This document shows positions 1-64,000 of a stretch of 64,000 nt of DNA, in pieces (within the stretch, counting starts at the first letter, position 1; each line of letters begins with the position of its first letter). The translations under genes were made by a program, and so were the position numbers. The notes under the pieces were generated by a model that did no database searches, was not told the DNA's origin, and saw only the letters and a program-made list of their open reading frames with translations. The stretch is from Acidobacteriota bacterium (GTDB lineage Bacteria > Acidobacteriota > Terriglobia > UBA7540), in contig SCRD01000017.1 in assembly GCA_004298155.1 (NCBI GenBank), positions 372,001-436,000 on the forward strand. Reading direction: 5' to 3'.

Positions 1-35
1 GTACGACCAAATTGCTGGTCCGAAAAGGAGCTTGG

Positions 36-1769
36 GTGAATAGGCGGCAGCTACTTCAGATTTTAGGTGTGGCGTCGGTCTCATGCGTAGCGAACAGGCG
101 CCTCTGGCCACAAGCCAGAGCGGCATTCGCTGGGGATGCGCCTTTCCCCCAGTATGTCGATGTTGCCGGCCATGCTGGGCTGACAGCCAGGACCGTGCTG
201 CATGGGGACCCCTCAAACGACTTCCTGTTGGCCACCACCGGAGGCGGCGTGGCGCTGATTGACTATGACAATGATGGTTGGCTCGACATTTTCGTGCTGA
301 ATAGTTGGGGTTTGCACGGGTTTGCTGAAGCTGAAGCGCCGACCAATCATCTCTACCACAATAATCGCGATGAAACTTTTACGGACGTCACAGAAAAGGC
401 GGGCCTTATTCACCATGGCTGGAGCCAGGGCGTATGCGTCGGCGATTATGACAATGACGGCTATCTGGATCTCTTTGTGACCCAATATGGCAAGAATCTT
501 CTTTACCACAATAACCAGGATGGCACATTCACGGAGGTCACCAGCCATTCCGGTTTGGCAGCCTCGCCGGATGCCTGGAATTCAGGGGCGGCTTTTCTGG
601 ATTACGACCGTGACGGACACCTCGATTTGTTTGTTTCTCACTACGTTGACTATCAATATGGGCTTGCTTTGTATGGCAGCAATCCGAATCTTGAAGAAAC
701 CCAATCGCCTGTTCTGTATGGTGTCGCAGGCTTGAAGGGGACTTTCAACACCTTGTACCACAACAATGGAGACGGTACTTTTACGGACGTATCAGCTAAG
801 GCTGGGATTCTGAAGGCACGCCCTACTTATGGATTCACGCCGCTGGTCGCCGACTTTGACAACGATGGCTGGCCTGATATCTACGTTGCGAACGATTCCA
901 CGCCGAGCCTGCTTTTCAAGAATAACCACGATGGCACTTTTTCAGAGATGGGTCTGCTGGCCGGAGTTGCTTATAACAGCAATGGCCATACCCAGGCCGG
1001 CATGGGAGTTGATGCAGGCGATTACGACTGTGACGGAAGGCTCGACATTGTGAAAACGAATTTCTCGGATGAGCCCCCGGCCCTTTTTCATAACGACGGA
1101 CAGGGATACTTCACCGATGTTACCGTTCAGGCCGGCCTTGCGGGAGCTGTGAAGGACGTGAAATGGGGAACTGCATTTTTTGATTTTGATAATGACGGTT
1201 TTCAGGACATCGTGATTGTTACGGGGCCGATTTATCCTCCCGGCGTAAACAACCATCACCCTATGGATCCCGAAAGCGGAAGAAGTCTTCTTTTCCGCAA
1301 CCTGCGTAGCGGAAGGTTCGAGGACATCTCCGCAGAATCCGGCGTCGCTTTTACGGGATCCCGCTGTGGCCGCGGGCTAGCCGTTGGCGACCTCTTCCAC
1401 ACCGGCCAGCTTGATCTTGTAGTGAACAACATCAACGACCGGCCCTCTCTGCTTCGCAACCAGAGGCCTACATCGAATTCGTGGATGCTCATCAGGCTTG
1501 TCGGCGCCAAAACCAATAAATCTGCTATCGGTTCCCGAGTCATTGTAAGCACGGGAGCGCTGCGGTCAATGCAGGAAGTCAGAAGCGGCGGCAGCTTCTG
1601 TTCGCAAAATGATTTGCGATTGCACTTCGGCCTGGGACCGAACGTGCGCTCGGCGCGCGTGGAGGTGCGCTGGTTGAGCGGAAACACGCAGGTTCTGGAG
1701 GGCGTGCCAGCCAACCACCTGGTGACCATCGAGGAAGGCAGAGGGATAGTGGCACGAGAATCGTGGTAA
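36..1769 (+). CDS. Exported CRTAC1-type protein with FG-GAP repeats and a C-terminal ASPIC/UnbV domain
   Basis: About 577 residues. The GTG at 36 is preferred over an upstream TTG because AAGGAG sits five bases before it and it opens a twin-arginine-like leader (NRRQLLQILG). The body carries at least six calcium-binding-type loops of the form DxDxDGxxD (DYDNDGWLD, DYDNDGYLD, DYDRDGHLD, DFDNDGWPD, DYDCDGRLD, DFDNDGFQD), the mark of FG-GAP/VCBS beta-propeller blades. The last 75 residues match the ASPIC/UnbV pattern (SQNDLRLHFGLG, VEVRWLSG). Such proteins are surface or periplasmic and their substrate is not known; binding of glycans or partners is usual guesswork. The next gene is a TPR protein on the same strand, a pairing often seen in Acidobacteriota. 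Confidence 0.85.
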   Translation: MNRRQLLQILGVASVSCVANRRLWPQARAAFAGDAPFPQYVDVAGHAGLTARTVLHGDPSNDFLLATTGGGVALIDYDNDGWLDIFVLNSWGLHGFAEAEAPTNHLYHNNRDETFTDVTEKAGLIHHGWSQGVCVGDYDNDGYLDLFVTQYGKNLLYHNNQDGTFTEVTSHSGLAASPDAWNSGAAFLDYDRDGHLDLFVSHYVDYQYGLALYGSNPNLEETQSPVLYGVAGLKGTFNTLYHNNGDGTFTDVSAKAGILKARPTYGFTPLVADFDNDGWPDIYVANDSTPSLLFKNNHDGTFSEMGLLAGVAYNSNGHTQAGMGVDAGDYDCDGRLDIVKTNFSDEPPALFHNDGQGYFTDVTVQAGLAGAVKDVKWGTAFFDFDNDGFQDIVIVTGPIYPPGVNNHHPMDPESGRSLLFRNLRSGRFEDISAESGVAFTGSRCGRGLAVGDLFHTGQLDLVVNNINDRPSLLRNQRPTSNSWMLIRLVGAKTNKSAIGSRVIVSTGALRSMQEVRSGGSFCSQNDLRLHFGLGPNVRSARVEVRWLSGNTQVLEGVPANHLVTIEEGRGIVARESW

Positions 1770-1836
1770 TTTGACGGATGTGCCGCGTCCGGGTGCGGAA
1801 CTCGCATGGTTCCTGAAGCACGGTCCATCACCTCCT

Positions 1837-3699
1837 ATGTTTTTGAATAGCTCAATCATCACTCTCCTGCCCTTTAAGAAGTTTTGCTTTCTTGCGGCGG
1901 CCGTTTTATTTTTTGTTTCAATGGCCTTTGGGCAAACGCGGAATCCATCCGCGCAGATCTCAGAACCGCAAGAATCCTTGCCCTACCGCCGGGCGCTAAA
2001 TCTGTTGAAAATCCATAAAGCCCAGGAAGCGCTCGCCGTAATCCACACAGGGCTGGATAAAAATCCTTCTGACTGGAAGCTTTATGACTTACAGGGGCTT
2101 GCTGAGAGTTCAATGGGGCGCCCTGATCAGGCCGAAGCCAGCTTTCAAAAAGTTATTGAATTAGCTCCCAAACGCGCCTTGGGCTATGCCGATCTGGGCG
2201 TACTATTTCTTCAGATGGGAAAAGCAGGCGAGGCTGGCCGGCTGTTCAAGTTGGCGCTCGACCGGGAGCCGGGTAATTTCACAGCCCTGCTGGGGCTTGG
2301 CACAATTCTTCTTGGATCCAACCGGGCCGAAGAAGCAGCAGGAGTGTTAAAAAATGCGTGGAGCTCAAACCCTGCCAGTTTCCGGGCCGGGTACGAATAC
2401 GCTTTGGCTCTACGCGAACTGAAGCGGCCGCAGGAGGGTCAAGAGGTCCTTTCGAAAACGGCCGCACCCGCCCAGGCCGAATTCGTCACAAAGTATTATG
2501 CCCTGTCAGGGGCCTTGGCTGAGGATCTGCAAAACTGGTCTGAGGCCGCCCGGGCCTATGCTCGCGCATACCGCTCAGGTCCCGGTGAAATCGGAATCTA
2601 TTCGTCCTGGGTCCGTGCTGCCGTCAAGAGTAGAAATCCGGACGAGATTCGAGCACTTTCACCACCGCCTGCGGGGCTCTCCGTTCAGCAGCATTTATCA
2701 CTGGGTACCGTGTTCTCATCCGCAGGGGCTTACAAGCAAGCCGTACCGGAGTTTAGCGCCGCATTGCAGGCGGACCCGGACAATGAGGCAGCGGCATACA
2801 ACCTGGCGGTTTCCTACCAGCAGGCCGGTAATCCCCGGGAGGCGATTAGCGTCGTCCAGGCCGCCGTGCACCGGAAGCCTTCGGCGGAGCTCTATAACCT
2901 GCTGGGATCGCTCGAAGAGGGAAGCGGGGATTACGTTCAGGCTGCGCATGATTTGAGGCAGGCCGTGGACCTCAATCCGAAGAGTGAGGAATACTACTTC
3001 GACCTGGGAATTGAATACCTGTCGCATTACGCATTTCGGCCCGCACTCGATGTATTCGAAGTGGCCGACAGAAAATTTCCCGGCTCTCTCCGCGAAAAGG
3101 TGGGCCTGGGTTACGCAAATTATGGGCTGCACCAGTACTCCGAAGCAGAGAAGGCTTTTGTGGGCGCGCTGGAAATCAATCCTTCCGCTCCGGCTGCGGT
3201 TGCCGCCTGGAATACGCTCACTTCCTTTCTTACGCCCGACGAGTACCAGAAGATCAGCGGGCGCCTGCGCCAACTGGCTGAGGCAAACCCATCGAGCGCT
3301 GAAGCTCTTTATTACTGCGGCTTCAGTATATTTCAGTCCGGCCAGGGGATGGGCAAACCAGCCGATCTGACAACTGCCGAAGAATACCTGGAACGAGCTT
3401 TGAGCTTGAAGCCCGATTACGCTGTTGCGTATCTTGCATTGGGCACGATCTATGCGTCTCGAAATGATTTCGAAAAGGCGATTTCGCAGTTTTTGGAGGC
3501 CGTCAGGCTTGATCCTGAATCCGCGATGATCCATTATCAGCTAGGCCAGGCCTACCGCAAAACAGGGAAGCTGAAGCTTGCACAACAAGAGCTCGACCAA
3601 TATTCTTCTCTGGCCCAGCAACAACAGTCACAGATGGCGCATTATCAGACTGAAATCAAGAAGTTTATTGTGTCGGAAACCCCCAGCAACCATAAATAA
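1837..3699 (+). CDS. Exported tetratricopeptide-repeat protein
   Basis: About 620 residues from the ATG at 1837, which gives a good signal peptide (KKFCFLAAAVLFFVSMAFG, then Q). A TTG at 1771 in the same frame would add 22 unconvincing residues. From residue 40 to the end the protein is a run of 34-residue TPR units, e.g. ALGYADLGVLFLQMGKAGEA, EAAAYNLAVSYQQAGNPREA, AVAYLALGTIYASRNDFEKA. TPR solenoids mediate protein contacts and have no catalytic residues. It begins about 70 bases after the UnbV protein without a terminator, so the two are probably co-transcribed. No ribosome site is obvious at the chosen start, so the start is less certain than the gene. Confidence 0.85.
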   Translation: MFLNSSIITLLPFKKFCFLAAAVLFFVSMAFGQTRNPSAQISEPQESLPYRRALNLLKIHKAQEALAVIHTGLDKNPSDWKLYDLQGLAESSMGRPDQAEASFQKVIELAPKRALGYADLGVLFLQMGKAGEAGRLFKLALDREPGNFTALLGLGTILLGSNRAEEAAGVLKNAWSSNPASFRAGYEYALALRELKRPQEGQEVLSKTAAPAQAEFVTKYYALSGALAEDLQNWSEAARAYARAYRSGPGEIGIYSSWVRAAVKSRNPDEIRALSPPPAGLSVQQHLSLGTVFSSAGAYKQAVPEFSAALQADPDNEAAAYNLAVSYQQAGNPREAISVVQAAVHRKPSAELYNLLGSLEEGSGDYVQAAHDLRQAVDLNPKSEEYYFDLGIEYLSHYAFRPALDVFEVADRKFPGSLREKVGLGYANYGLHQYSEAEKAFVGALEINPSAPAAVAAWNTLTSFLTPDEYQKISGRLRQLAEANPSSAEALYYCGFSIFQSGQGMGKPADLTTAEEYLERALSLKPDYAVAYLALGTIYASRNDFEKAISQFLEAVRLDPESAMIHYQLGQAYRKTGKLKLAQQELDQYSSLAQQQQSQMAHYQTEIKKFIVSETPSNHK

Positions 3700-3867
3700 A
3701 CGCATGGTGCAGCACGTGAGGATGCCCATCGCATTTCCTTAGGTGGAAGTAATCGCTGGATCCTGTAGATGCCGTTGCTTCTCAAGTGAACAAACAAACG
3801 ACAAGCGCTACGATATGAGAGGGGCAGCGGCCTTAGATGAAGCACGCGACTCCTTTGATGATTGGCC

Positions 3868-3894
3868 GATACCAAGACGATATTAATTGGTATC
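3868..3894. promoter_or_regulatory. Perfect 8-bp inverted repeat, operator candidate upstream of the first TonB receptor
   Basis: GATACCAA (3868-3875) and TTGGTATC (3887-3894) form a perfect inverted repeat with an 11-base centre. A TTGACA lies four bases downstream (3898-3903) with an AT-rich TAATAA 17 bases further. The half site AATTGGTAT resembles the half sites of GntR-family hexuronate regulators of the ExuR/UxuR type (AATTGGTATACCAATT), but the centre spacing here is longer. No regulator gene lies beside it. Confidence 0.45.
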
Positions 3895-3987
3895 ATATTG
3901 ACATCACATGATTTAGCTATTAATAATGACGCCTTTCAGATAGCGGATCCCACCGCCTCAACAATTAATTCTCATAAGCATTAATGA

Positions 3988-4016
3988 TTGACAAAAGATC
4001 GGGCCGCTGTTATATT
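3988..4016 (+). promoter_or_regulatory. Near-consensus sigma-70 promoter for the first TonB receptor
   Basis: TTGACA at 3988-3993, a 17-base spacer and TATATT at 4011-4016: six of six and five of six matches to the housekeeping consensus at the ideal spacing. Transcription would begin near 4023, giving a leader of about 170 bases before the ATG at 4191. The rest of the 3700-4190 gap shows no convincing gene. Confidence 0.65.
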
Positions 4017-4190
4017 CGCGATCACTTCTTAAGTGATCGATTGAACCGGAATTCGGCAAGTCCAGGGCGAGGATGCTGAAGTGCAGGCCGCGCCTCCGCT
4101 GGAAGGGGACTACTGAAACCGGAAACGAAGCTGCAGTTGGGCGTCGGTGATGGGGCCTTTCGAAAACTCACAACGCGGGAGGGGCGTGCA

Positions 4191-7100
4191 ATGAAACAGC
4201 GCGCAATTGAGGTGGGAAAATATCTTGCCATCATGGCATTTGTGGCTTTTTGGGGAGTCCCAGCCTTGAGGGCCCAGGTTGACAGAGGCGGAGTGGCGGG
4301 CACGATAAGAGACGCGAGTGGAGGAGTGGTACCTGGCGCGGCTGTGACCATCGTCAACGTCGGGACCCAACAGACAACCAGGCTGACGAGCGACAACTCT
4401 GGAAATTTTGTTGTGACGAATCTCCCCATCGGCAGATATACGGTCGCTTTCGAAAAACCCGGGTTCAAGCGAACGGTCCATAACAATGTCACGATCAGCG
4501 TGAACCAAACGGCGCGAGTCGACACGACTTTGCAGATCGGGCAGGTGACCCAGAGTGTGGAGGTTTCAGCGGCCCCGCCTCTGGTTCAAAGCGAGAGTTC
4601 ATCCCTTGGCACGATTGAAACCGAGCGCCGCATTGTTGATCTGCCTCTAAACGGCCGGAACTTTATTGCCTTGGCATATCTGGGTCCGGGCGCTAATACC
4701 GCCCCACCGGGGGCCAACGTCAGCGGGGGAGTTTTCGAGGACGTGCGGGCCAATGAAGGGCTCACTGTAAACGGGCTTTCAGCTTCCCAGAATAATTTCC
4801 TGATGGATGGCGTAGACAACAATGAATGGGGTCTTGGGGGCGTGGTGGCCTTGCCGCCGCCAGATGCAATCCAGGAATTCAGGACCGAAGAAAACGCCAT
4901 GAGCGCCGAGTTTGGACGGGGCGGCGCGGCAGTTAATATCGTGCTCAAGTCTGGAACGAACCAGCTTCATGGCGACTTTTGGGAATTTGTTCGAAACGAC
5001 AAACTTGATGCGCGAAACTTTTTTGATGACACTCGGCCGGCATTTCGCCGGAACCAGTTCGGAGGGTCTGCGGGAGGCCCCATCATCAGGGACAAGCTCT
5101 TTATTTTCGGAGACTACCAGGGAACCCGCATCCGGCAGGGACAAACGTATCTCTCGACGGTCCCAACTCCGCTGGAGCGCAACGGCGATTTTTCTGAAAT
5201 GGGCACGCCGATTTATGATCCCTACACCACGGACCCCAATACGGGCGCTCGGGCGCTCATCAATCCTTCCAATCCCTTCGTGATTCCTTCGAACCGCATT
5301 AACACAGTGGCCCAGAACGTGGTGAATCTCTACCCGGCGCCGAACCGGCCTGGCGTCGTAAACAATTACCTTTTGAATCCGAAGTACACTCAGAACGAAG
5401 ATTCCACTGACATTAAAGTCGATTTTCCCTGGCGGGCGCAGGACCAGTTTTTTGGCCACTACACTTATGACGACGTGAGAGCTCGCACACCTGGTCCGCT
5501 GGGCGACATTGGGGGATCGGATTGCTGCCCAAGCAACGGAACCAATAAAGCTCAGAATGCGGCGATCGGATGGACCCATACTTTCAGCCCCACGATGCTG
5601 GCTGTGGTGACCGGAGCCTGGGAACGATATGTAGTGGAGGCCAACCCGCTGGAGTACGGCAAGAATCTTTCTGATCAGCTTGGCATCCCTGGAGCTAACC
5701 GCGGTGATCTCACGACTTCAGGTCTCACGCATTTCAGCATCGCCGGGTTTACAGGGCTGGGAGATTCGCTCTGGACGCCTGAATTCGCGGCCGAAAATAT
5801 GGCCGATCTCTCGGGCGTTCTCACCAAGATGGTGGGGAAACACACCCTGAAGTTTGGGGTGAAATATATCAAGATGCAGCGGAATTTCTTCCAGCTTGAA
5901 TCTTCGAAAGGATGGTACCAGTTCGACGGAGCTTATACCCAGGACCTGACAACGGGAAATGGCGGCAACGGGTTAGCCGACCTGCTTCTAGGGGTGCCAA
6001 GCTACAACGAAAGGGATGCCCTCCAGGGAAGGTTTCCGACTCGATATTGGAACCTTGACGAATTTGTTCAGGATGATTTCCGCGCCACACCGGACCTGAC
6101 CATCAATTTAGGCCTGCGCTATTCAATTTTCTCGCCCGCTGCCGGGCGCATTGGGAACTTCGACTTCCAGCGGGCCATCGTTGTTAATGACCAGGGCGCT
6201 GGCCCCAACGCCGTTTCAGAACCCCACGCGGGGGTTGCGTTTGATTATGGAGATTGGGGGCCCCGTGTTGGCTTTGCGTGGACCCCTTTCGGCCATAAGA
6301 CGACTGTCGTGAGGAGCGCCTTTGGCGTTTTCTACTCGCCTCAGGGAAACATCTTCGATGATCTGGGTCTGAACCCGCCATTTTTGGACTTCGCAAGCCA
6401 TACTTTTGCAGCGAGCGCCATACCCACAGCCAGCCAGTTGGTCTCTTCCGGGTTTCCCTCAACCATCGTTTACCCTGACCCGCTGGATCCCTCGGGAACT
6501 TTGCGGGTCCAGGGCGGCAAGCGTTGGATGCCCAAAATCATGGAGTGGAATTTCACTCTCCAGCATCAACTTGGCCAGAATTGGGTGGCGCAAATCGGGT
6601 ACGTGGCAACTCGAGGGTACCGGTTGTGGAATCACGAGAGTACCGATCTGAATTCGCCCTTTACCCCCCTCGATACCAACTTTTCAGATGCTACGGGCAA
6701 TATGGGACGCCCTTATTTCAATAAGCTTCCAAATCTCGGTTCCCTTCGTCCCTTGGATTATGCCCAACTCGCCATGTTCTACAATTCTTTCCAGGCCAAG
6801 CTGGAAAAGCGTTTCGCGAGCGGGCTGTCACTCCTCACTGCCTACACTTATGCCAAAAACCTCGGCACTTCGGACGGATACGTATCTGGAAACATTCAGG
6901 ACCCTTATCATGCGGAGGCAAGTCGGGGGCCTGTGTCCTCTGACCGCACTCAACAACTTTCTCTGAGCTATTTGTACGACCTGCCGGTCGGGCGCGGAAG
7001 GCATTATATGGGAAACGCCGGGACTTTTTCGAACGCGCTGCTTGGAGGGTGGGAAGTCAGTGGCATTACTGCGATTCAGACCGGCCTGGCAATCACACCG

Positions 7101-7553
7101 GGCCTCTCTTTTGATCCCACAAATACAAATTCCGGGAGTCCGCGGCCGGATATGATCGGCAGCCCGAGAGACTTCTCTTTCGACACGTCGACGCAGGCGG
7201 CGCTGGGTTGCAGCCAGCCCGGAAAGCAAACCCTGGATTGTTTTTACAACCAGGCGGTGTTTGTCCTGCCGCCACTCGCTCCTGGCCAGGTTTCCGCCCA
7301 CGTGTTTGGCAATACGGCAAATGGAGTGCTGCGCGGGCCAGACCTGGTCACCTTTGATTTCTCAACCATGAAGAATTTCAAGTTCAATGAGCGCTGGACC
7401 CTTCAGTTCCGCGCTGAGATGTTCAACATTTTCAACCATCCGAACTTTGCAAATCCCGGCACGACGGTGGACGTTCCTGGCGGTGCAAGCATCTCCAGCA
7501 CCATACCGGATAATCAACGCGAAATTCAGTTCGCGCTTAAGCTCATTTTCTAA
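4191..7553 (+). CDS. TonB-dependent receptor with carboxypeptidase-regulatory domain (Oar-like)
   Basis: About 1,120 residues. The ATG at 4191 follows GGGAGGGG by about six bases and begins a signal peptide ending near PALRAQ; an in-frame TTG at 4137 is not needed. Residues 30-110 form the Ig-like carboxypeptidase-regulatory fold (GTIRDASGGVVPGAAVTIVN). The plug follows (VNGLSASQNNFLMDGVDNNE), then the typical barrel entry (NQFGGSAGGPIIRDKLFIFG, DYQGTR). The protein ends in an aromatic residue (FALKLIF), as outer-membrane barrels do. These receptors import oligosaccharides or other large nutrients using TonB energy. It is followed by a PIG-L deacetylase, which suggests a glycan substrate. Ligand unknown. 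Confidence 0.93.
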   Translation: MKQRAIEVGKYLAIMAFVAFWGVPALRAQVDRGGVAGTIRDASGGVVPGAAVTIVNVGTQQTTRLTSDNSGNFVVTNLPIGRYTVAFEKPGFKRTVHNNVTISVNQTARVDTTLQIGQVTQSVEVSAAPPLVQSESSSLGTIETERRIVDLPLNGRNFIALAYLGPGANTAPPGANVSGGVFEDVRANEGLTVNGLSASQNNFLMDGVDNNEWGLGGVVALPPPDAIQEFRTEENAMSAEFGRGGAAVNIVLKSGTNQLHGDFWEFVRNDKLDARNFFDDTRPAFRRNQFGGSAGGPIIRDKLFIFGDYQGTRIRQGQTYLSTVPTPLERNGDFSEMGTPIYDPYTTDPNTGARALINPSNPFVIPSNRINTVAQNVVNLYPAPNRPGVVNNYLLNPKYTQNEDSTDIKVDFPWRAQDQFFGHYTYDDVRARTPGPLGDIGGSDCCPSNGTNKAQNAAIGWTHTFSPTMLAVVTGAWERYVVEANPLEYGKNLSDQLGIPGANRGDLTTSGLTHFSIAGFTGLGDSLWTPEFAAENMADLSGVLTKMVGKHTLKFGVKYIKMQRNFFQLESSKGWYQFDGAYTQDLTTGNGGNGLADLLLGVPSYNERDALQGRFPTRYWNLDEFVQDDFRATPDLTINLGLRYSIFSPAAGRIGNFDFQRAIVVNDQGAGPNAVSEPHAGVAFDYGDWGPRVGFAWTPFGHKTTVVRSAFGVFYSPQGNIFDDLGLNPPFLDFASHTFAASAIPTASQLVSSGFPSTIVYPDPLDPSGTLRVQGGKRWMPKIMEWNFTLQHQLGQNWVAQIGYVATRGYRLWNHESTDLNSPFTPLDTNFSDATGNMGRPYFNKLPNLGSLRPLDYAQLAMFYNSFQAKLEKRFASGLSLLTAYTYAKNLGTSDGYVSGNIQDPYHAEASRGPVSSDRTQQLSLSYLYDLPVGRGRHYMGNAGTFSNALLGGWEVSGITAIQTGLAITPGLSFDPTNTNSGSPRPDMIGSPRDFSFDTSTQAALGCSQPGKQTLDCFYNQAVFVLPPLAPGQVSAHVFGNTANGVLRGPDLVTFDFSTMKNFKFNERWTLQFRAEMFNIFNHPNFANPGTTVDVPGGASISSTIPDNQREIQFALKLIF

Positions 7554-7649
7554 CGCGGGAGATCTTCGGCAATCCCCCGACGGATGGCAGCACTGCCGGC
7601 TGGGCGGAGCCATGGCTGGCAACCTGTTTCACGCTCAAAGAGGGCGATC

Positions 7650-8477
7650 ATGATGCGAATCACGCTGGTTCTTCTGCTCATCCTGAGCTTCAAGCCTGCA
7701 TTGTCTATGGCGCAGGAAACAAAACTTGAGGACATGACGGGAAAGACGGTTCTGGTGTTTTCGCCGCACCCTGACGATGAACTGTTCGGCGCGGGGGGCA
7801 CGATTGCCCTGCTGAACAAGAACCGCAACAAGGTCATCATCGTGCTTTACACCAATGATGACAAAGGCAGCTATGACCTGGACATGAGCTCGGAGCGCCT
7901 GGCCCGAATCCGGAAGAGCGAAGAAGAGGCGGCGGAAGCTGTTCTGGGCACGCCCAAGGAGAACATCATCTGGATGGGCTATGATGACGGCATGCTGGAA
8001 TACGCGCCTCAGCCCAAACTGACGGAAGAGGCCACGGCGATCATACGGCGGGTGCGCCCTGACGTTCTACTCACCATAGATCCTGGAGACTGGTATGTGC
8101 GCTGGCACAAAAGTGACCATCGTATGGCCGCAGTGAACACTATCGATGCGGTGCGCGCCGCCGAGTTCTGGCTTTACTTCCCGAACCAGCTTCTGGAACT
8201 GCACCTCGAACAGTATCAGGTGCCTTTGATGTACTTCTATTACACTGCACCTCAGGATGCGAACTACCAGGTGAACATTGACAGCGTCATGAACCTCAAA
8301 CTTGAGGCGGCGATGAAACATGTCAGCCAGTTCGAGCCTGCAATCCACCATTACCGTTCGGACTGGGACCCCAGAGACGAGGAGCGCGCAGAAGCAGACC
8401 TGAAAAAACAGCAGCCAAAGAAAGATGGGCACTACGTCGAGCAGTTTCGAAAGGCAACCGGATTCAACCAGGAATAG
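7650..8477 (+). CDS. Exported PIG-L/LmbE-family deacetylase, intact metal motif
   Basis: About 275 residues. ATG at 7650, with AGAGGG upstream, begins a Sec signal peptide (MRITLVLLLILSF to SMAQ). The family motif is SPHPDDE, with His40, Asp42 (general base) and Asp43 (zinc ligand); the later HKSDHR supplies the third zinc ligand. Known members remove N-acetyl groups from GlcNAc-containing substrates (GlcNAc-PI, MshB, archaeal diacetylchitobiose deacetylase). The charged C-terminus (KKQQPKKDG) is a soluble tail. It lies about 100 bases after the TonB receptor on the same strand, so an acetylated sugar entering through that receptor is a plausible substrate. This is one of three PIG-L genes in 13 kb and the only one with the canonical motif. 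Confidence 0.9.
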   Translation: MMRITLVLLLILSFKPALSMAQETKLEDMTGKTVLVFSPHPDDELFGAGGTIALLNKNRNKVIIVLYTNDDKGSYDLDMSSERLARIRKSEEEAAEAVLGTPKENIIWMGYDDGMLEYAPQPKLTEEATAIIRRVRPDVLLTIDPGDWYVRWHKSDHRMAAVNTIDAVRAAEFWLYFPNQLLELHLEQYQVPLMYFYYTAPQDANYQVNIDSVMNLKLEAAMKHVSQFEPAIHHYRSDWDPRDEERAEADLKKQQPKKDGHYVEQFRKATGFNQE

Positions 8478-8582
8478 CTGACGCGTGCTGCCTATTCCAT
8501 ACAGCTTCACACGCGCTTCGGGTGGCCGGCCGTACCAGCGCGAAATACGTAAAATCGCGAAATCAAGAGAGGGGGGAGCGCG

Positions 8583-10394
8583 ATGCGATCGCATTTCAAA
8601 CTTTCAATTCAACATGTGGGTTGTTGCATGGGTGTCTTGATCGGCCTGGAAATTCTTCTGCCTCTGGCTCTGTTGGCTGGCCCGCAGGAAGCACGCGTGC
8701 CCTCGCATATTCCTCCCAGGCGGTCATCGCAGGTCCGCGACGGATTTGGGATCAATTCGAATTTGCCGAGAGAGCCCTACCTTCCGTGGAATCGATGGTG
8801 GTGGACGCGCATGTCCGATGCCGGAACAAAATGGATCCGTATCGGCCAGTACGAAAACAGTTCAGACCTGACCAGTTGGGACTGGATTGAGCAGAAGCGC
8901 GGGGTCTACGCGGCGCCGCCCGGCCTGGACGATTACGTCAACTGGCTTGTGGACAACGACGTCAATATTCAGGTGCAGTTGATGTACGGCAATCCCATGT
9001 ACACTGCGCAGGCGGGCAAGTTGCCGGATTCGATCAATCCAGAGCCGGGAACTTTTCATAACGATGACCGCAGCCTTTATTCCATCTTCTGGGCGCCGAC
9101 CACGCCGGACCAGATTGCCGCTTTCACAAATTATGTCAAGTGGATGGTGCGCCATTTTCGAGGGCGGATCCACTACTGGGCGTTGTGGAACGAGCAGGAC
9201 ATCGGGTACTGGAACCCCTGGGGAAACCCGGAAGAATACGGCCGCTTGCTGAAAGCATTCGTTCCCGCCGTGCACGAGGCCGACCCTGATGCCAAGGTGA
9301 TCTACGGCGGGCAGGCGGACCCCATCCGGGATTTCGCAAAACGCGCGCTCGATGTCTGCCAGTGCGCTTCCGGAATCGACGTGTTCGCGTATCACACCTA
9401 TCCGGGTTATGGACAGAACATGAATCCGGAAACAATGGATTATGGTGCATACAGCAATGAATCGCCCGCCAAACTCCGGGATTTGGTTCGGCACTATCCG
9501 GGCATCCGGCCTGACATTCAGTTTTGGGACGATGAATTCAATTCCATCCCGTCGTGGACGGGATCCGACGATTCGGTGCAGTCAAAATACGTTCCGCGAG
9601 GAATGGTTTACAACCTGGCGGCTGGGGTTAAAACATTTGTGTGGCTGCTGGCCGCCGGCACGGACGGAAACGAATTCGACGATTTCGGCCTGATCCATGG
9701 GCTGAGGTATTTGCCGACGGATTTCACTCCACGGCCCGTGTTCAGCGCCTACGAGCACACCAACTGGCTCTTTTCGGACACACGGCTTGATCCCTCCATC
9801 AAAATTGAGAACCCGGAGGTCCCAGCCTTGCGGCGCAAGACCAGTTTTCCGTTTCTGGCCTATGGTTTCCGGTCGCAGAGCGGGAAAGCAATTGTTGCGT
9901 ACTGGATGGCGGCACACAGCCTGCCGGGCAACCACTTTCCGCCGCTCTATTCGCCATTGACGATCGAGGGTTCGGGTATCGAGCGTCCTGTGCTGATTGA
10001 CGTCGTGTCCGGTGAAATCCGGCCGCTGAGCTGGAAGAAGGGAACAACGAACACGCTGGAGTCGGTGCCGGTGCGCGATAGCGTCATGGCCATAGCCGAC
10101 GCCAGCTATTTCGACTGGGCCGTTCTGCCGGAAGCGCCCAGTTCGTTGAACGCAGAGGCTGCAGGCGGCCCCGTTCATCTGACGTGGGAAGTTCATGGTG
10201 GAAACCGGTCGGGAGTCGTTGTCGAGCGGCGCGCGGGCGAAGGCGCGTGGGCAAGAATCGCCAGACTGCCGGCAGATGCCTCGCAGTATGATGACTCTGC
10301 GGCGCCTGTGGATTCAGTTGTCACCTACCGCGTTCGCGCGATGAATGAGGCGGGCCAATCGGCCTATTCCAACGTAGTCCACGTGAAGAGATAA
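8583..10394 (+). CDS. Secreted GH-A clan glycosidase (GH39-like) with C-terminal fibronectin type III domain
   Basis: About 603 residues. ATG follows a strong purine site (GAGAGGGGGGAG). Hydrophobic segment 12-33 is the signal peptide. Residues 50-400 look like a TIM barrel of clan GH-A: WALWNEQD holds the likely acid/base Glu204 and FWDDEFN the likely nucleophile Glu318, with AYHTYPG between, as in GH39 and related families. Residues 520-603 form an Fn3 module (PSSLNAEAAGGPVHLTWEV to SAYSNVVHVKR). Substrate cannot be read from sequence. The aminotransferase gene starts ten bases downstream, so the two form an operon despite acting in different compartments. Confidence 0.8.
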   Translation: MRSHFKLSIQHVGCCMGVLIGLEILLPLALLAGPQEARVPSHIPPRRSSQVRDGFGINSNLPREPYLPWNRWWWTRMSDAGTKWIRIGQYENSSDLTSWDWIEQKRGVYAAPPGLDDYVNWLVDNDVNIQVQLMYGNPMYTAQAGKLPDSINPEPGTFHNDDRSLYSIFWAPTTPDQIAAFTNYVKWMVRHFRGRIHYWALWNEQDIGYWNPWGNPEEYGRLLKAFVPAVHEADPDAKVIYGGQADPIRDFAKRALDVCQCASGIDVFAYHTYPGYGQNMNPETMDYGAYSNESPAKLRDLVRHYPGIRPDIQFWDDEFNSIPSWTGSDDSVQSKYVPRGMVYNLAAGVKTFVWLLAAGTDGNEFDDFGLIHGLRYLPTDFTPRPVFSAYEHTNWLFSDTRLDPSIKIENPEVPALRRKTSFPFLAYGFRSQSGKAIVAYWMAAHSLPGNHFPPLYSPLTIEGSGIERPVLIDVVSGEIRPLSWKKGTTNTLESVPVRDSVMAIADASYFDWAVLPEAPSSLNAEAAGGPVHLTWEVHGGNRSGVVVERRAGEGAWARIARLPADASQYDDSAAPVDSVVTYRVRAMNEAGQSAYSNVVHVKR

Positions 10395-10404
10395 GGAGAA
10401 GACA

Positions 10405-11721
10405 ATGGGAAAACTATCGATCACGGGGGGGAAACCCATCCGGACAAAACCCTTTTCCAGCTGGCCCCTCTACAGCCGGCAGGAAGAGCGCGCGCTGCAG
10501 AAGGTGCTGGCAAGCCGGAACTGGGGTGGCTACCCTTTTCCAAACACTATTGCTGACCGTTTTGCGCAGAAGTTCGCTAAGTTCCACGGCGCCAAATACG
10601 GCCTTGCGGTCTCAAACGGAACGGTTGCCATCCAGGTGGCTCTGAAGGCCGCAGGTATCGGTCCGGGGGACGAAGTGATTGTCCCTGCCTACACGTGGGA
10701 AGGCACGGTGGGGCCGGTGCTGCTGTTGAACGCAGTGCCCGTCTTTGTGGACGTCGATCCTGCCACCTACTGCCTGGACGCACGGCTGGTTGAAGCGGCG
10801 CTGACGGAGAAGACCCGGGCTATCCTGCCCGTCCACCTGGCCATGAGTTTTGCCGACATGGACGCCATCATGGAGATCGCGCGCGCACACAACCTGGTGG
10901 TGATTGAAGACTGCGCGCATGCTCACGGCGGGAAGTGGCGAAACAAGGGCGCTGGCGCCACGGGCGATTTCGGCTGTTTCAGCTTTCAGTCAAGCAAGCT
11001 GATGACTTCAGGCGAAGGCGGAGGCGTGATTACCAGCAATCTCGCATTTTACGAGCGGGCACAATCCTACGTGAATTGCGGGCGCGCCAGTACAACGGAC
11101 CAATTTGGCCAGCGACTGATTGGTTTTAATTACCGGGTGACAGAATTCCAGGCGGCAATTCTGGAGGCCCAGCTCGAACGCCTTCCCAAGCAGGCGGAGA
11201 AGCGGCAGGCGAACATGGCCCGCCTGGAAAAACGGCTGCGTAAAATCCCGGGTCTGGATTTCCTGAAACGCGACAAGCGCAACACGCGCGTGGCAGCCTA
11301 CCAGTACGTTTTCAAATATCGCGCAGAAGCTTTTGACAACACGCCGCGAGCGGCGTTCCTGGGCGCGCTGGAACTGGAGGGGATTCCCTGCGACGGGCTT
11401 TTCTATGAGCCGGTCTACAAGAGCGCGCTGTTCCCGCTGGACCCGAGCGAGTTCCCGGCGCTTTCCTGGGGGCGTCCGGAGCCGCTGAATCCGAGAACGA
11501 AGTATCATTGCCCGGTTTCAGAACGCGCCGCCTACGAGGAATCGGTCTGGATGCCGCACCACCTGTTTCTCGGCAGTGGTAAGGATGTTGACGACATCGC
11601 CGACGCAGTGGAAAAGGTTTGTGCAAACGTGGGCGAATTGCGCGGCCTCAAACATCCGGCTATTGAAAAAGGCGCCATGAGCCGCGTTGAGCGCCCGCGC
11701 ATCGAGAAGCGCCAGTATTAG
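10405..11721 (+). CDS. DegT/DnrJ/EryC1-family PLP-dependent sugar aminotransferase
   Basis: About 438 residues with AAGGAG seven bases before the ATG. No signal peptide, so cytoplasmic. Motifs of the fold-type I sugar aminotransferases are present: SNGTVAIQVAL (phosphate cup), VIEDCAHAHG with Asp169 that pairs with the PLP ring nitrogen, and SFQSSKLMTSGEGG with the Schiff-base Lys198. Members transaminate keto-sugars (usually nucleotide-linked) or act as dehydratases or oxidoreductases. The very close link to a secreted glycosidase, with no nucleotide-sugar genes nearby, suggests a catabolic or scyllo-inosamine-like role rather than O-antigen synthesis, but this is a guess. The 25-residue C-terminal tail after VEKVCANVGEL is longer than usual. 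Confidence 0.88.
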   Translation: MGKLSITGGKPIRTKPFSSWPLYSRQEERALQKVLASRNWGGYPFPNTIADRFAQKFAKFHGAKYGLAVSNGTVAIQVALKAAGIGPGDEVIVPAYTWEGTVGPVLLLNAVPVFVDVDPATYCLDARLVEAALTEKTRAILPVHLAMSFADMDAIMEIARAHNLVVIEDCAHAHGGKWRNKGAGATGDFGCFSFQSSKLMTSGEGGGVITSNLAFYERAQSYVNCGRASTTDQFGQRLIGFNYRVTEFQAAILEAQLERLPKQAEKRQANMARLEKRLRKIPGLDFLKRDKRNTRVAAYQYVFKYRAEAFDNTPRAAFLGALELEGIPCDGLFYEPVYKSALFPLDPSEFPALSWGRPEPLNPRTKYHCPVSERAAYEESVWMPHHLFLGSGKDVDDIADAVEKVCANVGELRGLKHPAIEKGAMSRVERPRIEKRQY

Positions 11722-12171
11722 CCGAATTTGTCACTCATAGGCGTACACACCCCACTGTGCGATCCGCAACTGATGGCGCATTGCTTTCCCGCCACCTGGA
11801 AATGGGCGTTTATCAAACATGATTCGCGTACCTGGTTTTAGAGGTCACGATTACGGCACCGATCGCCACCGTGGTTTTTCGTAAAATTCGAAACAATTCA
11901 TAGCCTATCCGTAAATAACTGTTGAAGTCAGGCGTAAGTTAAGGCAAGCTTATGGCCCCAGATAGCACAAAGATGAATCCTGGGAGCTTCCATCTAAAAG
12001 GCGCTCCTGGCTATCAACGTCTCGTTGAAAGACAGTCACAAGAGATATGAACGCGATCTCATCAAGGACTCGTGAACCCGGCTTGAAGTGGGCCCAGTAA
12101 GGTTCCCGATGCGCAGGACCTCGGGCCGATAGAATTCCAGAGGAAATGGTTTTATTAAGAGGAGTGTGTTT
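11722..12171. other. Intergenic region without a recognised feature
   Basis: About 450 bases between the aminotransferase and the membrane acyltransferase. No frame longer than short shadows, no tRNA-like structure and no consensus promoter was found. Only the ribosome site AAGAGGAG at its right end (12157-12164) is clear. Confidence 0.4.
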
Positions 12172-13284
12172 ATGGACAAGAATTCGGGGCAGTCTTCGGC
12201 CATCGAGGGCCGTGTGGCGTCACTCGATTTTTTCCGTGGTTTCACGATGTTCCTGCTCATTGGTGAATCGACTGAGCTTTTTTCACTACTACGGCATCCG
12301 GCTTTACACGGCACCATCCTCGGTTTTATTGGTTGGCAGCTTGATCACCATCCCTGGAACGGCCTTCACTTTTGGGACCTCGTTCAGCCTTTCTTCATGT
12401 TTATCGTTGGAGTGGCCATGCCCTTCTCGATCGGCAAACGTTGGGAACGGGGGGATACCTGGCGCCTGACCTTCAGGCACGTTCTCAAGCGGTCCGGCCT
12501 GCTGCTCTTTTTTGGCTGGGCGCTCTATTGCATCGAGCCCGGTCATCTGACGTTTGAGCTTTGGAACGTGCTGGCACAACTCTCTTTTACTTATCTGGTA
12601 GCTTTCCTGATGATGCGCAAGTCGACCCGCACGCAGATAGGTTTTACTTTCCTGTTACTCATCGTTACGGAAATCCTCTATCGCACGTGGCCGGTTGCAG
12701 GATTTAATCAGCCCTTTGTGCCGGACCACAATTTTGGTTCATGGGTGGACCTGGCTATCATGCCCCAGCTCTCCGCCGGGCACTGGGTGGCTTTCAACGC
12801 AGTGCCTACTACGGCGCACACTATATGGGGAGTGCTTGCGGGCCAGGTATTGAAGAGTGCGCAGGAACCCATGAAGAAAATCAGGACGCTGGTGATTCCT
12901 GGACTCATCGGCGTCATCATCGGATTTTCGTTGAATCCAGTGGATCCCATCATCAAGCGCATCTGCACTGCGTCCTTTGTGATTGTCAGCGGCGGGTTTT
13001 GCCTGCTGGCCCTGGCCCTTTCCTATTGGTTGATTGATGTGAAAGGTTGGAAGAAATGGGCCGTCTTTTTTAACATTGTGGGAATGAACCCAATTTTTAT
13101 ATACCTGTTTACCAACACCTATGGGGCGGACTGGTTACACAAAATTGCCCAGCCCTTTACGATGGCAGCGTTTAGCTGGGGTGGCCAGCTTACGGCAGAA
13201 ATTATGACCAGCGTCGCCGTCTGGCTTATGCTTTGGTACATTTGCTACTGGCTGTACAAGAGACGAATCTTTATCAAGATCTGA
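12172..13284 (+). CDS. DUF5009-like multi-pass membrane acyltransferase (heparan-alpha-glucosaminide N-acetyltransferase type)
   Basis: About 370 residues. The ATG at 12172 has AAGAGGAG seven bases upstream; a GTG two codons earlier is also in frame. The N-terminus has the family signature RVASLDFFRGFTMFLLIGES, followed by about ten hydrophobic helices (WNGLHFWDLVQPFFMFIVGV, LVIPGLIGVIIGFSLNP, IMTSVAVWLMLWYICYWLY). His59-His60 in WQLDHHPWNG fits the position of the loop histidine used for acetyl transfer in HGSNAT relatives. The family moves acetyl groups across the membrane onto amino sugars, the reverse of PIG-L deacetylation. The assignment is by signature and topology only. Confidence 0.75.
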   Translation: MDKNSGQSSAIEGRVASLDFFRGFTMFLLIGESTELFSLLRHPALHGTILGFIGWQLDHHPWNGLHFWDLVQPFFMFIVGVAMPFSIGKRWERGDTWRLTFRHVLKRSGLLLFFGWALYCIEPGHLTFELWNVLAQLSFTYLVAFLMMRKSTRTQIGFTFLLLIVTEILYRTWPVAGFNQPFVPDHNFGSWVDLAIMPQLSAGHWVAFNAVPTTAHTIWGVLAGQVLKSAQEPMKKIRTLVIPGLIGVIIGFSLNPVDPIIKRICTASFVIVSGGFCLLALALSYWLIDVKGWKKWAVFFNIVGMNPIFIYLFTNTYGADWLHKIAQPFTMAAFSWGGQLTAEIMTSVAVWLMLWYICYWLYKRRIFIKI

Positions 13285-13378
13285 TCTCGCGAGATATTTG
13301 GGCGTTGCAAGCAAAAGGAGCTCGACAGGGAATAGAATGCGCGGCGATTGAACGAATCATCCAGCACGCGAGCTCTTT

Positions 13379-13398
13379 TAGCAGATTGCTGAAAAAGG
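13379..13398. repeat. Copy 1 of a short dispersed repeat (TAGCAGATTGCTGAAAAAGG)
   Basis: The 20 bases at 13379-13398 match 25132-25151 with only a few differences (core GATTGCTGAAAAA). Both copies sit in intergenic DNA. It may be the edge of a degraded mobile or REP-like element; two copies alone cannot settle this. Confidence 0.3.
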
Positions 13399-13526
13399 CC
13401 GCCTGTCATGCGGGGCTCGTTCGCCCTCAACTTGCGAACAGCCCTGATTCCCGCGAAGCGGGAGAAGAGGCTCAGGGTAAATTTCGTGAAGCGTCTGCTG
13501 TACGTTACTGAAGATGAGCAATACAG

Positions 13527-13550
13527 GTCCTTCGCTCCGCTCAGGATGAC
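13527..13550. repeat. REP-like intergenic element
   Basis: The 24 bases read GTCATCCTGAGCGGAGCGA, then AGGAC, on the minus strand, a sequence type seen scattered between genes in many Acidobacteriota and other soil bacteria. It contains the imperfect palindrome CTCCGCTCAG. It lies in a 513-base gap (13285-13797) that otherwise shows no gene. Confidence 0.45.
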
Positions 13551-13797
13551 GTCAAGCGGGCCGTGCCAGTTGGTCACGCGGTGATTCGGGGCTCATTCCG
13601 GCGGCGGATTCTGGAACGGCCTGCTCTGCCCTCAGTTTTCAAACCAGCCGGCCGCCGCCCGATGCGGTATTCGCCAAGCCAAGATATGGATATTGATTCG
13701 CTTTTTTTCGGGCGAAGAATAAAGACTCATGCTAACGTTACTCCGACCACGATGATGGCTTCAATTTAACTTTTACCCTTTTGCAGGTGGAGGGTTT

Positions 13798-15198
13798 ATG
13801 CAATCTCGTTCCGTGGCTGGCGCTCTATTGGCGCTGGCTCTAAGTTTGCCATTTACCGTTTTTGCTGGCGGACGACCCAATGGTCCGGCAGGCGCCTGCA
13901 CCGTTAATGCAACAGACTTCCACGGCTGGAAAGCCGAGCAGATTTCCAATCAATGGACAACACTGACTATCGTTCCGCAACTGGGAGGCCGGCTGATGCA
14001 GGTCGAGTTTGGCGGCCACCCTTATCTGTTTGTAAATCCCCAGTACTATGGCCAGTATTTTCCTCCTTCGGAAGGGGCCGCCAAGGGCAAGTGGTTCAAT
14101 TACGGTGGCGACAAAGACTGGCCATTGCCAGAAGGAATAGACGACGAGGAACACTGGGCGAGTGCCCGGTCAGACCTGCTGGATGACGGTGAATACTCAT
14201 TAAAGGTTGTGTCGCAAGACGCTGAGTGTGCCGTCCAGTTGGAAGGTCCGCCTGATCCCAGGACAGGCCTTCAGTACTCGCGCGTGATCAGCCTTGGCTC
14301 GAATTCTCCCCGCATCACATTTCACGCGGTGATGAAAAACGTCACCGGGCATGCGATCGATTGGTCCATCCAATCCGTTTCCCAATATGACACCGCCGAC
14401 CCGCGTGACGGGTCGCAATATAACCACCAGTTCTGGGCGTTTACGCCTGTCAATCCAGGCAGCTCTTACCTTGACGAGTATCACGTGCGCAGTGGACCGA
14501 GCGATCATCCCTCATTCTCAATCCGCGACGGCAATATGTTTGCTTTGCACTGGAAATACCTGGAGGCGGAGGTCTGGCTGGATTCGCCCGCAGGGTGGGT
14601 GGCGGTTGTGGATGGTTTGCGGCAATATGCCATGGTGGAGCGGTTCAAATATCAAAAGACGGAAGAGTATCCCGGCAAGGCCTCGGTTATTTTTTACCTG
14701 AACGGGCCCCGGCTCAATCTGGACAAGAATGGGATGCCTGCGCTGAGGCCATTTAACGCGCTCGACACTCCGTATTACATGGAAGCGGAATTGAACAGCC
14801 CTATGGCCCATCTACCGGCGGGAGGAACCTACGCGTTTGACACCGAGTGGTTTCCAACCCGTGTGGGAGAGAATTTCAAGACGGTAAATTATGCCGGCCT
14901 TGTGAGCGACCCGCTCACCGTGACCCAGACGGCAGGTGGTCTCCACCTGGGAGGATCGTTTGGAGTGTTCTATCCGGGCCGTCTGATTGTCCACCTTTAC
15001 GATCGTGAGGGAATGCCAATCAGCGACGTTCCTCTGATGAACGTTTCTCCTCTCGACCTGGTTACTCTCGACAAGACCATTGAGGTTCCGCCGGGGGTGG
15101 AATGGATATCGCTCCACTTGGAGGACGCACAAGGTTCGGACCGCGGAGCACTGGGCCAGGTGCATGTGAACCCGCAGGAGAAGATTCAACTGAAATGA
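13798..15198 (+). CDS. Exported DUF4380 / galactose-mutarotase-like protein
   Basis: About 466 residues; GGTGGAGG precedes the ATG and residues 1-24 are a signal peptide ending in FAG. The segment TIVPQLGGRLMQVEFGGHPY and the many beta-strands after it match the DUF4380/aldose-1-epimerase-like beta-sandwich. The catalytic His/Glu pair of true mutarotases cannot be placed with certainty. Its stop overlaps the start of the PQQ dehydrogenase (ATGA), so the two are translationally coupled. An exported mutarotase-like protein feeding a periplasmic PQQ sugar oxidase, which prefers one anomer, is an attractive but unproven reading. Confidence 0.75.
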   Translation: MQSRSVAGALLALALSLPFTVFAGGRPNGPAGACTVNATDFHGWKAEQISNQWTTLTIVPQLGGRLMQVEFGGHPYLFVNPQYYGQYFPPSEGAAKGKWFNYGGDKDWPLPEGIDDEEHWASARSDLLDDGEYSLKVVSQDAECAVQLEGPPDPRTGLQYSRVISLGSNSPRITFHAVMKNVTGHAIDWSIQSVSQYDTADPRDGSQYNHQFWAFTPVNPGSSYLDEYHVRSGPSDHPSFSIRDGNMFALHWKYLEAEVWLDSPAGWVAVVDGLRQYAMVERFKYQKTEEYPGKASVIFYLNGPRLNLDKNGMPALRPFNALDTPYYMEAELNSPMAHLPAGGTYAFDTEWFPTRVGENFKTVNYAGLVSDPLTVTQTAGGLHLGGSFGVFYPGRLIVHLYDREGMPISDVPLMNVSPLDLVTLDKTIEVPPGVEWISLHLEDAQGSDRGALGQVHVNPQEKIQLK

Positions 15199-16838
15199 AC
15201 GATTCAAAGCGGCTGTTTGTTCTCGGGATCGGGATTCTCTTTCTGGGTTCGATCATATGTTTTGGCCAGCAGGGACCCGTCTCCGCGCGCATCGACGTAA
15301 ACGAAAACGACCTGCTGGCAAAGCCCGTGGGAGCGAACTGGACATCGTACAATGGGGACTATACCGGCCGGCGCTACTCAAACCTCTCGCAGATTAACCG
15401 AGATAACGTGGGCCGTCTCCGCGCGCAATGGGTATTCCATTCGAGGAATTCCCAGCTGCTGGAAGTGACGCCCGTTGTGATTAACGGGGTGATGTACGTA
15501 ACCAGCGCCAATGATGCCTACGCCCTTGATGCGCGCACCGGGCGCATGCTGTGGAGCCACACTCGCCCGATTACTTCAGGCTTGATCGAAGACGCGTCCG
15601 CACACCACAACCGCGGCGTTGCGGTGTGGCATTCGAAGGTTTATATGGAAACCGACGACGCCCACCTCCTGTGTCTGGATGCTCGCAGTGGCAATCTGCT
15701 CTGGGACGTTAAGTTCGGCGACATCAAAGAGAACCCTGCAAATGGCGCCACCAGCGCCCCGTTGATTGTTAACGGCAAAGTGATTGTCGCACCTGCCGGC
15801 GGCGACGCCGGCGTGCGAGGAAGGATTGAAGCCTTTGACGCCGAGACCGGGAAGCTTGTTTGGAACTTTTGGACCATTCCCGGGCCCGGAGATCCAAATT
15901 TTGGCACCTGGGGAAAGGGAGACATCTGGCAGCGTGGCGGGGCAGCAGCGTGGATGCCGGGAACTTACGATTCTGAAACAAATACACTCTTCTGGGGCAC
16001 CGGAAACGCGGCCCCGGACTTTGAAGGTTCGCAACGCCCCGGTGACAATCTGTATAGCGCCTGCGTGCTGGCGCTTGACCCCGATACCGGAAAGCTGAAG
16101 TGGTATTTTCAATTCACTCCACACGACCTGGGCGATTTTGATGCCGTCGAAACGCCAGTGCTCATCGATGGGAATTACAAAGGGGAGCCTCGAAAGCTTC
16201 TGGTGGAGGCAAACCGGAATGGCTTCCTCTACGTACTCGACCGCACAAACGGTAAATTTCTCGGCGCTACTCTATTCGAGCCGTCAGTTAACTGGGCCAA
16301 AGGCATTGACGCTAAAGGCCGGCCGATAACCACCGGCGTGATTCCTACACCCGGCGGAACAAAAGTCTGCCCGGGTATTGTGGGCGCAACCAATTGGTTT
16401 TCGCCATCCTATAATCCACAAACGCACCTCTTTTATTTCATGGCGCTCCGCAATTGCAATATTGGCCGCGCCACGCCTCAACCTTTTGTAAAAGGCGAAA
16501 GCTATTACAACACGGGCGTTGAACGGATTCCGGGCGAGGAAGGCCAGAAAACTTTTGTGGCCTTCGATGTTGACGGCGAGAAAATTGCCTGGCGCTATCC
16601 TCAGGTCGGGATGGGAAACTCCTGGGGAGGAACGATGACCACGGCAGGAGGCCTGGTTTTCTTCGGAGACGATGCCGAGAGTTTTGAGGCGATCGACGCC
16701 CGCGACGGCGCGCCCCTATGGCATTTCAATACCGGACAGGAAATGCATGCCTCCCCAATGAGTTATGCGGTGGATGGCAAGCAGTACGTTGCCATCGCCG
16801 CGGGGAGCGACATCTTCAGCTTCGCATTGCCAGATTGA
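15195..16838 (+). CDS. PQQ-dependent dehydrogenase (methanol/ethanol-dehydrogenase-type propeller), exported
   Basis: About 547 residues from the ATG at 15195, which overlaps the upstream stop by four bases; an upstream in-frame extension to 15102 lies inside the previous gene. Signal peptide: RLFVLGIGILFLGSIICFG. The PQQ quinoprotein pattern is clear: WTSYNGDYTGRRYSNLSQIN at the N-terminus, repeated tryptophan-docking blades (ALDARTGRMLWSH, CLDARSGNLLWDV, AFDAETGKLVWNF, ALDPDTGKLKWYF), and PHDLGDFDAVE, the place of the catalytic Asp. No haem motif is fused, so electrons must pass to a separate cytochrome; a dihaem cytochrome c gene lies 4 kb downstream. Substrate may be an alcohol or an aldose. 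Confidence 0.88.
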   Translation: MNDSKRLFVLGIGILFLGSIICFGQQGPVSARIDVNENDLLAKPVGANWTSYNGDYTGRRYSNLSQINRDNVGRLRAQWVFHSRNSQLLEVTPVVINGVMYVTSANDAYALDARTGRMLWSHTRPITSGLIEDASAHHNRGVAVWHSKVYMETDDAHLLCLDARSGNLLWDVKFGDIKENPANGATSAPLIVNGKVIVAPAGGDAGVRGRIEAFDAETGKLVWNFWTIPGPGDPNFGTWGKGDIWQRGGAAAWMPGTYDSETNTLFWGTGNAAPDFEGSQRPGDNLYSACVLALDPDTGKLKWYFQFTPHDLGDFDAVETPVLIDGNYKGEPRKLLVEANRNGFLYVLDRTNGKFLGATLFEPSVNWAKGIDAKGRPITTGVIPTPGGTKVCPGIVGATNWFSPSYNPQTHLFYFMALRNCNIGRATPQPFVKGESYYNTGVERIPGEEGQKTFVAFDVDGEKIAWRYPQVGMGNSWGGTMTTAGGLVFFGDDAESFEAIDARDGAPLWHFNTGQEMHASPMSYAVDGKQYVAIAAGSDIFSFALPD

Positions 16839-16858
16839 TGGATTGGCGCAGCCGGCGG

Positions 16859-17740
16859 TCAGATAGTGGTCTGGCCGGTTATGGCTGGTGATGAAAGAGA
16901 TCCTGTGCGGCGGGCGCCGTAATTCGGCGGAGACATCAGCGCCACAGCGTACCTGAAAAGGCTGCCGTCTTTCTGTCCGATTCTTGCCAGGCTGCCCCGT
17001 GCCACAGCCAGGCTCTTGTAGTAATCATCGTAGTGAAACCCGGTTTCTCCCCTCCACATGGGAAAGACCGCGGAGGCTTCAACCCAGCGGTTAAAAACAT
17101 CGCTGATATCCAGGTAGATATCCTGCCGGAAGCCCTCCGCGTCCTCCCAGTTTTCAGCATACAAAAGCTTGTTGACCGAATGGGCCGGACTTCTTCGCTT
17201 AATCCCAGGGAGCCCTGCGTAGAATATGGCGTCGTCTACGATGTTGAAGCAGGCGCGATGGTCTTTGTGGTAACTGCCCTTCCAATGCGTGATGATGATT
17301 TCAGGTTTATGCTGGCGAATGGCGTCACACACAGCAAAGCGCGCTTCCTCGTTGTCCGGGAGCTCGCCATCGGGGTAGGAAAGATAGGCAGTCTCCGCTC
17401 CCAGCATTTTGGCTGCTTTGTCAGTAGCCGTTACCTGCATGGCCCCGTATTCCGCTGGATCAACAGCCGGGTTGCCTCGTTCGCCGTGAGTGAGGTTGAG
17501 AAAAACTCCCCGGCCACCTGTGCTGACCTGGCGGGCCACCGCCGCGCCCATGGTGAACAAGGCGTCTCCCGGGTGGGCCGCAATGGCCATTAGACTGCCA
17601 GGCACAGGTTTCGCGTTGTTATTCTCGGAAGGTCTCTCCGCAGAACCACCCTCGGGTCTGGCACTGCCCGCGCCCATCGAAAACACAGCAGCACCCATTC
17701 CCAGTTCTTTCAGAACGTCCCGGCGGGAGTGGTGCTTCAT
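16859..17740 (-). CDS. Tat-exported PIG-L-family protein with altered motif AHPGDA
   Basis: About 293 residues from the ATG at 17740; a longer frame to 17827 precedes a clear twin-arginine leader (SRRDVLKELG). The metal motif is AAHPGDALFTMG: zinc ligands His56 and Asp59 are kept, but the general-base Asp is Gly58 and the usual Glu is Ala60. The second histidine region (WKGSYHKDHRAC) is intact. Glycine at that position is known in the LmbE-fold hydratase GalB, so it may not be a simple deacetylase. It lies 37 bases downstream of the broken SelA-like gene on the same strand and ends tail to tail with the PQQ dehydrogenase. Confidence 0.82.
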   Translation of the reverse strand: MKHHSRRDVLKELGMGAAVFSMGAGSARPEGGSAERPSENNNAKPVPGSLMAIAAHPGDALFTMGAAVARQVSTGGRGVFLNLTHGERGNPAVDPAEYGAMQVTATDKAAKMLGAETAYLSYPDGELPDNEEARFAVCDAIRQHKPEIIITHWKGSYHKDHRACFNIVDDAIFYAGLPGIKRRSPAHSVNKLLYAENWEDAEGFRQDIYLDISDVFNRWVEASAVFPMWRGETGFHYDDYYKSLAVARGSLARIGQKDGSLFRYAVALMSPPNYGARRTGSLSSPAITGQTTI

Positions 17741-17777
17741 AGGGTTTGACTTTCGCGGCCTGTCATTGGGGTACAGA

Positions 17778-19058
17778 TCAGGCTGCGCTGGCTTTGGATA
17801 GTACCTCGTGGAGACGCCGGGCAACAATCGCGTCCTCGCCCGGCTGCATCATCCAAACGCCCACCACGATTACATTCGGTCCTGCTGGAAGGCCTTTCAT
17901 CAGCCCGCCGGGATCGCCACCCGTGGCAGGATTCAGCGCGATGCTTGGCGCGCCCTGCAAAAGCTGGGCTTGCACGTCCTTGGCGGTAATCTTTAGCTTT
18001 TTCAAGTCATAGGTAATCAGCAGGTGGGGGACATTGTTGGCCACTGGCGGCACAAAAATCTGAGTTTCGACCGAAGGGATTTTCTGTACGGCGGCGGCAA
18101 TCAGCTCAGCGCGCTTTTGAAAATCTGCCCGCATCTCCGCCTCATCCTGCTCCAGGAACCAATCTACTGCCGCCACAAGGCCCACGATCTGTTCCTTGGA
18201 GACTTTCATGCCTCGCCCCACGGTGTCGCTGTAAGGGCAATTGTTCAGCGCCGCCGCTTCAATCAGATCTTTACGTCCTAAAAGCAATCCACTGTTCTGG
18301 GGTCCTCGCAACCCTTTGCCGCCTGAAAACTGCACTAGGTCGAAACCCATCTGGGTGTACTCTCAGAGATGTGATATGGGCGGGACGTCGGCTGCCGCGT
18401 CGTTTGAGGCCGGCACGTCGTGTTTGTGGGCAATCCGTACCCAGTCTTCGCGGCTGATCTGCCCGCCCTGTGCGGCGTTAAAAAAGTGCGCCATTGCAGT
18501 CCGGGGCGTAAAAGCACGGTCGTAATCTTCCAGCGTCTCCACCTCCACCATTTTCACCCCACAGCAACGGATAGCGTGATCGTATTCGTACCGGTGCGCT
18601 CTTTGGACCAGGACTTCATTGGGCAGATCGGACACATCATTCGGGACATTGAGAATCGCCCGTTCCCTCCCACGGGTCATGCAGGCAGCCGTTGACAACG
18701 TTACTGCTGAGGCCGCCCCATCGCTTACCAGTGCCGCTTCGCAACGCAATCTCTTGGCCAGATATTCCCCGGCTGCCTTTTGCAGTTCAATCAGTTTTAC
18801 CGGAGACAAGGCCGCACGGTCGACAGCAGCGCGCACCTGAGGAGGCATGATGGAGGCTGTCAGAATCGTGTACGTACCTGCCGCGTTGATAAAAGGAGTC
18901 ACTCCCAGCTTGGAGTAGTAATCTTCTCCGGCAGGTGTCTCGTGGCCTTGTGGTGCCGCTTCAGTTTCGGGAACTCTTTGCGTCATCATAGTGGATGCGG
19001 CGAGCACGCCACCACCCCATTTAAAAAATTTACGTCGGGACAAAAAGTTGTTTGTCAT
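17778..19058 (-). pseudogene. SelA-like PLP enzyme interrupted by one in-frame TGA
   Basis: The frame runs 427 codons, the same length as the intact homologue at 38481-39761, with a single TGA at 18363-18365 (codon 232). Upstream part: Tat leader (LSRRKFFKWGG) and the large-domain start. Downstream part: FSGGKGLRGPQNSGLLLGRK with the PLP Lys248. At the break the homologue reads PPISNLKLYSQMG and this gene PPISHL-stop-EYTQMG, so one codon is replaced and nothing is shifted; CGA to TGA is the simplest cause. The family (COG1921) includes SelA and D-glucosaminate-6-phosphate ammonia-lyase DgaE. Without read-through no PLP lysine would be made. A sequencing error is possible; selenocysteine is unlikely because the position is not a Cys in the relative. 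Confidence 0.8.
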
Positions 19059-19088
19059 AAGTCCGCCTCGTTTGTCTGATTCAAATGG

Positions 19089-19376
19089 TCAGGGCCGGCT
19101 GAAGGACCCCGTCCACTTGCCTGAGAAACGTTCCCCCAAATCCATGCAATGCTGAAAAATCTTATCAGCCGTGAAACGGGAGAACTCGCGGGAGCCGTAT
19201 GTTTGAATTCCGTTTGAAGTGGAAACGCTGCTGGCATCTTCGAATTTACCGTCGTCCGAACCCTCTCTGAGATAGCCAGCCGAAATCTCCGCCCTCACAC
19301 GCGAAGACGGCCCCAGCGAAACAGCTTTGCCAGGGGCGGACTGATCGAAGACCGTCCTGAAAAAGGTTTGCGTCAT
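19089..19376 (-). CDS. Small hypothetical protein or gene remnant
   Basis: A 95-residue frame directly upstream of the SelA-like pseudogene on the same strand. Codon choice looks natural, but no domain, signal peptide or membrane segment is recognised and the ribosome site (AAGGGG) abuts the ATG too closely. It may be the remains of a longer gene. The rest of 19059-19656 shows no gene. Confidence 0.3.
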   Translation of the reverse strand: MTQTFFRTVFDQSAPGKAVSLGPSSRVRAEISAGYLREGSDDGKFEDASSVSTSNGIQTYGSREFSRFTADKIFQHCMDLGERFSGKWTGSFSRP

Positions 19377-19656
19377 CCCCTTGCCTGTCCCTGAGCTACG
19401 CTTAAATTACATTGCAGTGACGGGTGGGTCAAGTAATTATCCTGGTGATCGTCACCCGGCCTGGCTCCCTTGAACTTTTGATCATCGGTGGCCGCATCAG
19501 ACATTTCGCAATCCTGGGCCCGACATCACGGATTTTTCTGCGATCGTTTCAATAAAAGCGTAGTATTGTTGCTCGGTCTTTCAATCTTCGCTGGAGAGTT
19601 GCTTTCCCACTCTGCGAGCGTTTTGGGCGCAGATTCCAGTACCAACAGGAGAGCTT

Positions 19657-20670
19657 ATGGACATTAAGAGGCGGGAATTTATCGGCAGCGCCTTGGGGGG
19701 CAGTGCAATCGGGCTGCCCTTCACAGGTTCTGCAGCACAAAATCCAGAAGGAGGCAGTGCAAAAGAGGAACTCTACCGCACGGAGGAGAGGGTTGTCGTT
19801 GAGCGATCGGCATCTGGAAAGCCCCACTCCGGGAAGGTCCTTGCGGCGATTCAACCTCACGTGGATGACATTGCGATTTTTGCTGGTGGCACAGTAGCCA
19901 AACTGATCAACGAAGGCTATACGGGCTACCTGATTCGTACTACCAACGACGAAATGGCCGGCGCCGGGACCACTGGTGAAACTGTCTTGCATAATGAGAT
20001 TGACAATGAAGCCGTCGCCAAAGCGCTGGGCCTTAAGAAAGCCTTCAGCCTCCAATATCGAAACCACCGGCTGGATAGCGAACCGTGGCAGGATTTCCGT
20101 GGCCGCCTGATTTTGCTGTTCCGTATGCTCAAAGTCGATACTGTTATCTCCTACGACCCCTGGGGGATTTACGAGGAAAATCCCGACCATTACATCACAG
20201 CGAAGATGGTGGAGGCGGCCTGCTGGATGGCCGGAATGGAAAAAGACTATCCTGAACAACTGGCCGCGGGCCTCACTCCGCATGCCGTCCAGGAGAAGTA
20301 CTATTTTGCGCGTGGACCCCAACTGGTTAACCGCATCGTAGACATCAGCGCACACATCGACCAGAAGATTGCCGCGAACGTCGCTATTGTGACTCAGGGG
20401 CCTGGAGGAAACGCTGGCGCAGACTTAAGACGGAAGCTGGCTTCCGAGGGCAAACGCCTGCCCATCCTCGGCGATGATAATGACACAGCAAACCGCCAAT
20501 ACTTCAAACATATTGTCCTGGACCTTGACTCGAAAGCTAAAAGGGGCGTCCCATCCGACCGGGAACTCGGCCGCAAGTATCGACTGGAGTGGGCGGAACC
20601 TTTCCACTACATCGGGCCTCCGGAATCCACGCTGGATCAGTACATCGCGGAGAACCAGAAGCCTCTTTAG
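19657..20670 (+). CDS. Tat-exported PIG-L/LmbE-family deacetylase, motif PHVDD
   Basis: About 337 residues; AGGAGAG precedes the ATG and the leader is twin-arginine (DIKRREFIGSALGG). The metal motif is QPHVDDIAIFAGG: His68, Asp70 and Asp71 keep the ligand and base positions, though Pro-to-Val and loss of the final Glu make it non-standard. YEENPDHYITAKM carries the third histidine. The protein is longer than classical PIG-L enzymes, with a 60-residue C-terminal extension. It is transcribed away from the SelA-like/PIG-L pair, across a 280-base gap from the small frame at 19089. Confidence 0.85.
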   Translation: MDIKRREFIGSALGGSAIGLPFTGSAAQNPEGGSAKEELYRTEERVVVERSASGKPHSGKVLAAIQPHVDDIAIFAGGTVAKLINEGYTGYLIRTTNDEMAGAGTTGETVLHNEIDNEAVAKALGLKKAFSLQYRNHRLDSEPWQDFRGRLILLFRMLKVDTVISYDPWGIYEENPDHYITAKMVEAACWMAGMEKDYPEQLAAGLTPHAVQEKYYFARGPQLVNRIVDISAHIDQKIAANVAIVTQGPGGNAGADLRRKLASEGKRLPILGDDNDTANRQYFKHIVLDLDSKAKRGVPSDRELGRKYRLEWAEPFHYIGPPESTLDQYIAENQKPL

Positions 20671-20817
20671 CGAAAGGGGCCGTTGAGTGGCGCCGGGGGT
20701 GGCAGAGGGCGTCCGTTATGAAAACTGGCGAACGTTCCATAATTCTTGCAGGCTGAGGACTGGATTGCGGCCTTTGAGAAGTTGAGCTCTATAGGGACTC
20801 GCTGCCAGTTGGTCAAA

Positions 20818-20847
20818 TTGACAGCGTGAAACAGGTTGCCGTAGACT
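20818..20847 (+). promoter_or_regulatory. Possible sigma-70 promoter upstream of the cytochrome gene
   Basis: TTGACA (20818-20823), 18-base spacer, TAGACT (20842-20847). It lies 130 bases before the cytochrome ATG within the 306-base gap 20671-20976, which shows no gene. The -10 box matches only four of six positions. Confidence 0.3.
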
Positions 20848-20976
20848 GCCCGATGTTGCGGACGGAGCCAAGCGAACCAAGGAGTTCACCGGCAATTATA
20901 CCTTCGAAGTGGCGGGAATACTTCGTGGAATGGGACGACCTATCTGGTCCAGACGGGACGATCCAGGGCAGTCAGT

Positions 20977-21906
20977 ATGAATAAATTCAGAACCAATGCC
21001 ATTACGGCCGGAATCAAACCGGAGCGTCCGGAGCAGCTCCGAAGAGCTGGCCTATACTGTGCGGGTTACAAGGCCCGGCAGACTATAAGGCGGTACATTA
21101 TTTTTCTATGCGCCAGTCTTTTCGCCATCACAACAGTGTGCCCTGCTCAACAGGCTAACTCAAATGCGGGACGGGAAGCCAACGATCACGCGAGGCGATC
21201 TTTTGCGGCCCGCTGTGCCGCCTGCCATGGCCTGGATGGCCGTGGAGGTGAACACGCTCCGGCGATTGTTAACACTCCGGCGGCACAGGCCCGGTCAGAC
21301 GAAGCATTGGCAGCGATCATCCGCAGCGGCATTCCCGACAAGGGAATGCCGTCGTTCCACTTCCTGTCAAACCAGCAGATCGAGGAGATTATCAGCTACA
21401 TTCGAACGCTGCGCGGCGGTGGCGGAAGCGCGGCCAATCTGAAGGGAGACCCGGCAGCAGGATCAAAGCTGTTTTTTGGCGAAGCCCGTTGTTCCGATTG
21501 CCATATGATGCAGGGCAAAGGAGGTTTTCTCGGGTCTGACCTGTCTAAGTTCGGCCGTACTCACTCTGCGCGGGACATCCGGGAGATGATCGTGCAGCCT
21601 GAGAAAGTTCTCGATCCTCGGTGGCAGATGGTCAGGATCGTTACCCATTCAGGCCAGCATTTTTCGGGCCTGGCCCGAAATGAGGACAATTTCTCGATTG
21701 CATTGCTCAGTGAAGACGGCGTCTTCCATCTCCTGATGAAGTCCGAAATTGCGCAGATTACGCGCGAGCCGGGATCGATCATGCCGGATGACTACGGGAA
21801 AACACTGAGTACGACGCAACTGGATGACCTCGCCAGTTTTCTAGCCCTCGGTTCGGCCAGTAAGAGACCACGGGCTAACAAAGTGAGTTCTTCACATTCC
21901 GAATGA
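20977..21906 (+). CDS. Exported dihaem cytochrome c
   Basis: About 309 residues. Two haem sites are seen, CAACH (Cys80-His84) and CSDCH (Cys172-His176), with GMPSFHF and SIMPDDYG as likely axial-Met loops. The membrane/signal segment RRYIIFLCASLFAITTVCPAQ begins at residue 38, so the 37 residues before it are unusual and the true start may be later, but no better start with a ribosome site is visible. The C-terminal 100 residues (WQMVRIVTHSGQHFSGLARN) form the beta-rich module often fused to PQQ dehydrogenase or sorbosone-dehydrogenase partners. It is the best candidate in the window to accept electrons from the PQQ enzyme at 15195. Its stop overlaps an ATG of the following lactonase frame. 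Confidence 0.85.
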   Translation: MNKFRTNAITAGIKPERPEQLRRAGLYCAGYKARQTIRRYIIFLCASLFAITTVCPAQQANSNAGREANDHARRSFAARCAACHGLDGRGGEHAPAIVNTPAAQARSDEALAAIIRSGIPDKGMPSFHFLSNQQIEEIISYIRTLRGGGGSAANLKGDPAAGSKLFFGEARCSDCHMMQGKGGFLGSDLSKFGRTHSARDIREMIVQPEKVLDPRWQMVRIVTHSGQHFSGLARNEDNFSIALLSEDGVFHLLMKSEIAQITREPGSIMPDDYGKTLSTTQLDDLASFLALGSASKRPRANKVSSSHSE

Positions 21907-21974
21907 TGATCAAGAGAGATTTACAGGCTATGTTGGCTACAGCCAGTGGCAGACGGCAAGGGGTGGTATCCTCA

Positions 21975-22943
21975 ATGAAATCAATAATCATCGGTTTGGT
22001 TCTTTTGATTCTCCTCCCGGCGGCGCTGAGGGCGCAAGATGCTCCCCGTAAGTTTGAACTCCGCGCAAATTCGCCCAAGTTCTGGAAGCTGATTGGCCGC
22101 CATGCGCAGATGCAGCGCGTGGCGACGGGGTTCGGTTTTACGGAGGGGCCGGTGTGGGACCCGCACGGGTTTCTCTATGTGAGCGACGAAATTCTCAACA
22201 AGATATTTCGTGTTTATCCCGACGGGCACAAGGAAACCTTGATTTCTCTGGGCAATCCCGACGGAAACACGTTCGACCGCGAATTTCACCTGCTCGATTG
22301 TGCGAGTGTGCTGCGGGCGGTTATCCAGGTCGATCCCGACGGCCACTACAAAGTGCTGGCGGACAACGACCAGGGAAAGAAGCTCAACACGCCGAACGAC
22401 ATTGTGATTGGCCCGGACGGCGCCATCTACTTTACCAATCCTACGCTTGATCTTACCAAGGACCAGAAACAGGAGATCCCTTACCAGGGTATTTACCGGC
22501 TCGACGCGCAAGGCGGCGTTCAACTCCTGGATAAAGATATGGCCCAACCGAACGGTCTGGCGTTCTCGCCAGATGGGAAGAGGCTGTACGTTGACGACAG
22601 CGAGCGCAAGGACATACGCGTGTACGATGTCCTGCCTGGTGGCAAGGTGGCAAACGGCCGTCAGTTCGGCCGCGAAGAAGGCGCCCCGCATGAGGGTGTT
22701 CCGGACGGCATGCGAGTTGACCGTCATGGAAACCTGTTTGTAACAGGACCCCTTGGTGTATGGGTCTGGGACCCCGACGGAAACCATTTGGGCACGATTG
22801 TCGTCCCAGAGCAACCGGCCAATTTAACCTGGGGCGATGCAGACTACGGCACCCTGTACATCACGGCGACAACATCGGTCTACAAGATTCGCACCAGGGA
22901 CCGGGGTTTTGTTCCTTACCTGGCAAAAGCTAAACGTCACTGA
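21975..22943 (+). CDS. Exported SMP-30/gluconolactonase-family protein
   Basis: About 322 residues from the ATG at 21975, chosen because it opens a clean signal peptide (MKSIIIGLVLLILLPAALRAQ). An ATG at 21903 in frame overlaps the cytochrome stop and would add 24 residues. Metal-site residues of the six-bladed propeller are present: Glu57 in GFTEGPVW, Asn in TPNDIVIGPDG and the Asp of GLAFSPDGKRLYVDDS. Members open sugar lactones, using a divalent metal. Directly downstream of the cytochrome c gene, it fits hydrolysis of a lactone formed by PQQ-dependent aldose oxidation. Confidence 0.88.
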   Translation: MKSIIIGLVLLILLPAALRAQDAPRKFELRANSPKFWKLIGRHAQMQRVATGFGFTEGPVWDPHGFLYVSDEILNKIFRVYPDGHKETLISLGNPDGNTFDREFHLLDCASVLRAVIQVDPDGHYKVLADNDQGKKLNTPNDIVIGPDGAIYFTNPTLDLTKDQKQEIPYQGIYRLDAQGGVQLLDKDMAQPNGLAFSPDGKRLYVDDSERKDIRVYDVLPGGKVANGRQFGREEGAPHEGVPDGMRVDRHGNLFVTGPLGVWVWDPDGNHLGTIVVPEQPANLTWGDADYGTLYITATTSVYKIRTRDRGFVPYLAKAKRH

Positions 22944-23041
22944 ATCCCACCGGCGCAAGGTCATGTGGGACAGTGTTGCCTGCCTTATCCATATTTTATT
23001 TTTCGGCGCGTTTGAATCGAACTTCGTTGGTCAGATGGAAG

Positions 23042-24319
23042 TTACGTTTCAGGAGTCAGTTTGCGGTTCGGGTCCACCATCAGCCAGGCCAGAGAGCCAA
23101 TCACGCACAGCGCCGCAGCGGTTACAAAGGACGCGCTCCAGCCAAAGCGACCGGCGATGGCCGGGGTCAGGATGGCAGTAAGGGCGCCGCCGATCTGGCC
23201 GCCGGTATTCATAGCGCCAGAAACCGTCCCGGCCCATGGCCCGGCAACGTCAGCGCTGACCGACCAGAAAGAACTCTGGCTAAGATAGAGCGCGCCGACG
23301 CCGCCCGCCAGAACGATGCTCGCCATTTGAGGGCTTGCGGCGCCTGCACCGATCAGGATGAAGATGGCTGCCAGCCCAATCCCTACCACTGCAATTCCAC
23401 AACGTCCCATGCGCTTGCCGTAATGGCGTGTGACGAAATCGCAGATCACGCCTCCCAGGGGTGAGCAGACAGCCATGGCGATGAAAGGCAGCATCGTGTA
23501 GCTGGCCCCCGCCCTCAGGTCAAGCCCGCGGACCGTCGTAAGGTAAATGAAGAACCAGGTGAAAAAGATATACGCAACATAGCCATAGCAGAAGTAGCTC
23601 AGCGTAATCGCAAGAATTTCCTTGCTGCGGGCGATTTTGCCCCAGGGTGTTGAAGCGATGTGTCTGGCGTGCTTCACGTCAACGCCGCTGCGAATGATCT
23701 CGAGTTCAGCCTTTGACACCCACGGATGGCGCTCGGGAGAATCGCGGGAGATCAGGAACCAGACTACGCCGGCGGCAATACCCAGCAGAGCGCTCCCCCA
23801 GAAGCTCCAGCGCCAGCCAAAATGCGTCAGGATATAGGTGATAAAGGGCGGGGTGATGCCTGCTCCCACACCGACGCCGGCAAAGATCAGCCCGTTGGCG
23901 ATGCCGCGTTCCTGGGTGGGTACCCAGTTGGCCACTACATTATTGGAAGCCGGATAAACGACTGCTTCACCCGCCCCCAGCATAAACCGCACAGCAATAA
24001 AGACGAACAGTGCGGAACCGATACCGGCCGGCACCATGGCCGTCAGCGATGTGAATATACCCCACCACACCACTCCAGCCGTGAGCACCCAGCGGGGACC
24101 CAGATGGTCGGCCAAGCTGCCGCCGGGGGTTTGGAACAGCGCGTAACCCACAACAAATGCGCTGAAGATCCAGCCCAGCTCCACGTTGCTCAGATGGTAC
24201 TGCTCCGCGATAGTGTGCCCGGCGATAGAGATGTTGACCCGGTCGAGATAGGCGATAGCGCTGACGATAAACATCCAGATCACCAGCAGCCAGCGCACGC
24301 GGGAGTGTTTCTCAGCCAT
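23042..24319 (-). CDS. MFS transporter, anion:cation symporter (hexuronate/aldonate) type
   Basis: About 425 residues from the ATG at 24319, with GGCGGAG nine bases upstream; the frame stays open to 24505 but without sense. Twelve membrane helices are seen, with the family signature AIAYLDRVNISIAG in helix 1 and WGGIFTS-type helix pairs, and RWSFWGSALLGIAAGVVWF after the central motif. ACS-family relatives carry glucarate, galactonate, hexuronates or phthalate with protons. Tail to tail with the lactonase gene, it is the likely inner-membrane route for a sugar acid made outside. Confidence 0.88.
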   Translation of the reverse strand: MAEKHSRVRWLLVIWMFIVSAIAYLDRVNISIAGHTIAEQYHLSNVELGWIFSAFVVGYALFQTPGGSLADHLGPRWVLTAGVVWWGIFTSLTAMVPAGIGSALFVFIAVRFMLGAGEAVVYPASNNVVANWVPTQERGIANGLIFAGVGVGAGITPPFITYILTHFGWRWSFWGSALLGIAAGVVWFLISRDSPERHPWVSKAELEIIRSGVDVKHARHIASTPWGKIARSKEILAITLSYFCYGYVAYIFFTWFFIYLTTVRGLDLRAGASYTMLPFIAMAVCSPLGGVICDFVTRHYGKRMGRCGIAVVGIGLAAIFILIGAGAASPQMASIVLAGGVGALYLSQSSFWSVSADVAGPWAGTVSGAMNTGGQIGGALTAILTPAIAGRFGWSASFVTAAALCVIGSLAWLMVDPNRKLTPET

Positions 24320-24441
24320 GGGATGGTCTCCGCCTGGAGTCATCTGCGTTTTAATATCTGCAAAGCGCCAGGCCCGGATGACAACTCGAAAATGAGCGAA
24401 GTAGACCGTACCACATCGCCTGGTGGAATCACATAAAATAA

Positions 24442-24470
24442 TTGCAACATGCCGGGTTCTCGCGTATATA
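24442..24470 (+). promoter_or_regulatory. Possible promoter for the RidA lipoprotein
   Basis: TTGCAA (24442-24447), 17-base spacer, TATATA (24465-24470), four of six matches in each box, about 135 bases before the ATG at 24605. It points away from the MFS gene in a divergent gap. Confidence 0.4.
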
Positions 24471-24604
24471 GTTGGGGTCGGTTGGAGTGGTCTGAACAAG
24501 CCCAAATTTCCGGTGTGGTGTGCAAGTTGAGAGGTTGAAACACTCTCGTGTGTAGACTGCGGGTGAAACTCTCACCACACCGGCCCTAGGAGAGGAAACC
24601 AGCA

Positions 24605-25093
24605 ATGAAGAAAGCGAAGATTATTTTAGTGATTGCTTCCATGGCAGCGATAACCTTTGGTTGTGCGTCGCCAACAACACAACAGCCTGCGGAGTCGACT
24701 ACTCAGCCGTCTGCGGAGCAGGTGCGAGCCATCAACCCCCCGGGAACTCCGGAAGGGTTGCCCTTCAGCAATGGGATTCTGGTGGGCAACACTCTGTATG
24801 TGGCGGGTACCCAGGGAACCGACGCTAACGGAAAGCTTGGGCCAGATATTGAGAGCCAGACCCGGGCCGCTCTGCAGTTGATCCAGAAGATCGTCGAGGG
24901 CGGCGGGATGACCATGGGTAACGTCGTGGCAGTGAATGTTTATCTCTCGGACGTCAATGAATTCGGGAAGATGAACAGCGTCTACAAGACGTTCTTCCCG
25001 GATCCCAAGCCCACGCGAACAACCGTGCAAGTGGCAAAGCTGGTGAATGGCGCAAGGATTGAAATCTCCGCTATCGCCGTCAAGCCACGGTAG
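24605..25093 (+). CDS. RidA-family lipoprotein
   Basis: About 162 residues with AGGAGAGG upstream. The leader ends in a lipobox (AAITFGC, Cys20), so the protein should be a periplasm-facing lipoprotein. Residues 45-162 are a RidA/YjgF domain (LPFSNGILVGNTLYVAGTQG, VVAVNVYLSDVNEFGKMN, PKPTRTTVQVAKL with the conserved Arg, and IEISAIAV with the Glu). RidA hydrolyses enamine/imine intermediates released by PLP-dependent beta-elimination. A lipid-anchored form implies that such intermediates arise outside the cytoplasm. Another RidA pair is found at 36.4 kb. Confidence 0.9.
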   Translation: MKKAKIILVIASMAAITFGCASPTTQQPAESTTQPSAEQVRAINPPGTPEGLPFSNGILVGNTLYVAGTQGTDANGKLGPDIESQTRAALQLIQKIVEGGGMTMGNVVAVNVYLSDVNEFGKMNSVYKTFFPDPKPTRTTVQVAKLVNGARIEISAIAVKPR

Positions 25094-25131
25094 GCGCAGG
25101 AATGGTGGCCGCAAGCCGAAGCAGCCCGCGA

Positions 25132-25151
25132 CAGCGGATTGCTGAAAAATC
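25132..25151. repeat. Copy 2 of the short dispersed repeat
   Basis: CAGCGGATTGCTGAAAAATC matches the copy at 13379 (core GATTGCTGAAAAA). It lies in the 280-base gap between the RidA and RraA genes. Confidence 0.3.
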
Positions 25152-25373
25152 CTGAGTGTTTTATTCCGAGTAAAGTGAGGGCCTCCGTTTTGAATACAGT
25201 GCCCGGCGGGGTTCCTCACTACCTCAGTCTTCTTTAAAAAAGTGATGGAGCATTTGTTTCGCCAGACCGCTGGCCAAAATCGCAAAAACATGGGCGGTTT
25301 TGCAGGAGCTTTTGCTGTTTGGCTCTTTGGCAAGTTCGATCAAATCCCGAAGGGAAAGGGAGAGCAGAAAACC

Positions 25374-26300
25374 ATGTCGCAACGCAGGTACATTAAGATT
25401 TTCCTTGGTATCGCACTCATCGTGGGTTCTTCCATGCTTGTCATTCCCGCATATGGGCAGCTTGGAATGTTTTCAAAAGAACAGCTCATCGAGTTTACGC
25501 CGGACTGGCACGGGGCGCGGTTTGCCGACGGGCGTCCGGATGTGCCTGATTCCATGCTCCAGCGCCTGCAGGACGTGACGGCGGAACAAGCCTGGGAAGT
25601 GCTGCAGCGGGGTGGATATCAGAACCAATTTGAGTCTGGGTGGACGGTCGTCAACCCGCAGAAGCAGAGGCTGGTAGGCCGCGTAGTGACGGCTGTGTTT
25701 ATGCCTTATCGGCCGGACCTGGACTCGATAATCCGTGCCAACGGCAAGAAGGAGGGGGAGATGGTGACAGGCGAGAATTCCTGGATCATCAACAGGTTGC
25801 AGCCGGGGGATGTCATGGTGGTGGACCTGTTCGGGAAGATCAAGGACGGGACGATCATCGGGGGAAATCTGGCCACCTCGGTATTTACCAAGACCCACAA
25901 TGGAATCATTGTGAATGGGTCGATCCGCGATACGGCTGAAATTGAGGAGATGAAAGGGTTCGAAGTTTTTTGCCGCGGGACGGATCCATCGGCATTGAGG
26001 AACGTGACGCTGATGGGGATCAACGTACCGATCCGCATGGGGCAATCGACAGTCATGCCGGGCGATGTGGCGGTAAGCGACCCCGAAGGGATCACTTTCA
26101 TTCCGCCGCAACTCGCCGGGCAGGTGGCGGACCACGCGGAGATGGATCACCTGGTCGATGACTGGGGGTTTATGATGCTGCGGGAGAAGAAGTACAGCCC
26201 GGGCCAAATCGACGGCCGCTGGACGCCGCAGATGATTGAAGAGTTCAACGCTTACGCGGCAAAGCGGGGATCGAAGTTGAGGATGAAAGTCTCAAAATAG
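25374..26300 (+). CDS. Exported RraA-like protein (HMG/CHA-aldolase fold)
   Basis: About 308 residues from the ATG at 25374, about nine bases after AAGGGAGAG; an in-frame upstream extension is not credible. Leader: YIKIFLGIALIVGSSMLVIP to AYG. The RraA core is clear: GGNLATSVFTKTHNGIIVNG followed by SIRDTAEI, where Arg-Asp binds substrate and metal in the HMG/oxaloacetate aldolases of this fold, then PGDVAVSDPEGITFIPPQLA. RraA-fold proteins are either RNase E inhibitors or metal-dependent retro-aldolases; an export signal rules out the first role. Cleavage of a keto-sugar acid is a reasonable guess. Confidence 0.85.
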   Translation: MSQRRYIKIFLGIALIVGSSMLVIPAYGQLGMFSKEQLIEFTPDWHGARFADGRPDVPDSMLQRLQDVTAEQAWEVLQRGGYQNQFESGWTVVNPQKQRLVGRVVTAVFMPYRPDLDSIIRANGKKEGEMVTGENSWIINRLQPGDVMVVDLFGKIKDGTIIGGNLATSVFTKTHNGIIVNGSIRDTAEIEEMKGFEVFCRGTDPSALRNVTLMGINVPIRMGQSTVMPGDVAVSDPEGITFIPPQLAGQVADHAEMDHLVDDWGFMMLREKKYSPGQIDGRWTPQMIEEFNAYAAKRGSKLRMKVSK

Positions 26301-26426
26301 CATTCGATTATGCGATTTCCTGCCGCAGAATGTGTCCCCCACATTTAAACAGGGCAATGAGTTCGTTCGTATTCGTTGCCAGTATTCAGCCGGGTCTGCC
26401 GGGATCTCGAATGGAGTCATTCCAGC

Positions 26427-28706
26427 ATGAGAAGCACCGACGACAAAGTTCCCCAGCCTCGTATGTCGCGGCGCAAGTTCCTGGCCGGCGCGGCTGGGGT
26501 TGCGACACTTTCAGCGGCATCTGGTGTGGCTTCCGCCGAAACGGCAGGCGGCAGGAGCGGTGAAACGCGGACGAATCCTGCCGCAGCGTTGCTCCGCGTT
26601 GACATAAATCCGACCCATGTAGTGAACTCTTTCGATCCCGATGAAAGCCTGGGGAGTTCGATGGATGAGTTGTCTCCGTCTATCATCGAAAGGATCTATA
26701 CTCCTGAAATTATCCGTGAATGCCTTTCCGCCGGCTGGGGACCTATTACATACCGCCTGCACACCGAACTGGCCATTGAAGCCTGGCATTGGAATTCGAA
26801 CGGTGAGTGGAGCGACCCCGACAAACGGCAAGGGTACTTTATAGGTAATCGAACACCAAAAGAATTTTTGCGAAATTCGTTTGGTTATCCGCTTCCACGC
26901 CGTGGTACCACCAGCAACGGAGGGGCCGCCCGAGGCTATTCGCGGTTGACGGACGGCGATCCAGCCACATTCTGGAAGAGTAACCCCTACCTCACACAGA
27001 CCTTTACCGGGGAGGATGACGCGCTGCATCCCCAGTGGATCATCGTAGATCTTGCTGCGGTTCACAAAGTGAATTCCATTCGCATCGACTGGGGCGACCC
27101 GTATGCGAGTACATACGAAATCCAATACTGGACCGGCGACGACCCCATGAGCTGGGAGGGCCAGTATTCTGCGGGCGGCGGGGGGGTTGCACAGCAAGCC
27201 TCAGGGCGCTGGAATCTCTTCACTTATGGAAACGTTCGAGACGGGAGCGGGGGAGAAGTAACGCTGAAGCTTTCCCGGTCTCCGGTGGCTACACGTTGGA
27301 TTCGAGTCGTAATGACAAAGTCTTCCTATAGCTCTGGATTGCAGGCTACGAGCGATCCGCGCGACCGGCTGGGCTATGCGATTCATCAGGTGTACGCCGG
27401 TACTCTTCAGGATCACGGAACGTTTGTCGACCTGACGAGACACGCTCCAGACGCCAGCCAGACGGCAACGTACTGTTCTTCGACGGACCCGTGGCATTCC
27501 GCCTCGGACTTAAATTCTCATGGCTCCCAGACCGGGTTTGACCTGTTTTTCACCAGCGGGATTACGAACAAGTTGCCGGCCATCATTCCTGTCGCCATTC
27601 TCTACAGCATTCCAGAAGACGCCGCAGCGCAGATTGCATATCTCAAGAAGCGCGGCTATCCCGTGGGGCGGGTTGAGATGGGCGAGGAATGCGACGGGCA
27701 ATATTACATGCCCGAAGATTACGCTGCGCTCTATCTGCAATTCGCTGATGCCATCCACAGGGTTGACCCTGACATCAAGCTAGGCGGCCCCGTGTTTCAG
27801 GGCATCAATCAGGACATTTCCGTCTGGCCGGACGCGCAGGGAAGAACTTCGTGGTTCGAACGCTTCCTTGACTATCTGAAGGCGCATAGGCGAATTCAGG
27901 ATCTCACTTTCGTTTCCTTTGAGCACTATCCCTTTGATCCATGTTCGGTGAATTGGGCGGACCTTTATCGTGAGCCGGAGCTGACGCGAAGTTGCCTACA
28001 GGCGTTGCGTGATGATGGCTTGCCGGACGGCATCCCGCTGATAAACACGGAGAGCAATGTTTCCTGGGAGATGACGCCGTACATGTCGGATATTTTCTCA
28101 GGCCTCTGGTTGGCTGACAGCGTTGGCAGTTTCTTTCTGGAGGGCGGAGGCGCTTATTTCCATTCTCCCATCCAGCCCCAGCCCCCCAACCAGGGATGCC
28201 GCGGGTGGGGCACATGGAGCAACTTCGTTTGCGACTCCAATTTTAAGGTCAAAGAGTATACGGCGGAGTACTATGCCAGCCATTTGATTAACCTGGAATG
28301 GGCCTCACATCGCGCAGGTGTTCACCACATGTTTCGGGTTGTGGGGACGATTCAGGATGCCGCGGGCAACGCGCTGATTACGAGCTACGCCTTAAAGCGT
28401 CCGGATGGCGATTGGTCGATCCTGTTGATCAACAAAGACAGGAACAATGCGCGGACGGTTCAGGTTGCGTTCGAGGATTCAGAAAGCGGACAGGTGAGCC
28501 ATTTTGCGGGTCAGGTCCAGATGGTGACGTTCGGCAACGAGCAATACGTCTGGCATTCCGCAGGACGGGACTCCCACGCCGATCCCGATGGTCCGCCACG
28601 CCGTATCATCGTCCCGGGTGGCCCTGACGCGAGGTTTACTTTGCCGAAGGCTTCAATCACCGTGCTTCGTGGCAAGTTGGAAGCAGGGAAGCCAATTCGG
28701 TCATAG
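26427..28706 (+). CDS. Tat-exported glycosidase-like protein with F5/8-type (discoidin) domain
   Basis: About 759 residues from the ATG at 26427; the ATG at 26463 just before SRRKFLAGAAG is an alternative and neither has a strong ribosome site. The twin-arginine leader is typical. Residues 150-300 form a discoidin/CBM32-like sugar-binding module (YSRLTDGDPATFWKSN, PQWIIVDLAAVHKVNSIRID, TRWIRVVM) placed inside the catalytic part. Residues 380-640 look like a GH-A barrel: VEMGEECDGQYY holds a probable acid/base Glu and PLINTESNVSW a probable nucleophile Glu. The C-terminal 90 residues are a beta-domain. The family is not fixed; GH39/GH79-like is likely. Confidence 0.75.
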   Translation: MRSTDDKVPQPRMSRRKFLAGAAGVATLSAASGVASAETAGGRSGETRTNPAAALLRVDINPTHVVNSFDPDESLGSSMDELSPSIIERIYTPEIIRECLSAGWGPITYRLHTELAIEAWHWNSNGEWSDPDKRQGYFIGNRTPKEFLRNSFGYPLPRRGTTSNGGAARGYSRLTDGDPATFWKSNPYLTQTFTGEDDALHPQWIIVDLAAVHKVNSIRIDWGDPYASTYEIQYWTGDDPMSWEGQYSAGGGGVAQQASGRWNLFTYGNVRDGSGGEVTLKLSRSPVATRWIRVVMTKSSYSSGLQATSDPRDRLGYAIHQVYAGTLQDHGTFVDLTRHAPDASQTATYCSSTDPWHSASDLNSHGSQTGFDLFFTSGITNKLPAIIPVAILYSIPEDAAAQIAYLKKRGYPVGRVEMGEECDGQYYMPEDYAALYLQFADAIHRVDPDIKLGGPVFQGINQDISVWPDAQGRTSWFERFLDYLKAHRRIQDLTFVSFEHYPFDPCSVNWADLYREPELTRSCLQALRDDGLPDGIPLINTESNVSWEMTPYMSDIFSGLWLADSVGSFFLEGGGAYFHSPIQPQPPNQGCRGWGTWSNFVCDSNFKVKEYTAEYYASHLINLEWASHRAGVHHMFRVVGTIQDAAGNALITSYALKRPDGDWSILLINKDRNNARTVQVAFEDSESGQVSHFAGQVQMVTFGNEQYVWHSAGRDSHADPDGPPRRIIVPGGPDARFTLPKASITVLRGKLEAGKPIRS

Positions 28707-28744
28707 GGCGGGCGTACAAGGGAATGCAAGGTGGTGAAATTCGA

Positions 28745-30325
28745 TTACGGTAAACCCAGCTCTTTCTTTACACTCTCGTAGAACTTTTCTTTGTCGCTTA
28801 TGTTTCCCTTACTGAGTTTTGCAAAGATAGCGGCCGCACGGGCAGACTTTTCTTTTTCCCCCAATCTGCTGTACGCCTGGATCAGTTGATAATAGGCCTC
28901 GGCCAGGTTGGGATCAAGGCTGATTGCTTTCTCTGTCTCCTGGGCTGCCAGGTCAGGATGATTAGTCCGCAGCAGTAGTTTTCCAAGCTGGTAATGCAGC
29001 GGCGCGTACTTCGGGTCGAGGCTAACGGCCTGCCTGTAAACCTCTTCGGCATCAGCAAGACGGTTTTGCCGCGTCAGGATTTCGCCCAAAAAATACTTGA
29101 AGTGCGCGTTATCCGGGTTTAGTTCTGCGGCTTTACGGAGATACACCTCACCCTCTTGATCGTTCCCCTCGCTGATAAGACTGACCGCGTAGAGAAAGAC
29201 CGCGCGGGCAGAATCAGGCTGAAATGCAAGCGACTCCTCAAGGTATTTCTGCGCTTCTGTGTACCGCTTTTCGCAATAGAGGCTGACACCGGCGCTGTAA
29301 TATGGGTCCGGCCACTTCGGAGCCAGCTTGATGGCATTTTCCAGCAGGGCGAGAGCAGAGCCATGTTGGCCAAGGTGCTGGTCGATCCGGGCCGCCAGCA
29401 GCAGATAATGAGGCTGGTGGGAGTCCATGCTGACCGCTGTTGTTGCATTCTTCGCGGCAACGTCATATTTTCGCAACAGATAATTCGCCCCGGCCAGGAG
29501 ATAGTAGTCTTCTGCTGCCTTAGGTTCTTTGATGAGTGCAATCGCTTGTGCAGGCTGGTTGAATTCCAGGTATGCCAGCGCAAGCTTATGACGAATCTCC
29601 ACGGAATCAGGCTCCAGGGTACGCGCCCGGGAAAGATACGGGACCGCGTCGCCGGGCTGATGGTGTTCCAGGAACAACTGGCCAGTCGCACTCTGCCAGT
29701 TGGAGTCCGATTCCAATGACATCGCCGCCTTCCTGGCTTCCTCTCTGGCTTCACCAGGCCTGTTTGCCGCCAGTTCTGCACGAATCAGATTGTAAGCAAC
29801 GTCGGGACGGCTCTCACCGGGCGTCTGAGCCTTGTGCAAATGCTCAATGGCCATGGCAGGCTCGCCCTGATCGAGGAGGAGTACCCCAAGGTTGTAATTT
29901 ACGTTGACGTCGTTGGGGCGGAGTGATGCGGCGGCCCTGAGCTCGTGAAGCCCTTCCCTGATATTGTTGTTTCGCAGGAAGGCCATGCCAAGTCCGTAAT
30001 GAGAGCTGAAAGACTCCGGCTCGAGTTTCAAAGCCTGCCCAAATGCAGAAATCGCCCCTTCCGTATCTCCGCTTTGGAACTCAACCTGCCCCATCATTTC
30101 ATAGGCTTCGCCGTACGCAGGATCAATCCGGATGGCTGAGTCGAGCTCAGATTTTGCACGACCAAAATCCTTCTGGGCGAGATACTTTCTCGCCTGATTG
30201 GTATGGGTGACGGCGGATTGGGACCCTTGATTATTGCCCTGCTTAGCTGCGTAATGTAAAGCTGCACTGAGGCTTACAACCAGCACGACCAGGGCGTGAT
30301 TTTTCGCATTTTGATGCCATAACAT
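28745..30325 (-). CDS. Tetratricopeptide-repeat protein with N-terminal membrane segment
   Basis: About 526 residues. The N-terminus (ALVVLVVSLSAALHY) is a signal anchor or signal peptide, and the rest is about 13 TPR units (AYEMMGQVEFQSGDTEGAIS, VNYNLGVLLLDQGEPAMAIE, PLHYQLGKLLLRTNHPDLAA). No catalytic domain. No ribosome site precedes the ATG. It is transcribed away from the second TonB receptor across a 680-base gap and ends 39 bases from the stop of the discoidin glycosidase, tail to tail. Confidence 0.85.
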   Translation of the reverse strand: MLWHQNAKNHALVVLVVSLSAALHYAAKQGNNQGSQSAVTHTNQARKYLAQKDFGRAKSELDSAIRIDPAYGEAYEMMGQVEFQSGDTEGAISAFGQALKLEPESFSSHYGLGMAFLRNNNIREGLHELRAAASLRPNDVNVNYNLGVLLLDQGEPAMAIEHLHKAQTPGESRPDVAYNLIRAELAANRPGEAREEARKAAMSLESDSNWQSATGQLFLEHHQPGDAVPYLSRARTLEPDSVEIRHKLALAYLEFNQPAQAIALIKEPKAAEDYYLLAGANYLLRKYDVAAKNATTAVSMDSHQPHYLLLAARIDQHLGQHGSALALLENAIKLAPKWPDPYYSAGVSLYCEKRYTEAQKYLEESLAFQPDSARAVFLYAVSLISEGNDQEGEVYLRKAAELNPDNAHFKYFLGEILTRQNRLADAEEVYRQAVSLDPKYAPLHYQLGKLLLRTNHPDLAAQETEKAISLDPNLAEAYYQLIQAYSRLGEKEKSARAAAIFAKLSKGNISDKEKFYESVKKELGLP

Positions 30326-31004
30326 CGGTCTAATGTTAGATCATTCGTGGCATGTTCACTGGAATTTCTCAAAAGACCCCAAAATTTGGTACGCTTTGCA
30401 AGAGTCGAGAAAAACCTCGGTAAATTTTCCTTGACATCGCCAAGTCACTCATGATAACTCTCGGGGCGTATCGCAAATTAATATTACTCAGCCCAACATT
30501 CCATGGTAGGAGGGTGCTGTTTTCTTATTATGAAGCCCGTCAGGCAAAAGGCTAGAACGGAAAACCGCGCTCTATCCGAGCTCCACATATTAGCTTAAAT
30601 GCAGATGCGTTTTTCCTTCGATTGGGTGTGTACAACTTCTATTTGCTTACGAATGAGCCACTTATAGCCTAAAGTGGACGGCTTGAGAGTGTTGTGGCTG
30701 CAGCATCGATCATTGCGCCACAGGCGTGTACGCCTGGTCACAGACGTTTGGCTTGGAGTTTCCTGCGTCGGGAAGGGCGTGTGGCCCACACACACTGGCG
30801 TTGTTCTATTTGCCTTCGTAGTGGGGCAATCTGCCCAATGACAGGTCAGTCTTCAGATGAGTGCGGCGTGATGCCTGGGTAGTGGATGTCCGTTGGGTTT
30901 GGTGAGCAACAGGCCCATTCAAAACAGCGTAATTTGGAATTATCACGCTGGGTACAGACAACAACGAAGTCGACTGATTAAGAAACAGGAGGAGGGACCT
31001 CATC
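30326..31004. other. Long divergent intergenic region with inverted repeats upstream of the second TonB receptor
   Basis: No convincing gene in 680 bases. Visible structure: CAGGCG-TGTA-CGCCTG (30721-30736, perfect 6-bp stem), GTGTGG-C-CCACAC (30779-30791), and a promoter candidate at 30431. AGGAGG at 30988-30993 is the ribosome site of the next gene. A long structured leader or a short unannotated RNA is possible. Confidence 0.4.
30431..30459 (+). promoter_or_regulatory. Possible sigma-70 promoter in the leader of the second TonB receptor
   Basis: TTGACA (30431-30436) followed at 16 bases by GATAAC (30453-30458). If used, the transcript would carry a leader of about 540 bases. Confidence 0.35.
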
Positions 31005-34000
31005 ATGAAACAAGGGCGATTCTTTCAGCTTGTGTGGGTTGCGTTAGCTTTAGCCTTGGTGGCTGTGGTCCCAAGGCTGGGAGCACAGACTGTATCTGGA
31101 TCCATTTCCGGCTCAGTAACGGACCCATCTGGCGCGGCCGTGCCTTCCGCCAATATTACTTTGCGTAACGCAGAAACCGGGGCGGTCATGAGGACAAGTT
31201 CAAACTCCAGTGGAGTCTACGGTTTTCCTGTAGTACCGGTTGGCACGAACTACACAGTTTCAGTGGAGGCGAAGGGATTCAGGACTTACGTCCAGAGTGG
31301 AATCACTCTGCTTATCAATCAGGCCTTGCGTGTGGACGCAAAGCTCGTCATCGGCAGCGAACAACAATCAGTGGAAGTATCTGCCCAGGCGGTCCAGGTT
31401 GCGACCGAAAACACTTCAATGGGCGACGTGATTGAGAGCCGCAAAATGCTCTCCCTGCCGCTTAACGGGCGCAGCTACATTGATTTACTCGGGCTCCAGG
31501 CTGGGGTGGTTCCAGAATCCACGACGGGATCTTTGGGGGACCGGCCGGTTGCAGGCACTGGCAGCGCCGGAAACTTTTCTGTCAACGGGGGTCGAGAAGC
31601 CGCTAACGGATTCATGCTGAATGGCGGCAGCGTGGAAGAGGGCAGAAACAACGGCGCTGGTCTCGTCCCCAATCTGGATTCGATTGAGGAATTCAAGGTG
31701 ATCACCAACTCAGGCTCGGCTGAGTATGGCCAGTATTCCGGCGCAATCGTCAACGTGGTGACCAAGGGTGGCACGAACGAATGGCATGGTAATGGATTTG
31801 AATTCCTTCGCAACGAAAAATTCGATTCGCGCAATTTCTTTGACCCGGACCGCGGAGCATTCAAGCGGAATCAGTTCGGCGGGACCATTGGCGGGCCAAT
31901 CATCAAGAACCGGCTTTTCATTTTCGGCGATTATCAGGGAACGCGGCAGTCACTCGGAGTTTCAACCGGTGCGCTCACGGTGCCCACTGCCGATCAGAGA
32001 GCCGGCAATCTGTCTGATCCCAATTTGCCAGTGAGCGGGCTCGATCCCACTGCTGTAGTGAAAGGGTGCGCTCCGGGGAATGGTTGCCTGAACGATGTGT
32101 TGACGACCCGCCTGGGGTACACCGTAACGAATGGAGAGCCGTATTACACTCCGGGCTGCGCAAGCACAGCCAATTGTGTTTTCCCGAACGGCATCATTCC
32201 TCAGAGCGCGTGGTCAGCGCCTTCCCTAGCACTGGAGCAATACATTCCCGAGCCGACTCCCGGCTTGGGCGGTTCGACTTTTTCCACGACTTCTCAAAAA
32301 CAGCACGTACGCGACGACAAATTCTCGGTGCGTGGAGACCTCGATACCGGAGGCTACGGCCGCTGGTCGGTGTACTATGCGCTTGATAATACCAACCTGT
32401 TAGATCCTTTCCCTGCAGCGAACGTTCCAGGTTTCGCTGCTTCAACACCCCAGCAGGCAATGCAAACGGTTCTGAGCAATACGCGTACATTCGGATCGAG
32501 CAACGTGAATGAAGTTCACGCCGCCTTCTTCCGTACTGCCATGACGCAGCGCCAGCCCCAGGGAGGTCTGGTGTCCGATCTGTCCTCTCTTGGATTTGTG
32601 ACGGGGGGATTAGGGATCATTCCCGTGGTGCCGAGCCTTCAGGGTGTCCCTCTGACCTATCTTGACAACTCGGGACCTGCTTTTGGTCTGCCGGACGGCA
32701 CAACCGGGCAGTTCAACAACACGTATCAGATATCCGATAGCTTCTCCTCGGTCCGGGGAAAGCACACCATTAAATTTGGTGGCAACTACCAACGGTTCCA
32801 GATCAACGAAAGAAACACTTACGCTCAGAACGGTGTGTTTGATTTCAATGGCTCGGAAACAGGCAGTGACTTTGCCGATTTTCTGATTGGGGCGCCTGTG
32901 GGCTTCATCCAATCGAGCCGGCAATTTCTCGATTCACGATCCGAATATGGTGCGCTCTACGTGGCAGACAGCTACAAAGTAAAGTCGAACCTGACGCTCA
33001 ACTACGGGTTGAGGTGGGAAACCAGTACCTTTTTTCGCGACAAGTTAGACCGGACGCCGAGTAATTGCAGAATTCAAGCAATTAACTTTAATGTCCAGTC
33101 CACCATATATCCCACGGCACCGAAGGGCTGGCTGTGCCCTGGAGATCCGGGTGTCGCACAAGGGTTGGCTCCCAACGACTACAATAATTTTGCTCCTCGT
33201 ATTGGGATTGCATATTCCCCCGGCTTCAGCGACGGGTTGATGGGCAAGGTCTTTGGCGGGCCCGGGAAATCCAGCATACGGGCCTCCTATGGCATTTACT
33301 ATACGAACGTCGAGGACCTCACCCAGTTCTACGAGGTGGGTGACGTTCCCGCAGGTCTGTTTTACGTCAGCCCGACGCAGGTTTACTACGATGTGCCGTA
33401 TAAGAACCGCCAAACCGCGGGAGGCCCTGGGCAGCGATTCCCCTTTACGGTGCCCAACCCGCAAACGATCAACTGGGCCCAGTTACAGCCCATTGCCAGT
33501 TCGCCGGGATTTGACCTGAACAACATCCTCCCTTACTCACAGCACTATGACTTCAGCATCCAGCGGGAGTTTGCTGGCTCTACTCTGCTAACACTCGCCT
33601 ACGTAGGGACAAACGGGCATCACCTGGTTGCTGGATATTCGTCGAATCCAGGTATTGCAGCCACATGTCTGGCGACGCCTGGTTGCGGTCCAAATGGTGA
33701 AGACTCGTCATACGACCTGGGCGGGGGAAACTTTCAATACGGGACGCGTATCCACTCCGTGACTTCGGGGCGGTATGCATTCGGACAGGGCTTGGGCGCC
33801 ACGCTGGACTTCGGGAGTAACAACTACACATCAACGGTTGCCAATTCCGTATACAACTCGCTGCAGATAACGGTGGAGAAGAGAGTTGGTGCCGTCCAGT
33901 TTCTTGGCGCTTACACATGGTCAAAATCACTCGATGATGCCTCGGCTTTTGCGCAAAACATCAACCCGTTTAATGCAAAATTGAGCCGGGGTCTCTCCAC

Positions 34001-34532
34001 CTATGACATTGCACACAATTTTGTCTTCAGCTACACATGGGCCCTGCCAGGCCCCTCTGCGGGAGTGGGGAAAGCAGTGCTGGGTGGATGGGACTTTTCA
34101 GGAATCACACGGCTGACGACAGGCTTCCCGATCGGAATGGGCGATGGGAGCGACAACTCGCTCTGTGGATGCTCGGGTGTAGACAAGCCGAACTGGTCCG
34201 GGCAGTCCATTCAGATCTTCGATCCCCGAAACACTAAGGACCACCAGTACTTCTCGCCGGACACTTTCTCCGGGGAAACCCTTGGAGTGCCCGGCAATTC
34301 GGGACGCGCCTTCTTCCACGGGCCTGGAATTATCAACTTCGACATGGCGCTGCACAAAGAGTTCAAGTTTACGGAGAGAGTTGGGCTGGAATACCGTGCT
34401 GAATTCTTCAACGCGTTTAACCACGCTCAGTTTAACAATCCCTCGGGCAGCTTTACATCGAGCTCGTTCGGCCAGGTCAGAAGCGCCCGCGATCCGCGCA
34501 TCATTCAGATGGGCATGAAGTTAAGCTTCTGA
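31005..34532 (+). CDS. TonB-dependent receptor with carboxypeptidase-regulatory domain (Oar-like)
   Basis: About 1,175 residues; AGGAGG lies 11 bases before the ATG. Signal peptide to VPRLGAQ. The regulatory domain (GSVTDPSGAAVPSANITLRN), the plug (VNGGREAANGFMLNGGSVEE), the barrel entry (KRNQFGGTIGGPIIKNRLFI, then DYQGTR) and the aromatic C-terminus (MGMKLSF) follow the same plan as the receptor at 4191. It diverges enough in the barrel to import something different. A TPR protein follows on the same strand, as after the UnbV gene. Confidence 0.93.
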   Translation: MKQGRFFQLVWVALALALVAVVPRLGAQTVSGSISGSVTDPSGAAVPSANITLRNAETGAVMRTSSNSSGVYGFPVVPVGTNYTVSVEAKGFRTYVQSGITLLINQALRVDAKLVIGSEQQSVEVSAQAVQVATENTSMGDVIESRKMLSLPLNGRSYIDLLGLQAGVVPESTTGSLGDRPVAGTGSAGNFSVNGGREAANGFMLNGGSVEEGRNNGAGLVPNLDSIEEFKVITNSGSAEYGQYSGAIVNVVTKGGTNEWHGNGFEFLRNEKFDSRNFFDPDRGAFKRNQFGGTIGGPIIKNRLFIFGDYQGTRQSLGVSTGALTVPTADQRAGNLSDPNLPVSGLDPTAVVKGCAPGNGCLNDVLTTRLGYTVTNGEPYYTPGCASTANCVFPNGIIPQSAWSAPSLALEQYIPEPTPGLGGSTFSTTSQKQHVRDDKFSVRGDLDTGGYGRWSVYYALDNTNLLDPFPAANVPGFAASTPQQAMQTVLSNTRTFGSSNVNEVHAAFFRTAMTQRQPQGGLVSDLSSLGFVTGGLGIIPVVPSLQGVPLTYLDNSGPAFGLPDGTTGQFNNTYQISDSFSSVRGKHTIKFGGNYQRFQINERNTYAQNGVFDFNGSETGSDFADFLIGAPVGFIQSSRQFLDSRSEYGALYVADSYKVKSNLTLNYGLRWETSTFFRDKLDRTPSNCRIQAINFNVQSTIYPTAPKGWLCPGDPGVAQGLAPNDYNNFAPRIGIAYSPGFSDGLMGKVFGGPGKSSIRASYGIYYTNVEDLTQFYEVGDVPAGLFYVSPTQVYYDVPYKNRQTAGGPGQRFPFTVPNPQTINWAQLQPIASSPGFDLNNILPYSQHYDFSIQREFAGSTLLTLAYVGTNGHHLVAGYSSNPGIAATCLATPGCGPNGEDSSYDLGGGNFQYGTRIHSVTSGRYAFGQGLGATLDFGSNNYTSTVANSVYNSLQITVEKRVGAVQFLGAYTWSKSLDDASAFAQNINPFNAKLSRGLSTYDIAHNFVFSYTWALPGPSAGVGKAVLGGWDFSGITRLTTGFPIGMGDGSDNSLCGCSGVDKPNWSGQSIQIFDPRNTKDHQYFSPDTFSGETLGVPGNSGRAFFHGPGIINFDMALHKEFKFTERVGLEYRAEFFNAFNHAQFNNPSGSFTSSSFGQVRSARDPRIIQMGMKLSF

Positions 34533-34557
34533 CCAGATTATTTGAGAACGCTTTCCA

Positions 34558-34605
34558 GTCGGGCCGTGCAGCCGTATCAAACTGTTGACAGTTGCGCGGC
34601 CCGAC
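34558..34605. terminator. Perfect 9-bp stem between the TonB receptor and the TPR gene
   Basis: GTCGGGCCG (34558-34566) pairs perfectly with CGGCCCGAC (34597-34605). Its loop contains a second small hairpin (AACTG-TTGA-CAGTT). Only CTTTCCC follows, so it is not a textbook U-tract terminator; it may slow polymerase or protect the receptor mRNA 3' end and lower expression of the TPR gene. Confidence 0.45.
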
Positions 34606-34630
34606 CTTTCCCATAGGTGAAGGAAATGTA

Positions 34631-36229
34631 ATGCCGGGTACTTTGGGTGGCAGCGGCCACATCAGGAGGCCTTGCTGGTGCGGCTTGTTTTTTGCCCTTT
34701 GGTCAGGACTGACAGTTTGCGGCATGCCTTCCCAGGCCCATGGTCCGGGGCCTTCCAAGACAAACCAGGAATTGGCTGTTCGGCTAAATAATGAGGGCAT
34801 TAGTCTCGCTAAAAAGGCCGATTATGCGTCTGCGATAGAGAAGTTCCGCCACGCGATTGAACTCTGGCCGCAGTTTCCTGACTCCCAGTACAACCTGGCA
34901 ATAACGCTCGAAAAGATAGGCCAGATGGATCAGGCGATTGCTGCCTTTAAAGCTGCAGTTCACCTCAGGCCTGATTCTGCACCCATGCACCTTGCCTTGG
35001 GGTTGGCGTTGGCAAGGAATTATGACCTTGCGCGTGCTGCAACTGAGCTTCAGCAGGCCGTAACCCTTGCTCCACACGACCCGCTGGCGCATTACAATCT
35101 TGGACTGACCTATGAGCAGCAGGGTAATCCCCAGGATGCAATGATCGAGTATCGAAAGGCAATCCAAATACGACCTGAATTTGGCCCTGCGCACGAGCGA
35201 TTGGGAATTGTATTGCGCCGCCAGGGAAAGCAGCATGACGCGCTTGCGGAATTCCAATCCGCCGTTCGTTTTTCACCCCAGGACGCTGATGCACACTATA
35301 ATCTTGCGCTTGCTCTGAGGTCAGAGGGCAAACAGGACGAGGCTCTGAAAGAGCTGGATGAAGCCATCCGCTTGAAACCGGACTTTGAGCAGGCCCGCTA
35401 TAACCGTGCGATGATCATTCGTAATCGAGGACAACAGGCGCAAGCCCAGAAGGAGATGCAAGAAATTGCCGGCCTCAGCGAGTTCAAAGCGAAGGTGGCG
35501 CGGGCCAAGAGCCTGACCCTATCAGCAGCCGACCATCTGAAGAATCGGGAGCCCGACGATGCTCTCGCCGACCTTGCATCAGCATTGGAATATTGGAAAG
35601 ATAATCCCGCTGCCTACTATCTGAAGGGCCTGGCTTATGAGCAGAAAGCTAACTTGCCAGAAGCTCGAACAAATCTTGAAAAGGCCGTGGACCTTAAACC
35701 GGATTACCCGGAAGCCCTGGTTGGCCTGGGGCGGGTGCTTTGGGAGCTTGGCGACCATCAGGAAGCAGTCAGCGAATTTGATAAGGCCGTTGCGGTTGCA
35801 CCTGATTTTGCGGAGGGGCATTACAACCGCGGCCTTGCTAAGGCTTGGCTGGGCGATGAGACAAGTGCAATTGCAGAATTCCGTACGGCGCTTGCTTTGA
35901 AGCCTGGTTACCTCGACGCCGGCATCAACCTTGGCCTGACGCTTATGCGGCTGCGAAAAGTCGATGAGGCAATCCAGCAATTCAAATCAATGGCGAAGTC
36001 ATTTCCCAACAACTCTGGCGTCCGGAACAATCTGGGTTTGGCGCTGCTTGAGCTCGGAGACTTCAAGGAGGCTGCGGATGCGTTTCGGCAATCGCTGCGG
36101 CTGGACCCCAATTCTGCAGAGGCGCACTACAATCTGGCACTCGCTCTCAGGAAAGAAGGTGAAGATCAGGCTGCCGCCACTGAGTTCAAGAGAGCTCATG
36201 ACCTGAACCCCCTTCTGTCGCCGCCTTGA
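34631..36229 (+). CDS. Exported tetratricopeptide-repeat protein
   Basis: About 532 residues from the ATG at 34631, preceded by GAAGGAAA; an in-frame start at 34592 lies within the hairpin region. N-terminal hydrophobic segment CGLFFALWSGLTVCG ends at SQAHG. About 14 TPR units follow (SQYNLAITLEKIGQMDQAIA, AHYNLGLTYEQQGNPQDAMI, AHYNLALALRKEGEDQAAAT). No enzymatic domain. Placed directly after the second TonB receptor and separated by a stable hairpin, so likely a weaker second cistron. Confidence 0.88.
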   Translation: MPGTLGGSGHIRRPCWCGLFFALWSGLTVCGMPSQAHGPGPSKTNQELAVRLNNEGISLAKKADYASAIEKFRHAIELWPQFPDSQYNLAITLEKIGQMDQAIAAFKAAVHLRPDSAPMHLALGLALARNYDLARAATELQQAVTLAPHDPLAHYNLGLTYEQQGNPQDAMIEYRKAIQIRPEFGPAHERLGIVLRRQGKQHDALAEFQSAVRFSPQDADAHYNLALALRSEGKQDEALKELDEAIRLKPDFEQARYNRAMIIRNRGQQAQAQKEMQEIAGLSEFKAKVARAKSLTLSAADHLKNREPDDALADLASALEYWKDNPAAYYLKGLAYEQKANLPEARTNLEKAVDLKPDYPEALVGLGRVLWELGDHQEAVSEFDKAVAVAPDFAEGHYNRGLAKAWLGDETSAIAEFRTALALKPGYLDAGINLGLTLMRLRKVDEAIQQFKSMAKSFPNNSGVRNNLGLALLELGDFKEAADAFRQSLRLDPNSAEAHYNLALALRKEGEDQAAATEFKRAHDLNPLLSPP

Positions 36230-36433
36230 GCACTTAGAACGTGCCTGGCTCCAACGGCCAAAAACTCCAGAATGTATGGTTTGCCAGCGCCATGGTTAAG
36301 ACTTGCCTGCTGGATTATGGTGTCTGAAAGCTATACAATCTGTCGTACGAATTAGCATTGTTTTTTTGTGGAGCGAGCAATCCCAGGTCCCCTCAGTTTG
36401 GTTTACGACGGGATCCCAAGAGGAGAGAACAAC

Positions 36434-36922
36434 ATGTCCAACGCGTTAGGAATTCACAAGGATCTCACGAAGTTGGTTCAGCCTCTCAAAGTGGATGCTG
36501 ATCCGGCGGCGGGTTACTCTGCCGGTGCAGCTCAGGCACAGGGCGGTATTCAGAAACTTGGCTATGACGGTCAACCTGCGAAAGGAGGAATCGCCCCGGT
36601 CGTTGTACACAATGGCCTGATTTACGTGGCGGGCCAGGGCGCCAATGAACATCAAGAGGAGGCGACTCTGGACATTACAACCCATGTTCAAAAGGCCATG
36701 GACAACGTGAAGAAGCTGGTGGAGGTGGCCGGGGGAGATATGGACCACGTTCTGCAGTTGACGGTCTATCTGGCGACCTTGGAATTCTACGACGCCATGA
36801 ATAAGGCCTACCGACCGTATTTTCCGAACGGCGGTCCGGCGCGTTGCACGGTTTCAGTGGCTGGAATTCCCGGGAGATCGCTGATTGAAATAAGCTGCAT
36901 TGCGGCAGTCGTCCGCCAATAA
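36434..36922 (+). CDS. RidA-family imine deaminase, no export signal
   Basis: About 162 residues from the ATG at 36434, eight bases after GAGGAGAG. No leader, so cytoplasmic. The first 55 residues are an unusual N-terminal extension. RidA motifs: VVVHNGLIYVAGQGAN, VLQLTVYLATLEFYDAMN, NGGPARCTVSVAGIPG with the carboxylate-binding Arg, and LIEISCIAAV with the Glu. The next RidA gene starts 32 bases later and their C-terminal halves are closely similar, pointing to tandem duplication followed by acquisition of a leader. Confidence 0.9.
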   Translation: MSNALGIHKDLTKLVQPLKVDADPAAGYSAGAAQAQGGIQKLGYDGQPAKGGIAPVVVHNGLIYVAGQGANEHQEEATLDITTHVQKAMDNVKKLVEVAGGDMDHVLQLTVYLATLEFYDAMNKAYRPYFPNGGPARCTVSVAGIPGRSLIEISCIAAVVRQ

Positions 36923-36954
36923 GGATGAAAATTACTGACGAACAGGAGGAGACG

Positions 36955-37407
36955 ATGGACATAAATCGGAATGAGAAACGGCGAACGTTCCTGGCAAATC
37001 TGGCGGCGGTTGCAGCGTCGATCTGGGGTGCGCCCAGATTGCTTGCGCAAGCTGCCACTCCACAGGCAAGCCCGAGACGCCACGGTCCGATGGTGCATAA
37101 CGGGCTGATTTACATTTCGGGGCAGGGAGCGAATGACAGCGGGGCCGTGCAGGGTGCCACGATTGAAGATCACACCCGAAAGGTGATGGAGAACATCAAG
37201 CGCGTCGTGGAAGAGGGTGGCGGAACCATGGATAGCATTCTGCAATTAAACGTTTATCTGGCCACGCTGGAACATTACGAAGCGATGAACAAAATTTACT
37301 ATTCATACTTTCCCAATGGTGGACCGGCGCGATGCACCGTTGCGGTAGCCGGGATTCCAGGCCGTTCGCTGCTTGAGATTAACGGGATTGCAGCGGTGGT
37401 GAAGTAA
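36955..37407 (+). CDS. Tat-exported RidA-family protein
   Basis: About 150 residues from the ATG at 36955, five bases after AGGAGGAG... the frame extends ten codons upstream without a ribosome site. Twin-arginine leader: NEKRRTFLANLAAVAASIWG. RidA core: MVHNGLIYISGQGAN, ILQLNVYLATLEHYEAMN, NGGPARCTVAVAGIPG, LLEINGIAAV. It is the extracytoplasmic partner of the cytoplasmic RidA just before it and is followed 48 bases on by the Tat-exported DapA-like aldolase, so all three are probably one operon. Confidence 0.9.
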   Translation: MDINRNEKRRTFLANLAAVAASIWGAPRLLAQAATPQASPRRHGPMVHNGLIYISGQGANDSGAVQGATIEDHTRKVMENIKRVVEEGGGTMDSILQLNVYLATLEHYEAMNKIYYSYFPNGGPARCTVAVAGIPGRSLLEINGIAAVVK

Positions 37408-37455
37408 GAGGCAGATCGCGGTTGTGGCAAAGATTACTCCGAAGGGAGGGCTCAC

Positions 37456-38553
37456 GTGGCCATTAATATCAACCGTCGTGAGTTTGTGGGACGTATTGCG
37501 GGGACGGCTTTGGCACTGCCACTTCTCCCACAGACAGGTTCTGTGAGCCCATACACCGCCCCTGCGGATGCGGAGAAGGGCTTCCACGGCATCTTTGCCA
37601 TCCTTGAGACTCCTTTTACTCAAAGTAACGCAATTGATGAGGAAGACCTGGCACGCGAAGTGGACTTCTGCCTGCGATGTGGCGCCCACGGACTCGTGTG
37701 GCCACAACTGGCTGCGGAATTCTTCCTGCTTTCAGAAGAAGAACGCATGCGCGGGGCAGAAGTGATCATCCGGACTGCGGCTCGCCGACGGCCAGTGGTG
37801 ATCGGTGTACAGGAGCCTTACAAAGGTATTGCTGTCAATCTGGCGCGTCACGCTGAGAACAAAGGCGCCGATGCCATCATTGCCATTCCGCCGTTTGTTG
37901 GAGGTGCGGGACTGGAAATAGCGGCCGACTACTATCGCTCCCTGGCACAGGCAGTCCGGCTGCCGATCTTTGTACAGAACAGCGGCAGTCCCTGGGGGCC
38001 GGGTATGTCCACGGAATTCATCATTCAGCAGGCCAGAGAGTTTCCCCAACTTGCTTACATCAAAGAGGAAGTGAGCCCTGTGCCACATCGGCTCGAGGCC
38101 TATGTGAAGTCAGGAGCAATGAAGGGAATCTTTTCCGGCAGCGCCGGCATGAACTTGCTCAATGAAATGTCACGCGGATCGTCAGGTACCATGCCTGCGT
38201 GTAGCTTTATCGACATCAACGCGCAGATTTATGACCTCGGGGCGGTGGGAAAGGCAAAAGAGGCCTATGAGCTGTTTGCAAAGCTGCTCCCAATGATCAA
38301 CCTGGAGCACACGTACGGGATGGTTTTTGCCAAGTCAGTTCTGGTTCGGCGAGGCGTTTTCAAGACGGCAAGAATGCGCCACAGCACAGGCCTGAAATTA
38401 GACCACTATGACGAAAAGGAGCTCGACTTCTGGTGGCGACGCTTGCAACCGTATTTCAGGGCCTATCGACGATGCACTCTTCAGGCGGATTTGCGCGCCG
38501 CAGTCAGGACCTCCCGCAGCCGTTTGCCAACGATGAGGTCTTCTCCTCGCTGA
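37456..38553 (+). CDS. Tat-exported DapA/NanA-family aldolase
   Basis: About 365 residues from a GTG at 37456, with GGGAGGG upstream. Leader: INRREFVGRIAGTALALPLL. The TIM barrel keeps the Schiff-base Lys203 (QLAYIKEEV), but the motif that usually reads GTTGE is PQLAAEF and the usual catalytic Tyr of YN-P is replaced (FVQNSGSPWG), so it is not a normal dihydrodipicolinate synthase. Relatives cleave 2-keto-3-deoxy acids or sialic acid. The last 24 residues (after YFRAYRR) are encoded opposite the end of the convergent SelA-like gene: the two overlap by 73 bases, and this tail may be a run-on caused by loss of an earlier stop. Confidence 0.82.
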   Translation: MAININRREFVGRIAGTALALPLLPQTGSVSPYTAPADAEKGFHGIFAILETPFTQSNAIDEEDLAREVDFCLRCGAHGLVWPQLAAEFFLLSEEERMRGAEVIIRTAARRRPVVIGVQEPYKGIAVNLARHAENKGADAIIAIPPFVGGAGLEIAADYYRSLAQAVRLPIFVQNSGSPWGPGMSTEFIIQQAREFPQLAYIKEEVSPVPHRLEAYVKSGAMKGIFSGSAGMNLLNEMSRGSSGTMPACSFIDINAQIYDLGAVGKAKEAYELFAKLLPMINLEHTYGMVFAKSVLVRRGVFKTARMRHSTGLKLDHYDEKELDFWWRRLQPYFRAYRRCTLQADLRAAVRTSRSRLPTMRSSPR

Positions 38554-39761
38554 AGGCTCATTGAAATAATCTCGAGGTGGTTTTCAGCGCCGGGCTCCGT
38601 GAAGTTCTTATTAAGCCGGGCCAGCACTCCGCTCGGATTACTGGCCGTCAGGACTTCAATTCTGGGCTCTCCTTCGCTTAGTTTTTTCGCGCAGTCCTGC
38701 ACACTGAATTTCCAGGTTTCCTGGTCCCACGTGACTCTCAGGGTGGGATAGCGGTTACCGCCCTTGGGCACGTAGATAGTGGTCTTGACGCCGGGCACGG
38801 TCTCTATCAACTTGGCAATCCTTTTGACCCGGGCGTCCCACTGCCGATAGAGGATGTCAGTATCCAATTTTGTCCACGCCTCCACGGCCGCCAGGCAGCC
38901 CATGATTTCTTCCTTCCCCACCTTCATGGGCCGGCACACGGCTCCTTCCCACGGGTTCGTGTTGGCCAGCGCTGCCTCAATCAAATCTTTCCGCCCGATC
39001 AGCAGCCCGGAACATTGCGGGCCGAGCAGGCCCTTGCCGCCGCTGAAGCAATAGAGATCGCAGCCCATCTGGGAATAAAGCTTCAAATTCGAGATAGGCG
39101 GAATGCCGGCGGCATCGTCCAGTAGCAGAGGCACACCAGCCCGCTTGGTGATTTCCAATGCTTTCTTCAGTTCGTCGCCCAAAGCAGTTGTGTAAACCAT
39201 GGCTGTCATGTTGTTCATCGCGTTCTGCAGCTCTTCATGGGAATGGGCAACCACCAGCTTGCCACCCGCCAGCCGAATTGCACTGTCGAAAGCAGTGCGG
39301 CCGCCGAACATGATGACCTGATCTTTCATGCCCGTCGTGTCAGGCAGTTGCCAGATCTTTTGCGGGTCAGTTCCGGCAATGCAGCCAGCTGTAGCCGAAG
39401 CCATGGCGCCGGCAGCGCCTGAAGTGACCATGCCGGATTCCGCACCTGAGAGCTCCGCCAGCCGTCGGCCCACTGCATGCTGGAGCTCAACGATATCGAC
39501 AAAATGCTTTGCTGCCTCCAACTGGGCTTGTTTCACCTCGGGGAGTTCCAGGCTGGCGCTGAGATAGGTCCATGTACCGCGCGCGTTGATAAGAGTTCGG
39601 ACACCAAGGTCTTGGTAAGTCGGTATCCGGTTTCCCGTTAATTTTCTGATGCCGGTCTGTGTCTTGCCAAACACATCCTGGGCTGCGATCTGCCCAAACA
39701 AGGGCAACGCTACCGCCCACTTGACGAATGTTCGCCGGTCAGACGATAACTTCGGGGCCAT
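38481..39761 (-). CDS. Tat-exported SelA/DgaE-like PLP-dependent enzyme, intact copy
   Basis: About 426 residues from the ATG at 39761, eight bases after GGAGG; two other in-frame ATGs lie just upstream and overlap that site. Leader: SDRRTFVKWAVALPLFG. Fold-type I features: SGAAGAMASATAG (phosphate cup), PLLLDDAAGIPP with Asp216, and CFSGGKGLLG with the PLP Lys243. COG1921 includes SelA and the ammonia-lyase DgaE, which turns D-glucosaminate-6-phosphate into a keto-deoxy acid. An exported protein cannot act on charged tRNA, so the lyase-type role is favoured. Export of a PLP enzyme fits Tat, which moves folded, cofactor-loaded proteins. It faces a Tat RidA and a Tat aldolase that could process its products. 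Confidence 0.85.
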   Translation of the reverse strand: MAPKLSSDRRTFVKWAVALPLFGQIAAQDVFGKTQTGIRKLTGNRIPTYQDLGVRTLINARGTWTYLSASLELPEVKQAQLEAAKHFVDIVELQHAVGRRLAELSGAESGMVTSGAAGAMASATAGCIAGTDPQKIWQLPDTTGMKDQVIMFGGRTAFDSAIRLAGGKLVVAHSHEELQNAMNNMTAMVYTTALGDELKKALEITKRAGVPLLLDDAAGIPPISNLKLYSQMGCDLYCFSGGKGLLGPQCSGLLIGRKDLIEAALANTNPWEGAVCRPMKVGKEEIMGCLAAVEAWTKLDTDILYRQWDARVKRIAKLIETVPGVKTTIYVPKGGNRYPTLRVTWDQETWKFSVQDCAKKLSEGEPRIEVLTASNPSGVLARLNKNFTEPGAENHLEIISMSLQRGEDLIVGKRLREVLTAARKSA

Positions 39762-39933
39762 CTGCATGACCTCCATGGAACGCTAAGTTTGTGCTTTGTA
39801 GCCTGTGCTTCAGGCTGTTCAATACGACCTCACTATCTTACCATCCATAGAGCATAAACAGCGTGGGTTTGCGGTTATTTCCTCCCGGAAAGTCATGCAA
39901 AATCACGCGTTGCCAGCGAGCTTCAATCCACGG

Positions 39934-41304
39934 TCAACTCCACAAGCGGTCCCAGGATCGCTCCTCGTTCCACTGGGTCGTGGGCTCGAAGAAGCCTGTG
40001 CCGGGTTTCAGGTGTTGTCGAACGGCATCCTCGTTGAGGGTCACGCCAAGGCCGGGCCGGTCCGGAACAGTGATATAGCCTCTGTGAATAATGGGCTTGT
40101 CGATACCTTCGACAAGATCCTGCCACCACGGAACATCGAGCGAATGATTTTCCATTGCGAGGAAGTTCCGTGTGGCAGCCGCGCAGTGGACGCTGGCCAA
40201 ACACGCAATGGGCGTTCCCGCCATATGCATAGCCATCGGAACACCATATCTGAAAGCCATGTCGCCGATTCGGTGGGTCCGGAGGATTCCACCTGACGAC
40301 GAGAGGTCGGGATGAATTTTATCCACAGCATGGTTTACGCAAAGGGTTTCAAAATCTTCCTCGCGGTAGATGTCTTCGCCTGTGAGCGTCGGGGTTGGGC
40401 TTTCATCGGTAATGCGCTTTAGCAGATCGGTGTAAAACCAGGGGATTACATCTTCAATCCATGAAAGGTTGAACTTCTCATAAGCCTGGCCCAGGCGAAT
40501 GCAAGACTTGACCCCGATGTGGCCCAGGTGGTCCATTGATAGCGGAATCTCCATGCCCACGGCCTCGCGCACCGCCGCCACAAATTCGCTCAATTTTTCA
40601 ATACCTTTGTCGGTCACTTCTGTTGCGACGAAGGGATGCGGCTGGGAATTTTCCTCCCAACTGCTCAGCCCGGAAGGCCGCGTCACTGTACCGGGAATAT
40701 CTTCTACGAGGTTGATCCCAAGGTCCATCTTTAACCACGTCAGACCCATCTCGTCCTTACGGGCCTTCATCCGCTGGGCGTAGATTTTAGGATCCTTGGA
40801 TTCGGTGGTGTCGGCATAGATCCTGATTTCGTCGCGCCATTTGCCCCCCAGCATCTGGTAGATGGGAACGTTATAAACCTTCCCTGCAATGTCCCAAAGT
40901 GCCATCTCGATTGAGACTACTCCACCGGCCTGGCGGGCATCGCCACCGAATTGCTGGATCTTCTGGAACAGATAGTCAAGGCGAAGAGGGTCCTCGCCGA
41001 GGATGCGGCTCTTAAGCATCAGCGCATAGGTTGCGCTGGCTCCGTCGCGTACTTCGCCCAGCCCGTAGACGCCCTGGTTGGTGTCAATCCGTATGATGGG
41101 GCAGGGGCTTGGGCCGGGTTTCACGACGGTTGCGACGCGAAGGTCTGTGATCTTCAGGCTTGATGGACTTGAATTTGTCTTAACGTTCTGCTGAATCTGT
41201 GCTTCTGCTCCTGCTTCCGAACCCAGAAGCGCGCCGCCGAGCATCGCTGCCGAGGTCTTCAGAACTCCTCGCCGGTTAATCCTCATAGCATCGTCTTTGA
41301 ACAT
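39934..41304 (-). CDS. Tat-exported mandelate racemase/muconate lactonising enzyme-family dehydratase
   Basis: About 456 residues from the ATG at 41304, nine bases after GAGGAGGTG. Leader: INRRGVLKTSAAMLGGALLG. The enolase-superfamily barrel has WLKMDLG (Lys192-Asp194), metal ligands Asp258 (LSMDHLGH), Glu284 (WIEDVIPW) and Glu310 (LTGEDIY), and His360 (MHMAGTP), an arrangement near sugar-acid dehydratases of the mannonate/galactonate type. The long loop SSWEENSQPHPFVA is an insertion. It lies between UxuA-like and SelA-like genes on the same strand (gaps of 94 and 172 bases). Confidence 0.87.
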   Translation of the reverse strand: MFKDDAMRINRRGVLKTSAAMLGGALLGSEAGAEAQIQQNVKTNSSPSSLKITDLRVATVVKPGPSPCPIIRIDTNQGVYGLGEVRDGASATYALMLKSRILGEDPLRLDYLFQKIQQFGGDARQAGGVVSIEMALWDIAGKVYNVPIYQMLGGKWRDEIRIYADTTESKDPKIYAQRMKARKDEMGLTWLKMDLGINLVEDIPGTVTRPSGLSSWEENSQPHPFVATEVTDKGIEKLSEFVAAVREAVGMEIPLSMDHLGHIGVKSCIRLGQAYEKFNLSWIEDVIPWFYTDLLKRITDESPTPTLTGEDIYREEDFETLCVNHAVDKIHPDLSSSGGILRTHRIGDMAFRYGVPMAMHMAGTPIACLASVHCAAATRNFLAMENHSLDVPWWQDLVEGIDKPIIHRGYITVPDRPGLGVTLNEDAVRQHLKPGTGFFEPTTQWNEERSWDRLWS

Positions 41305-41398
41305 CGTTCCATCACCTCCTCGTTTCTTTGGCCGCACGGCCGCGCCATATATTTCCGTTCACTTGACACGCGATTCGAGCGCCTGGCGCCTACATTCG

Positions 41399-42502
41399 CT
41401 AAACGTAAGGAATGTTGCGGCTATCCAGAATTCCTTTGATATAGCCCACACCAAAAATCTTGCCCAAAACGCCGTAACCGGGATGGACATTGACCTCCCC
41501 ATCGAGAATCGGGTCGTGGTCCGGACGTAGTGGGACGTGCACACGGCTGTCATGGAGCGCCTGGTAAACCTTACCGAAATCGATAGCGCCGTCGTCCTGA
41601 AAGGTCTCCACAAAATTGTCCCGAGTGCCGCGCAGATTGCGCGAGTGAATGTAGAAGATCTTCTTCTCTTGGCCGAACTCTTTCGCCACGGCCTCGAGGT
41701 TTGCACCCATCAAATAGTAGACAGAAATTTCAAACGTCACGCCGTTTACGGGGCTTGGCGCAATTCTCATCACGCGTCGATAGGCCTCAGGGCTGATGAT
41801 GATGCGGGCAATGCCGCGCAGTTCGGGCACTGGCGGATCGTCAGGGTGCAGGGCCATCTTCACATTTGCCTTTTCTGCTTCAGGGATAACTGCTTTCAGA
41901 AAATAGGCGATGTTGTCCCACATCTTTTCTTTGTCGATCCGGCCCCACCTTGTAAGTCCCTGTGGAACTTCACTCGTGCTAAACGAAACGGAACTGCAGC
42001 CACCGCGTCCCGGGATATGCATCCGGGTGCGATACCAGTCGATGCCTGCCATAAAGTCATAGCAAATCATGGGAATACCGGCCTTGCCGATCGCGTGCAC
42101 CGCCGCGATATAGTTATCAATTTCCTCGTCGCGGCCCGGTAACCCGAGTTTGATTTTCTCCGCCGGAACCGGATGGCTCTCAATGCCTGCAATGGTGAGA
42201 CCAACCGCTTCATAGTCGGCCTTGATTTTCGCAACTGTGTCCACGTATCGGGAGCGCGGAACACGACTGAGTGCAGACGCTGTTCCTGCAATCGCATGAG
42301 TGACGCCGATCTGCTTTGAAAGTTTCACGCGATGCAGGTCGTCGATGCCCCACACCAGGCAGATCTTGAACTTGTTATCTTCCGGGCTTGTGCTGCTCCT
42401 TGCCGCGGAGGCCGGAGCACCTGTGGCGGCCGAAGGAATAACAGTCGCGGCGAGGGTTGCGAACACACCCTGCATGCATTCTCGCCGATTGAGTCTGGAC
42501 AT
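41399..42502 (-). CDS. Tat-exported UxuA-like mannonate dehydratase family protein
   Basis: About 367 residues. Leader: LNRRECMQGVFATLAATVIP. The UxuA hallmarks are MALHPDDPPVPELRG, IHSRNLRGTRDNFVETFQDD and VPLRPDHDPIL, holding the metal-binding His and Asp residues. Cytoplasmic UxuA dehydrates D-mannonate to 2-keto-3-deoxygluconate in hexuronate breakdown; here the enzyme is predicted to be exported, which is unusual for that role. First gene of a minus-strand run of three; a perfect palindrome lies 50 bases upstream of its ATG. Confidence 0.87.
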   Translation of the reverse strand: MSRLNRRECMQGVFATLAATVIPSAATGAPASAARSSTSPEDNKFKICLVWGIDDLHRVKLSKQIGVTHAIAGTASALSRVPRSRYVDTVAKIKADYEAVGLTIAGIESHPVPAEKIKLGLPGRDEEIDNYIAAVHAIGKAGIPMICYDFMAGIDWYRTRMHIPGRGGCSSVSFSTSEVPQGLTRWGRIDKEKMWDNIAYFLKAVIPEAEKANVKMALHPDDPPVPELRGIARIIISPEAYRRVMRIAPSPVNGVTFEISVYYLMGANLEAVAKEFGQEKKIFYIHSRNLRGTRDNFVETFQDDGAIDFGKVYQALHDSRVHVPLRPDHDPILDGEVNVHPGYGVLGKIFGVGYIKGILDSRNIPYV

Positions 42503-42552
42503 GTGGTTACCTTTCTGAGGCCTCTTGCTTTAGGAAATTTCCAAATGACGGC

Positions 42553-42564
42553 ATCAATATTGAT
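42553..42564. promoter_or_regulatory. Perfect 12-bp palindrome, operator candidate in a divergent promoter region
   Basis: ATCAATATTGAT reads the same on both strands. It sits 50 bases before the UxuA-like start in the 392-base divergent gap 42503-42894, which otherwise holds no gene. It may control one or both directions. Confidence 0.4.
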
Positions 42565-42894
42565 CTTGAAAACTAATAGACCCGGACGGCAGTTTATCCG
42601 GAAAGAGGACCCGTCGCAAGCCAAGGTTCTGGGATCGGGGTACATCGGGAAAGCCCGGACGTGCGACTTTGGTTACAAGTCTCCGGTTGGATGTGGTACA
42701 GTTCCTCCCCTGGATATTAGACATCTGGAATTTGCGGTGCGGCTGAAGTGGTAACGGCCCGACCCTTTGCCCGATTTCACTCTGCGCTCGAGTGTTGGCG
42801 ACACAACCGCCACAACATGCGGCGCATGCCCGTTTGTGGCAGAGAATTTATTGGCAAGGTTTAACAAATTTACCTCTACCAGGGAGTGGCATTC

Positions 42895-44256
42895 ATGACG
42901 AGCCGACGAGGTCTGCAAATAGCATTCTTGATTGGAATCCTGATTGGCTTGGTCGCGTACGCGGCCGGGCAGCAGAAGCCCCGGTATGATCTGCTGCTGA
43001 AAGGCGGACATGTGATTGATCCCGCCAACCACATTGACGGTGTGATGGACGTGGCAGTCGTGGGCAGCAGGATTGCCGCCGTTGAGCCGGACATATCCGC
43101 TGCCGATGCGGGGAAGGTTGTCGATGTCCACGGTCTTTATGTGACGCCGGGGCTGATTGACATTCATGTACACATCGGCTATGGCGGCGTTCCGAACGAC
43201 TGGTACTCAGTAAGCGCGCGCTCGCAGACGCCACCGTTTGGATTTCCGCCCGACCTGATGCTGGCTTCAGGTGTGACCACTGCAGTGGACGCGGGAAGCT
43301 CCGGCGCAGCTACATTCTTGCGGGAAAAACAGATGGTAATGGAACATTCCCGCGTCCGCGTGCTGGCCTTTTTGAACATCGTCGAGGACGGAATGAATGG
43401 CGGGCTGGAGCAAACCGTGGACCAGATGGACCCGAAGGTCTGCGCGGAGACCGTCGAAAAAAACCGCGACGTGATTGTCGGAGTGAAGACGGCGCATTAC
43501 TGGACGGGCTTGCCATGGGACCCGGAGCACCAACCTTGGACGGCCGTGGATCGCGCGGAAGAGTGCGGGCAGATGGCAAATGTGCCGGTGATGGTTGACT
43601 TCTGGCCGCGCGCACCGTTGCGGTCGTATGCCGAACTGATCCTCAAGAAGATGCGCCCAGGCGACATCCACACGCACGTCTTCGCGCAGCAATTCCCGAT
43701 CATTCTGTCGAACGGCAAGCTGAATCCCATCATGGAAGAGGCCCGCAAGCGCGGAGTGATTTTTGATGTGGGACACGGCGGCGGCAGCTTCTGGTTCCGA
43801 AACGCCGTCCCCGCCGTCGAGAAGGGATTTTTGCCGGACTCGATCTCGACGGATCTGCACACGGAAAGCATGACCTGGAAGGCCGTCAGCATGGTGAACG
43901 TGATGTCGAAGTTTCTGGCCATGGGCGTTCCGCTCGCGACGGTGGTCCGCGAATCGACGGTGGACCCGGCGAAGGAAATCCACCGGCCGGAGCTGGGCAC
44001 GCTCTCGGTGGGGAGCGATGCGGACGTTGCCGTGCTCAAGGAACTGCATGGAGATTACAGCTATGCCGACGATGGCTATGCACGGCTGGACGGGAATGTA
44101 AAACTGATTGCCCTCATGACGGTGCGGGCCGGACGGATAGTATTTGATCCTTCAGGACTCAGCATGGTGGAATGGAGGAAGGCGCGGAAACAGTATTTCA
44201 CCCCGCCCGGTAAAGGCGGGCTGCATCCTTCCACGGCGGATGACTTTCCCCGGTAG
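42895..44256 (+). CDS. Exported amidohydrolase-superfamily metallohydrolase (dihydroorotase/deacetylase-like)
   Basis: About 453 residues from the ATG at 42895; AGGGAG lies nine bases upstream, while the in-frame GTG at 42886 overlaps it. Leader: IAFLIGILIGLVAYAAG. Metal-site motifs: IDIHVHIGY (HxH), VIVGVKTAHYW with a Lys that is probably carboxylated, HVFAQQ and STDLHTES with the catalytic Asp. Relatives include EF0837-type deacetylases and dihydroorotases. An exported N-acyl amino acid or sugar deacylase is plausible. First of five same-strand genes reaching 49.0 kb. Confidence 0.85.
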   Translation: MTSRRGLQIAFLIGILIGLVAYAAGQQKPRYDLLLKGGHVIDPANHIDGVMDVAVVGSRIAAVEPDISAADAGKVVDVHGLYVTPGLIDIHVHIGYGGVPNDWYSVSARSQTPPFGFPPDLMLASGVTTAVDAGSSGAATFLREKQMVMEHSRVRVLAFLNIVEDGMNGGLEQTVDQMDPKVCAETVEKNRDVIVGVKTAHYWTGLPWDPEHQPWTAVDRAEECGQMANVPVMVDFWPRAPLRSYAELILKKMRPGDIHTHVFAQQFPIILSNGKLNPIMEEARKRGVIFDVGHGGGSFWFRNAVPAVEKGFLPDSISTDLHTESMTWKAVSMVNVMSKFLAMGVPLATVVRESTVDPAKEIHRPELGTLSVGSDADVAVLKELHGDYSYADDGYARLDGNVKLIALMTVRAGRIVFDPSGLSMVEWRKARKQYFTPPGKGGLHPSTADDFPR

Positions 44257-44360
44257 CGGCAGATCACGGCACTCGGAAGGATCGAGGGGGGCGTCTCATT
44301 CCGTGCCTTTGGCCAGGACGGGCCTTTCATGAGCATCATCATATTGGACGCGGTGTGGAC

Positions 44361-45527
44361 ATGAAAAGGAGAACGTTTCTTAAGAGTGCGTGGCTGGGAT
44401 ACGCGAGTTCGTTTGTCACCCGACTGAAGGCGCAGGGGTTGAAGCAGTTTTCGCAGCCAAAAGCACCACCGATCCAAACCCACGGGCTGCCTAAGTTCAA
44501 ACCCTCACCGCTCGGGATGCCGGGCCTGTTTCCGGGGCGGGTGGTTGAGGTTGTTGATCCTCAATCAATTACAAACAACCACGTTGCACAGCCTGTTGTG
44601 CAAAGCATGCTGGAACGCGGCATGCGCGAACTCACTGGAAAAGGGTCCGTTGAAGATGCCTGGCGTCTCTTCATCCAGCCTGCGGACGTGGTGGGCATCA
44701 AGATCAACCCTTCAGGTGCCCCCGCATGCTATTCGTCTCCTGAAATTGTCCGGGAGATCATCCGCGCGGTAGAGATGGTTGGAGTTCCCGCGCACAACAT
44801 CGTTGTTTATGACCGTTATTCCTTTGAGGTCCAGCTTGGCAGTTACCGGGCTTTTCTGCCGCTTGGAGTTCGGCTTGTCGGGATTGAGAACGGGATGTTT
44901 GATCTTTCAGGTTACGACATGAACGTCTATTGCCAGGCGGATTTCTTCGGTGAATGGGAAACACGCTCCTATCTTGCCCAGGTGGTTTCGCAGGAGGTCA
45001 CCAAGATTATTAACGTGCCAACTCTGAAGGACCACTCAGCTGCGGGAGTTACGGGATGTCTCAAGAACCTGGGGTACGGATCATTCAACAACGTCGCGCG
45101 TTCCCATCATCAACCCATCACCTTCACCGATCCCCTGATTGGGGTCATGTGTTCCGTTGAGCCGTTGCGGTCGAAGGCCGTCCTTCACATCATGGACGGC
45201 ATGCGCGAAGTCTGGCATGGAGGACCGCTGACCCAGGTCCAGAGCTTCATTGCACAAACCGGCATGCTCATTCTGGGGACCGACCCCGTGGCAATTGACA
45301 GGATTGAGCTGGACCTGATTCATAAGAAACGGCAGGCGGAAGGCGCTCTTTCGCTTTGGGACCGTAACCCGAAAAACATTACTTTCGACTCCAATGAGTT
45401 TTACCACAATTCGCAAAAGAACCTTTTCTACCGGCAGCCGGGGCACATTGCTGCCGCGGGGGAGCTGGGGCTCGGCATTTCCGACCTTCAGAAAATTGAC
45501 CGCCACAGAATCCGCGTGGGAACCTAG
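44361..45527 (+). CDS. Tat-exported DUF362 protein
   Basis: About 388 residues; the ATG at 44361 is favoured over GTG 44355 because the leader MKRRTFLKSAWLG starts there. DUF362 features: ADVVGIKINPSGAPACYSSP, IINVPTLKDHSAAGVTGCLK with NLGYG after it, and GTDPVAIDRIELDLI. DUF362 proteins are often fused to ferredoxins and linked to redox; no 4Fe-4S CxxC cluster is seen here. The following propeller starts six bases after the stop. Confidence 0.82.
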   Translation: MKRRTFLKSAWLGYASSFVTRLKAQGLKQFSQPKAPPIQTHGLPKFKPSPLGMPGLFPGRVVEVVDPQSITNNHVAQPVVQSMLERGMRELTGKGSVEDAWRLFIQPADVVGIKINPSGAPACYSSPEIVREIIRAVEMVGVPAHNIVVYDRYSFEVQLGSYRAFLPLGVRLVGIENGMFDLSGYDMNVYCQADFFGEWETRSYLAQVVSQEVTKIINVPTLKDHSAAGVTGCLKNLGYGSFNNVARSHHQPITFTDPLIGVMCSVEPLRSKAVLHIMDGMREVWHGGPLTQVQSFIAQTGMLILGTDPVAIDRIELDLIHKKRQAEGALSLWDRNPKNITFDSNEFYHNSQKNLFYRQPGHIAAAGELGLGISDLQKIDRHRIRVGT

Positions 45528-45533
45528 CGCACC

Positions 45534-46577
45534 ATGAATCAACCTGCCTCCGGTTCCGCTGAATGGGGCTCATTGCTGGGAGACTCGGCCCGAACTGGCG
45601 GGCTCGGGCTGAAGCCGGCCCGTGACCCGAAAGGGATTCGATGGCGGATACGGCTGGCAAAGTCGGTCCGGTCAGCGCCTGTGCTGGGCGGCGATCTGCT
45701 TTACGTTACATGCCTCGACGGATACCTCCACGCCATCGACACCAAGACGGGCCGGCATGCCTGGAAATTTAACGCCGGTGCTCCCATCCATAGCACGCCC
45801 TCCATTTCCGGCGCCAAAATCCTGTTTGGGTGTGATGGCGGCCAGGTGCGCGCGCTTGAACGCGATTCTGGAAGAAAAATCTGGGAGATCGCCGCAGGCG
45901 CGGAAGTCTGGGCGTCTCCGGTGGTCCAGGGTGGAAAAGTTTTCTTTGGTTCTGCAGATGGCAATTTCTACGCCGTGGATCTCGAGACGGGCGCGGGCGA
46001 ATGGGTACAGACTCTCATGGCCAGAATCTATTCGACAGCTTGCGCAACGGCTGGAGGCGTCTATTTCGGATGTAGCGACAATCGGATCTATTGCCTTGAA
46101 CCGTCCTCCGGGAAAGTAGTGTGGAGCAAAGCTAGCGGCAGCGTGGTGGACTCTTCGCCGGCCGCCACCGGCGATACCGTCCTGGTTGGCTCTGAAGACT
46201 TTGCAGCCTACGCACTCGACCCCGCCAACGGCTCGGTACACTGGAAATTTGAAACCGGACTGGGCATTTCCTCTTCGCCGGCTGTCGGCGGTGGCATGGT
46301 TTTCATCGGTAGCAAAGACCATCATCTCTATGCTCTCGATGTTCGCACAGGAAAGCTTGGTTGGAAGGTCAATCTGCAGACGTCGGTCACAGCCCCGCCG
46401 GTCGTAGGAGAGGGCGTTGTCTGCATCCAGGCGGACGGGGTTTTTGCTTTGGATGCCGCAACGGGAAAAGTCATCTGGAGGGCGGCCCTGGGACGCTCTC
46501 TTCAGTCAGTTCCGGTTCTGACGGGGAGAGAGATTTATCTCACGGGAATCGAGGGGATTATTTATGCGCTGGAATGA
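45534..46577 (+). CDS. PQQ-like (BamB-type) beta-propeller protein without signal peptide
   Basis: About 347 residues. Seven or eight blades with the repeat pattern of PQQ_2 (YLHAIDTKTGRHAWKFNAGA, FYAVDLETGAGEWVQTLMA, LYALDVRTGKLGWKVNLQTS). No export signal or haem site is seen, unusual for a family that normally acts in the periplasm, and no upstream in-frame extension is available because the DUF362 stop is six bases away. PQQ binding cannot be shown. Overlaps the ApbE gene by 14 bases. Confidence 0.82.
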   Translation: MNQPASGSAEWGSLLGDSARTGGLGLKPARDPKGIRWRIRLAKSVRSAPVLGGDLLYVTCLDGYLHAIDTKTGRHAWKFNAGAPIHSTPSISGAKILFGCDGGQVRALERDSGRKIWEIAAGAEVWASPVVQGGKVFFGSADGNFYAVDLETGAGEWVQTLMARIYSTACATAGGVYFGCSDNRIYCLEPSSGKVVWSKASGSVVDSSPAATGDTVLVGSEDFAAYALDPANGSVHWKFETGLGISSSPAVGGGMVFIGSKDHHLYALDVRTGKLGWKVNLQTSVTAPPVVGEGVVCIQADGVFALDAATGKVIWRAALGRSLQSVPVLTGREIYLTGIEGIIYALE

Positions 46578-47586
46578 GCCAGTCACGGTGAGTGCGTTCC
46601 TGCTGGCAATAGTTCTTGGCCAGGCTTATCCTTCGGCCCGGCAGGACCAGCTTGTTTACAGGAAGAAGTACGCGATGGGAACGGTTTTTGAAGTCGCGGC
46701 TTACGGTCCCTCGCCCGCCCGGACGTCTCGTGCTATTGAACAGGCTTTCCGCGAGGTGCTCCGGCTCGACCGCGTGATGAGCGATTACATCCCCGAAAGT
46801 GATCTCAGCCGCATCAACCGCACAGCGCATTATCGCGCTGAACAAGTTCCGGCGGACCTTTATCGCGTCATTCAGCAGTCTCTTATCTATTCACGATTAT
46901 CCTCAGGAGAGTTTGACATTACCGTCGGCCCGCTTGCCCGAATCTGGAAAGCGGAGATCCGGGATGGAACAGTTCCATCCAAAGAACAGGAAGAAAAGGT
47001 GCGTCGGTGCGTGGGATGGCAGAAGGTGTCCCTGCTGCCGCCCGACCGCGTGGAATTCCGTTCACCCTGCCTGGCGATTGACCTCGGGGCCATCGGCAAG
47101 GGTTACGCCGTGGACCAGGCCGTCGCCGTACTTCGCTCCTTCGGGATCGAACGCGCGTTGATCAGCGCCGGGGGAAGCACCATTTATGCCATGGGTTCTC
47201 CCCCCGGCCGGCCCGCCTGGGTTGTTCGCTTGCGCGACCCTTCGGGGAAATTGAATCCGGAAGTCAGCCTCAATGGAAACAGCGTATCGACGTCAGAACA
47301 GACGCGCGATCCGGAACACCGGAGCACCCCCTATGGGCATATCATTGACCCCGCGAAGGGTGTCCCCTTGAAGACGCCGTACAGCGTCAGCGTGGTTGTC
47401 GGCTCGGCCACGGCGTCCGATGCACTATCCACCACCCTGTTGCTGATGGGGCCGGAACGGGGGAAATCGCTCGTGAAGAAGCTGCCGAAAGTGGCAGCAA
47501 TCTGGATCTCTGGCAAGGGGAAGTTTGAACTGTGTTCCAGCGGTCCGCAGATATCAATCAACAGTTCCAGCGGTCCAAAATGTTAA
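46564..47586 (+). CDS. apbE: FAD:protein FMN transferase
   Basis: About 340 residues. Leader: VSAFLLAIVLGQAYPSA. ApbE motifs in order: YAMGTVFEVAAYG, FDITVGPLARIWK, AIDLGAIGKGYAVDQAV, ALISAGGSTIYAMG, HIIDPAKGVPL and ATASDALSTTLLLMG with the metal-binding Asp and Thr. The enzyme attaches FMN to a Thr or Ser of extracytoplasmic redox proteins. No protein in the window shows a clear FMN-acceptor motif, so its substrate is elsewhere or unrecognised. The gene begins inside the end of the propeller gene (14-base overlap), pointing to coupled translation. Its C-terminus is a duplicated decapeptide-like tail. Confidence 0.93.
   Translation: MRWNEPVTVSAFLLAIVLGQAYPSARQDQLVYRKKYAMGTVFEVAAYGPSPARTSRAIEQAFREVLRLDRVMSDYIPESDLSRINRTAHYRAEQVPADLYRVIQQSLIYSRLSSGEFDITVGPLARIWKAEIRDGTVPSKEQEEKVRRCVGWQKVSLLPPDRVEFRSPCLAIDLGAIGKGYAVDQAVAVLRSFGIERALISAGGSTIYAMGSPPGRPAWVVRLRDPSGKLNPEVSLNGNSVSTSEQTRDPEHRSTPYGHIIDPAKGVPLKTPYSVSVVVGSATASDALSTTLLLMGPERGKSLVKKLPKVAAIWISGKGKFELCSSGPQISINSSSGPKC
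47534..47576. repeat. In-frame 13-bp direct repeat at the end of apbE
   Basis: GTTCCAGCGGTCC occurs at 47534-47546 and 47564-47576, exactly 30 bases (ten codons) apart, so the protein ends SSGPQISINSSSGPKC. It lies beyond the conserved domain and probably arose by slippage. Confidence 0.6.
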
Positions 47587-47600
47587 TAGTGAGCACTGAT

Positions 47601-49031
47601 ATGCGATGCCTGCTAACGATGGTCCTTTCTTCAATTTTGCTGCTGGGCGCAACCCCTGCGTGGGGTCATGTATTTATTCAATGGACCGCACCCACCGTTC
47701 CCAGCGCCGCGTCAATTGGGGTGACTGAAATGGTCATCCCGTGGGGCCCCGGGAAAATCCAGTTGATGAAAACCGCAAAGGAACGCGGCTACCGCGTATT
47801 TGCCAGGGTTAACGCCGCAGATTCCGGCACTGTTGCTGACGCCGTCGCGGCAAATGGACTGGCGGGCATCATTGTTGAGGACGGCTCTAGCGAACCTGGC
47901 CACGGAGACATGGAGCAACTCGTTCAAAAGCTGCGAGGCTTACATCCGGGCCTGGCTGTTCTGATATTGGACCCCGGAGGTAAACAGCCTCAGATCCAGG
48001 GCAATCTGGTCATCCAGAAAAATGGGGTACTCCAGGTTTCATCGGCCACCCGCGAACCCTGGATTGATTCAAACGTGGCGCTAGCAAGGTTTGAGCAAGC
48101 TAATCAACCCGGAATAGCTCGTCTTTTCAGCTTCACGTGGGATCTGGCTGGCCCGGTGGAACAGAAGCAGGGCCCCCGGGCGGTGGACTACGCCCTCGCG
48201 GTTGCCGAGGCTGGAGCGAACGAGGCCGGTCTGGTCCTTCCTTTACATCCGAATCTGCAGAAGGGGCTGGCGGAGGGAGATAAGCTGGCGTGGCAGGAAT
48301 GGGACCGGGTGAAAACTTACATCAGGTTCTATTCAAAAGGTGGCAACGCCCGGCTGAAATCCATGGCCGACGTTGCGGTTGTTGCAGACGATTACCGGGA
48401 TGCGTATGAAGCCATGAATTTGCTCGCGAGGCGCAATATCTCGTTTCGGGTGTTCCGACCCAGTGACGCGACGGAGCAGGCGCTAAGTGGATCTCAATTG
48501 GCCATCGTGTTTTCACGTATTGTCGGACCGGCTATAGAGGCGATCCGGGCTTTTGCCTCAGCTGGGGGGACTGTTCTTTTGATAGGCCAGCACGGGCCTT
48601 TCCCCTGGCAAACAATTCCCGCAGTGAAGTCAAGCATAGGCACAACGTACAAGACGGGGCGTGGTGAGGTGATTGAATCTTCCCAGCCAGTTGGGGACCC
48701 GGAGGCCTTTGCGGAAGAGGTCCGCGATCTCCTGCGCAGCCAAGGCCCTTTGATTTACTTGTGGAATGGTGTAACCACGTTGAGCTCTGCTCATCGTACC
48801 CCGCAGGAGGCGGGCATCGTCGTGGAACTGGTCAATTACGCGCAGGAACCTATTCAGGTCCAGGTGCGCGTCAAAGGATTGTTTCCTGACATTCGGTACG
48901 AAACTCCGGAGCATGGATCTTATCCAGCAGTCGCTCCCGAGATCAAGAACGGTTTTACGCAGTTCGTCATTTCGCACATCATAGTGGGGGCGAGAGTCTA
49001 CCTGAATCCGAAAACAAGCCAGCAGGAATAA
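47601..49031 (+). CDS. Exported protein of unknown function, possible glycosidase-like two-domain protein
   Basis: About 476 residues from the ATG at 47601, which gives a good signal peptide (LLTMVLSSILLLGATPAWG). An ATG at 47580 overlapping the apbE stop is an alternative. No family is recognised. Residues 30-250 look like an alpha/beta barrel-type segment (MVIPWGPGKIQLMKTAKERG, GIIVEDGSSEPGHGDMEQLV). Residues 255-350 resemble a class I amidotransferase-like or beta-galactosidase trimerisation fold (ISFRVFRPSDATEQALSGSQ, AIRAFASAGGTVLLIGQHGP). The end is beta-rich. It closes the amidohydrolase-DUF362-propeller-apbE run. Confidence 0.6.
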   Translation: MRCLLTMVLSSILLLGATPAWGHVFIQWTAPTVPSAASIGVTEMVIPWGPGKIQLMKTAKERGYRVFARVNAADSGTVADAVAANGLAGIIVEDGSSEPGHGDMEQLVQKLRGLHPGLAVLILDPGGKQPQIQGNLVIQKNGVLQVSSATREPWIDSNVALARFEQANQPGIARLFSFTWDLAGPVEQKQGPRAVDYALAVAEAGANEAGLVLPLHPNLQKGLAEGDKLAWQEWDRVKTYIRFYSKGGNARLKSMADVAVVADDYRDAYEAMNLLARRNISFRVFRPSDATEQALSGSQLAIVFSRIVGPAIEAIRAFASAGGTVLLIGQHGPFPWQTIPAVKSSIGTTYKTGRGEVIESSQPVGDPEAFAEEVRDLLRSQGPLIYLWNGVTTLSSAHRTPQEAGIVVELVNYAQEPIQVQVRVKGLFPDIRYETPEHGSYPAVAPEIKNGFTQFVISHIIVGARVYLNPKTSQQE

Positions 49032-49125
49032 CCGTCTCGCCACGATCATTCTGCGCACGCCGACTCTTCGTTCGCCAAAGCAAAACGGAAGCCCAGTGGG
49101 GTCGTTTGCAACGCCCGCGCGTTGA

Positions 49126-49154
49126 TTGACCCCCTATTGGGGTTCAGCTAGAAT
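49126..49154 (+). promoter_or_regulatory. Sigma-70-type promoter for the NtrB/NtrC-type pair
   Basis: TTGACC (49126-49131), a 17-base spacer and TAGAAT (49149-49154), five of six matches each. The spacer holds a CCCC-TATT-GGGG inverted repeat that could bind a regulator. The leader would be about 36 bases. Confidence 0.55.
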
Positions 49155-49196
49155 CGTAGTCGTTGGTGATGGTGAAGTGTGACCCGTGAGGGCCCT

Positions 49197-50708
49197 ATGA
49201 GAAGGCATATCCTGAATTTTCGGTTTCGCACTCGCCTGGTGCTGGTGATGTTTCTCATCACTGCCTGTACAAGTACCATCCTCATGATTGCCTACGTCCA
49301 GCACAACCGCCGCATCAAGGCCTACGTGGCGGGCCAGACATCCGATCTGCTTGAAATCATCGAGATGACCCGGCCCAGGATACCGACCAATGTGGATCGG
49401 CGGCAGGCGTTGAGCCAGTACTTGAGTGATTTGAAAGGGGCAGGCCTTTCCTCGATTAATGTCCTGACGCCCAGCGGCGAGGTGGTTGCGAGCACGAATC
49501 CTCACCAGATTGGAAAGAGGATCAAGCTGCGAAAGCGGCAGAGCAAGGCCACAGAGGGCCCCATCCAGATTACAGCGCAATTGCGCGATATTGACACAGA
49601 TACGCAGGCCGGGCAGCAGCACTACGACATTCGATTTCCCATCATTCAGGGCGAAAAGGTCATCGGCTATGTACAAGTGGGCGGAGAAATGGATGAGGTT
49701 GGGGCGATGCTCAATCATGTTTACTTCCTGTGGCTGGCCTGGATTCTGGTTACAATGCTGGCCGGGATGTTTGCCATCGTTTATCTCGCGTTCCGGTTTA
49801 CCAGGCCGATTGAGCACTTGGTGGAAGGCGCCAACCAGGTGGCGCAGGGTAATCTCTATGTATCGATTCCTGAGGGAGGCTCGGATGAAATGGGCCTTCT
49901 GGCCCGCACATTCAACCAGATGGCCCAACGCCTTCGCGACGCCCGAGAATTGCAGAAGCGATTGAATGAGGCGGAGAAATCCTCGCTGCTCGGCCATTTT
50001 GCGTCGACTGTCGCACACGAGGTAAGAAACTCGCTGAATTTCCTGAATCTGAGTATCGACCAGATCTGGGCCAAGCGCTGGCTGACCGACGAGACGCCGG
50101 GGCGCGAGTTGCGCGCCAGCCTTGCTAATATGAAAGATGAGATCACGCGTCTGAACCGGTTGGTGAATGACTTTCTCGCAGTGGGAAGACAGACGCCTCC
50201 TCAGATAGCACCCTGCGACCTGAAGGCAATTGTTGAACAGGCGGTCGGCCTGGTGGAAAAACAAGCCAGCGCGCAGGATATCAGAATTGCTAATGGCCTG
50301 CCTCCTGATTTGCCTGAGCTTCAGGCGGACGCTGCGCAACTGAAGACCTGCTTCCTGAACATTCTCACTAATTCCGTGCAGGCCATGCCAGACGGCGGGA
50401 CGATCTTTATCGAGGCTAAATTGATGCCCGCCGGCGACGGCGGTCCCAGGTTACAGTTGCGATTCCAAGACACGGGGCCGGGCATCCCTGAAGACGACCG
50501 GGAGAAGATTTTCACTCCTTACTTTTCCACCAAGGCTACCGGCTTCGGCCTGGGCCTTGCGATTACCCGGAAGATCGTTGAAGACCACGGTGGCCGGGTT
50601 TTTGTCGCGCGCCAGAAAGCTCCGGGTGCCGAGGTGGTGTTGGAATTACCGGTCTCAGGGCCGGCCGTCCCCCGCACGCCACCTCTTGTGAGTACTACGG
50701 TTGCGTAA
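49197..50708 (+). CDS. Membrane sensor histidine kinase (NtrB/ZraS-like)
   Basis: About 503 residues from the ATG at 49197 (GAGGG five bases upstream; in-frame GTG at 49179 also possible). Two membrane helices (about 13-34 and 175-198) frame a periplasmic Cache-like sensor (SINVLTPSGEVVASTNPHQI). HAMP follows (FTRPIEHLVEGANQVAQGNL), then HisKA with His274 (TVAHEVRNSLNFLNLSI) and a complete HATPase (FLNILTNSVQAMP N-box, DTGPGIP G1, GFGLGLAITRKIVEDHGG G2). Its partner regulator begins 12 bases downstream. The stimulus is unknown. Confidence 0.92.
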   Translation: MRRHILNFRFRTRLVLVMFLITACTSTILMIAYVQHNRRIKAYVAGQTSDLLEIIEMTRPRIPTNVDRRQALSQYLSDLKGAGLSSINVLTPSGEVVASTNPHQIGKRIKLRKRQSKATEGPIQITAQLRDIDTDTQAGQQHYDIRFPIIQGEKVIGYVQVGGEMDEVGAMLNHVYFLWLAWILVTMLAGMFAIVYLAFRFTRPIEHLVEGANQVAQGNLYVSIPEGGSDEMGLLARTFNQMAQRLRDARELQKRLNEAEKSSLLGHFASTVAHEVRNSLNFLNLSIDQIWAKRWLTDETPGRELRASLANMKDEITRLNRLVNDFLAVGRQTPPQIAPCDLKAIVEQAVGLVEKQASAQDIRIANGLPPDLPELQADAAQLKTCFLNILTNSVQAMPDGGTIFIEAKLMPAGDGGPRLQLRFQDTGPGIPEDDREKIFTPYFSTKATGFGLGLAITRKIVEDHGGRVFVARQKAPGAEVVLELPVSGPAVPRTPPLVSTTVA

Positions 50709-50720
50709 GGAAAAACTTTT

Positions 50721-52079
50721 ATGCCCGAGGGCTCCATTCTGGTTGTTGACGATGAACAAAGACAGCGCGAAGTCTACCGCGATATCTTTCTTGATGAAGG
50801 CTATGAGACCGTTACGGCCCCAAGTGGCGAAGCTGCCCTCCGGCTTCTCGCGCAAAAAAGGTTCGACCTGGTACTGACAGACCTGAACCTTGCGGGCATG
50901 ACGGGGATTGAACTGCTCACCCAGATCCTGCAGACAGACCCCACCGTCGCCATCGTTCTGATTACCGGATATCCATCCATTGAGTCGGCCATCGATGCCA
51001 CGAAGCGCGGGGTCTACCAGTACCTGGAAAAGCCGGTGGATCGGTCGAAGTTGCTGGAGGTAGTCGGCGACGCCCTTGGACATCTGGCTTCGTTGAAACA
51101 AACCATTATCGGACATTCTCCTGCCATTAGAGAAATGGTACGGATGGTGATGAAAGTTGCTCCTACCGCGCACACCGTGCTGATTCTTGGCGAGAGCGGC
51201 ACAGGAAAGGAGCTGGTAGCTCGCGAAATCCACAAGCACAGCCCGCGGAACCAGAAACCCTTCCTGGCGGTCAATTGCGCCTCGCTAACGGAGACCTTGC
51301 TGGAGAGTGAACTGTTCGGCCACGAGAAGGGCGCTTTTACAGACGCATATCAACAGAAGAAAGGGCTGTTCGAACGGGCCGACCACTCCACTCTCTTCCT
51401 CGACGAAATTGGGGACACAAGTCTGGCCATGCAGGCCAAAATATTGCGGGCGCTTCAGGAGAGGGAAATCCTCCGGGTGGGAGGGACGGAATCCATCAAG
51501 GTGGATGTCCGCATTATTGCAGCCACCAATCGCAATCTCGACCAGTTGATGCAGGAAGGCAAATTCCGCGAGGACCTTTATTACAGGCTGAAGGTGATTC
51601 CGATCATCTGCCCACCTTTGCGGGAACACCGGGACGACATCGAAGAGCTGGCACTCCATTTTATGGGCAAAGCGGGACTGGCCTCGGGACGCGGGGTACA
51701 CAGCATCTCAGAGGAAGCGCTGGGTGCTTTGAAGGCATACCGCTGGCCCGGAAACGTCCGACAATTGGAATGGGCGATCGAGCGGGCAGTCGTGCTGGGA
51801 GAATCCGACCGCGTCGATCTTCAGGACCTTCCGCCGGAAATTTTGCAGACTGCTGAAGAAATAAGTTCTTCTGAGCCGGCGATCTCTGCACCGCAAGCCG
51901 GTGCGGCCCGCTTCACACCGGTTATACCCGAAACGACCTGGGAGGAGCACGAGAAAGCCAAAATTACCGAAGCTTTGCAACGTACCAACGGGAACATCAC
52001 GCGCGCCGCCCAGCTGCTGGGCATGACCTTCCGAACCCTTCAGTACCGGCTGGAAAAGTTCGGCATCAGGAAGCAGTAG
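50721..52079 (+). CDS. Sigma-54-dependent response regulator (NtrC family)
   Basis: About 452 residues. Receiver domain with Asp54 (VLTDLNLAG) and Lys near EKPVD; AAA+ domain with Walker A GESGTGKE and Walker B LFLDEIGD; Fis-type helix-turn-helix at the end (ITRAAQLLGMTFRTLQYRLE). The sigma-54 contact loop reads GAFTDA instead of GAFTGA; this variant is known in some bacteria, so activity with sigma-54 is likely but not assured. Pairs with the kinase just upstream. No -24/-12 promoter was recognised in the window. Confidence 0.92.
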   Translation: MPEGSILVVDDEQRQREVYRDIFLDEGYETVTAPSGEAALRLLAQKRFDLVLTDLNLAGMTGIELLTQILQTDPTVAIVLITGYPSIESAIDATKRGVYQYLEKPVDRSKLLEVVGDALGHLASLKQTIIGHSPAIREMVRMVMKVAPTAHTVLILGESGTGKELVAREIHKHSPRNQKPFLAVNCASLTETLLESELFGHEKGAFTDAYQQKKGLFERADHSTLFLDEIGDTSLAMQAKILRALQEREILRVGGTESIKVDVRIIAATNRNLDQLMQEGKFREDLYYRLKVIPIICPPLREHRDDIEELALHFMGKAGLASGRGVHSISEEALGALKAYRWPGNVRQLEWAIERAVVLGESDRVDLQDLPPEILQTAEEISSSEPAISAPQAGAARFTPVIPETTWEEHEKAKITEALQRTNGNITRAAQLLGMTFRTLQYRLEKFGIRKQ

Positions 52080-52297
52080 AGAGTTTATTCTCAGTCGCGG
52101 CGTTCTTCCGAATCATCTCCGGATGGGAGATCGCTGTGGGACCCTTCCTCCCCCACCTCATACCAAATCTTTTCTCAACCCCCCCTGCAATATTGCCGAA
52201 GTTAATTGTGACTAATGAAAAACGCCAAATGTAAGGCTGGATTGACCGGGGCGTTACTCAATCATGAGGCGCGCCCCGATCTTAACGGAGAAATTTA

Positions 52298-52972
52298 GTG
52301 AGAATATTAGTTGCCGAAGACGATCGTCCAGTTGCGAATTTCTTGAAAAAGGGCCTCGAGGCTGAGCACTATGCTGTGGATGTGGTTTCCGACGGACAGG
52401 AAGCCCTGTACATGGCAGAAGAGTATGACTATGACCTCTTGCTCCTTGATCTCGTCCTCCCCAAGATGGACGGTCTCCAGGTGCTCGGGCAGATCAGAAG
52501 CCGCAAAAAGAATCTACCCGTACTCGTGCTGACGGGGCGCGCGCGCGTGGAGGACCGTGTGAGAGGCCTGGACCTCGGGGCGGACGATTACATGGTGAAG
52601 CCCTTTGCCTTTCGCGAACTTGCGGCGAGGGTCAGGGCACTGCTCAGGCGCGGCGATGTCCCGGCGGTTTTCAGGTTTCAGGTTGAAGATCTGGAGATGA
52701 ATCTTGTGGAGCGGACCGTGTGTCGGGGCGAGAGAAAGATCGAACTGACTCCCAAGGAATTCGCCTTGCTTGAATACCTGATGAGAAATCAAGGCCGGGC
52801 GGTTTCACGCCCGATGATCATTGAACACGTGTGGAACTTTTCTTTTGACACCATGACCAACGTCGTGGACGTTTATATCAATTATTTGAGGAAAAAGGTG
52901 GATGGGGAGGAGACCTTGAAGTTGATCCACACGGTACGCGGCGTAGGATACCGAATCGGAAAACCCCAATAA
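52298..52972 (+). CDS. OmpR/PhoB-family response regulator
   Basis: About 224 residues from a GTG start with CGGAG upstream. Receiver: acidic pocket AEDD, phospho-acceptor Asp51 (LLLLDLVLPKMDG), Lys in DDYMVKPFAF. Winged-helix DNA-binding domain: KIELTPKEFALLEYLMRNQG to VDVYINYLRKKVDG and RTVRGVGYRIG. Sequence is nearest the CopR/QseB/TctD type. The gene that follows is not a normal kinase, so its phosphate source is uncertain. Members bind tandem direct repeats spaced by 11 bases; such repeats occur at 53938. Confidence 0.93.
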   Translation: MRILVAEDDRPVANFLKKGLEAEHYAVDVVSDGQEALYMAEEYDYDLLLLDLVLPKMDGLQVLGQIRSRKKNLPVLVLTGRARVEDRVRGLDLGADDYMVKPFAFRELAARVRALLRRGDVPAVFRFQVEDLEMNLVERTVCRGERKIELTPKEFALLEYLMRNQGRAVSRPMIIEHVWNFSFDTMTNVVDVYINYLRKKVDGEETLKLIHTVRGVGYRIGKPQ

Positions 52973-53008
52973 GAGATTATTGTTTTGTAATGACTGTGCG
53001 ATGACATT

Positions 53009-53713
53009 ATGAAAAATCTTACCGGCCTGCCTCAGGCAAGTACGTTGGAAACGTGCAGCGACGATTTCCTGGAAGTTCTTGGAACACTTGTCCACAAGTT
53101 GAGCCAGCCCCTGACGTCCCTGCAAGGGACGGTTGAAGTGGCTCTGATGGGCGAGCTGGATGTGGCGGAGTGCCGGCGCATCCTGGAGATTTCGCTTCAG
53201 GAAACTCAGCGCATGGCCAAAGCCCTCAGTGCGCTGCGTGCCGTTCTAGAGATGGAGGGGGCCGGCAGCCAGACCCAGCCTCTTTCATGGACGCGGACCA
53301 TTGAAAATATGCTGGAGGAGGCCGCGTCCATTGACGAGGATTACTGCCCTCGACTGGTTAGCGCTGTTCAAGGCGAGGTCTGGGTGAAAGCAAGTCCGCG
53401 ACTATTGCAGCTGGCTACAGCCCGTCTAATCGGCGGGGCCGTCAGGGTGGCCCGCGACCGGCGTGCTGTTCGAATCATTTTGTCGGTGGCCGCAGAAACT
53501 GCTTCCCTGACCGTTTGTGAAGACCACGTGTCTTCTGGCAGCGGTGGCGCGAGCGGGCTTGAGACTCGCAGCCCCTCGGGAAAGCCCGTCCTGGAGGACA
53601 TTGACAGGTGGGTCGTCAGCCGCGCCATCGAGTGCCAGGGTGGCCGGCTGAACGTCAGCCAAACCTCTGAAAGCCGCTTTTACCAATTAAATGTTCCTCT
53701 GGCAACTCCATAG
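53009..53713 (+). CDS. Degenerate histidine-kinase-like protein (HisKA-type helices, eroded ATPase)
   Basis: About 234 residues, no membrane helix or sensor. Residues 28-80 resemble a HisKA dimerisation hairpin with a candidate His (LVHKLSQPLTSLQGTVEVAL). The C-terminal half has the length and strand order of a HATPase domain but lacks recognisable N and G boxes; only WVVSRAIECQGGRLNV recalls the last ATPase motif. It may be a phosphotransfer or scaffold protein for the regulator 36 bases upstream, comparable in idea to ChpT-like or Spo0B-like proteins. Ribosome site weak. Confidence 0.65.
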   Translation: MKNLTGLPQASTLETCSDDFLEVLGTLVHKLSQPLTSLQGTVEVALMGELDVAECRRILEISLQETQRMAKALSALRAVLEMEGAGSQTQPLSWTRTIENMLEEAASIDEDYCPRLVSAVQGEVWVKASPRLLQLATARLIGGAVRVARDRRAVRIILSVAAETASLTVCEDHVSSGSGGASGLETRSPSGKPVLEDIDRWVVSRAIECQGGRLNVSQTSESRFYQLNVPLATP

Positions 53714-53937
53714 GTCGTCACGACGGTCCTGCCCTGCTTAAGACTGGACTCATCTTTCCCACCTCAAAGCGAAGTGACTCTCCTTATCCCCCCTCCTGAG
53801 CGTTGCTGAGTACCGGATTAAAAGTTCATAACTCAACGGTTACCTCACTACCACGCTATTTTTTCCTGCAACGAATTACATTCCTTTTTATCTGCGGTGA
53901 GCTGAGGCAGCGTGCCACGGCTGGCGTGCACAGAAAA

Positions 53938-53967
53938 TTCTAATCTCATTCTAATCGCCTTTTAATC
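53938..53967 (+). promoter_or_regulatory. Three 8-bp direct repeats with exact 11-base period upstream of the sigma-factor gene
   Basis: TTCTAATC at 53938 and 53949 and TTTTAATC at 53960 lie on one face of the helix, the pattern bound by OmpR/PhoB-type regulators. They sit about 100 bases before the sigma-factor start (gap 53714-54063, no gene). An OmpR-type regulator gene lies 1 kb upstream. Confidence 0.5.
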
Positions 53968-54063
53968 ATAAGCAGGTAAAAACACATTTGGAGATGAACG
54001 ATCTGTCTCTTGCTGGATACGGGTCCATATCCAGTTCTCACTGTAGAGAGAAAGGAGTTTCTC

Positions 54064-55038
54064 GTGGGCATAATCCCCGCTACGGCCCGAATGCAGTTGA
54101 AGGGTTTCAAATTAAGTGAACGTAATCAGGTGGTAATGGAGCAGCTTCCGCAGGTACGGTTCATTGCTCAAAAGATCCATGCCAGGCTTCCACACCACAT
54201 TCCGCTGGAGGACCTTGTTAACACCGGCGTACTGGGCCTGATTGAAGCCCTTGCAAAATTTGATCCCAAAAGGAACGTGCAATTACAGTCATACGCTCGT
54301 TACCGTATCCAGGGGGCAATCCTGGACAGCCTCCGCGAGCAAGACTGGAGTCCCAGACTGCTGCGGCAGAAAGAGCGGCAGCTTGAGGCCGCAAGGGGAA
54401 GACTTCAAACGCAGTTGGGCCGGTCGCCCTCCCAAGCGGAACTCGCACACGAGTTGGGAGTCAGCGACCACCAGCTCCAGTTGCTATTGCGAGATTTACA
54501 GGGGCTGGAGGTTACAAGCCTCCAGGAGCCCACGTGCCTGGAAGGACATTCCTTGGATGATAAAATGGCCGACACCGCAGAGGAGAGCCCCTTCGTCCTG
54601 TGCGAGCGAGCCGAGATGAACGGCCTGCTGGCCCAGGCCATGTCAAAACTGCCTCCTCGAAAGCGGCAGGTTCTGGATCTCTATTACTTCAAAGGCTTGA
54701 CGATGAAAGAAACGGGAGATCGGATGGGCGTATGCGAATCCAGAGTTTCGCAGATCCATTCGTCTGCGGTTGCATCGCTCAAAGCACGGATGAAAGAAGT
54801 GCTCATTGCACAACAGCGAGAAGAGGAATCTGCGAGGCAACAGCCTTGGGCAAGACCGGCCACTATTCTGCCCGGCGCTCCAGGCCAATGTCAACACGAT
54901 ACGGTTCCTCAGTATCTGGCCATGAAACTTTCATATATTCCAACGTCGGTTCAGCGGCGGCGCCGTTCAGAGAATCAGTCCAAAAAACTGAAGAAGCTGC
55001 CCACGGCAATATTGAAAGCCGTCAGGAAAAAAGCCTGA
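54064..55038 (+). CDS. FliA/SigB-type sigma-70-family factor with basic C-terminal extension
   Basis: About 324 residues. The GTG at 54064 has AAAGGAG six bases upstream; a TTG at 54010 and an ATG at 54091 are in frame but lack sites. Region 2: IPLEDLVNTGVLGLIEALAK and QLQSYARYRIQGAILDSLRE. Region 3: RSPSQAELAHELGVS. Region 4: LPPRKRQVLDLYYFKGLTMK with helix-turn-helix RMGVCESRVSQIHSSAV. The last 65 residues (TSVQRRRRSENQSKKLKKLP and on) are a basic tail not usual in the family. No flagellar genes are near; a STAS antagonist and an RsbW-type kinase lie tail to tail downstream, suggesting control by partner switching. Confidence 0.9.
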   Translation: MGIIPATARMQLKGFKLSERNQVVMEQLPQVRFIAQKIHARLPHHIPLEDLVNTGVLGLIEALAKFDPKRNVQLQSYARYRIQGAILDSLREQDWSPRLLRQKERQLEAARGRLQTQLGRSPSQAELAHELGVSDHQLQLLLRDLQGLEVTSLQEPTCLEGHSLDDKMADTAEESPFVLCERAEMNGLLAQAMSKLPPRKRQVLDLYYFKGLTMKETGDRMGVCESRVSQIHSSAVASLKARMKEVLIAQQREEESARQQPWARPATILPGAPGQCQHDTVPQYLAMKLSYIPTSVQRRRRSENQSKKLKKLPTAILKAVRKKA

Positions 55039-55166
55039 GAACCCTCCCAGCCACGGTCGGGATGCACGGATCGAAAACGGCACCCTCTTTCCTTTAACGT
55101 GAAGGTTTTCCTGTCCCCTGGTTGTAGAACATTTTCCCGCACGCGGCAAAAGGTCTGGCCCCGGCG

Positions 55167-55191
55167 GGGGCCCGGCAGAAAGGCGGGCCCC
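55167..55191. terminator. GC-rich hairpin between convergent sigma-factor and STAS genes
   Basis: GGGGCCCG (55167-55174) and CGGGCCCC (55184-55191) form a perfect 8-bp stem with a nine-base loop, starting right after the STAS stop codon. No U-run follows on either strand, so it may act as a bidirectional stall or mRNA end. Confidence 0.45.
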
Positions 55192-55542
55192 TTATGCCGA
55201 TTTAAAGCTGCTGATGGCACCGGCTTCGTCATTGTGAATGTCAAAGACGGTATAAAGTTTCGTAATCTGCAACAAATCATGCACTTTCTTGGTCAGGTTG
55301 AGCAGTTTCAGCTGTCCTCCCTGGTTTGAAACCGCCGTAAAGGCGCTGACCAATTCCCCAATCCCGGAACTGTCTATATAAGTAACGTCGGCGAGGTTCA
55401 AGAGAAGGTTCTTATGACCCTTGCCAAGCTCTCCACGGATGACGTCACGCAGCTCCTTGCACGCCTCGCCGAGCGTAATTCTCCCGCTAACATCCACGAC
55501 AGTTACAGAATCAACCTGACGCACTGTTGCCTTCATGCTCAC
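55192..55542 (-). CDS. STAS-domain anti-sigma-factor antagonist (SpoIIAA/RsbV-like)
   Basis: About 116 residues. The GTG at 55542 is eight bases after AAGGAGG; an ATG two codons on is the alternative. The STAS fold is clear (VTVVDVSGRITLGEACKELR, NLLLNLADVTYIDSSGIGEL) with the phosphorylatable Ser in DSSGIG. When unphosphorylated such proteins bind the RsbW-type kinase and free the sigma factor. The gene overlaps the kinase gene by about 32 bases, so they are translationally coupled. Confidence 0.92.
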   Translation of the reverse strand: MSMKATVRQVDSVTVVDVSGRITLGEACKELRDVIRGELGKGHKNLLLNLADVTYIDSSGIGELVSAFTAVSNQGGQLKLLNLTKKVHDLLQITKLYTVFDIHNDEAGAISSFKSA

Positions 55543-55996
55543 GGCCTGTTCCTCCTTGATTTGACTGAATTCGAGGGGTGAGATGCTTTGCCATAATAAC
55601 TTCTGTCCCCCCGGCCGAGGACTTCTCAACTCTGAACTCGTCCATGAACTTGCGAACCAGAAAGATTCCCCTTCCTGAATCGCTCAGAATATTTTCCCTG
55701 GCCAGAGGGTCGGGCACGGTGCTGAGATCGAATCCCTGCCCTTCATCCCGCACATGTATTTCAATCCCGTCTTCGAAGACCAGAAATCTGATATGAACTT
55801 TCTTGCTGGGGTCTTCCTTGTTGCCGTGATGTATGGCGTTAATGACAGCTTCGTGCACGGCCATCTCGATGTGAAACTCACCTTCTTCGTCAAATCCTAC
55901 CCTGGCTGCGACACTCCGGGCCGTTTCTTCGGCCGTTTCGACATTCGCAAGGTTGCTTTCGAGGATGACCTCGACAACGCTAGCCTCAGGCTTCAT
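55511..55996 (-). CDS. RsbW/SpoIIAB-type serine kinase (anti-sigma factor)
   Basis: About 161 residues of GHKL ATPase: N-box EMAVHEAVINAIHHGNKED, G1 RDEGQGFDLS, G2 SDSGRGIFLVRKFMDEF. It should phosphorylate the STAS protein and bind a sigma factor in turn. The 25-residue C-terminal tail after EVIMAKHL is extra and overlaps the STAS gene. Partner is probably the sigma factor at 54064, by proximity only. Confidence 0.92.
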   Translation of the reverse strand: MKPEASVVEVILESNLANVETAEETARSVAARVGFDEEGEFHIEMAVHEAVINAIHHGNKEDPSKKVHIRFLVFEDGIEIHVRDEGQGFDLSTVPDPLARENILSDSGRGIFLVRKFMDEFRVEKSSAGGTEVIMAKHLTPRIQSNQGGTGREHEGNSASG

Positions 55997-56211
55997 TACC
56001 GGTAAGAATAACCCCCGCGATGAAACTACAATAGAGGATTGCGAAAGTCAACGAAGACACCCATCTATTTTCCTGCGTTTCAGAGCCTGTGGCAAAACGA
56101 AGAGGAATTATCTCATGGGGTGTTCTATCTTGGGAGTATAATCCACGCCGGGCGCACCGCAACCACCTGGAATTGGCGTGGAGTGCGATATGGGGAGGGC
56201 GCATTAACGGA

Positions 56212-58692
56212 ATGACCCGGTCAGGACGGCGTTTTTTCTTAGCTTTTATCCTTGCATCAGGAATATTTGCAGGGGCAAGGATTCTGCCCCAGGCATTTCC
56301 TCCGGGATCCCCGAAGGTGTTCCGCCGGGCCAGCACAGTCGTTGCTCCGGCCAGCGCCCTGTCCTCCCCTGGTTCTGCATCCTGGACGGCTACCGTTTCC
56401 CGAGATCGGCACACCATTACACTGGCATATGGCGGAGCGGCCTGGATAACAGAGTTGCGGGTAAAAGTCACAGCAGGTGATCCCAAACTCAGTTCCACGG
56501 CTCCCAGAACCAGATTGGTTCCCGCACTATCGGCCCAGCCGGGCCAATGGATCTTCAAGGTTCAGGGGCCGGCGCCTTATGAGATTGTGCTGACCAGCAA
56601 TGGGCCCGCGCTGGAGGTTTCTCTACCGGGTTTTCCATTCGGTGGCGAGGGTCAGGCAGCGATCTTGGCGGAAATAGAGGGCGGTCCTGACCCCATCCAG
56701 GCCCGGCTGAACGATCCCAATGACGGTGTTCTGCAGATGGTCAGCGGCCGGGCCACAAGCAGGCTCAATGACTGTATTTATGACCGTTTTCGCGATCAGG
56801 CACTTCGCGTACTTGCTCGCGACGCCAGCTTCAGTTTGGCGACAAAAGGGTTTCAGGTTTCAGCTTCTGATCCTCTTGGCGGCGCGCCTCACTGCCGTTT
56901 CATGGTGGTCGAGCATGTTTACGGGCGGCGGCTGCCCTTCTTTGCGCCGCTCGACAAAATGAGGTGGCCGGAAGTTCCTGTGGGCTGGATTTCCTGGTAC
57001 GAATATTTTTCGCACATTACCGAAAAGGAAATTGTCGAGAATGCGCAGGCGGTCGCGAAGTACTTTAAGCCATTTGGGTTGAAGTACTGTCTGGTAGATG
57101 CAGGCTGGCAGGCTGAGGGCGATGGCGAAAACGGCTCCCCTATAGGCGGCGACTGGAACGCCTGGAACGACAAGTTTCCACACGGCATGAAGTGGCTGGC
57201 CGACCAGATCCATTCCACAGGCTTATACGCCGGGCTCTGGCTCTCGGTTTTTGGAAACGCTGACGCGCAATTTTATGAAATGCACCCCGACTGGTTTTTG
57301 CACAATGCCGGCGGCAGCGGAAAACTCGGCACATGGTTCGGAACTTACGTCGCAGACTTTTCAAATCCGGCGCTTAGAAAGTATCTCTACGACACCTACC
57401 GCGACCATGCGTTGAACTGGGGATATGATTACTTCAAGCTGGACGGCGAGAATGACACGCGAGATATATGGAGGGAAAACCGTACCCGCGCTTACGATCC
57501 TACTCTGGATGCGGACATGGCTTTCCGGCAGGCTCTCAGCATGATTCGTCAGGCAATGGATTCCAGGCCCGGAGTTTTTTTCTCCGCCTGCGGTCCGGCT
57601 TATCCCACTGAAGCTATCAGAATCGCACAGGCTGGTCGCCTGGCCGGCGATGTGGTGGGTGATGGAGAACCACCTTCATTCCGAGGCGTGCGCGAAGCCC
57701 TTGCCGGCATAGGCCGCGGCTACTACACGCACAACATTGCCTGGTATGGCGACGCGGATGCGCTGGTCGTTCGTCCGCCGCTGGCCATGGAAGAAGCTCG
57801 GACCTGGACTTCCATTCTAGGACTCACAGGCCAGGTGCTGATGCTGGGTGACGATGAGGCGAAGCTCCCGCCCGAGCGCCGCGACATGGTCCGCAAGATC
57901 ATGCCTGTGGCCGACATCACGCCGATGGATCTCTATCCTTTCACGACCGATCGCCCCGTCTGGATACTGCATTTAAGGCGTTCCTTTGGCTCATGGGTGG
58001 TCGCGGGGCTGTTCAATTGGGACGAGGGTCCAAATGAAATGCCGGCCGGCATGCAGCTCGGAACGATAAAAATCCTGAATCAGAACGACCATCTGCTGGG
58101 CTCCAGCCACGGGTACGGGGAGCAACTGGCGATCTCTTCGAAGCTCGATCAGGCGCAGAAACACAACGAGAGCATTGCGACCTCGCCCTTAAAGCCTCCT
58201 GGCCTGCAACTGTTGCCCGTTCCCTCCTATCTGAATCCGCCGGCTCCGCAGAAAATCGTTCTCAACTTTGCCAGGGCAGGGCTCGAACCCGGCGGTGATT
58301 TTCTCCTGTTTGATTTCTGGAAGCAGAAATTCCTGGGCAAGGTGCGCGGGGAATATTCAACGGAGCTTTCACCCCATGACTGCCAGGTGATTTCCGTTCG
58401 GCGCGATGTGGGCCATCCTCAGCTAATCGGGACAGACCGGCACATTACTATGGGAGGCGTGGAAATTGCAAACGAAGCATGGGACGCAGCAAGAAAACAA
58501 CTTCGAATCAAAGTCTCTCTGGTGCAGAATTACCCCACCGCGCTGACCATCTTTGCGGCGGGCGCGACCGTCAGATCCCAGCGTGCCGAGGACGCCCGGA
58601 TTACGGCCCTGGCCCGCAAAGGCGATACTGTCCGGGTTACCCTGTTCCGGCCTAATACCGGGGACGCTGAACTCATCTTGACCTTCAATTGA
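56212..58692 (+). CDS. Secreted GH-D clan glycosidase (GH36/GH27-like alpha-galactosidase)
   Basis: About 826 residues from the ATG at 56212, which opens a signal peptide (RRFFLAFILASGIFAGARIL); the frame is open to 56089 without a site. An N-terminal beta-domain leads into the barrel: VGWISWYEYFSHITEKEIVE, KYCLVDAGWQAEGDGENGSP, GLYAGLWLSVFGNADAQF and YFKLDGEND with the nucleophile Asp; the acid/base Asp is probably in GDVVGDGEPPS. C-terminal beta-sandwich. GH36/GH27 enzymes remove alpha-galactose or alpha-GalNAc. Another GH27-like gene lies at the right window edge. Confidence 0.85.
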   Translation: MTRSGRRFFLAFILASGIFAGARILPQAFPPGSPKVFRRASTVVAPASALSSPGSASWTATVSRDRHTITLAYGGAAWITELRVKVTAGDPKLSSTAPRTRLVPALSAQPGQWIFKVQGPAPYEIVLTSNGPALEVSLPGFPFGGEGQAAILAEIEGGPDPIQARLNDPNDGVLQMVSGRATSRLNDCIYDRFRDQALRVLARDASFSLATKGFQVSASDPLGGAPHCRFMVVEHVYGRRLPFFAPLDKMRWPEVPVGWISWYEYFSHITEKEIVENAQAVAKYFKPFGLKYCLVDAGWQAEGDGENGSPIGGDWNAWNDKFPHGMKWLADQIHSTGLYAGLWLSVFGNADAQFYEMHPDWFLHNAGGSGKLGTWFGTYVADFSNPALRKYLYDTYRDHALNWGYDYFKLDGENDTRDIWRENRTRAYDPTLDADMAFRQALSMIRQAMDSRPGVFFSACGPAYPTEAIRIAQAGRLAGDVVGDGEPPSFRGVREALAGIGRGYYTHNIAWYGDADALVVRPPLAMEEARTWTSILGLTGQVLMLGDDEAKLPPERRDMVRKIMPVADITPMDLYPFTTDRPVWILHLRRSFGSWVVAGLFNWDEGPNEMPAGMQLGTIKILNQNDHLLGSSHGYGEQLAISSKLDQAQKHNESIATSPLKPPGLQLLPVPSYLNPPAPQKIVLNFARAGLEPGGDFLLFDFWKQKFLGKVRGEYSTELSPHDCQVISVRRDVGHPQLIGTDRHITMGGVEIANEAWDAARKQLRIKVSLVQNYPTALTIFAAGATVRSQRAEDARITALARKGDTVRVTLFRPNTGDAELILTFN

Positions 58693-59001
58693 CCTGTTTC
58701 CAGGCCCGCCGGCGTTTTATCGGTGGCTTGTCTATTGGAGCGTGCCGGCGAGATATCGGAAAACTATCAGCCCGTTGTTCCATACCGGAGGGGTGCCAAT
58801 TTTGGCGGGGCCGGGCCATCGCCTACCCATGTGACGTTTCGGAAATTGTTTCATGCTTCTGGCAGGCATACAATGAATATAGCAAAACACCGCGCAACCG
58901 CATCGTATTGGGTAGAGTGGGCGATGGGCGTTTGGGCCCTTGTTTCAGCGCGAAAGACGGGATAACGAAATTCGAACGCTGGCAGTTAATGGAGGAGCGC
59001 C
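58693..59001. other. Intergenic region without a recognised gene
   Basis: About 309 bases between the alpha-galactosidase and the protease. Open frames here are short run-ons. The only clear site is GGAGGAG at its right end, the ribosome site of the protease gene. Confidence 0.4.
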
Positions 59002-60162
59002 ATGTTTGGACGAACCGTCACGCTGTTCAAGATGTTCGGCTTCGCCGTCCGTGTGGACGCCAGTTGGCTGATCATTGCCGTGTTGATCACCTGGTCCTTT
59101 TCAGCTCTGGTTTTCCCGCACGCCTACCCCGGCCTTTCCACTACTGAATACTGGTTGATGGGAATTGGAGGCGCCCTTCTGCTGTTTGCCTCGATCATTG
59201 TTCATGAACTTGCACATTCGCTGGTGGCGCGAACGAGCGGCCTAGCCATGAAAGGCATCACGCTCTTTATCTTTGGCGGGGTCGCGGAGATGGATCGGGA
59301 ACCCTCCAGCGCCAAGGCGGAATTCCAGATGGCCATTGCCGGGCCGTTGACCAGTGTGGCCGTCGGCATCATTTTCTACTTTCTGTCCTCGGCCATGCGC
59401 GGCGTCTGGCCGGCAGCCGTGACCGGCGTGCTCACTTACCTTGCATTGATCAACTGGGTTCTGGCGGCGTTCAATATGGTTCCGGCGTTTCCGTTGGATG
59501 GGGGTCGTGTTCTCCGGTCACTGCTGTGGCACTGGAAAGGTAACATTTGGCAGGCCACCCGGATTGCCTCTTCCATTGGTTCCGGTTTTGGAATGGTAAT
59601 GATGATTTACGCCATCGTACCCCTGCTGCACGGGGACATGATTTCCGCCGTATGGTGGTTCCTGATTGGAATGTTTCTGCGGGGCGCCGCACAGGGTTCT
59701 TACCAGCAACTTGTCGTCCAGAGGATGCTCGAGGGCGAACCCATCCGGCGGTTTATGAATACCAACCCCATCACCGTGTCGCCCGCCATTTCTCTTGAAG
59801 AGCTGGTGGAGAACTTCGTCTATAAGTATCACTACAAAATGTTTCCCGTCGTCGGTGCATCGAATGAACTGTTGGGATGCATAACTACCAAAGAAGTAAA
59901 GGATATCCCGCGCAGCGAATGGTCTCGCAACAGTGTGCAGGCCGTCATGCGGCCCTACTGTGCCGAAAACACGGTGACTCCGGACACCGATGCCGTCAAA
60001 GCTCTGGCCAAGATGAGGAATTCCCAGAACAGCCGGCTGATGGTGGTCGAGGGGGGCCACCTTGTGGCCGTGCTCACACTAAAGGACCTGTTGAATTTTC
60101 TCTCAACCAAACTTGAACTGGAATCAGGATCTTCGGGGCTTCCTTCAAATTTCCGCGTCTGA
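59002..60162 (+). CDS. Site-2-protease-family (M50) zinc metalloprotease with tandem CBS domains
   Basis: About 386 residues with GGAGGAG before the ATG. Membrane helices include the catalytic HELAH (His68, Glu69, His72) and the third zinc ligand Asp166 in FPLDGGRV; NMVPAFP precedes it as usual. Residues 245-370 are two CBS motifs (PITVSPAISLEELVENFVYK, ENTVTPDTDAVKALAKMRNS), which bind adenosine nucleotides. Such enzymes cut membrane-bound regulators such as anti-sigma factors. Closest to the Rv2625c/SpoIVFB-CBS type. The signalling genes next door give possible substrates, but none is membrane-bound. Confidence 0.92.
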   Translation: MFGRTVTLFKMFGFAVRVDASWLIIAVLITWSFSALVFPHAYPGLSTTEYWLMGIGGALLLFASIIVHELAHSLVARTSGLAMKGITLFIFGGVAEMDREPSSAKAEFQMAIAGPLTSVAVGIIFYFLSSAMRGVWPAAVTGVLTYLALINWVLAAFNMVPAFPLDGGRVLRSLLWHWKGNIWQATRIASSIGSGFGMVMMIYAIVPLLHGDMISAVWWFLIGMFLRGAAQGSYQQLVVQRMLEGEPIRRFMNTNPITVSPAISLEELVENFVYKYHYKMFPVVGASNELLGCITTKEVKDIPRSEWSRNSVQAVMRPYCAENTVTPDTDAVKALAKMRNSQNSRLMVVEGGHLVAVLTLKDLLNFLSTKLELESGSSGLPSNFRV

Positions 60163-60302
60163 GGCTGCTCCGGCATTGCCGGAATGAAATCACTGTTTTT
60201 CACGGCTGGATTGCCGCGCGGCCTGCGTTTAAACAAAACCTTTCTCAAAAACCCGCACCTGCCTTATAGTAGACAGCCATCCGAAATTTGTAGGGAGGAC
60301 TT

Positions 60303-61079
60303 ATGCGACTGCTCGCGACTTGCCTGGGGTTCGTACTGCTGCAGTTTTTCCCGATGTGTACCAGCCTCCACGCACAGCTGGTGCAGGACTTTAATCCGCC
60401 CAAGGCGGGCTGCTGCCTGACGGGCGCCGCTGAGAGGTTCGCCGGCGAGCTACAGGACTGGAACCAGCTCGGCCGTTACCATCAGGACGACCTGCGCCTG
60501 GAGGCCCAGCCGCGTGCGACCGGCCGGGTTGTCTTTCTGGGCGACTCCATCACTGACATCTGGAAACTGGATAAATTCTTTCCCGGTAAACCCTACGTCA
60601 ACCGCGGAATCAGCGGCCAGACTACGCCCCAGATGCTGGTTCGCGTGTACCCGGACGTTATTGACCTCAAGCCGGATGCAGTCATCCTGCTGGCCGGAAC
60701 CAATGACGTAGCCGGCAACACCGGCCCTGAAACGGCAAAGATGATCGAGGAGAATTACAAAGCTATCACGGAGCTCGCGGAGGCGCACGGTATCAAGGTG
60801 ATCCTCTGCTCGCTGACGCCGGTCAGCGATTATACCGAGCATCCACAAACCGCCCGGCGGCCACCTGCCCAGATTCTGGAATTGAACGCCTGGATCAAGA
60901 GCTATTCGGCCAGGGTGAATGCCACTTTTGCTGATTACTATTCGGCGATAGTGGATAGCAAAGGAATGCTGAAAGACGGCTTCTCGAACGACGGCCTGCA
61001 CCCAAACGACAGAGGCTATGCCTTGCTGGCGCCCGTGGCCGAGGCGGCCATCGAGAAGGCCTTGAACGAGAAGAAGTAA
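60303..61079 (+). CDS. Exported SGNH/GDSL-family hydrolase
   Basis: About 258 residues; GGGAGGA precedes the ATG and the leader ends at TSLHAQ. Block I FLGDSITDIW (Ser82), block II NRGISGQTT (Gly), block III LLAGTNDVAGN (Asn) and block V DGLHPNDRGY (Asp, His) complete the catalytic set. Resembles PAF-acetylhydrolase-like and carbohydrate O-acetylesterases; removal of acetyl esters from glycans fits the neighbouring glycosidases. Confidence 0.9.
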   Translation: MRLLATCLGFVLLQFFPMCTSLHAQLVQDFNPPKAGCCLTGAAERFAGELQDWNQLGRYHQDDLRLEAQPRATGRVVFLGDSITDIWKLDKFFPGKPYVNRGISGQTTPQMLVRVYPDVIDLKPDAVILLAGTNDVAGNTGPETAKMIEENYKAITELAEAHGIKVILCSLTPVSDYTEHPQTARRPPAQILELNAWIKSYSARVNATFADYYSAIVDSKGMLKDGFSNDGLHPNDRGYALLAPVAEAAIEKALNEKK

Positions 61080-61108
61080 AACCGGATGCGCCGGCCCTTG
61101 GCGAAAAG

Positions 61109-62377
61109 TTACAACAGCCAGAAGAGCGGTGCGATACCCAACACACTCAGACCGGCGAGCAGCCAGAAGCTCTCAGTGCCAGTTTTCCGGTCAGCAAAGA
61201 ACCGTGAGTAAACCCCTTTCATCAGGTTGTTGCTGGCCGCCGCGATTAGTACGGTTGCTGAGGCCACCTGCATGGGTGTCACCGTTCCGGCCGCCTGCGT
61301 CATACTCATGATGAAGGGATCCACGTCTGTGACTCCGGCGATGGCTGCCAGCCCGTATATCCCAGCCAGGCCCAGGTGCGCGATGACCAGGCGCGTCGCC
61401 ACCAGCATGACCAGGAAAAGGACTGCGAAGAGAAACGCGGCCCCAAGTTCCAGAGGATTTTTGGGTTCAAATTCTCGCTTGACTTCTGTAGTATCGGCGT
61501 CCCGCTTGCGAGACCAGAGCCAGCCCGTCGCAGTAGCAATCGCGGCGAGAAGCAGAAACGACGGGGCAAGAATTGCCATCAACTCGTGATTGAAGAAGCC
61601 TACCAGAGCCACAAGCCGCAGATACATGATGCCCGAGGCAATCAGGATGCTGCCGGAAAACAGATGATGATGCTCGCCTTGAGCAGCTCGTTTTGAAAGC
61701 ACGACCGTTGTGAGTGTAGAGGAGTATGCTCCTCCCAGAATTGCAGAGAGGATGACGCCGCCGTGTCCTTTAGTAAGCCGTTGCAAAACATAGCTGCCAT
61801 AGGATATGGCGCTGACCACGACAACCACCAGCCAGGTCTTATATGGATTGATATTGAATGGCCCAAACGCCTTGTCTGGCAGGGCAGGCAGGATGACGAC
61901 GCTCAGGAGCAGGAATTTTGTGAAGGTTAAAATTTCTCCTGGCGCGATGCGCTGGGTGAGGCTGTCGAGGCCAGCTTTCAATTCAAGCAGCAGCGTGCTG
62001 GCAACGGCAAGCGTAGTGGCGATCCAGAAATGGTTATAGTAAACAAGAGCGCCCACCACATACACTGCCAGGCCTGACATCTCCGTCGCCACGCCAGGAG
62101 CAGGAAGGCTGGTAAGTTTGCGCCAGTATGATAGCAGGAGAAACGCGGCGACCACCACAAATCCGAGCGTGACCGCCAGCAGCTGGCCCTGGGCAATCAC
62201 GCCCATTGTATAGCCGATCAGGCCGATCAACGGAAAGGTGCGCACGCCGCCAAAGGCATATTGTTCCTGCCGCTGCTTGCGTTCCTCCCGCTCGATTCCG
62301 ATGAGGAATGCGAGGAAGAGCACCAGCACGATTTTGACGCCGTCCGGCGGCAACCACTGATAGAGTCTTAGCAGCAT
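61109..62377 (-). CDS. MgtC/SapB-DUF4010 multi-pass membrane protein
   Basis: About 422 residues, about 12 helices. N-terminal MgtC-like signature FLAFLIGIEREERKQRQ, then GVRTFPLIGLIGYTMGV. The C-terminal DUF4010 part has GGAYSSTLTTVVLSKRA and GIYGLAAIAGVTDVDPFIMS. The family is thought to act in ion handling or as a transporter, without a settled substrate. The first 200 residues could stand alone as MgtC; fusion with DUF4010 is common. Confidence 0.87.
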   Translation of the reverse strand: MLLRLYQWLPPDGVKIVLVLFLAFLIGIEREERKQRQEQYAFGGVRTFPLIGLIGYTMGVIAQGQLLAVTLGFVVVAAFLLLSYWRKLTSLPAPGVATEMSGLAVYVVGALVYYNHFWIATTLAVASTLLLELKAGLDSLTQRIAPGEILTFTKFLLLSVVILPALPDKAFGPFNINPYKTWLVVVVVSAISYGSYVLQRLTKGHGGVILSAILGGAYSSTLTTVVLSKRAAQGEHHHLFSGSILIASGIMYLRLVALVGFFNHELMAILAPSFLLLAAIATATGWLWSRKRDADTTEVKREFEPKNPLELGAAFLFAVLFLVMLVATRLVIAHLGLAGIYGLAAIAGVTDVDPFIMSMTQAAGTVTPMQVASATVLIAAASNNLMKGVYSRFFADRKTGTESFWLLAGLSVLGIAPLFWLL

Positions 62378-62560
62378 CTTCCAGGTTGGCTCCAGGTCGC
62401 TGTGGGCTCAGGACTCTTTTCCAGACCTCCTGCCCATGCCTAGACAGAGTTTACACCTTTGGGTGAAGTTGGAAACACTTAAGGATGGGGGTGGAAGCGG
62501 GCCTGACAGGTCGGGAGTGCTCACGGAAGCTTAAACTGATGGTCCAATCGGGACGGTTCG

Positions 62561-63430
62561 TCAATCCGCTACAATCGTGCCGGCGGGGGTTGATAATTCA
62601 GGCGAGTTTTTTTGTTGGCTGTTATCCGTACCCAGCTTGTGCAGCGCCTTGGTGGAATACATAGCCCTGTCTGCTAAGTCAAGCATGTCGTCCAGCAATT
62701 TTCCATCAGCCCACTCGGCGATGCCGATGCTGAAGGTCAGCTCAAAATCCTTCAAATGTTCCTCGCGGTTCCATTCCGCAAGGCTGCCCGCTGTGCGATT
62801 GACAACCACCTGGCCGCCATAAAAGTTTGAGTTGCACAGGATCACTAGAAATTCGTCGCCTCCATATCGGATGACCGCATCAGAACCGCGCACCGCTCCC
62901 CGCAGGATGGTTGCCACCTCGTTCAGGACGAAATCGCCCATAAGGTGGCCAAAACGGGTATTGATGTCCTTAAAGCGGTCGACATCCACCATCAAGAACG
63001 TCAACGGCTTTTCCGTCCGCCTGGCACTGCTGATGAACCGTCGGGCTATTTCGTCCAGCGCTCTTCGGTTGTAAACCTCGGTTAAAGGGTCTGTAAAGCT
63101 TTGTAAACGGACCAGTTCGTTCTGGATGGTGGTGGAGATCACCTGCTCCCGGGTACGCCGCAGTTGCAGGCGCTTGTTGATGGCGTATATGTTGTACACG
63201 AGGAGTACAGCCACAAATCCAAAGAAAAGGTCGGGTGAAACGGCAACGTCCATGTGCAGCATCCCGTGCTGTAGAAACGCCGCACGAAACAACAGCCCGA
63301 GTATGCCAGTTCCCAATGCAATCCCGGTACCGGCGGATATCAGCCAGACTTCCCAATCGCGTTTTTCAAGGGCCATCAACTGTTCGCTGACGGTTGACAG
63401 CATGCTTTGTTGCCTTGGTGGCGCATCCAT
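62561..63430 (-). CDS. Membrane-anchored diguanylate cyclase (GGDEF)
   Basis: About 289 residues. Two helices (about 28-50 and 66-84) with no large sensor between them, a short coiled segment, then GGDEF domain with active site GGDEF at 190-194. The inhibitory site RGSD (181-184) stands exactly five residues before it, so product feedback is expected. Makes c-di-GMP from two GTP. No EAL or PilZ partner in the window. Confidence 0.93.
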   Translation of the reverse strand: MDAPPRQQSMLSTVSEQLMALEKRDWEVWLISAGTGIALGTGILGLLFRAAFLQHGMLHMDVAVSPDLFFGFVAVLLVYNIYAINKRLQLRRTREQVISTTIQNELVRLQSFTDPLTEVYNRRALDEIARRFISSARRTEKPLTFLMVDVDRFKDINTRFGHLMGDFVLNEVATILRGAVRGSDAVIRYGGDEFLVILCNSNFYGGQVVVNRTAGSLAEWNREEHLKDFELTFSIGIAEWADGKLLDDMLDLADRAMYSTKALHKLGTDNSQQKNSPELSTPAGTIVAD

Positions 63431-63773
63431 TGCTTAAAACCTCATTTTGACTTTACGCGAGCTATTCACCCGGCGAATTTGGCGCTCCCGGCAAAGTCAT
63501 ACCCTGCCGCTTCTCGAGGCGGGGAGGGCATCCTCAACTCGACTATCACGGTGAGAGTTTGTGTTTGCGCATCGGCGACATTCGCTGAGTGCACGGTTCT
63601 GGGCACTCCGAACCCGAGCCTCGCGCAGGCCACCTTAGGATCGTTATCGGTATTCAGAAATCGATTCTTGAGGGCGTGTCTGCAGCCCGCTATCGCCGGC
63701 GTCCAGCCAGGTCAACGGCAATGGGTGTCTGCGTGCAGCCTGTCAAACTCCTGGGGGGCCTCTGCCGTAAAAG
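63431..63773. other. Intergenic region without a recognised gene
   Basis: About 343 bases between the GGDEF start and the stop of the partial alpha-galactosidase. Plus-strand frames here are run-ons with no support. The ribosome site of the GGDEF gene (GAGG on the minus strand) is at its left end. Confidence 0.4.
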
Positions 63774-64000
63774 TTACCTTGTCCCCACCCGATAAAGGCC
63801 TGCGCCGTGCGGAGCAATCTGGGCCAGGAATTGCCTGTCAAAAGTACCCAGGGTCTCTTTTTTCCATAGGTCGCGAACGGGGAGTTTTCCGGCCATTCCC
63901 AACTCCCGCCAGGAGACGGTGATCTCCTCCGCGGACTCGCCCAGGTTGAACAGGGCAACATACTTCTGTCTGGTTCGGGGGATATCCGCAACCCAGACGA
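63774..64000 (-). CDS. Partial GH27-like alpha-galactosidase, C-terminal 74 residues
   Basis: Reading the minus strand from the window edge gives an open frame ending in TAA at 63774-63776. It reads YVALFNLGESAEEITVSW, then VRDLWKKETLGTF and APHGAGLYRV, the usual C-terminal beta-sandwich ending of GH27 alpha-galactosidases and related enzymes. The catalytic part lies beyond the window. Co-occurs with the GH36/27-like gene at 56212. Confidence 0.75.
   Translation of the reverse strand, partial: VWVADIPRTRQKYVALFNLGESAEEITVSWRELGMAGKLPVRDLWKKETLGTFDRQFLAQIAPHGAGLYRVGTR

Follow-up and report, generated by a model that had tools for sequence, protein, structure and literature searches.

Does this locus encode a route for amino-sugar acids that runs outside the cytoplasm on unphosphorylated intermediates, and if so, which of its genes carry each step? 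We annotated the window, by which we mean the whole 64,000 nt stretch of DNA analysed (Acidobacteriota bacterium GCA_004298155.1, contig SCRD01000017.1, positions 372,001-436,000, forward strand), by scoring Pfam and NCBIfam profiles against their curated cut-offs and by reading leaders from the translations. Most genes of the cluster encode Tat, Sec or lipoprotein leaders, from whose patterns an extracytoplasmic location of the enzymes is predicted. We put the probability that the window encodes an extracytoplasmic, non-phosphorylated degradation pathway for 2-amino-2-deoxy-aldonates at slightly under 60%; genes, leader patterns, conserved linkage and residue losses are observed, and from them we infer the substrate, the order of steps and every activity. 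The original prediction had placed an exported protein at each step, and its family assignments are confirmed for two PIG-L proteins, cytochrome c, SMP-30, the RidA lipoprotein, Tat-RidA, and the RraA-like and DapA-like proteins.

A SelA/DgaE-like PLP enzyme had also been predicted; two Tat-exported proteins of this kind are present, with DgaE models as their nearest NCBIfam models, and one is interrupted. SelA1 (17778..19058, minus strand; TIGR01437 78.2 bits for its N-terminal piece, a SelA match for its C-terminal piece) is interrupted by an in-frame TGA at 18363-18365, in an alignment column where 39 other SelA1-labelled rows have a residue, which is Trp in 21. SelA2 (38481..39776, minus strand) is intact; its structural model (pLDDT 87) matches 7lc0 (DGL), 8t7j (Cap15) and other SelA-fold (type I) structures, and its scores lie under the DgaE/DGL family cut-offs (TIGR01437 156.6 against 385.3 bits, NF047797 140.6 against 600 bits). 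By a home-made pattern (a twin-arginine motif, then a hydrophobic stretch), Tat leaders are found on 71/79 SelA-like proteins of the Acidobacteriota stretches sampled below, as against 75/666 other genes, and they are kept across families, also in Bacteroidota. When SelA-like proteins were aligned, the PLP lysine (Lys213, 7lc0 chain numbering) was kept in 81/81; the DgaE histidine pair, both members of which are present in E. faecalis DgaE and one Rhizobium reference, was kept in none (His162 0/81, His163 0/81), and the arginines clustered near the 6-phosphate (Arg301, Arg332 and Arg346) were present in 16, 13 and 5 of the 81, with the complete triad in 0/81. An unphosphorylated substrate and dependence on RidA would both be consistent with the absence of these histidines and phosphate-binding arginines. 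The H163A mutant of DGL releases its enamine, according to the conclusion given by its authors (PMC9529869, in part), which would explain the RidA partner of SelA-like proteins that lack the histidine. Judging from its sequence, we propose SelA2 as a candidate enamine-releasing 2-amino-2-deoxy-aldonate dehydratase/ammonia-lyase: exported by Tat with PLP loaded, it would eliminate the C3 hydroxyl of the free amino-aldonate and release an enamine, as expected of an enzyme lacking the DGL histidine responsible for C3 protonation. A nitrogen-removing enzyme seems to have been redesigned here so that a partner protein takes over its unstable product.

Elimination by SelA2 is not certain, since this protein is at least as near to the O2-dependent PLP oxygenase Cap15 as to DGL. 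The Tat-SelA proteins might instead be oxygenases or oxidases of a Cap15/PvdN-like kind, converting a beta-hydroxy-alpha-amino acid to an amide or to an imine that RidA hydrolyses. Cap15 stands above DGL both in sequence score against SelA2 (114.8 vs 108.2 bits) and in TM-score against its model (0.74/0.87 vs 0.70/0.81), the lost DGL proton donor fits such an enzyme equally well, and PvdN is described, in the part of the source used here, as a periplasmic, Tat-exported PLP oxygenase (PMC6206403). We nevertheless consider an oxygenase unlikely: 7lc0 ranks first by fold E-value and DgaE supplies the nearest NCBIfam models; in Cap15 the arginine triad is complete and position 163 is a histidine, unlike in the SelA-like proteins; an amide-forming reaction would need no RidA; and the linkage to COG3964-type genes reported below mirrors the pairing of DgaE in E. 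faecalis.

Exported RidA proteins would then tautomerise and hydrolyse the enamine to a 2-keto-3-deoxy-aldonate and ammonia. Three copies lie on the plus strand of the window, all over the PF01042 cut-off and all with the Arg and Glu that we take to be the active-site residues: a lipoprotein with a lipobox-like FGC (24605..25093; 105.9 bits), a copy whose own frame carries no recognisable leader, upstream frames having been examined (36368..36922; 77.7 bits), and a Tat-exported copy (36925..37407; 85.6 bits; leader KRRTFLANLAAVAASIWGAP) in which the active-site stretches read PARCT and SLLEI. A RidA gene directly follows SelA2 in 11/19 orthologues. The Rhizobium relative with both histidines has a RidA neighbour as well, so RidA linkage alone is no proof of enamine release.

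Whether Tat-SelA-like and RidA genes occur together across Acidobacteriota had been set in advance as a test that could refute the original prediction, and the outcome was strongly positive. A search of 396 Acidobacteriota genomes gave SelA-like matches in 43, and 60 stretches around SelA-like genes were sampled from 37 of these, 36 besides the window's own genome. Near the SelA-like genes of the 36 genomes we found COG3964-type genes in 28 (10/14 families), RidA in 27 and RraA in 19. Genome by genome, COG3964 occurs in 35/43 with a SelA-like match as against 16/353 without (Fisher p = 4e-30, relatedness ignored); within one genus (g4) it is present in 12/12 SelA-positive genomes, and 7/7 other listed genomes have neither. 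Around orthologues of SelA2 itself (18 loci) the recurrent members are RidA (12), quinoprotein (9), DUF4380 (8), cytochrome c (8), RraA (8) and SMP-30 (6), with COG3964 (2), DapA (1) and the enolase-superfamily dehydratase (MR_MLE, 1) rare and both PIG-L and UxuA at 0/18; quinoprotein, DUF4380, cytochrome c and SMP-30 are all absent from 5 of the 15 loci that span 12 kb or more (L137, L138, L140, L143, L144). As it recurs across genomes, the gene set is more than a chance assembly.

The N-acetyl group would be removed by a COG3964 amidohydrolase or a PIG-L enzyme. An exported COG3964-type protein (42886..44256, plus strand; NF006689 377.3 bits, cut-off 371) is encoded just beyond the region that the original prediction covered, and was absent from its gene list. 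It has the HVH, DIHTH, GHGG and STD motifs; across the COG3964-type proteins of the whole set, HxH occurs in 43/45 and all four strict metal-ligand patterns in 26/45. We propose this enzyme as a candidate N-acetyl-aldonate deacetylase. Two PIG-L-type deacetylases also carry Tat leaders, one on the minus strand (16859..17827, start probably about 17740; PF02585 83.4 bits; leader SRRDVLKELGMGAAVFSMGAG) and the other on the plus strand (19657..20670; PF02585 58.6 bits; leader KRREFIGSALGGSAIGLPF). The idea that PIG-L is a conserved neighbour in Acidobacteriota is not supported: besides its absence from the SelA2 orthologue loci, it was found near SelA-like genes at L147, where a 62% homologue of the second protein lies beside a SelA1-like gene, and weakly at L202.

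SelA, RidA and COG3964 proteins could alternatively degrade N-acyl-D-amino acids or D-beta-hydroxy-amino acids (D-serine, D-threonine, peptidoglycan or protein debris), the sugar-oxidising genes being incidental. Such a role would suit the alpha-acyl carboxylates used by COG3964 enzymes, and COG3964 and PIG-L are both unseen in 16/18 SelA2 orthologue loci, some of them incomplete. OngC, a functional analogue, is in addition described as deaminating D-serine and D-threonine (PMC9537276, in part). Yet the set repeatedly has lactonases, glycosidases and either sugar oxidases or quinoproteins next to it, and some haloarchaeal relatives are accompanied by GH20, glycosaminoglycan-type lyases or glucose 1-dehydrogenase, which makes this reading rather unlikely.

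Amino-sugar acids remain the favoured reading for the substrate: the COG3964 linkage, neighbours in Granulicella and haloarchaea and the ong pathway point the way the original prediction did, whose substrate and step order stay predictions. The Granulicella cluster contains GH27, a fucosidase, GH125, a PF10282 7-bladed lactonase and a BBE-type FAD oxidase. Some haloarchaeal SelA-like genes lie beside GH20, PIG-L, glucose dehydrogenase, lactonase or glycosaminoglycan-type lyase genes; among 11 haloarchaeal SelA-like loci, Rid occurs in 5, PIG-L in 5, and GH20, polysaccharide lyases, glucose 1-dehydrogenase and D-aminoacylase in 2 each, while L227 lacks every amino-sugar gene on this list, and at three others (L226, L230, L231) Rid is present with neither a glycosidase nor a sugar dehydrogenase so named.

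Oxidation would fall to the BBE-type FAD oxidase in Granulicella. For the window a PQQ dehydrogenase had been expected, and a working one is not borne out by the quinoprotein-fold protein encoded there (exported; 15102..16838, start probably about 15195, plus strand; PF01011 303 bits). Its best NCBIfam model is TIGR04528, acido-empty-quinoprotein group A (521.9 bits, under the cut-off of 650), which scores above TIGR03075 (480.1 bits, barely at the cut-off of 480.05). PQQ-dependent dehydrogenases feature a vicinal Cys-Cys pair, which is found in 0/14 sequences (the window's and 13 homologues, two of them short fragments), and no PqqE scored over cut-off in a profile search of the window's genome. 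This 'empty' appearance and the lack of a PqqE over cut-off make the oxidation step in the window doubtful. Homologues 61-66% identical are present in 9/18 SelA2 orthologue loci, and the gene adjoins that for the DUF4380-like protein on the same strand in 6/6 orthologue loci holding both. The latter protein (Sec leader; 13798..15198, plus strand) keeps its predicted DUF4380 assignment, though under the Pfam cut-off (PF14315 23.8 vs 29.4 bits); its fold was modelled with low confidence (mean pLDDT 61), and galactose mutarotases are among the structures that it weakly matches. An exported cytochrome c with two CxxCH motifs (20977..21906, plus strand; PF13442/PF00034) precedes an exported SMP-30/gluconolactonase-like lactonase (21903..22943, plus strand; PF08450 163 bits) with 64-69% homologues in 6/18 SelA2 orthologue loci. 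The lactone would be opened by SMP-30 in the window and by the PF10282 lactonase in Granulicella.

The resulting keto acid could be split by exported RraA-like or DapA-like aldolases, or imported by a galactonate-type MFS carrier. The exported RraA/HMG-aldolase-like protein (25242..26300, plus strand; PF03737 86.4 bits) is a candidate aldolase, but RraA as the aldolase finds little backing, the full G-x20-R-D-x2-E motif, which we take to be that of RraA-like aldolases, occurring in 1 of 32 RraA proteins of the set, the window's own. Nor does DapA appear to be a general step: apart from its single SelA2 orthologue locus, the Tat-exported DapA/KDG-aldolase-superfamily protein (37456..38553, plus strand; PF00701 87.5 bits; nearest solved relative L-2-keto-3-deoxyarabonate dehydratase; Schiff-base Lys in YIKEE) has a 55% Tat homologue at L148, beside COG3964 and SelA1-like genes. 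The predicted anion symporter (23042..24505, minus strand; PF07690 214 bits) is an MFS protein, nearest to the D-galactonate transporter subfamily though under its cut-off (TIGR00893 231.7 vs 395 bits), with 55% homologues in 4/18 SelA2 orthologue loci. A TonB-dependent-receptor-like outer-membrane protein (31005..34532, plus strand; assigned from its translation and the annotation of its Granulicella counterpart) has homologues near SelA-like genes in 21/36 genomes and in 9/18 SelA2 orthologue loci; the TPR protein beside it (34592..36229, plus strand; assigned from its translation and the Pfam TPR of its L131 counterpart) adjoins the receptor at L131 too. The Tat-exported F5/8-type-C (CBM32-like) protein, possibly a glycoside hydrolase (26376..28706, plus strand; PF00754), is accessory and outside the core set: its binding module weakly matches glucanase/chitosanase chain modules in the PDB (E 7e-6), and it occurs in 6/297 genomes and one SelA2 orthologue locus (L134).

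Two Tat-exported dehydratases, missing from the original gene list, would turn ordinary aldonates into this same keto acid. The enolase-superfamily sugar-acid dehydratase (DgoD/ManD-like; 39934..41337, minus strand; PF13378/PF02746) has its ligand motifs, and Tat homologues of 58% and 71% identity lie close to SelA-like genes at L070 and L136. The UxuA (mannonate dehydratase) variant (41399..42502, minus strand; PF03786 234.5 bits) reads TFE where aligned 3ban reads TMC, whose Cys is presumably a metal ligand. Dehydratase and DapA-type families converge on 2-keto-3-deoxy-aldonates, and one could see in the quinoprotein, SMP-30, the two dehydratases and DapA, all present in the window with leaders, a periplasmic non-phosphorylating Entner-Doudoroff-like route for neutral sugar acids to which SelA and RidA are unrelated. 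This is improbable, as the dehydratases and DapA are seldom linked to SelA2 (at most one of 18 loci each), whereas SelA2 itself is accompanied by RidA, quinoprotein, DUF4380, cytochrome c, SMP-30 and RraA. That the island is decaying, its enzymes relics or not exported in working form, is most improbable despite the SelA1 stop, the leaderless RidA and the 'empty' quinoprotein, given an intact, confidently modelled SelA2 with its PLP lysine and Tat leaders that persist across families and in Bacteroidota.

Extending the amino-aldonate reading beyond this locus, we tentatively suggest, at somewhat short of even odds, that Acidobacteriota and some Bacteroidota release nitrogen from amino-sugar acids outside the cytoplasm by a two-protein device, in which a Tat-exported SelA-fold lyase that has given up its proton donor lets go of a reactive enamine, and an exported RidA completes the conversion away from the cytoplasmic PLP enzymes that could otherwise be damaged. 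If so, a catabolic route, its PLP chemistry and ammonia release included, would be relocated to the periplasm in a large phylum, and exported proteins annotated just as 'aminotransferase class V-fold PLP-dependent enzyme' and 'RidA family protein' would gain a function. Breakdown of oxidised amino sugars has so far been described for intracellular enzymes, and the set here looks exported.

Compared with DgaE/DGL, the SelA-like proteins share fold and PLP lysine, and presumably product class, but lack His162/163 and the complete phosphate-binding triad, score under the family cut-offs, and add a Tat leader and RidA linkage. E. faecalis DgaE is likewise paired with an amidohydrolase/deacetylase, accompanied there by a PTS gene, of which there is none among the annotated genes of the Granulicella stretch. 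Cap15, of capuramycin biosynthesis, is the nearest solved relative of SelA2 by bit score and TM-score; its substrate is described as a beta-hydroxy-alpha-amino acid, and it differs in being an O2-dependent decarboxylating oxygenase of Streptomyces (PMC7497351, in part). PvdN and PtaA of Pseudomonas are also periplasmic PLP enzymes exported folded with cofactor by Tat, and differ as siderophore tailoring enzymes for which the portion of the source cited mentions no RidA linkage (PMC6206403).

For Natrarchaeobius, the corresponding part of another report predicts a GlcNAc route of a carbohydrate-esterase/PIG-L deacetylase, sugar dehydrogenase, DgaE-like enzyme, Rid/RutC and galactonate dehydratase, encoded in chitinase clusters and with a phosphorylated intermediate supposed (PMC12343721). 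The haloarchaeal plasmid loci hold partial versions of this gene set; unlike in Acidobacteriota, five aligned haloarchaeal SelA-like sequences show no leader in their first 45 residues. Their missing residues argue against a phosphorylated intermediate and suggest the unphosphorylated acid as the substrate of haloarchaeal DgaE-like enzymes. In the ong pathway of marine Gammaproteobacteria, as far as the account drawn on here goes (PMC9537276), a deacetylase (OngB) and a PLP deaminase (OngC) convert a non-phosphorylated amino-sugar acid to KDG and ammonia, the conversion we predict here, and the cluster likewise has TonB-type receptors and a RidA-family gene (OngD). OngC is of fold-type III and SelA2 of fold-type I, OngB belongs to the D-aminoacylase amidohydrolase family and the window enzyme to the COG3964 type (NF006689), and OngB and OngC are predicted cytoplasmic whereas their counterparts here carry leaders. 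OngD is needed in vivo in a role that its authors left open, (PMC9537276); an enamine-releasing PLP enzyme, which needs a separate enamine hydrolase, offers a possible explanation.

Our favoured reading of the window, which we hold at a probability of roughly 0.6, is that it encodes an exported, non-phosphorylated pathway for 2-amino-2-deoxy-aldonates. We searched 396 Acidobacteriota genomes with the intact SelA-like PLP protein of the window (SelA2, 38481-39776, minus strand), obtaining matches in 43 genomes at E 1e-30. Neighbourhoods were compared in 60 stretches, each at most 19.5 kb long, that surround matches in 37 of these genomes (36 besides the window's own); six genomes with weaker SelA-like genes (G008, G044, G066, G069, G080 and G090) and about ten further matches in included genomes (e.g. 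G050:C108, G061:C6, G277:C5, G195:C32 and G281:C55) lie outside this set. An exported amidohydrolase/deacetylase of the COG3964 type (window 42886-44256; E below 1e-40) occurs near SelA-like genes in 28 of the 36 genomes, a TonB-type receptor in 21 and RraA in 19. The original prediction had proposed that Tat-SelA-like and RidA genes co-occur across Acidobacteriota, and this is borne out by RidA in the stretches of 27 of the 36 genomes; all these counts pool the stretches of a genome, with RidA and COG3964 possibly standing beside different SelA copies. Genome-wide, COG3964 (E 1e-40) is found in 35 of the 43 genomes with a SelA-like match versus 16 of the 353 without (Fisher test, kinship ignored). 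Within one genus (g4) it accompanies SelA in 12 of 12 positive genomes, while the 7 listed SelA-negative genomes have neither, and the family of G249 shows a recurring order of TonB, RraA, SelA (short), RidA, SelA (long) and COG3964. Long SelA-like proteins (L080:10184-11788, L070:8828-10453 and L051:3946-5547) bear a C-terminal extension of about 110 residues ending GEYxxAxWxA, which is absent from both window copies and gave no Pfam match in L123:17695-19293, the one such protein scanned.

By a strict home-made pattern, 71 of 79 SelA-like reading frames carry a Tat leader, six more do so by eye, and two (L098 and L099) lack one by pattern and eye; as a control, the pattern is satisfied by 75 of 666 other genes, although the rates are not strictly comparable, the SelA test having taken in as many as 110 residues ahead of the domain and the control the first 60 residues. 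A scan of genome contigs gave at least 592 SelA-like relatives, of which 80 loci are listed; 24 of these 80 have no Tat leader by the pattern, among them Latescibacterota, Poribacteria, cut-off genes and at least one locus, L148, whose leader resembles a Tat leader by eye. Bacteroidota SelA-like genes with the Tat pattern adjoin RidA and COG3964 in Imperialibacter (L195), Saonia flava (L203) and a Cyclobacteriaceae MAG (L199). Tat-exported PLP enzymes are already known, PvdN and PtaA being examples (PMC6206403).

Eighteen of the 80 listed loci (L128-L145) hold SelA2 orthologues at 50-63% identity, from Acidobacteriaceae, Sulfotelmatobacter and Bryobacterales MAGs among others. Among the matches listed for these 18, RidA is present in 12, quinoprotein (median identity 64%) and TonB in 9 each, DUF4380, cytochrome c and RraA in 8 each, SMP-30 in 6 (median identity 69%), MFS at 50% identity or more in 4, COG3964 in 2, an enolase-type dehydratase in 1 (71%, L136) and UxuA in none, several contigs ending early; of the 15 loci that reach 12 kb, 5 have no quinoprotein, DUF4380, cytochrome c or SMP-30 among their listed matches. 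RidA lies directly after SelA2 in 11 of 19 orthologues. The window's genome, a 5.2-Mb draft in 29 contigs, has six SMP-30 matches (two below the cut-off), six for RraA, nine RidA domains and about seven quinoprotein genes, so that fewer than one of each would be expected by chance in 268 kb. In L148, Tat-DapA (55%), COG3964 (70%) and quinoprotein (68-70%) occur together with a SelA1-like gene. A leader-bearing protein of about 290 residues directly adjoins SelA2 orthologues in L128, L132, L134 and L138, the L132 copy containing two cupin stretches. Leader-bearing RidA proteins 410-425 residues long are encoded at L131:9281-10513, the gene after SelA2, with three RidA stretches, and at L219:8922-10196 on another contig (C18) of the window's genome.

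Several genes were dropped as core parts. DapA and PIG-L, both originally predicted to be pathway steps, do not hold up as core members of the set in Acidobacteriota: DapA, matched at E 1e-20 in 44 of 396 genomes, is rarely near SelA-like genes (only L142 and L148 among 140 stretches examined, and 1 of the 18 SelA2 orthologue loci among the 80 listed of at least 592 relatives), and PIG-L neighbours SelA2 orthologues in 0 of 18 loci among the matches listed. The gene at 26376-28706, present in 6 of 297 genomes, was likewise set aside; its product is Tat-exported and CBM32-like, with a binding module weakly similar to glucanase/chitosanase modules, and a second match in the window's genome (C16) contains a TGA. 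Two TPR-type proteins (28745-30325 and 34592-36229) flank the TonB-type receptor of the window, and similar proteins adjoin the receptor in L131, L132, L136, L139 and L141, with Pfam applied to the L131 protein.

The domains first listed for the window are present, yet three of the assignments needed correction. SelA1 (17778-19058, minus strand) is interrupted by an in-frame TGA at 18363-18365 (minus strand), either a nonsense change or a sequencing error, in an alignment column where 21 of the 39 other SelA1-labelled rows having a residue show Trp; RidA at 36368-36922 has no leader; and the supposed PQQ dehydrogenase (15102-16838) has TIGR04528, "acido-empty-quinoprotein", as its nearest NCBIfam family. 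In the window and among L128-L148 this quinoprotein nevertheless recurs together with cytochrome c and DUF4380, so these proteins may have a role other than PQQ oxidation; DUF4380 adjoins the quinoprotein in 6 of the 6 loci with both. The "mutarotase-like" label of DUF4380 is unproven, its fold model being weak (mean pLDDT 61) and its structural matches a mix of YidC, mutarotases and others. Three leader-bearing enzymes join the list: the COG3964-type deacetylase, an enolase-superfamily dehydratase and UxuA (41399-42502), which is Tat-exported and has Glu at the position where the solved mannonate dehydratase 3ban has a Cys, the remaining active-site motifs being kept. The full aldolase motif occurs in 1 of 32 RraA sequences, the window's own, and its R-D part is seen by eye in most of those inspected. 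A strict Arg pattern is present in 34 of 44 single-domain RidA sequences; seven of the ten failing it were inspected, six of which keep an Arg in a slightly different context while one looks truncated.

The SelA2 model (mean pLDDT 87) has as its best fold match by E-value DGL (7lc0), the cytoplasmic D-glucosaminate-6-phosphate enzyme, ahead of Cap15 (8t7j), an O2-dependent PLP oxygenase; by sequence score and TM-scores, however, Cap15 is slightly nearer, which weighs somewhat against the favoured reading and towards the rival one, improbable in our view, that the Tat-SelA proteins are oxygenases of the Cap15 kind. In a midpoint-rooted tree the 79 SelA-like rows form one supported group (98/95) apart from three references and divide into two large subgroups, with SelA2 alone on a long branch that calls for long-branch caution. 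The aligned sequences keep the PLP lysine in 81 of 81 cases (numbering follows the 7lc0 chain; the residue is Lys-217 in the text of PMC9529869), and have the DGL histidines and the complete phosphate-side arginine triad in 0 of 81, whereas E. faecalis DgaE keeps the lysine, the histidines and all three arginines. According to PMC9529869, DGL H163A is still active, its authors conclude that an enamine is released, and RidA is named as one enzyme able to break down such enamines. On the favoured pathway, the exported SelA-like enzymes would release the enamine from an unphosphorylated substrate, which would explain why exported RidA genes accompany them. On a Rhizobium phaseoli plasmid (L127), a SelA-like gene that retains the DGL histidines is found near RidA, an ABC transporter and ureide-catabolism genes, another and different use of the family; RidA linkage alone is therefore no proof of the argument from the histidines.

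Gene content offers pointers to an amino-sugar acid as the probable substrate, namely lactonases, sugar oxidases or quinoproteins, the adjoining deacetylase and a galactonate-type carrier. About 26 kb of Granulicella tundricola plasmid pACIX902 is annotated with GH27, alpha-L-fucosidase, GH125, MFS, a sensor kinase and a response regulator; with RraA, PLP enzyme, RidA and PLP enzyme, a carboxypeptidase-regulatory-domain protein taking the position of the receptor; and with amidohydrolase/deacetylase, lactonase, a BBE-domain protein and beta-galactosidase. Pfam confirms PF10282 for the lactonase, the pair FAD_binding_4 and BBE, GH125, and Reg_prop/Y_Y_Y for the sensor kinase; the cluster resembles a glycan-utilisation locus equipped with a putative C1 oxidase and a lactonase of its own beside the SelA/RidA/deacetylase set. 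Eleven hand-picked haloarchaeal plasmid loci with SelA-like genes (L126 and L224-L233; flanks of 6-8 kb) include Rid and PIG-L in five each, GH20, heparinase-type or PL8 lyases, glucose 1-dehydrogenase, D-aminoacylase and enolase-type dehydratases in two each, and mannonate dehydratase in one; L227 has none of these within its flanks, and Halosolutus L225 unites DgoD, PIG-L, SelA-like, Rid, glucose dehydrogenase and lactonase genes in about 8 kb. Five aligned haloarchaeal sequences are without the DGL histidines and have no leader in the first 45 residues. Two alphaproteobacterial SelA-like loci examined have other gene contexts.

Ornelas and others reportedly worked on the enzymes Atu3266/EF0837. 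Searching mostly by title or abstract start in the open-licence literature, we found no description of an exported DgaE-like/RidA/deacetylase pathway; by title or abstract start, none emerged of such a cluster in Acidobacteriota in the same literature, nor any study of COG3964/Atu3266/EF0837/PRK09237 enzymes. For chitinotrophic natronoarchaea, PMC12343721 predicts a route from GlcNAc through glucosamine and glucosaminate to a DgaE-like step, encoded in chitinase clusters. The marine ong pathway for amino-sugar acids (PMC9537276) shares its chemistry with the one predicted here and needs a RidA for which its authors give no role, but its PLP enzyme is of fold-type III and its deacetylase belongs to the D-aminoacylase family. 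In its predicted working the window pathway resembles the Dga and ong pathways, yet it does not pass the tests of membership in either.
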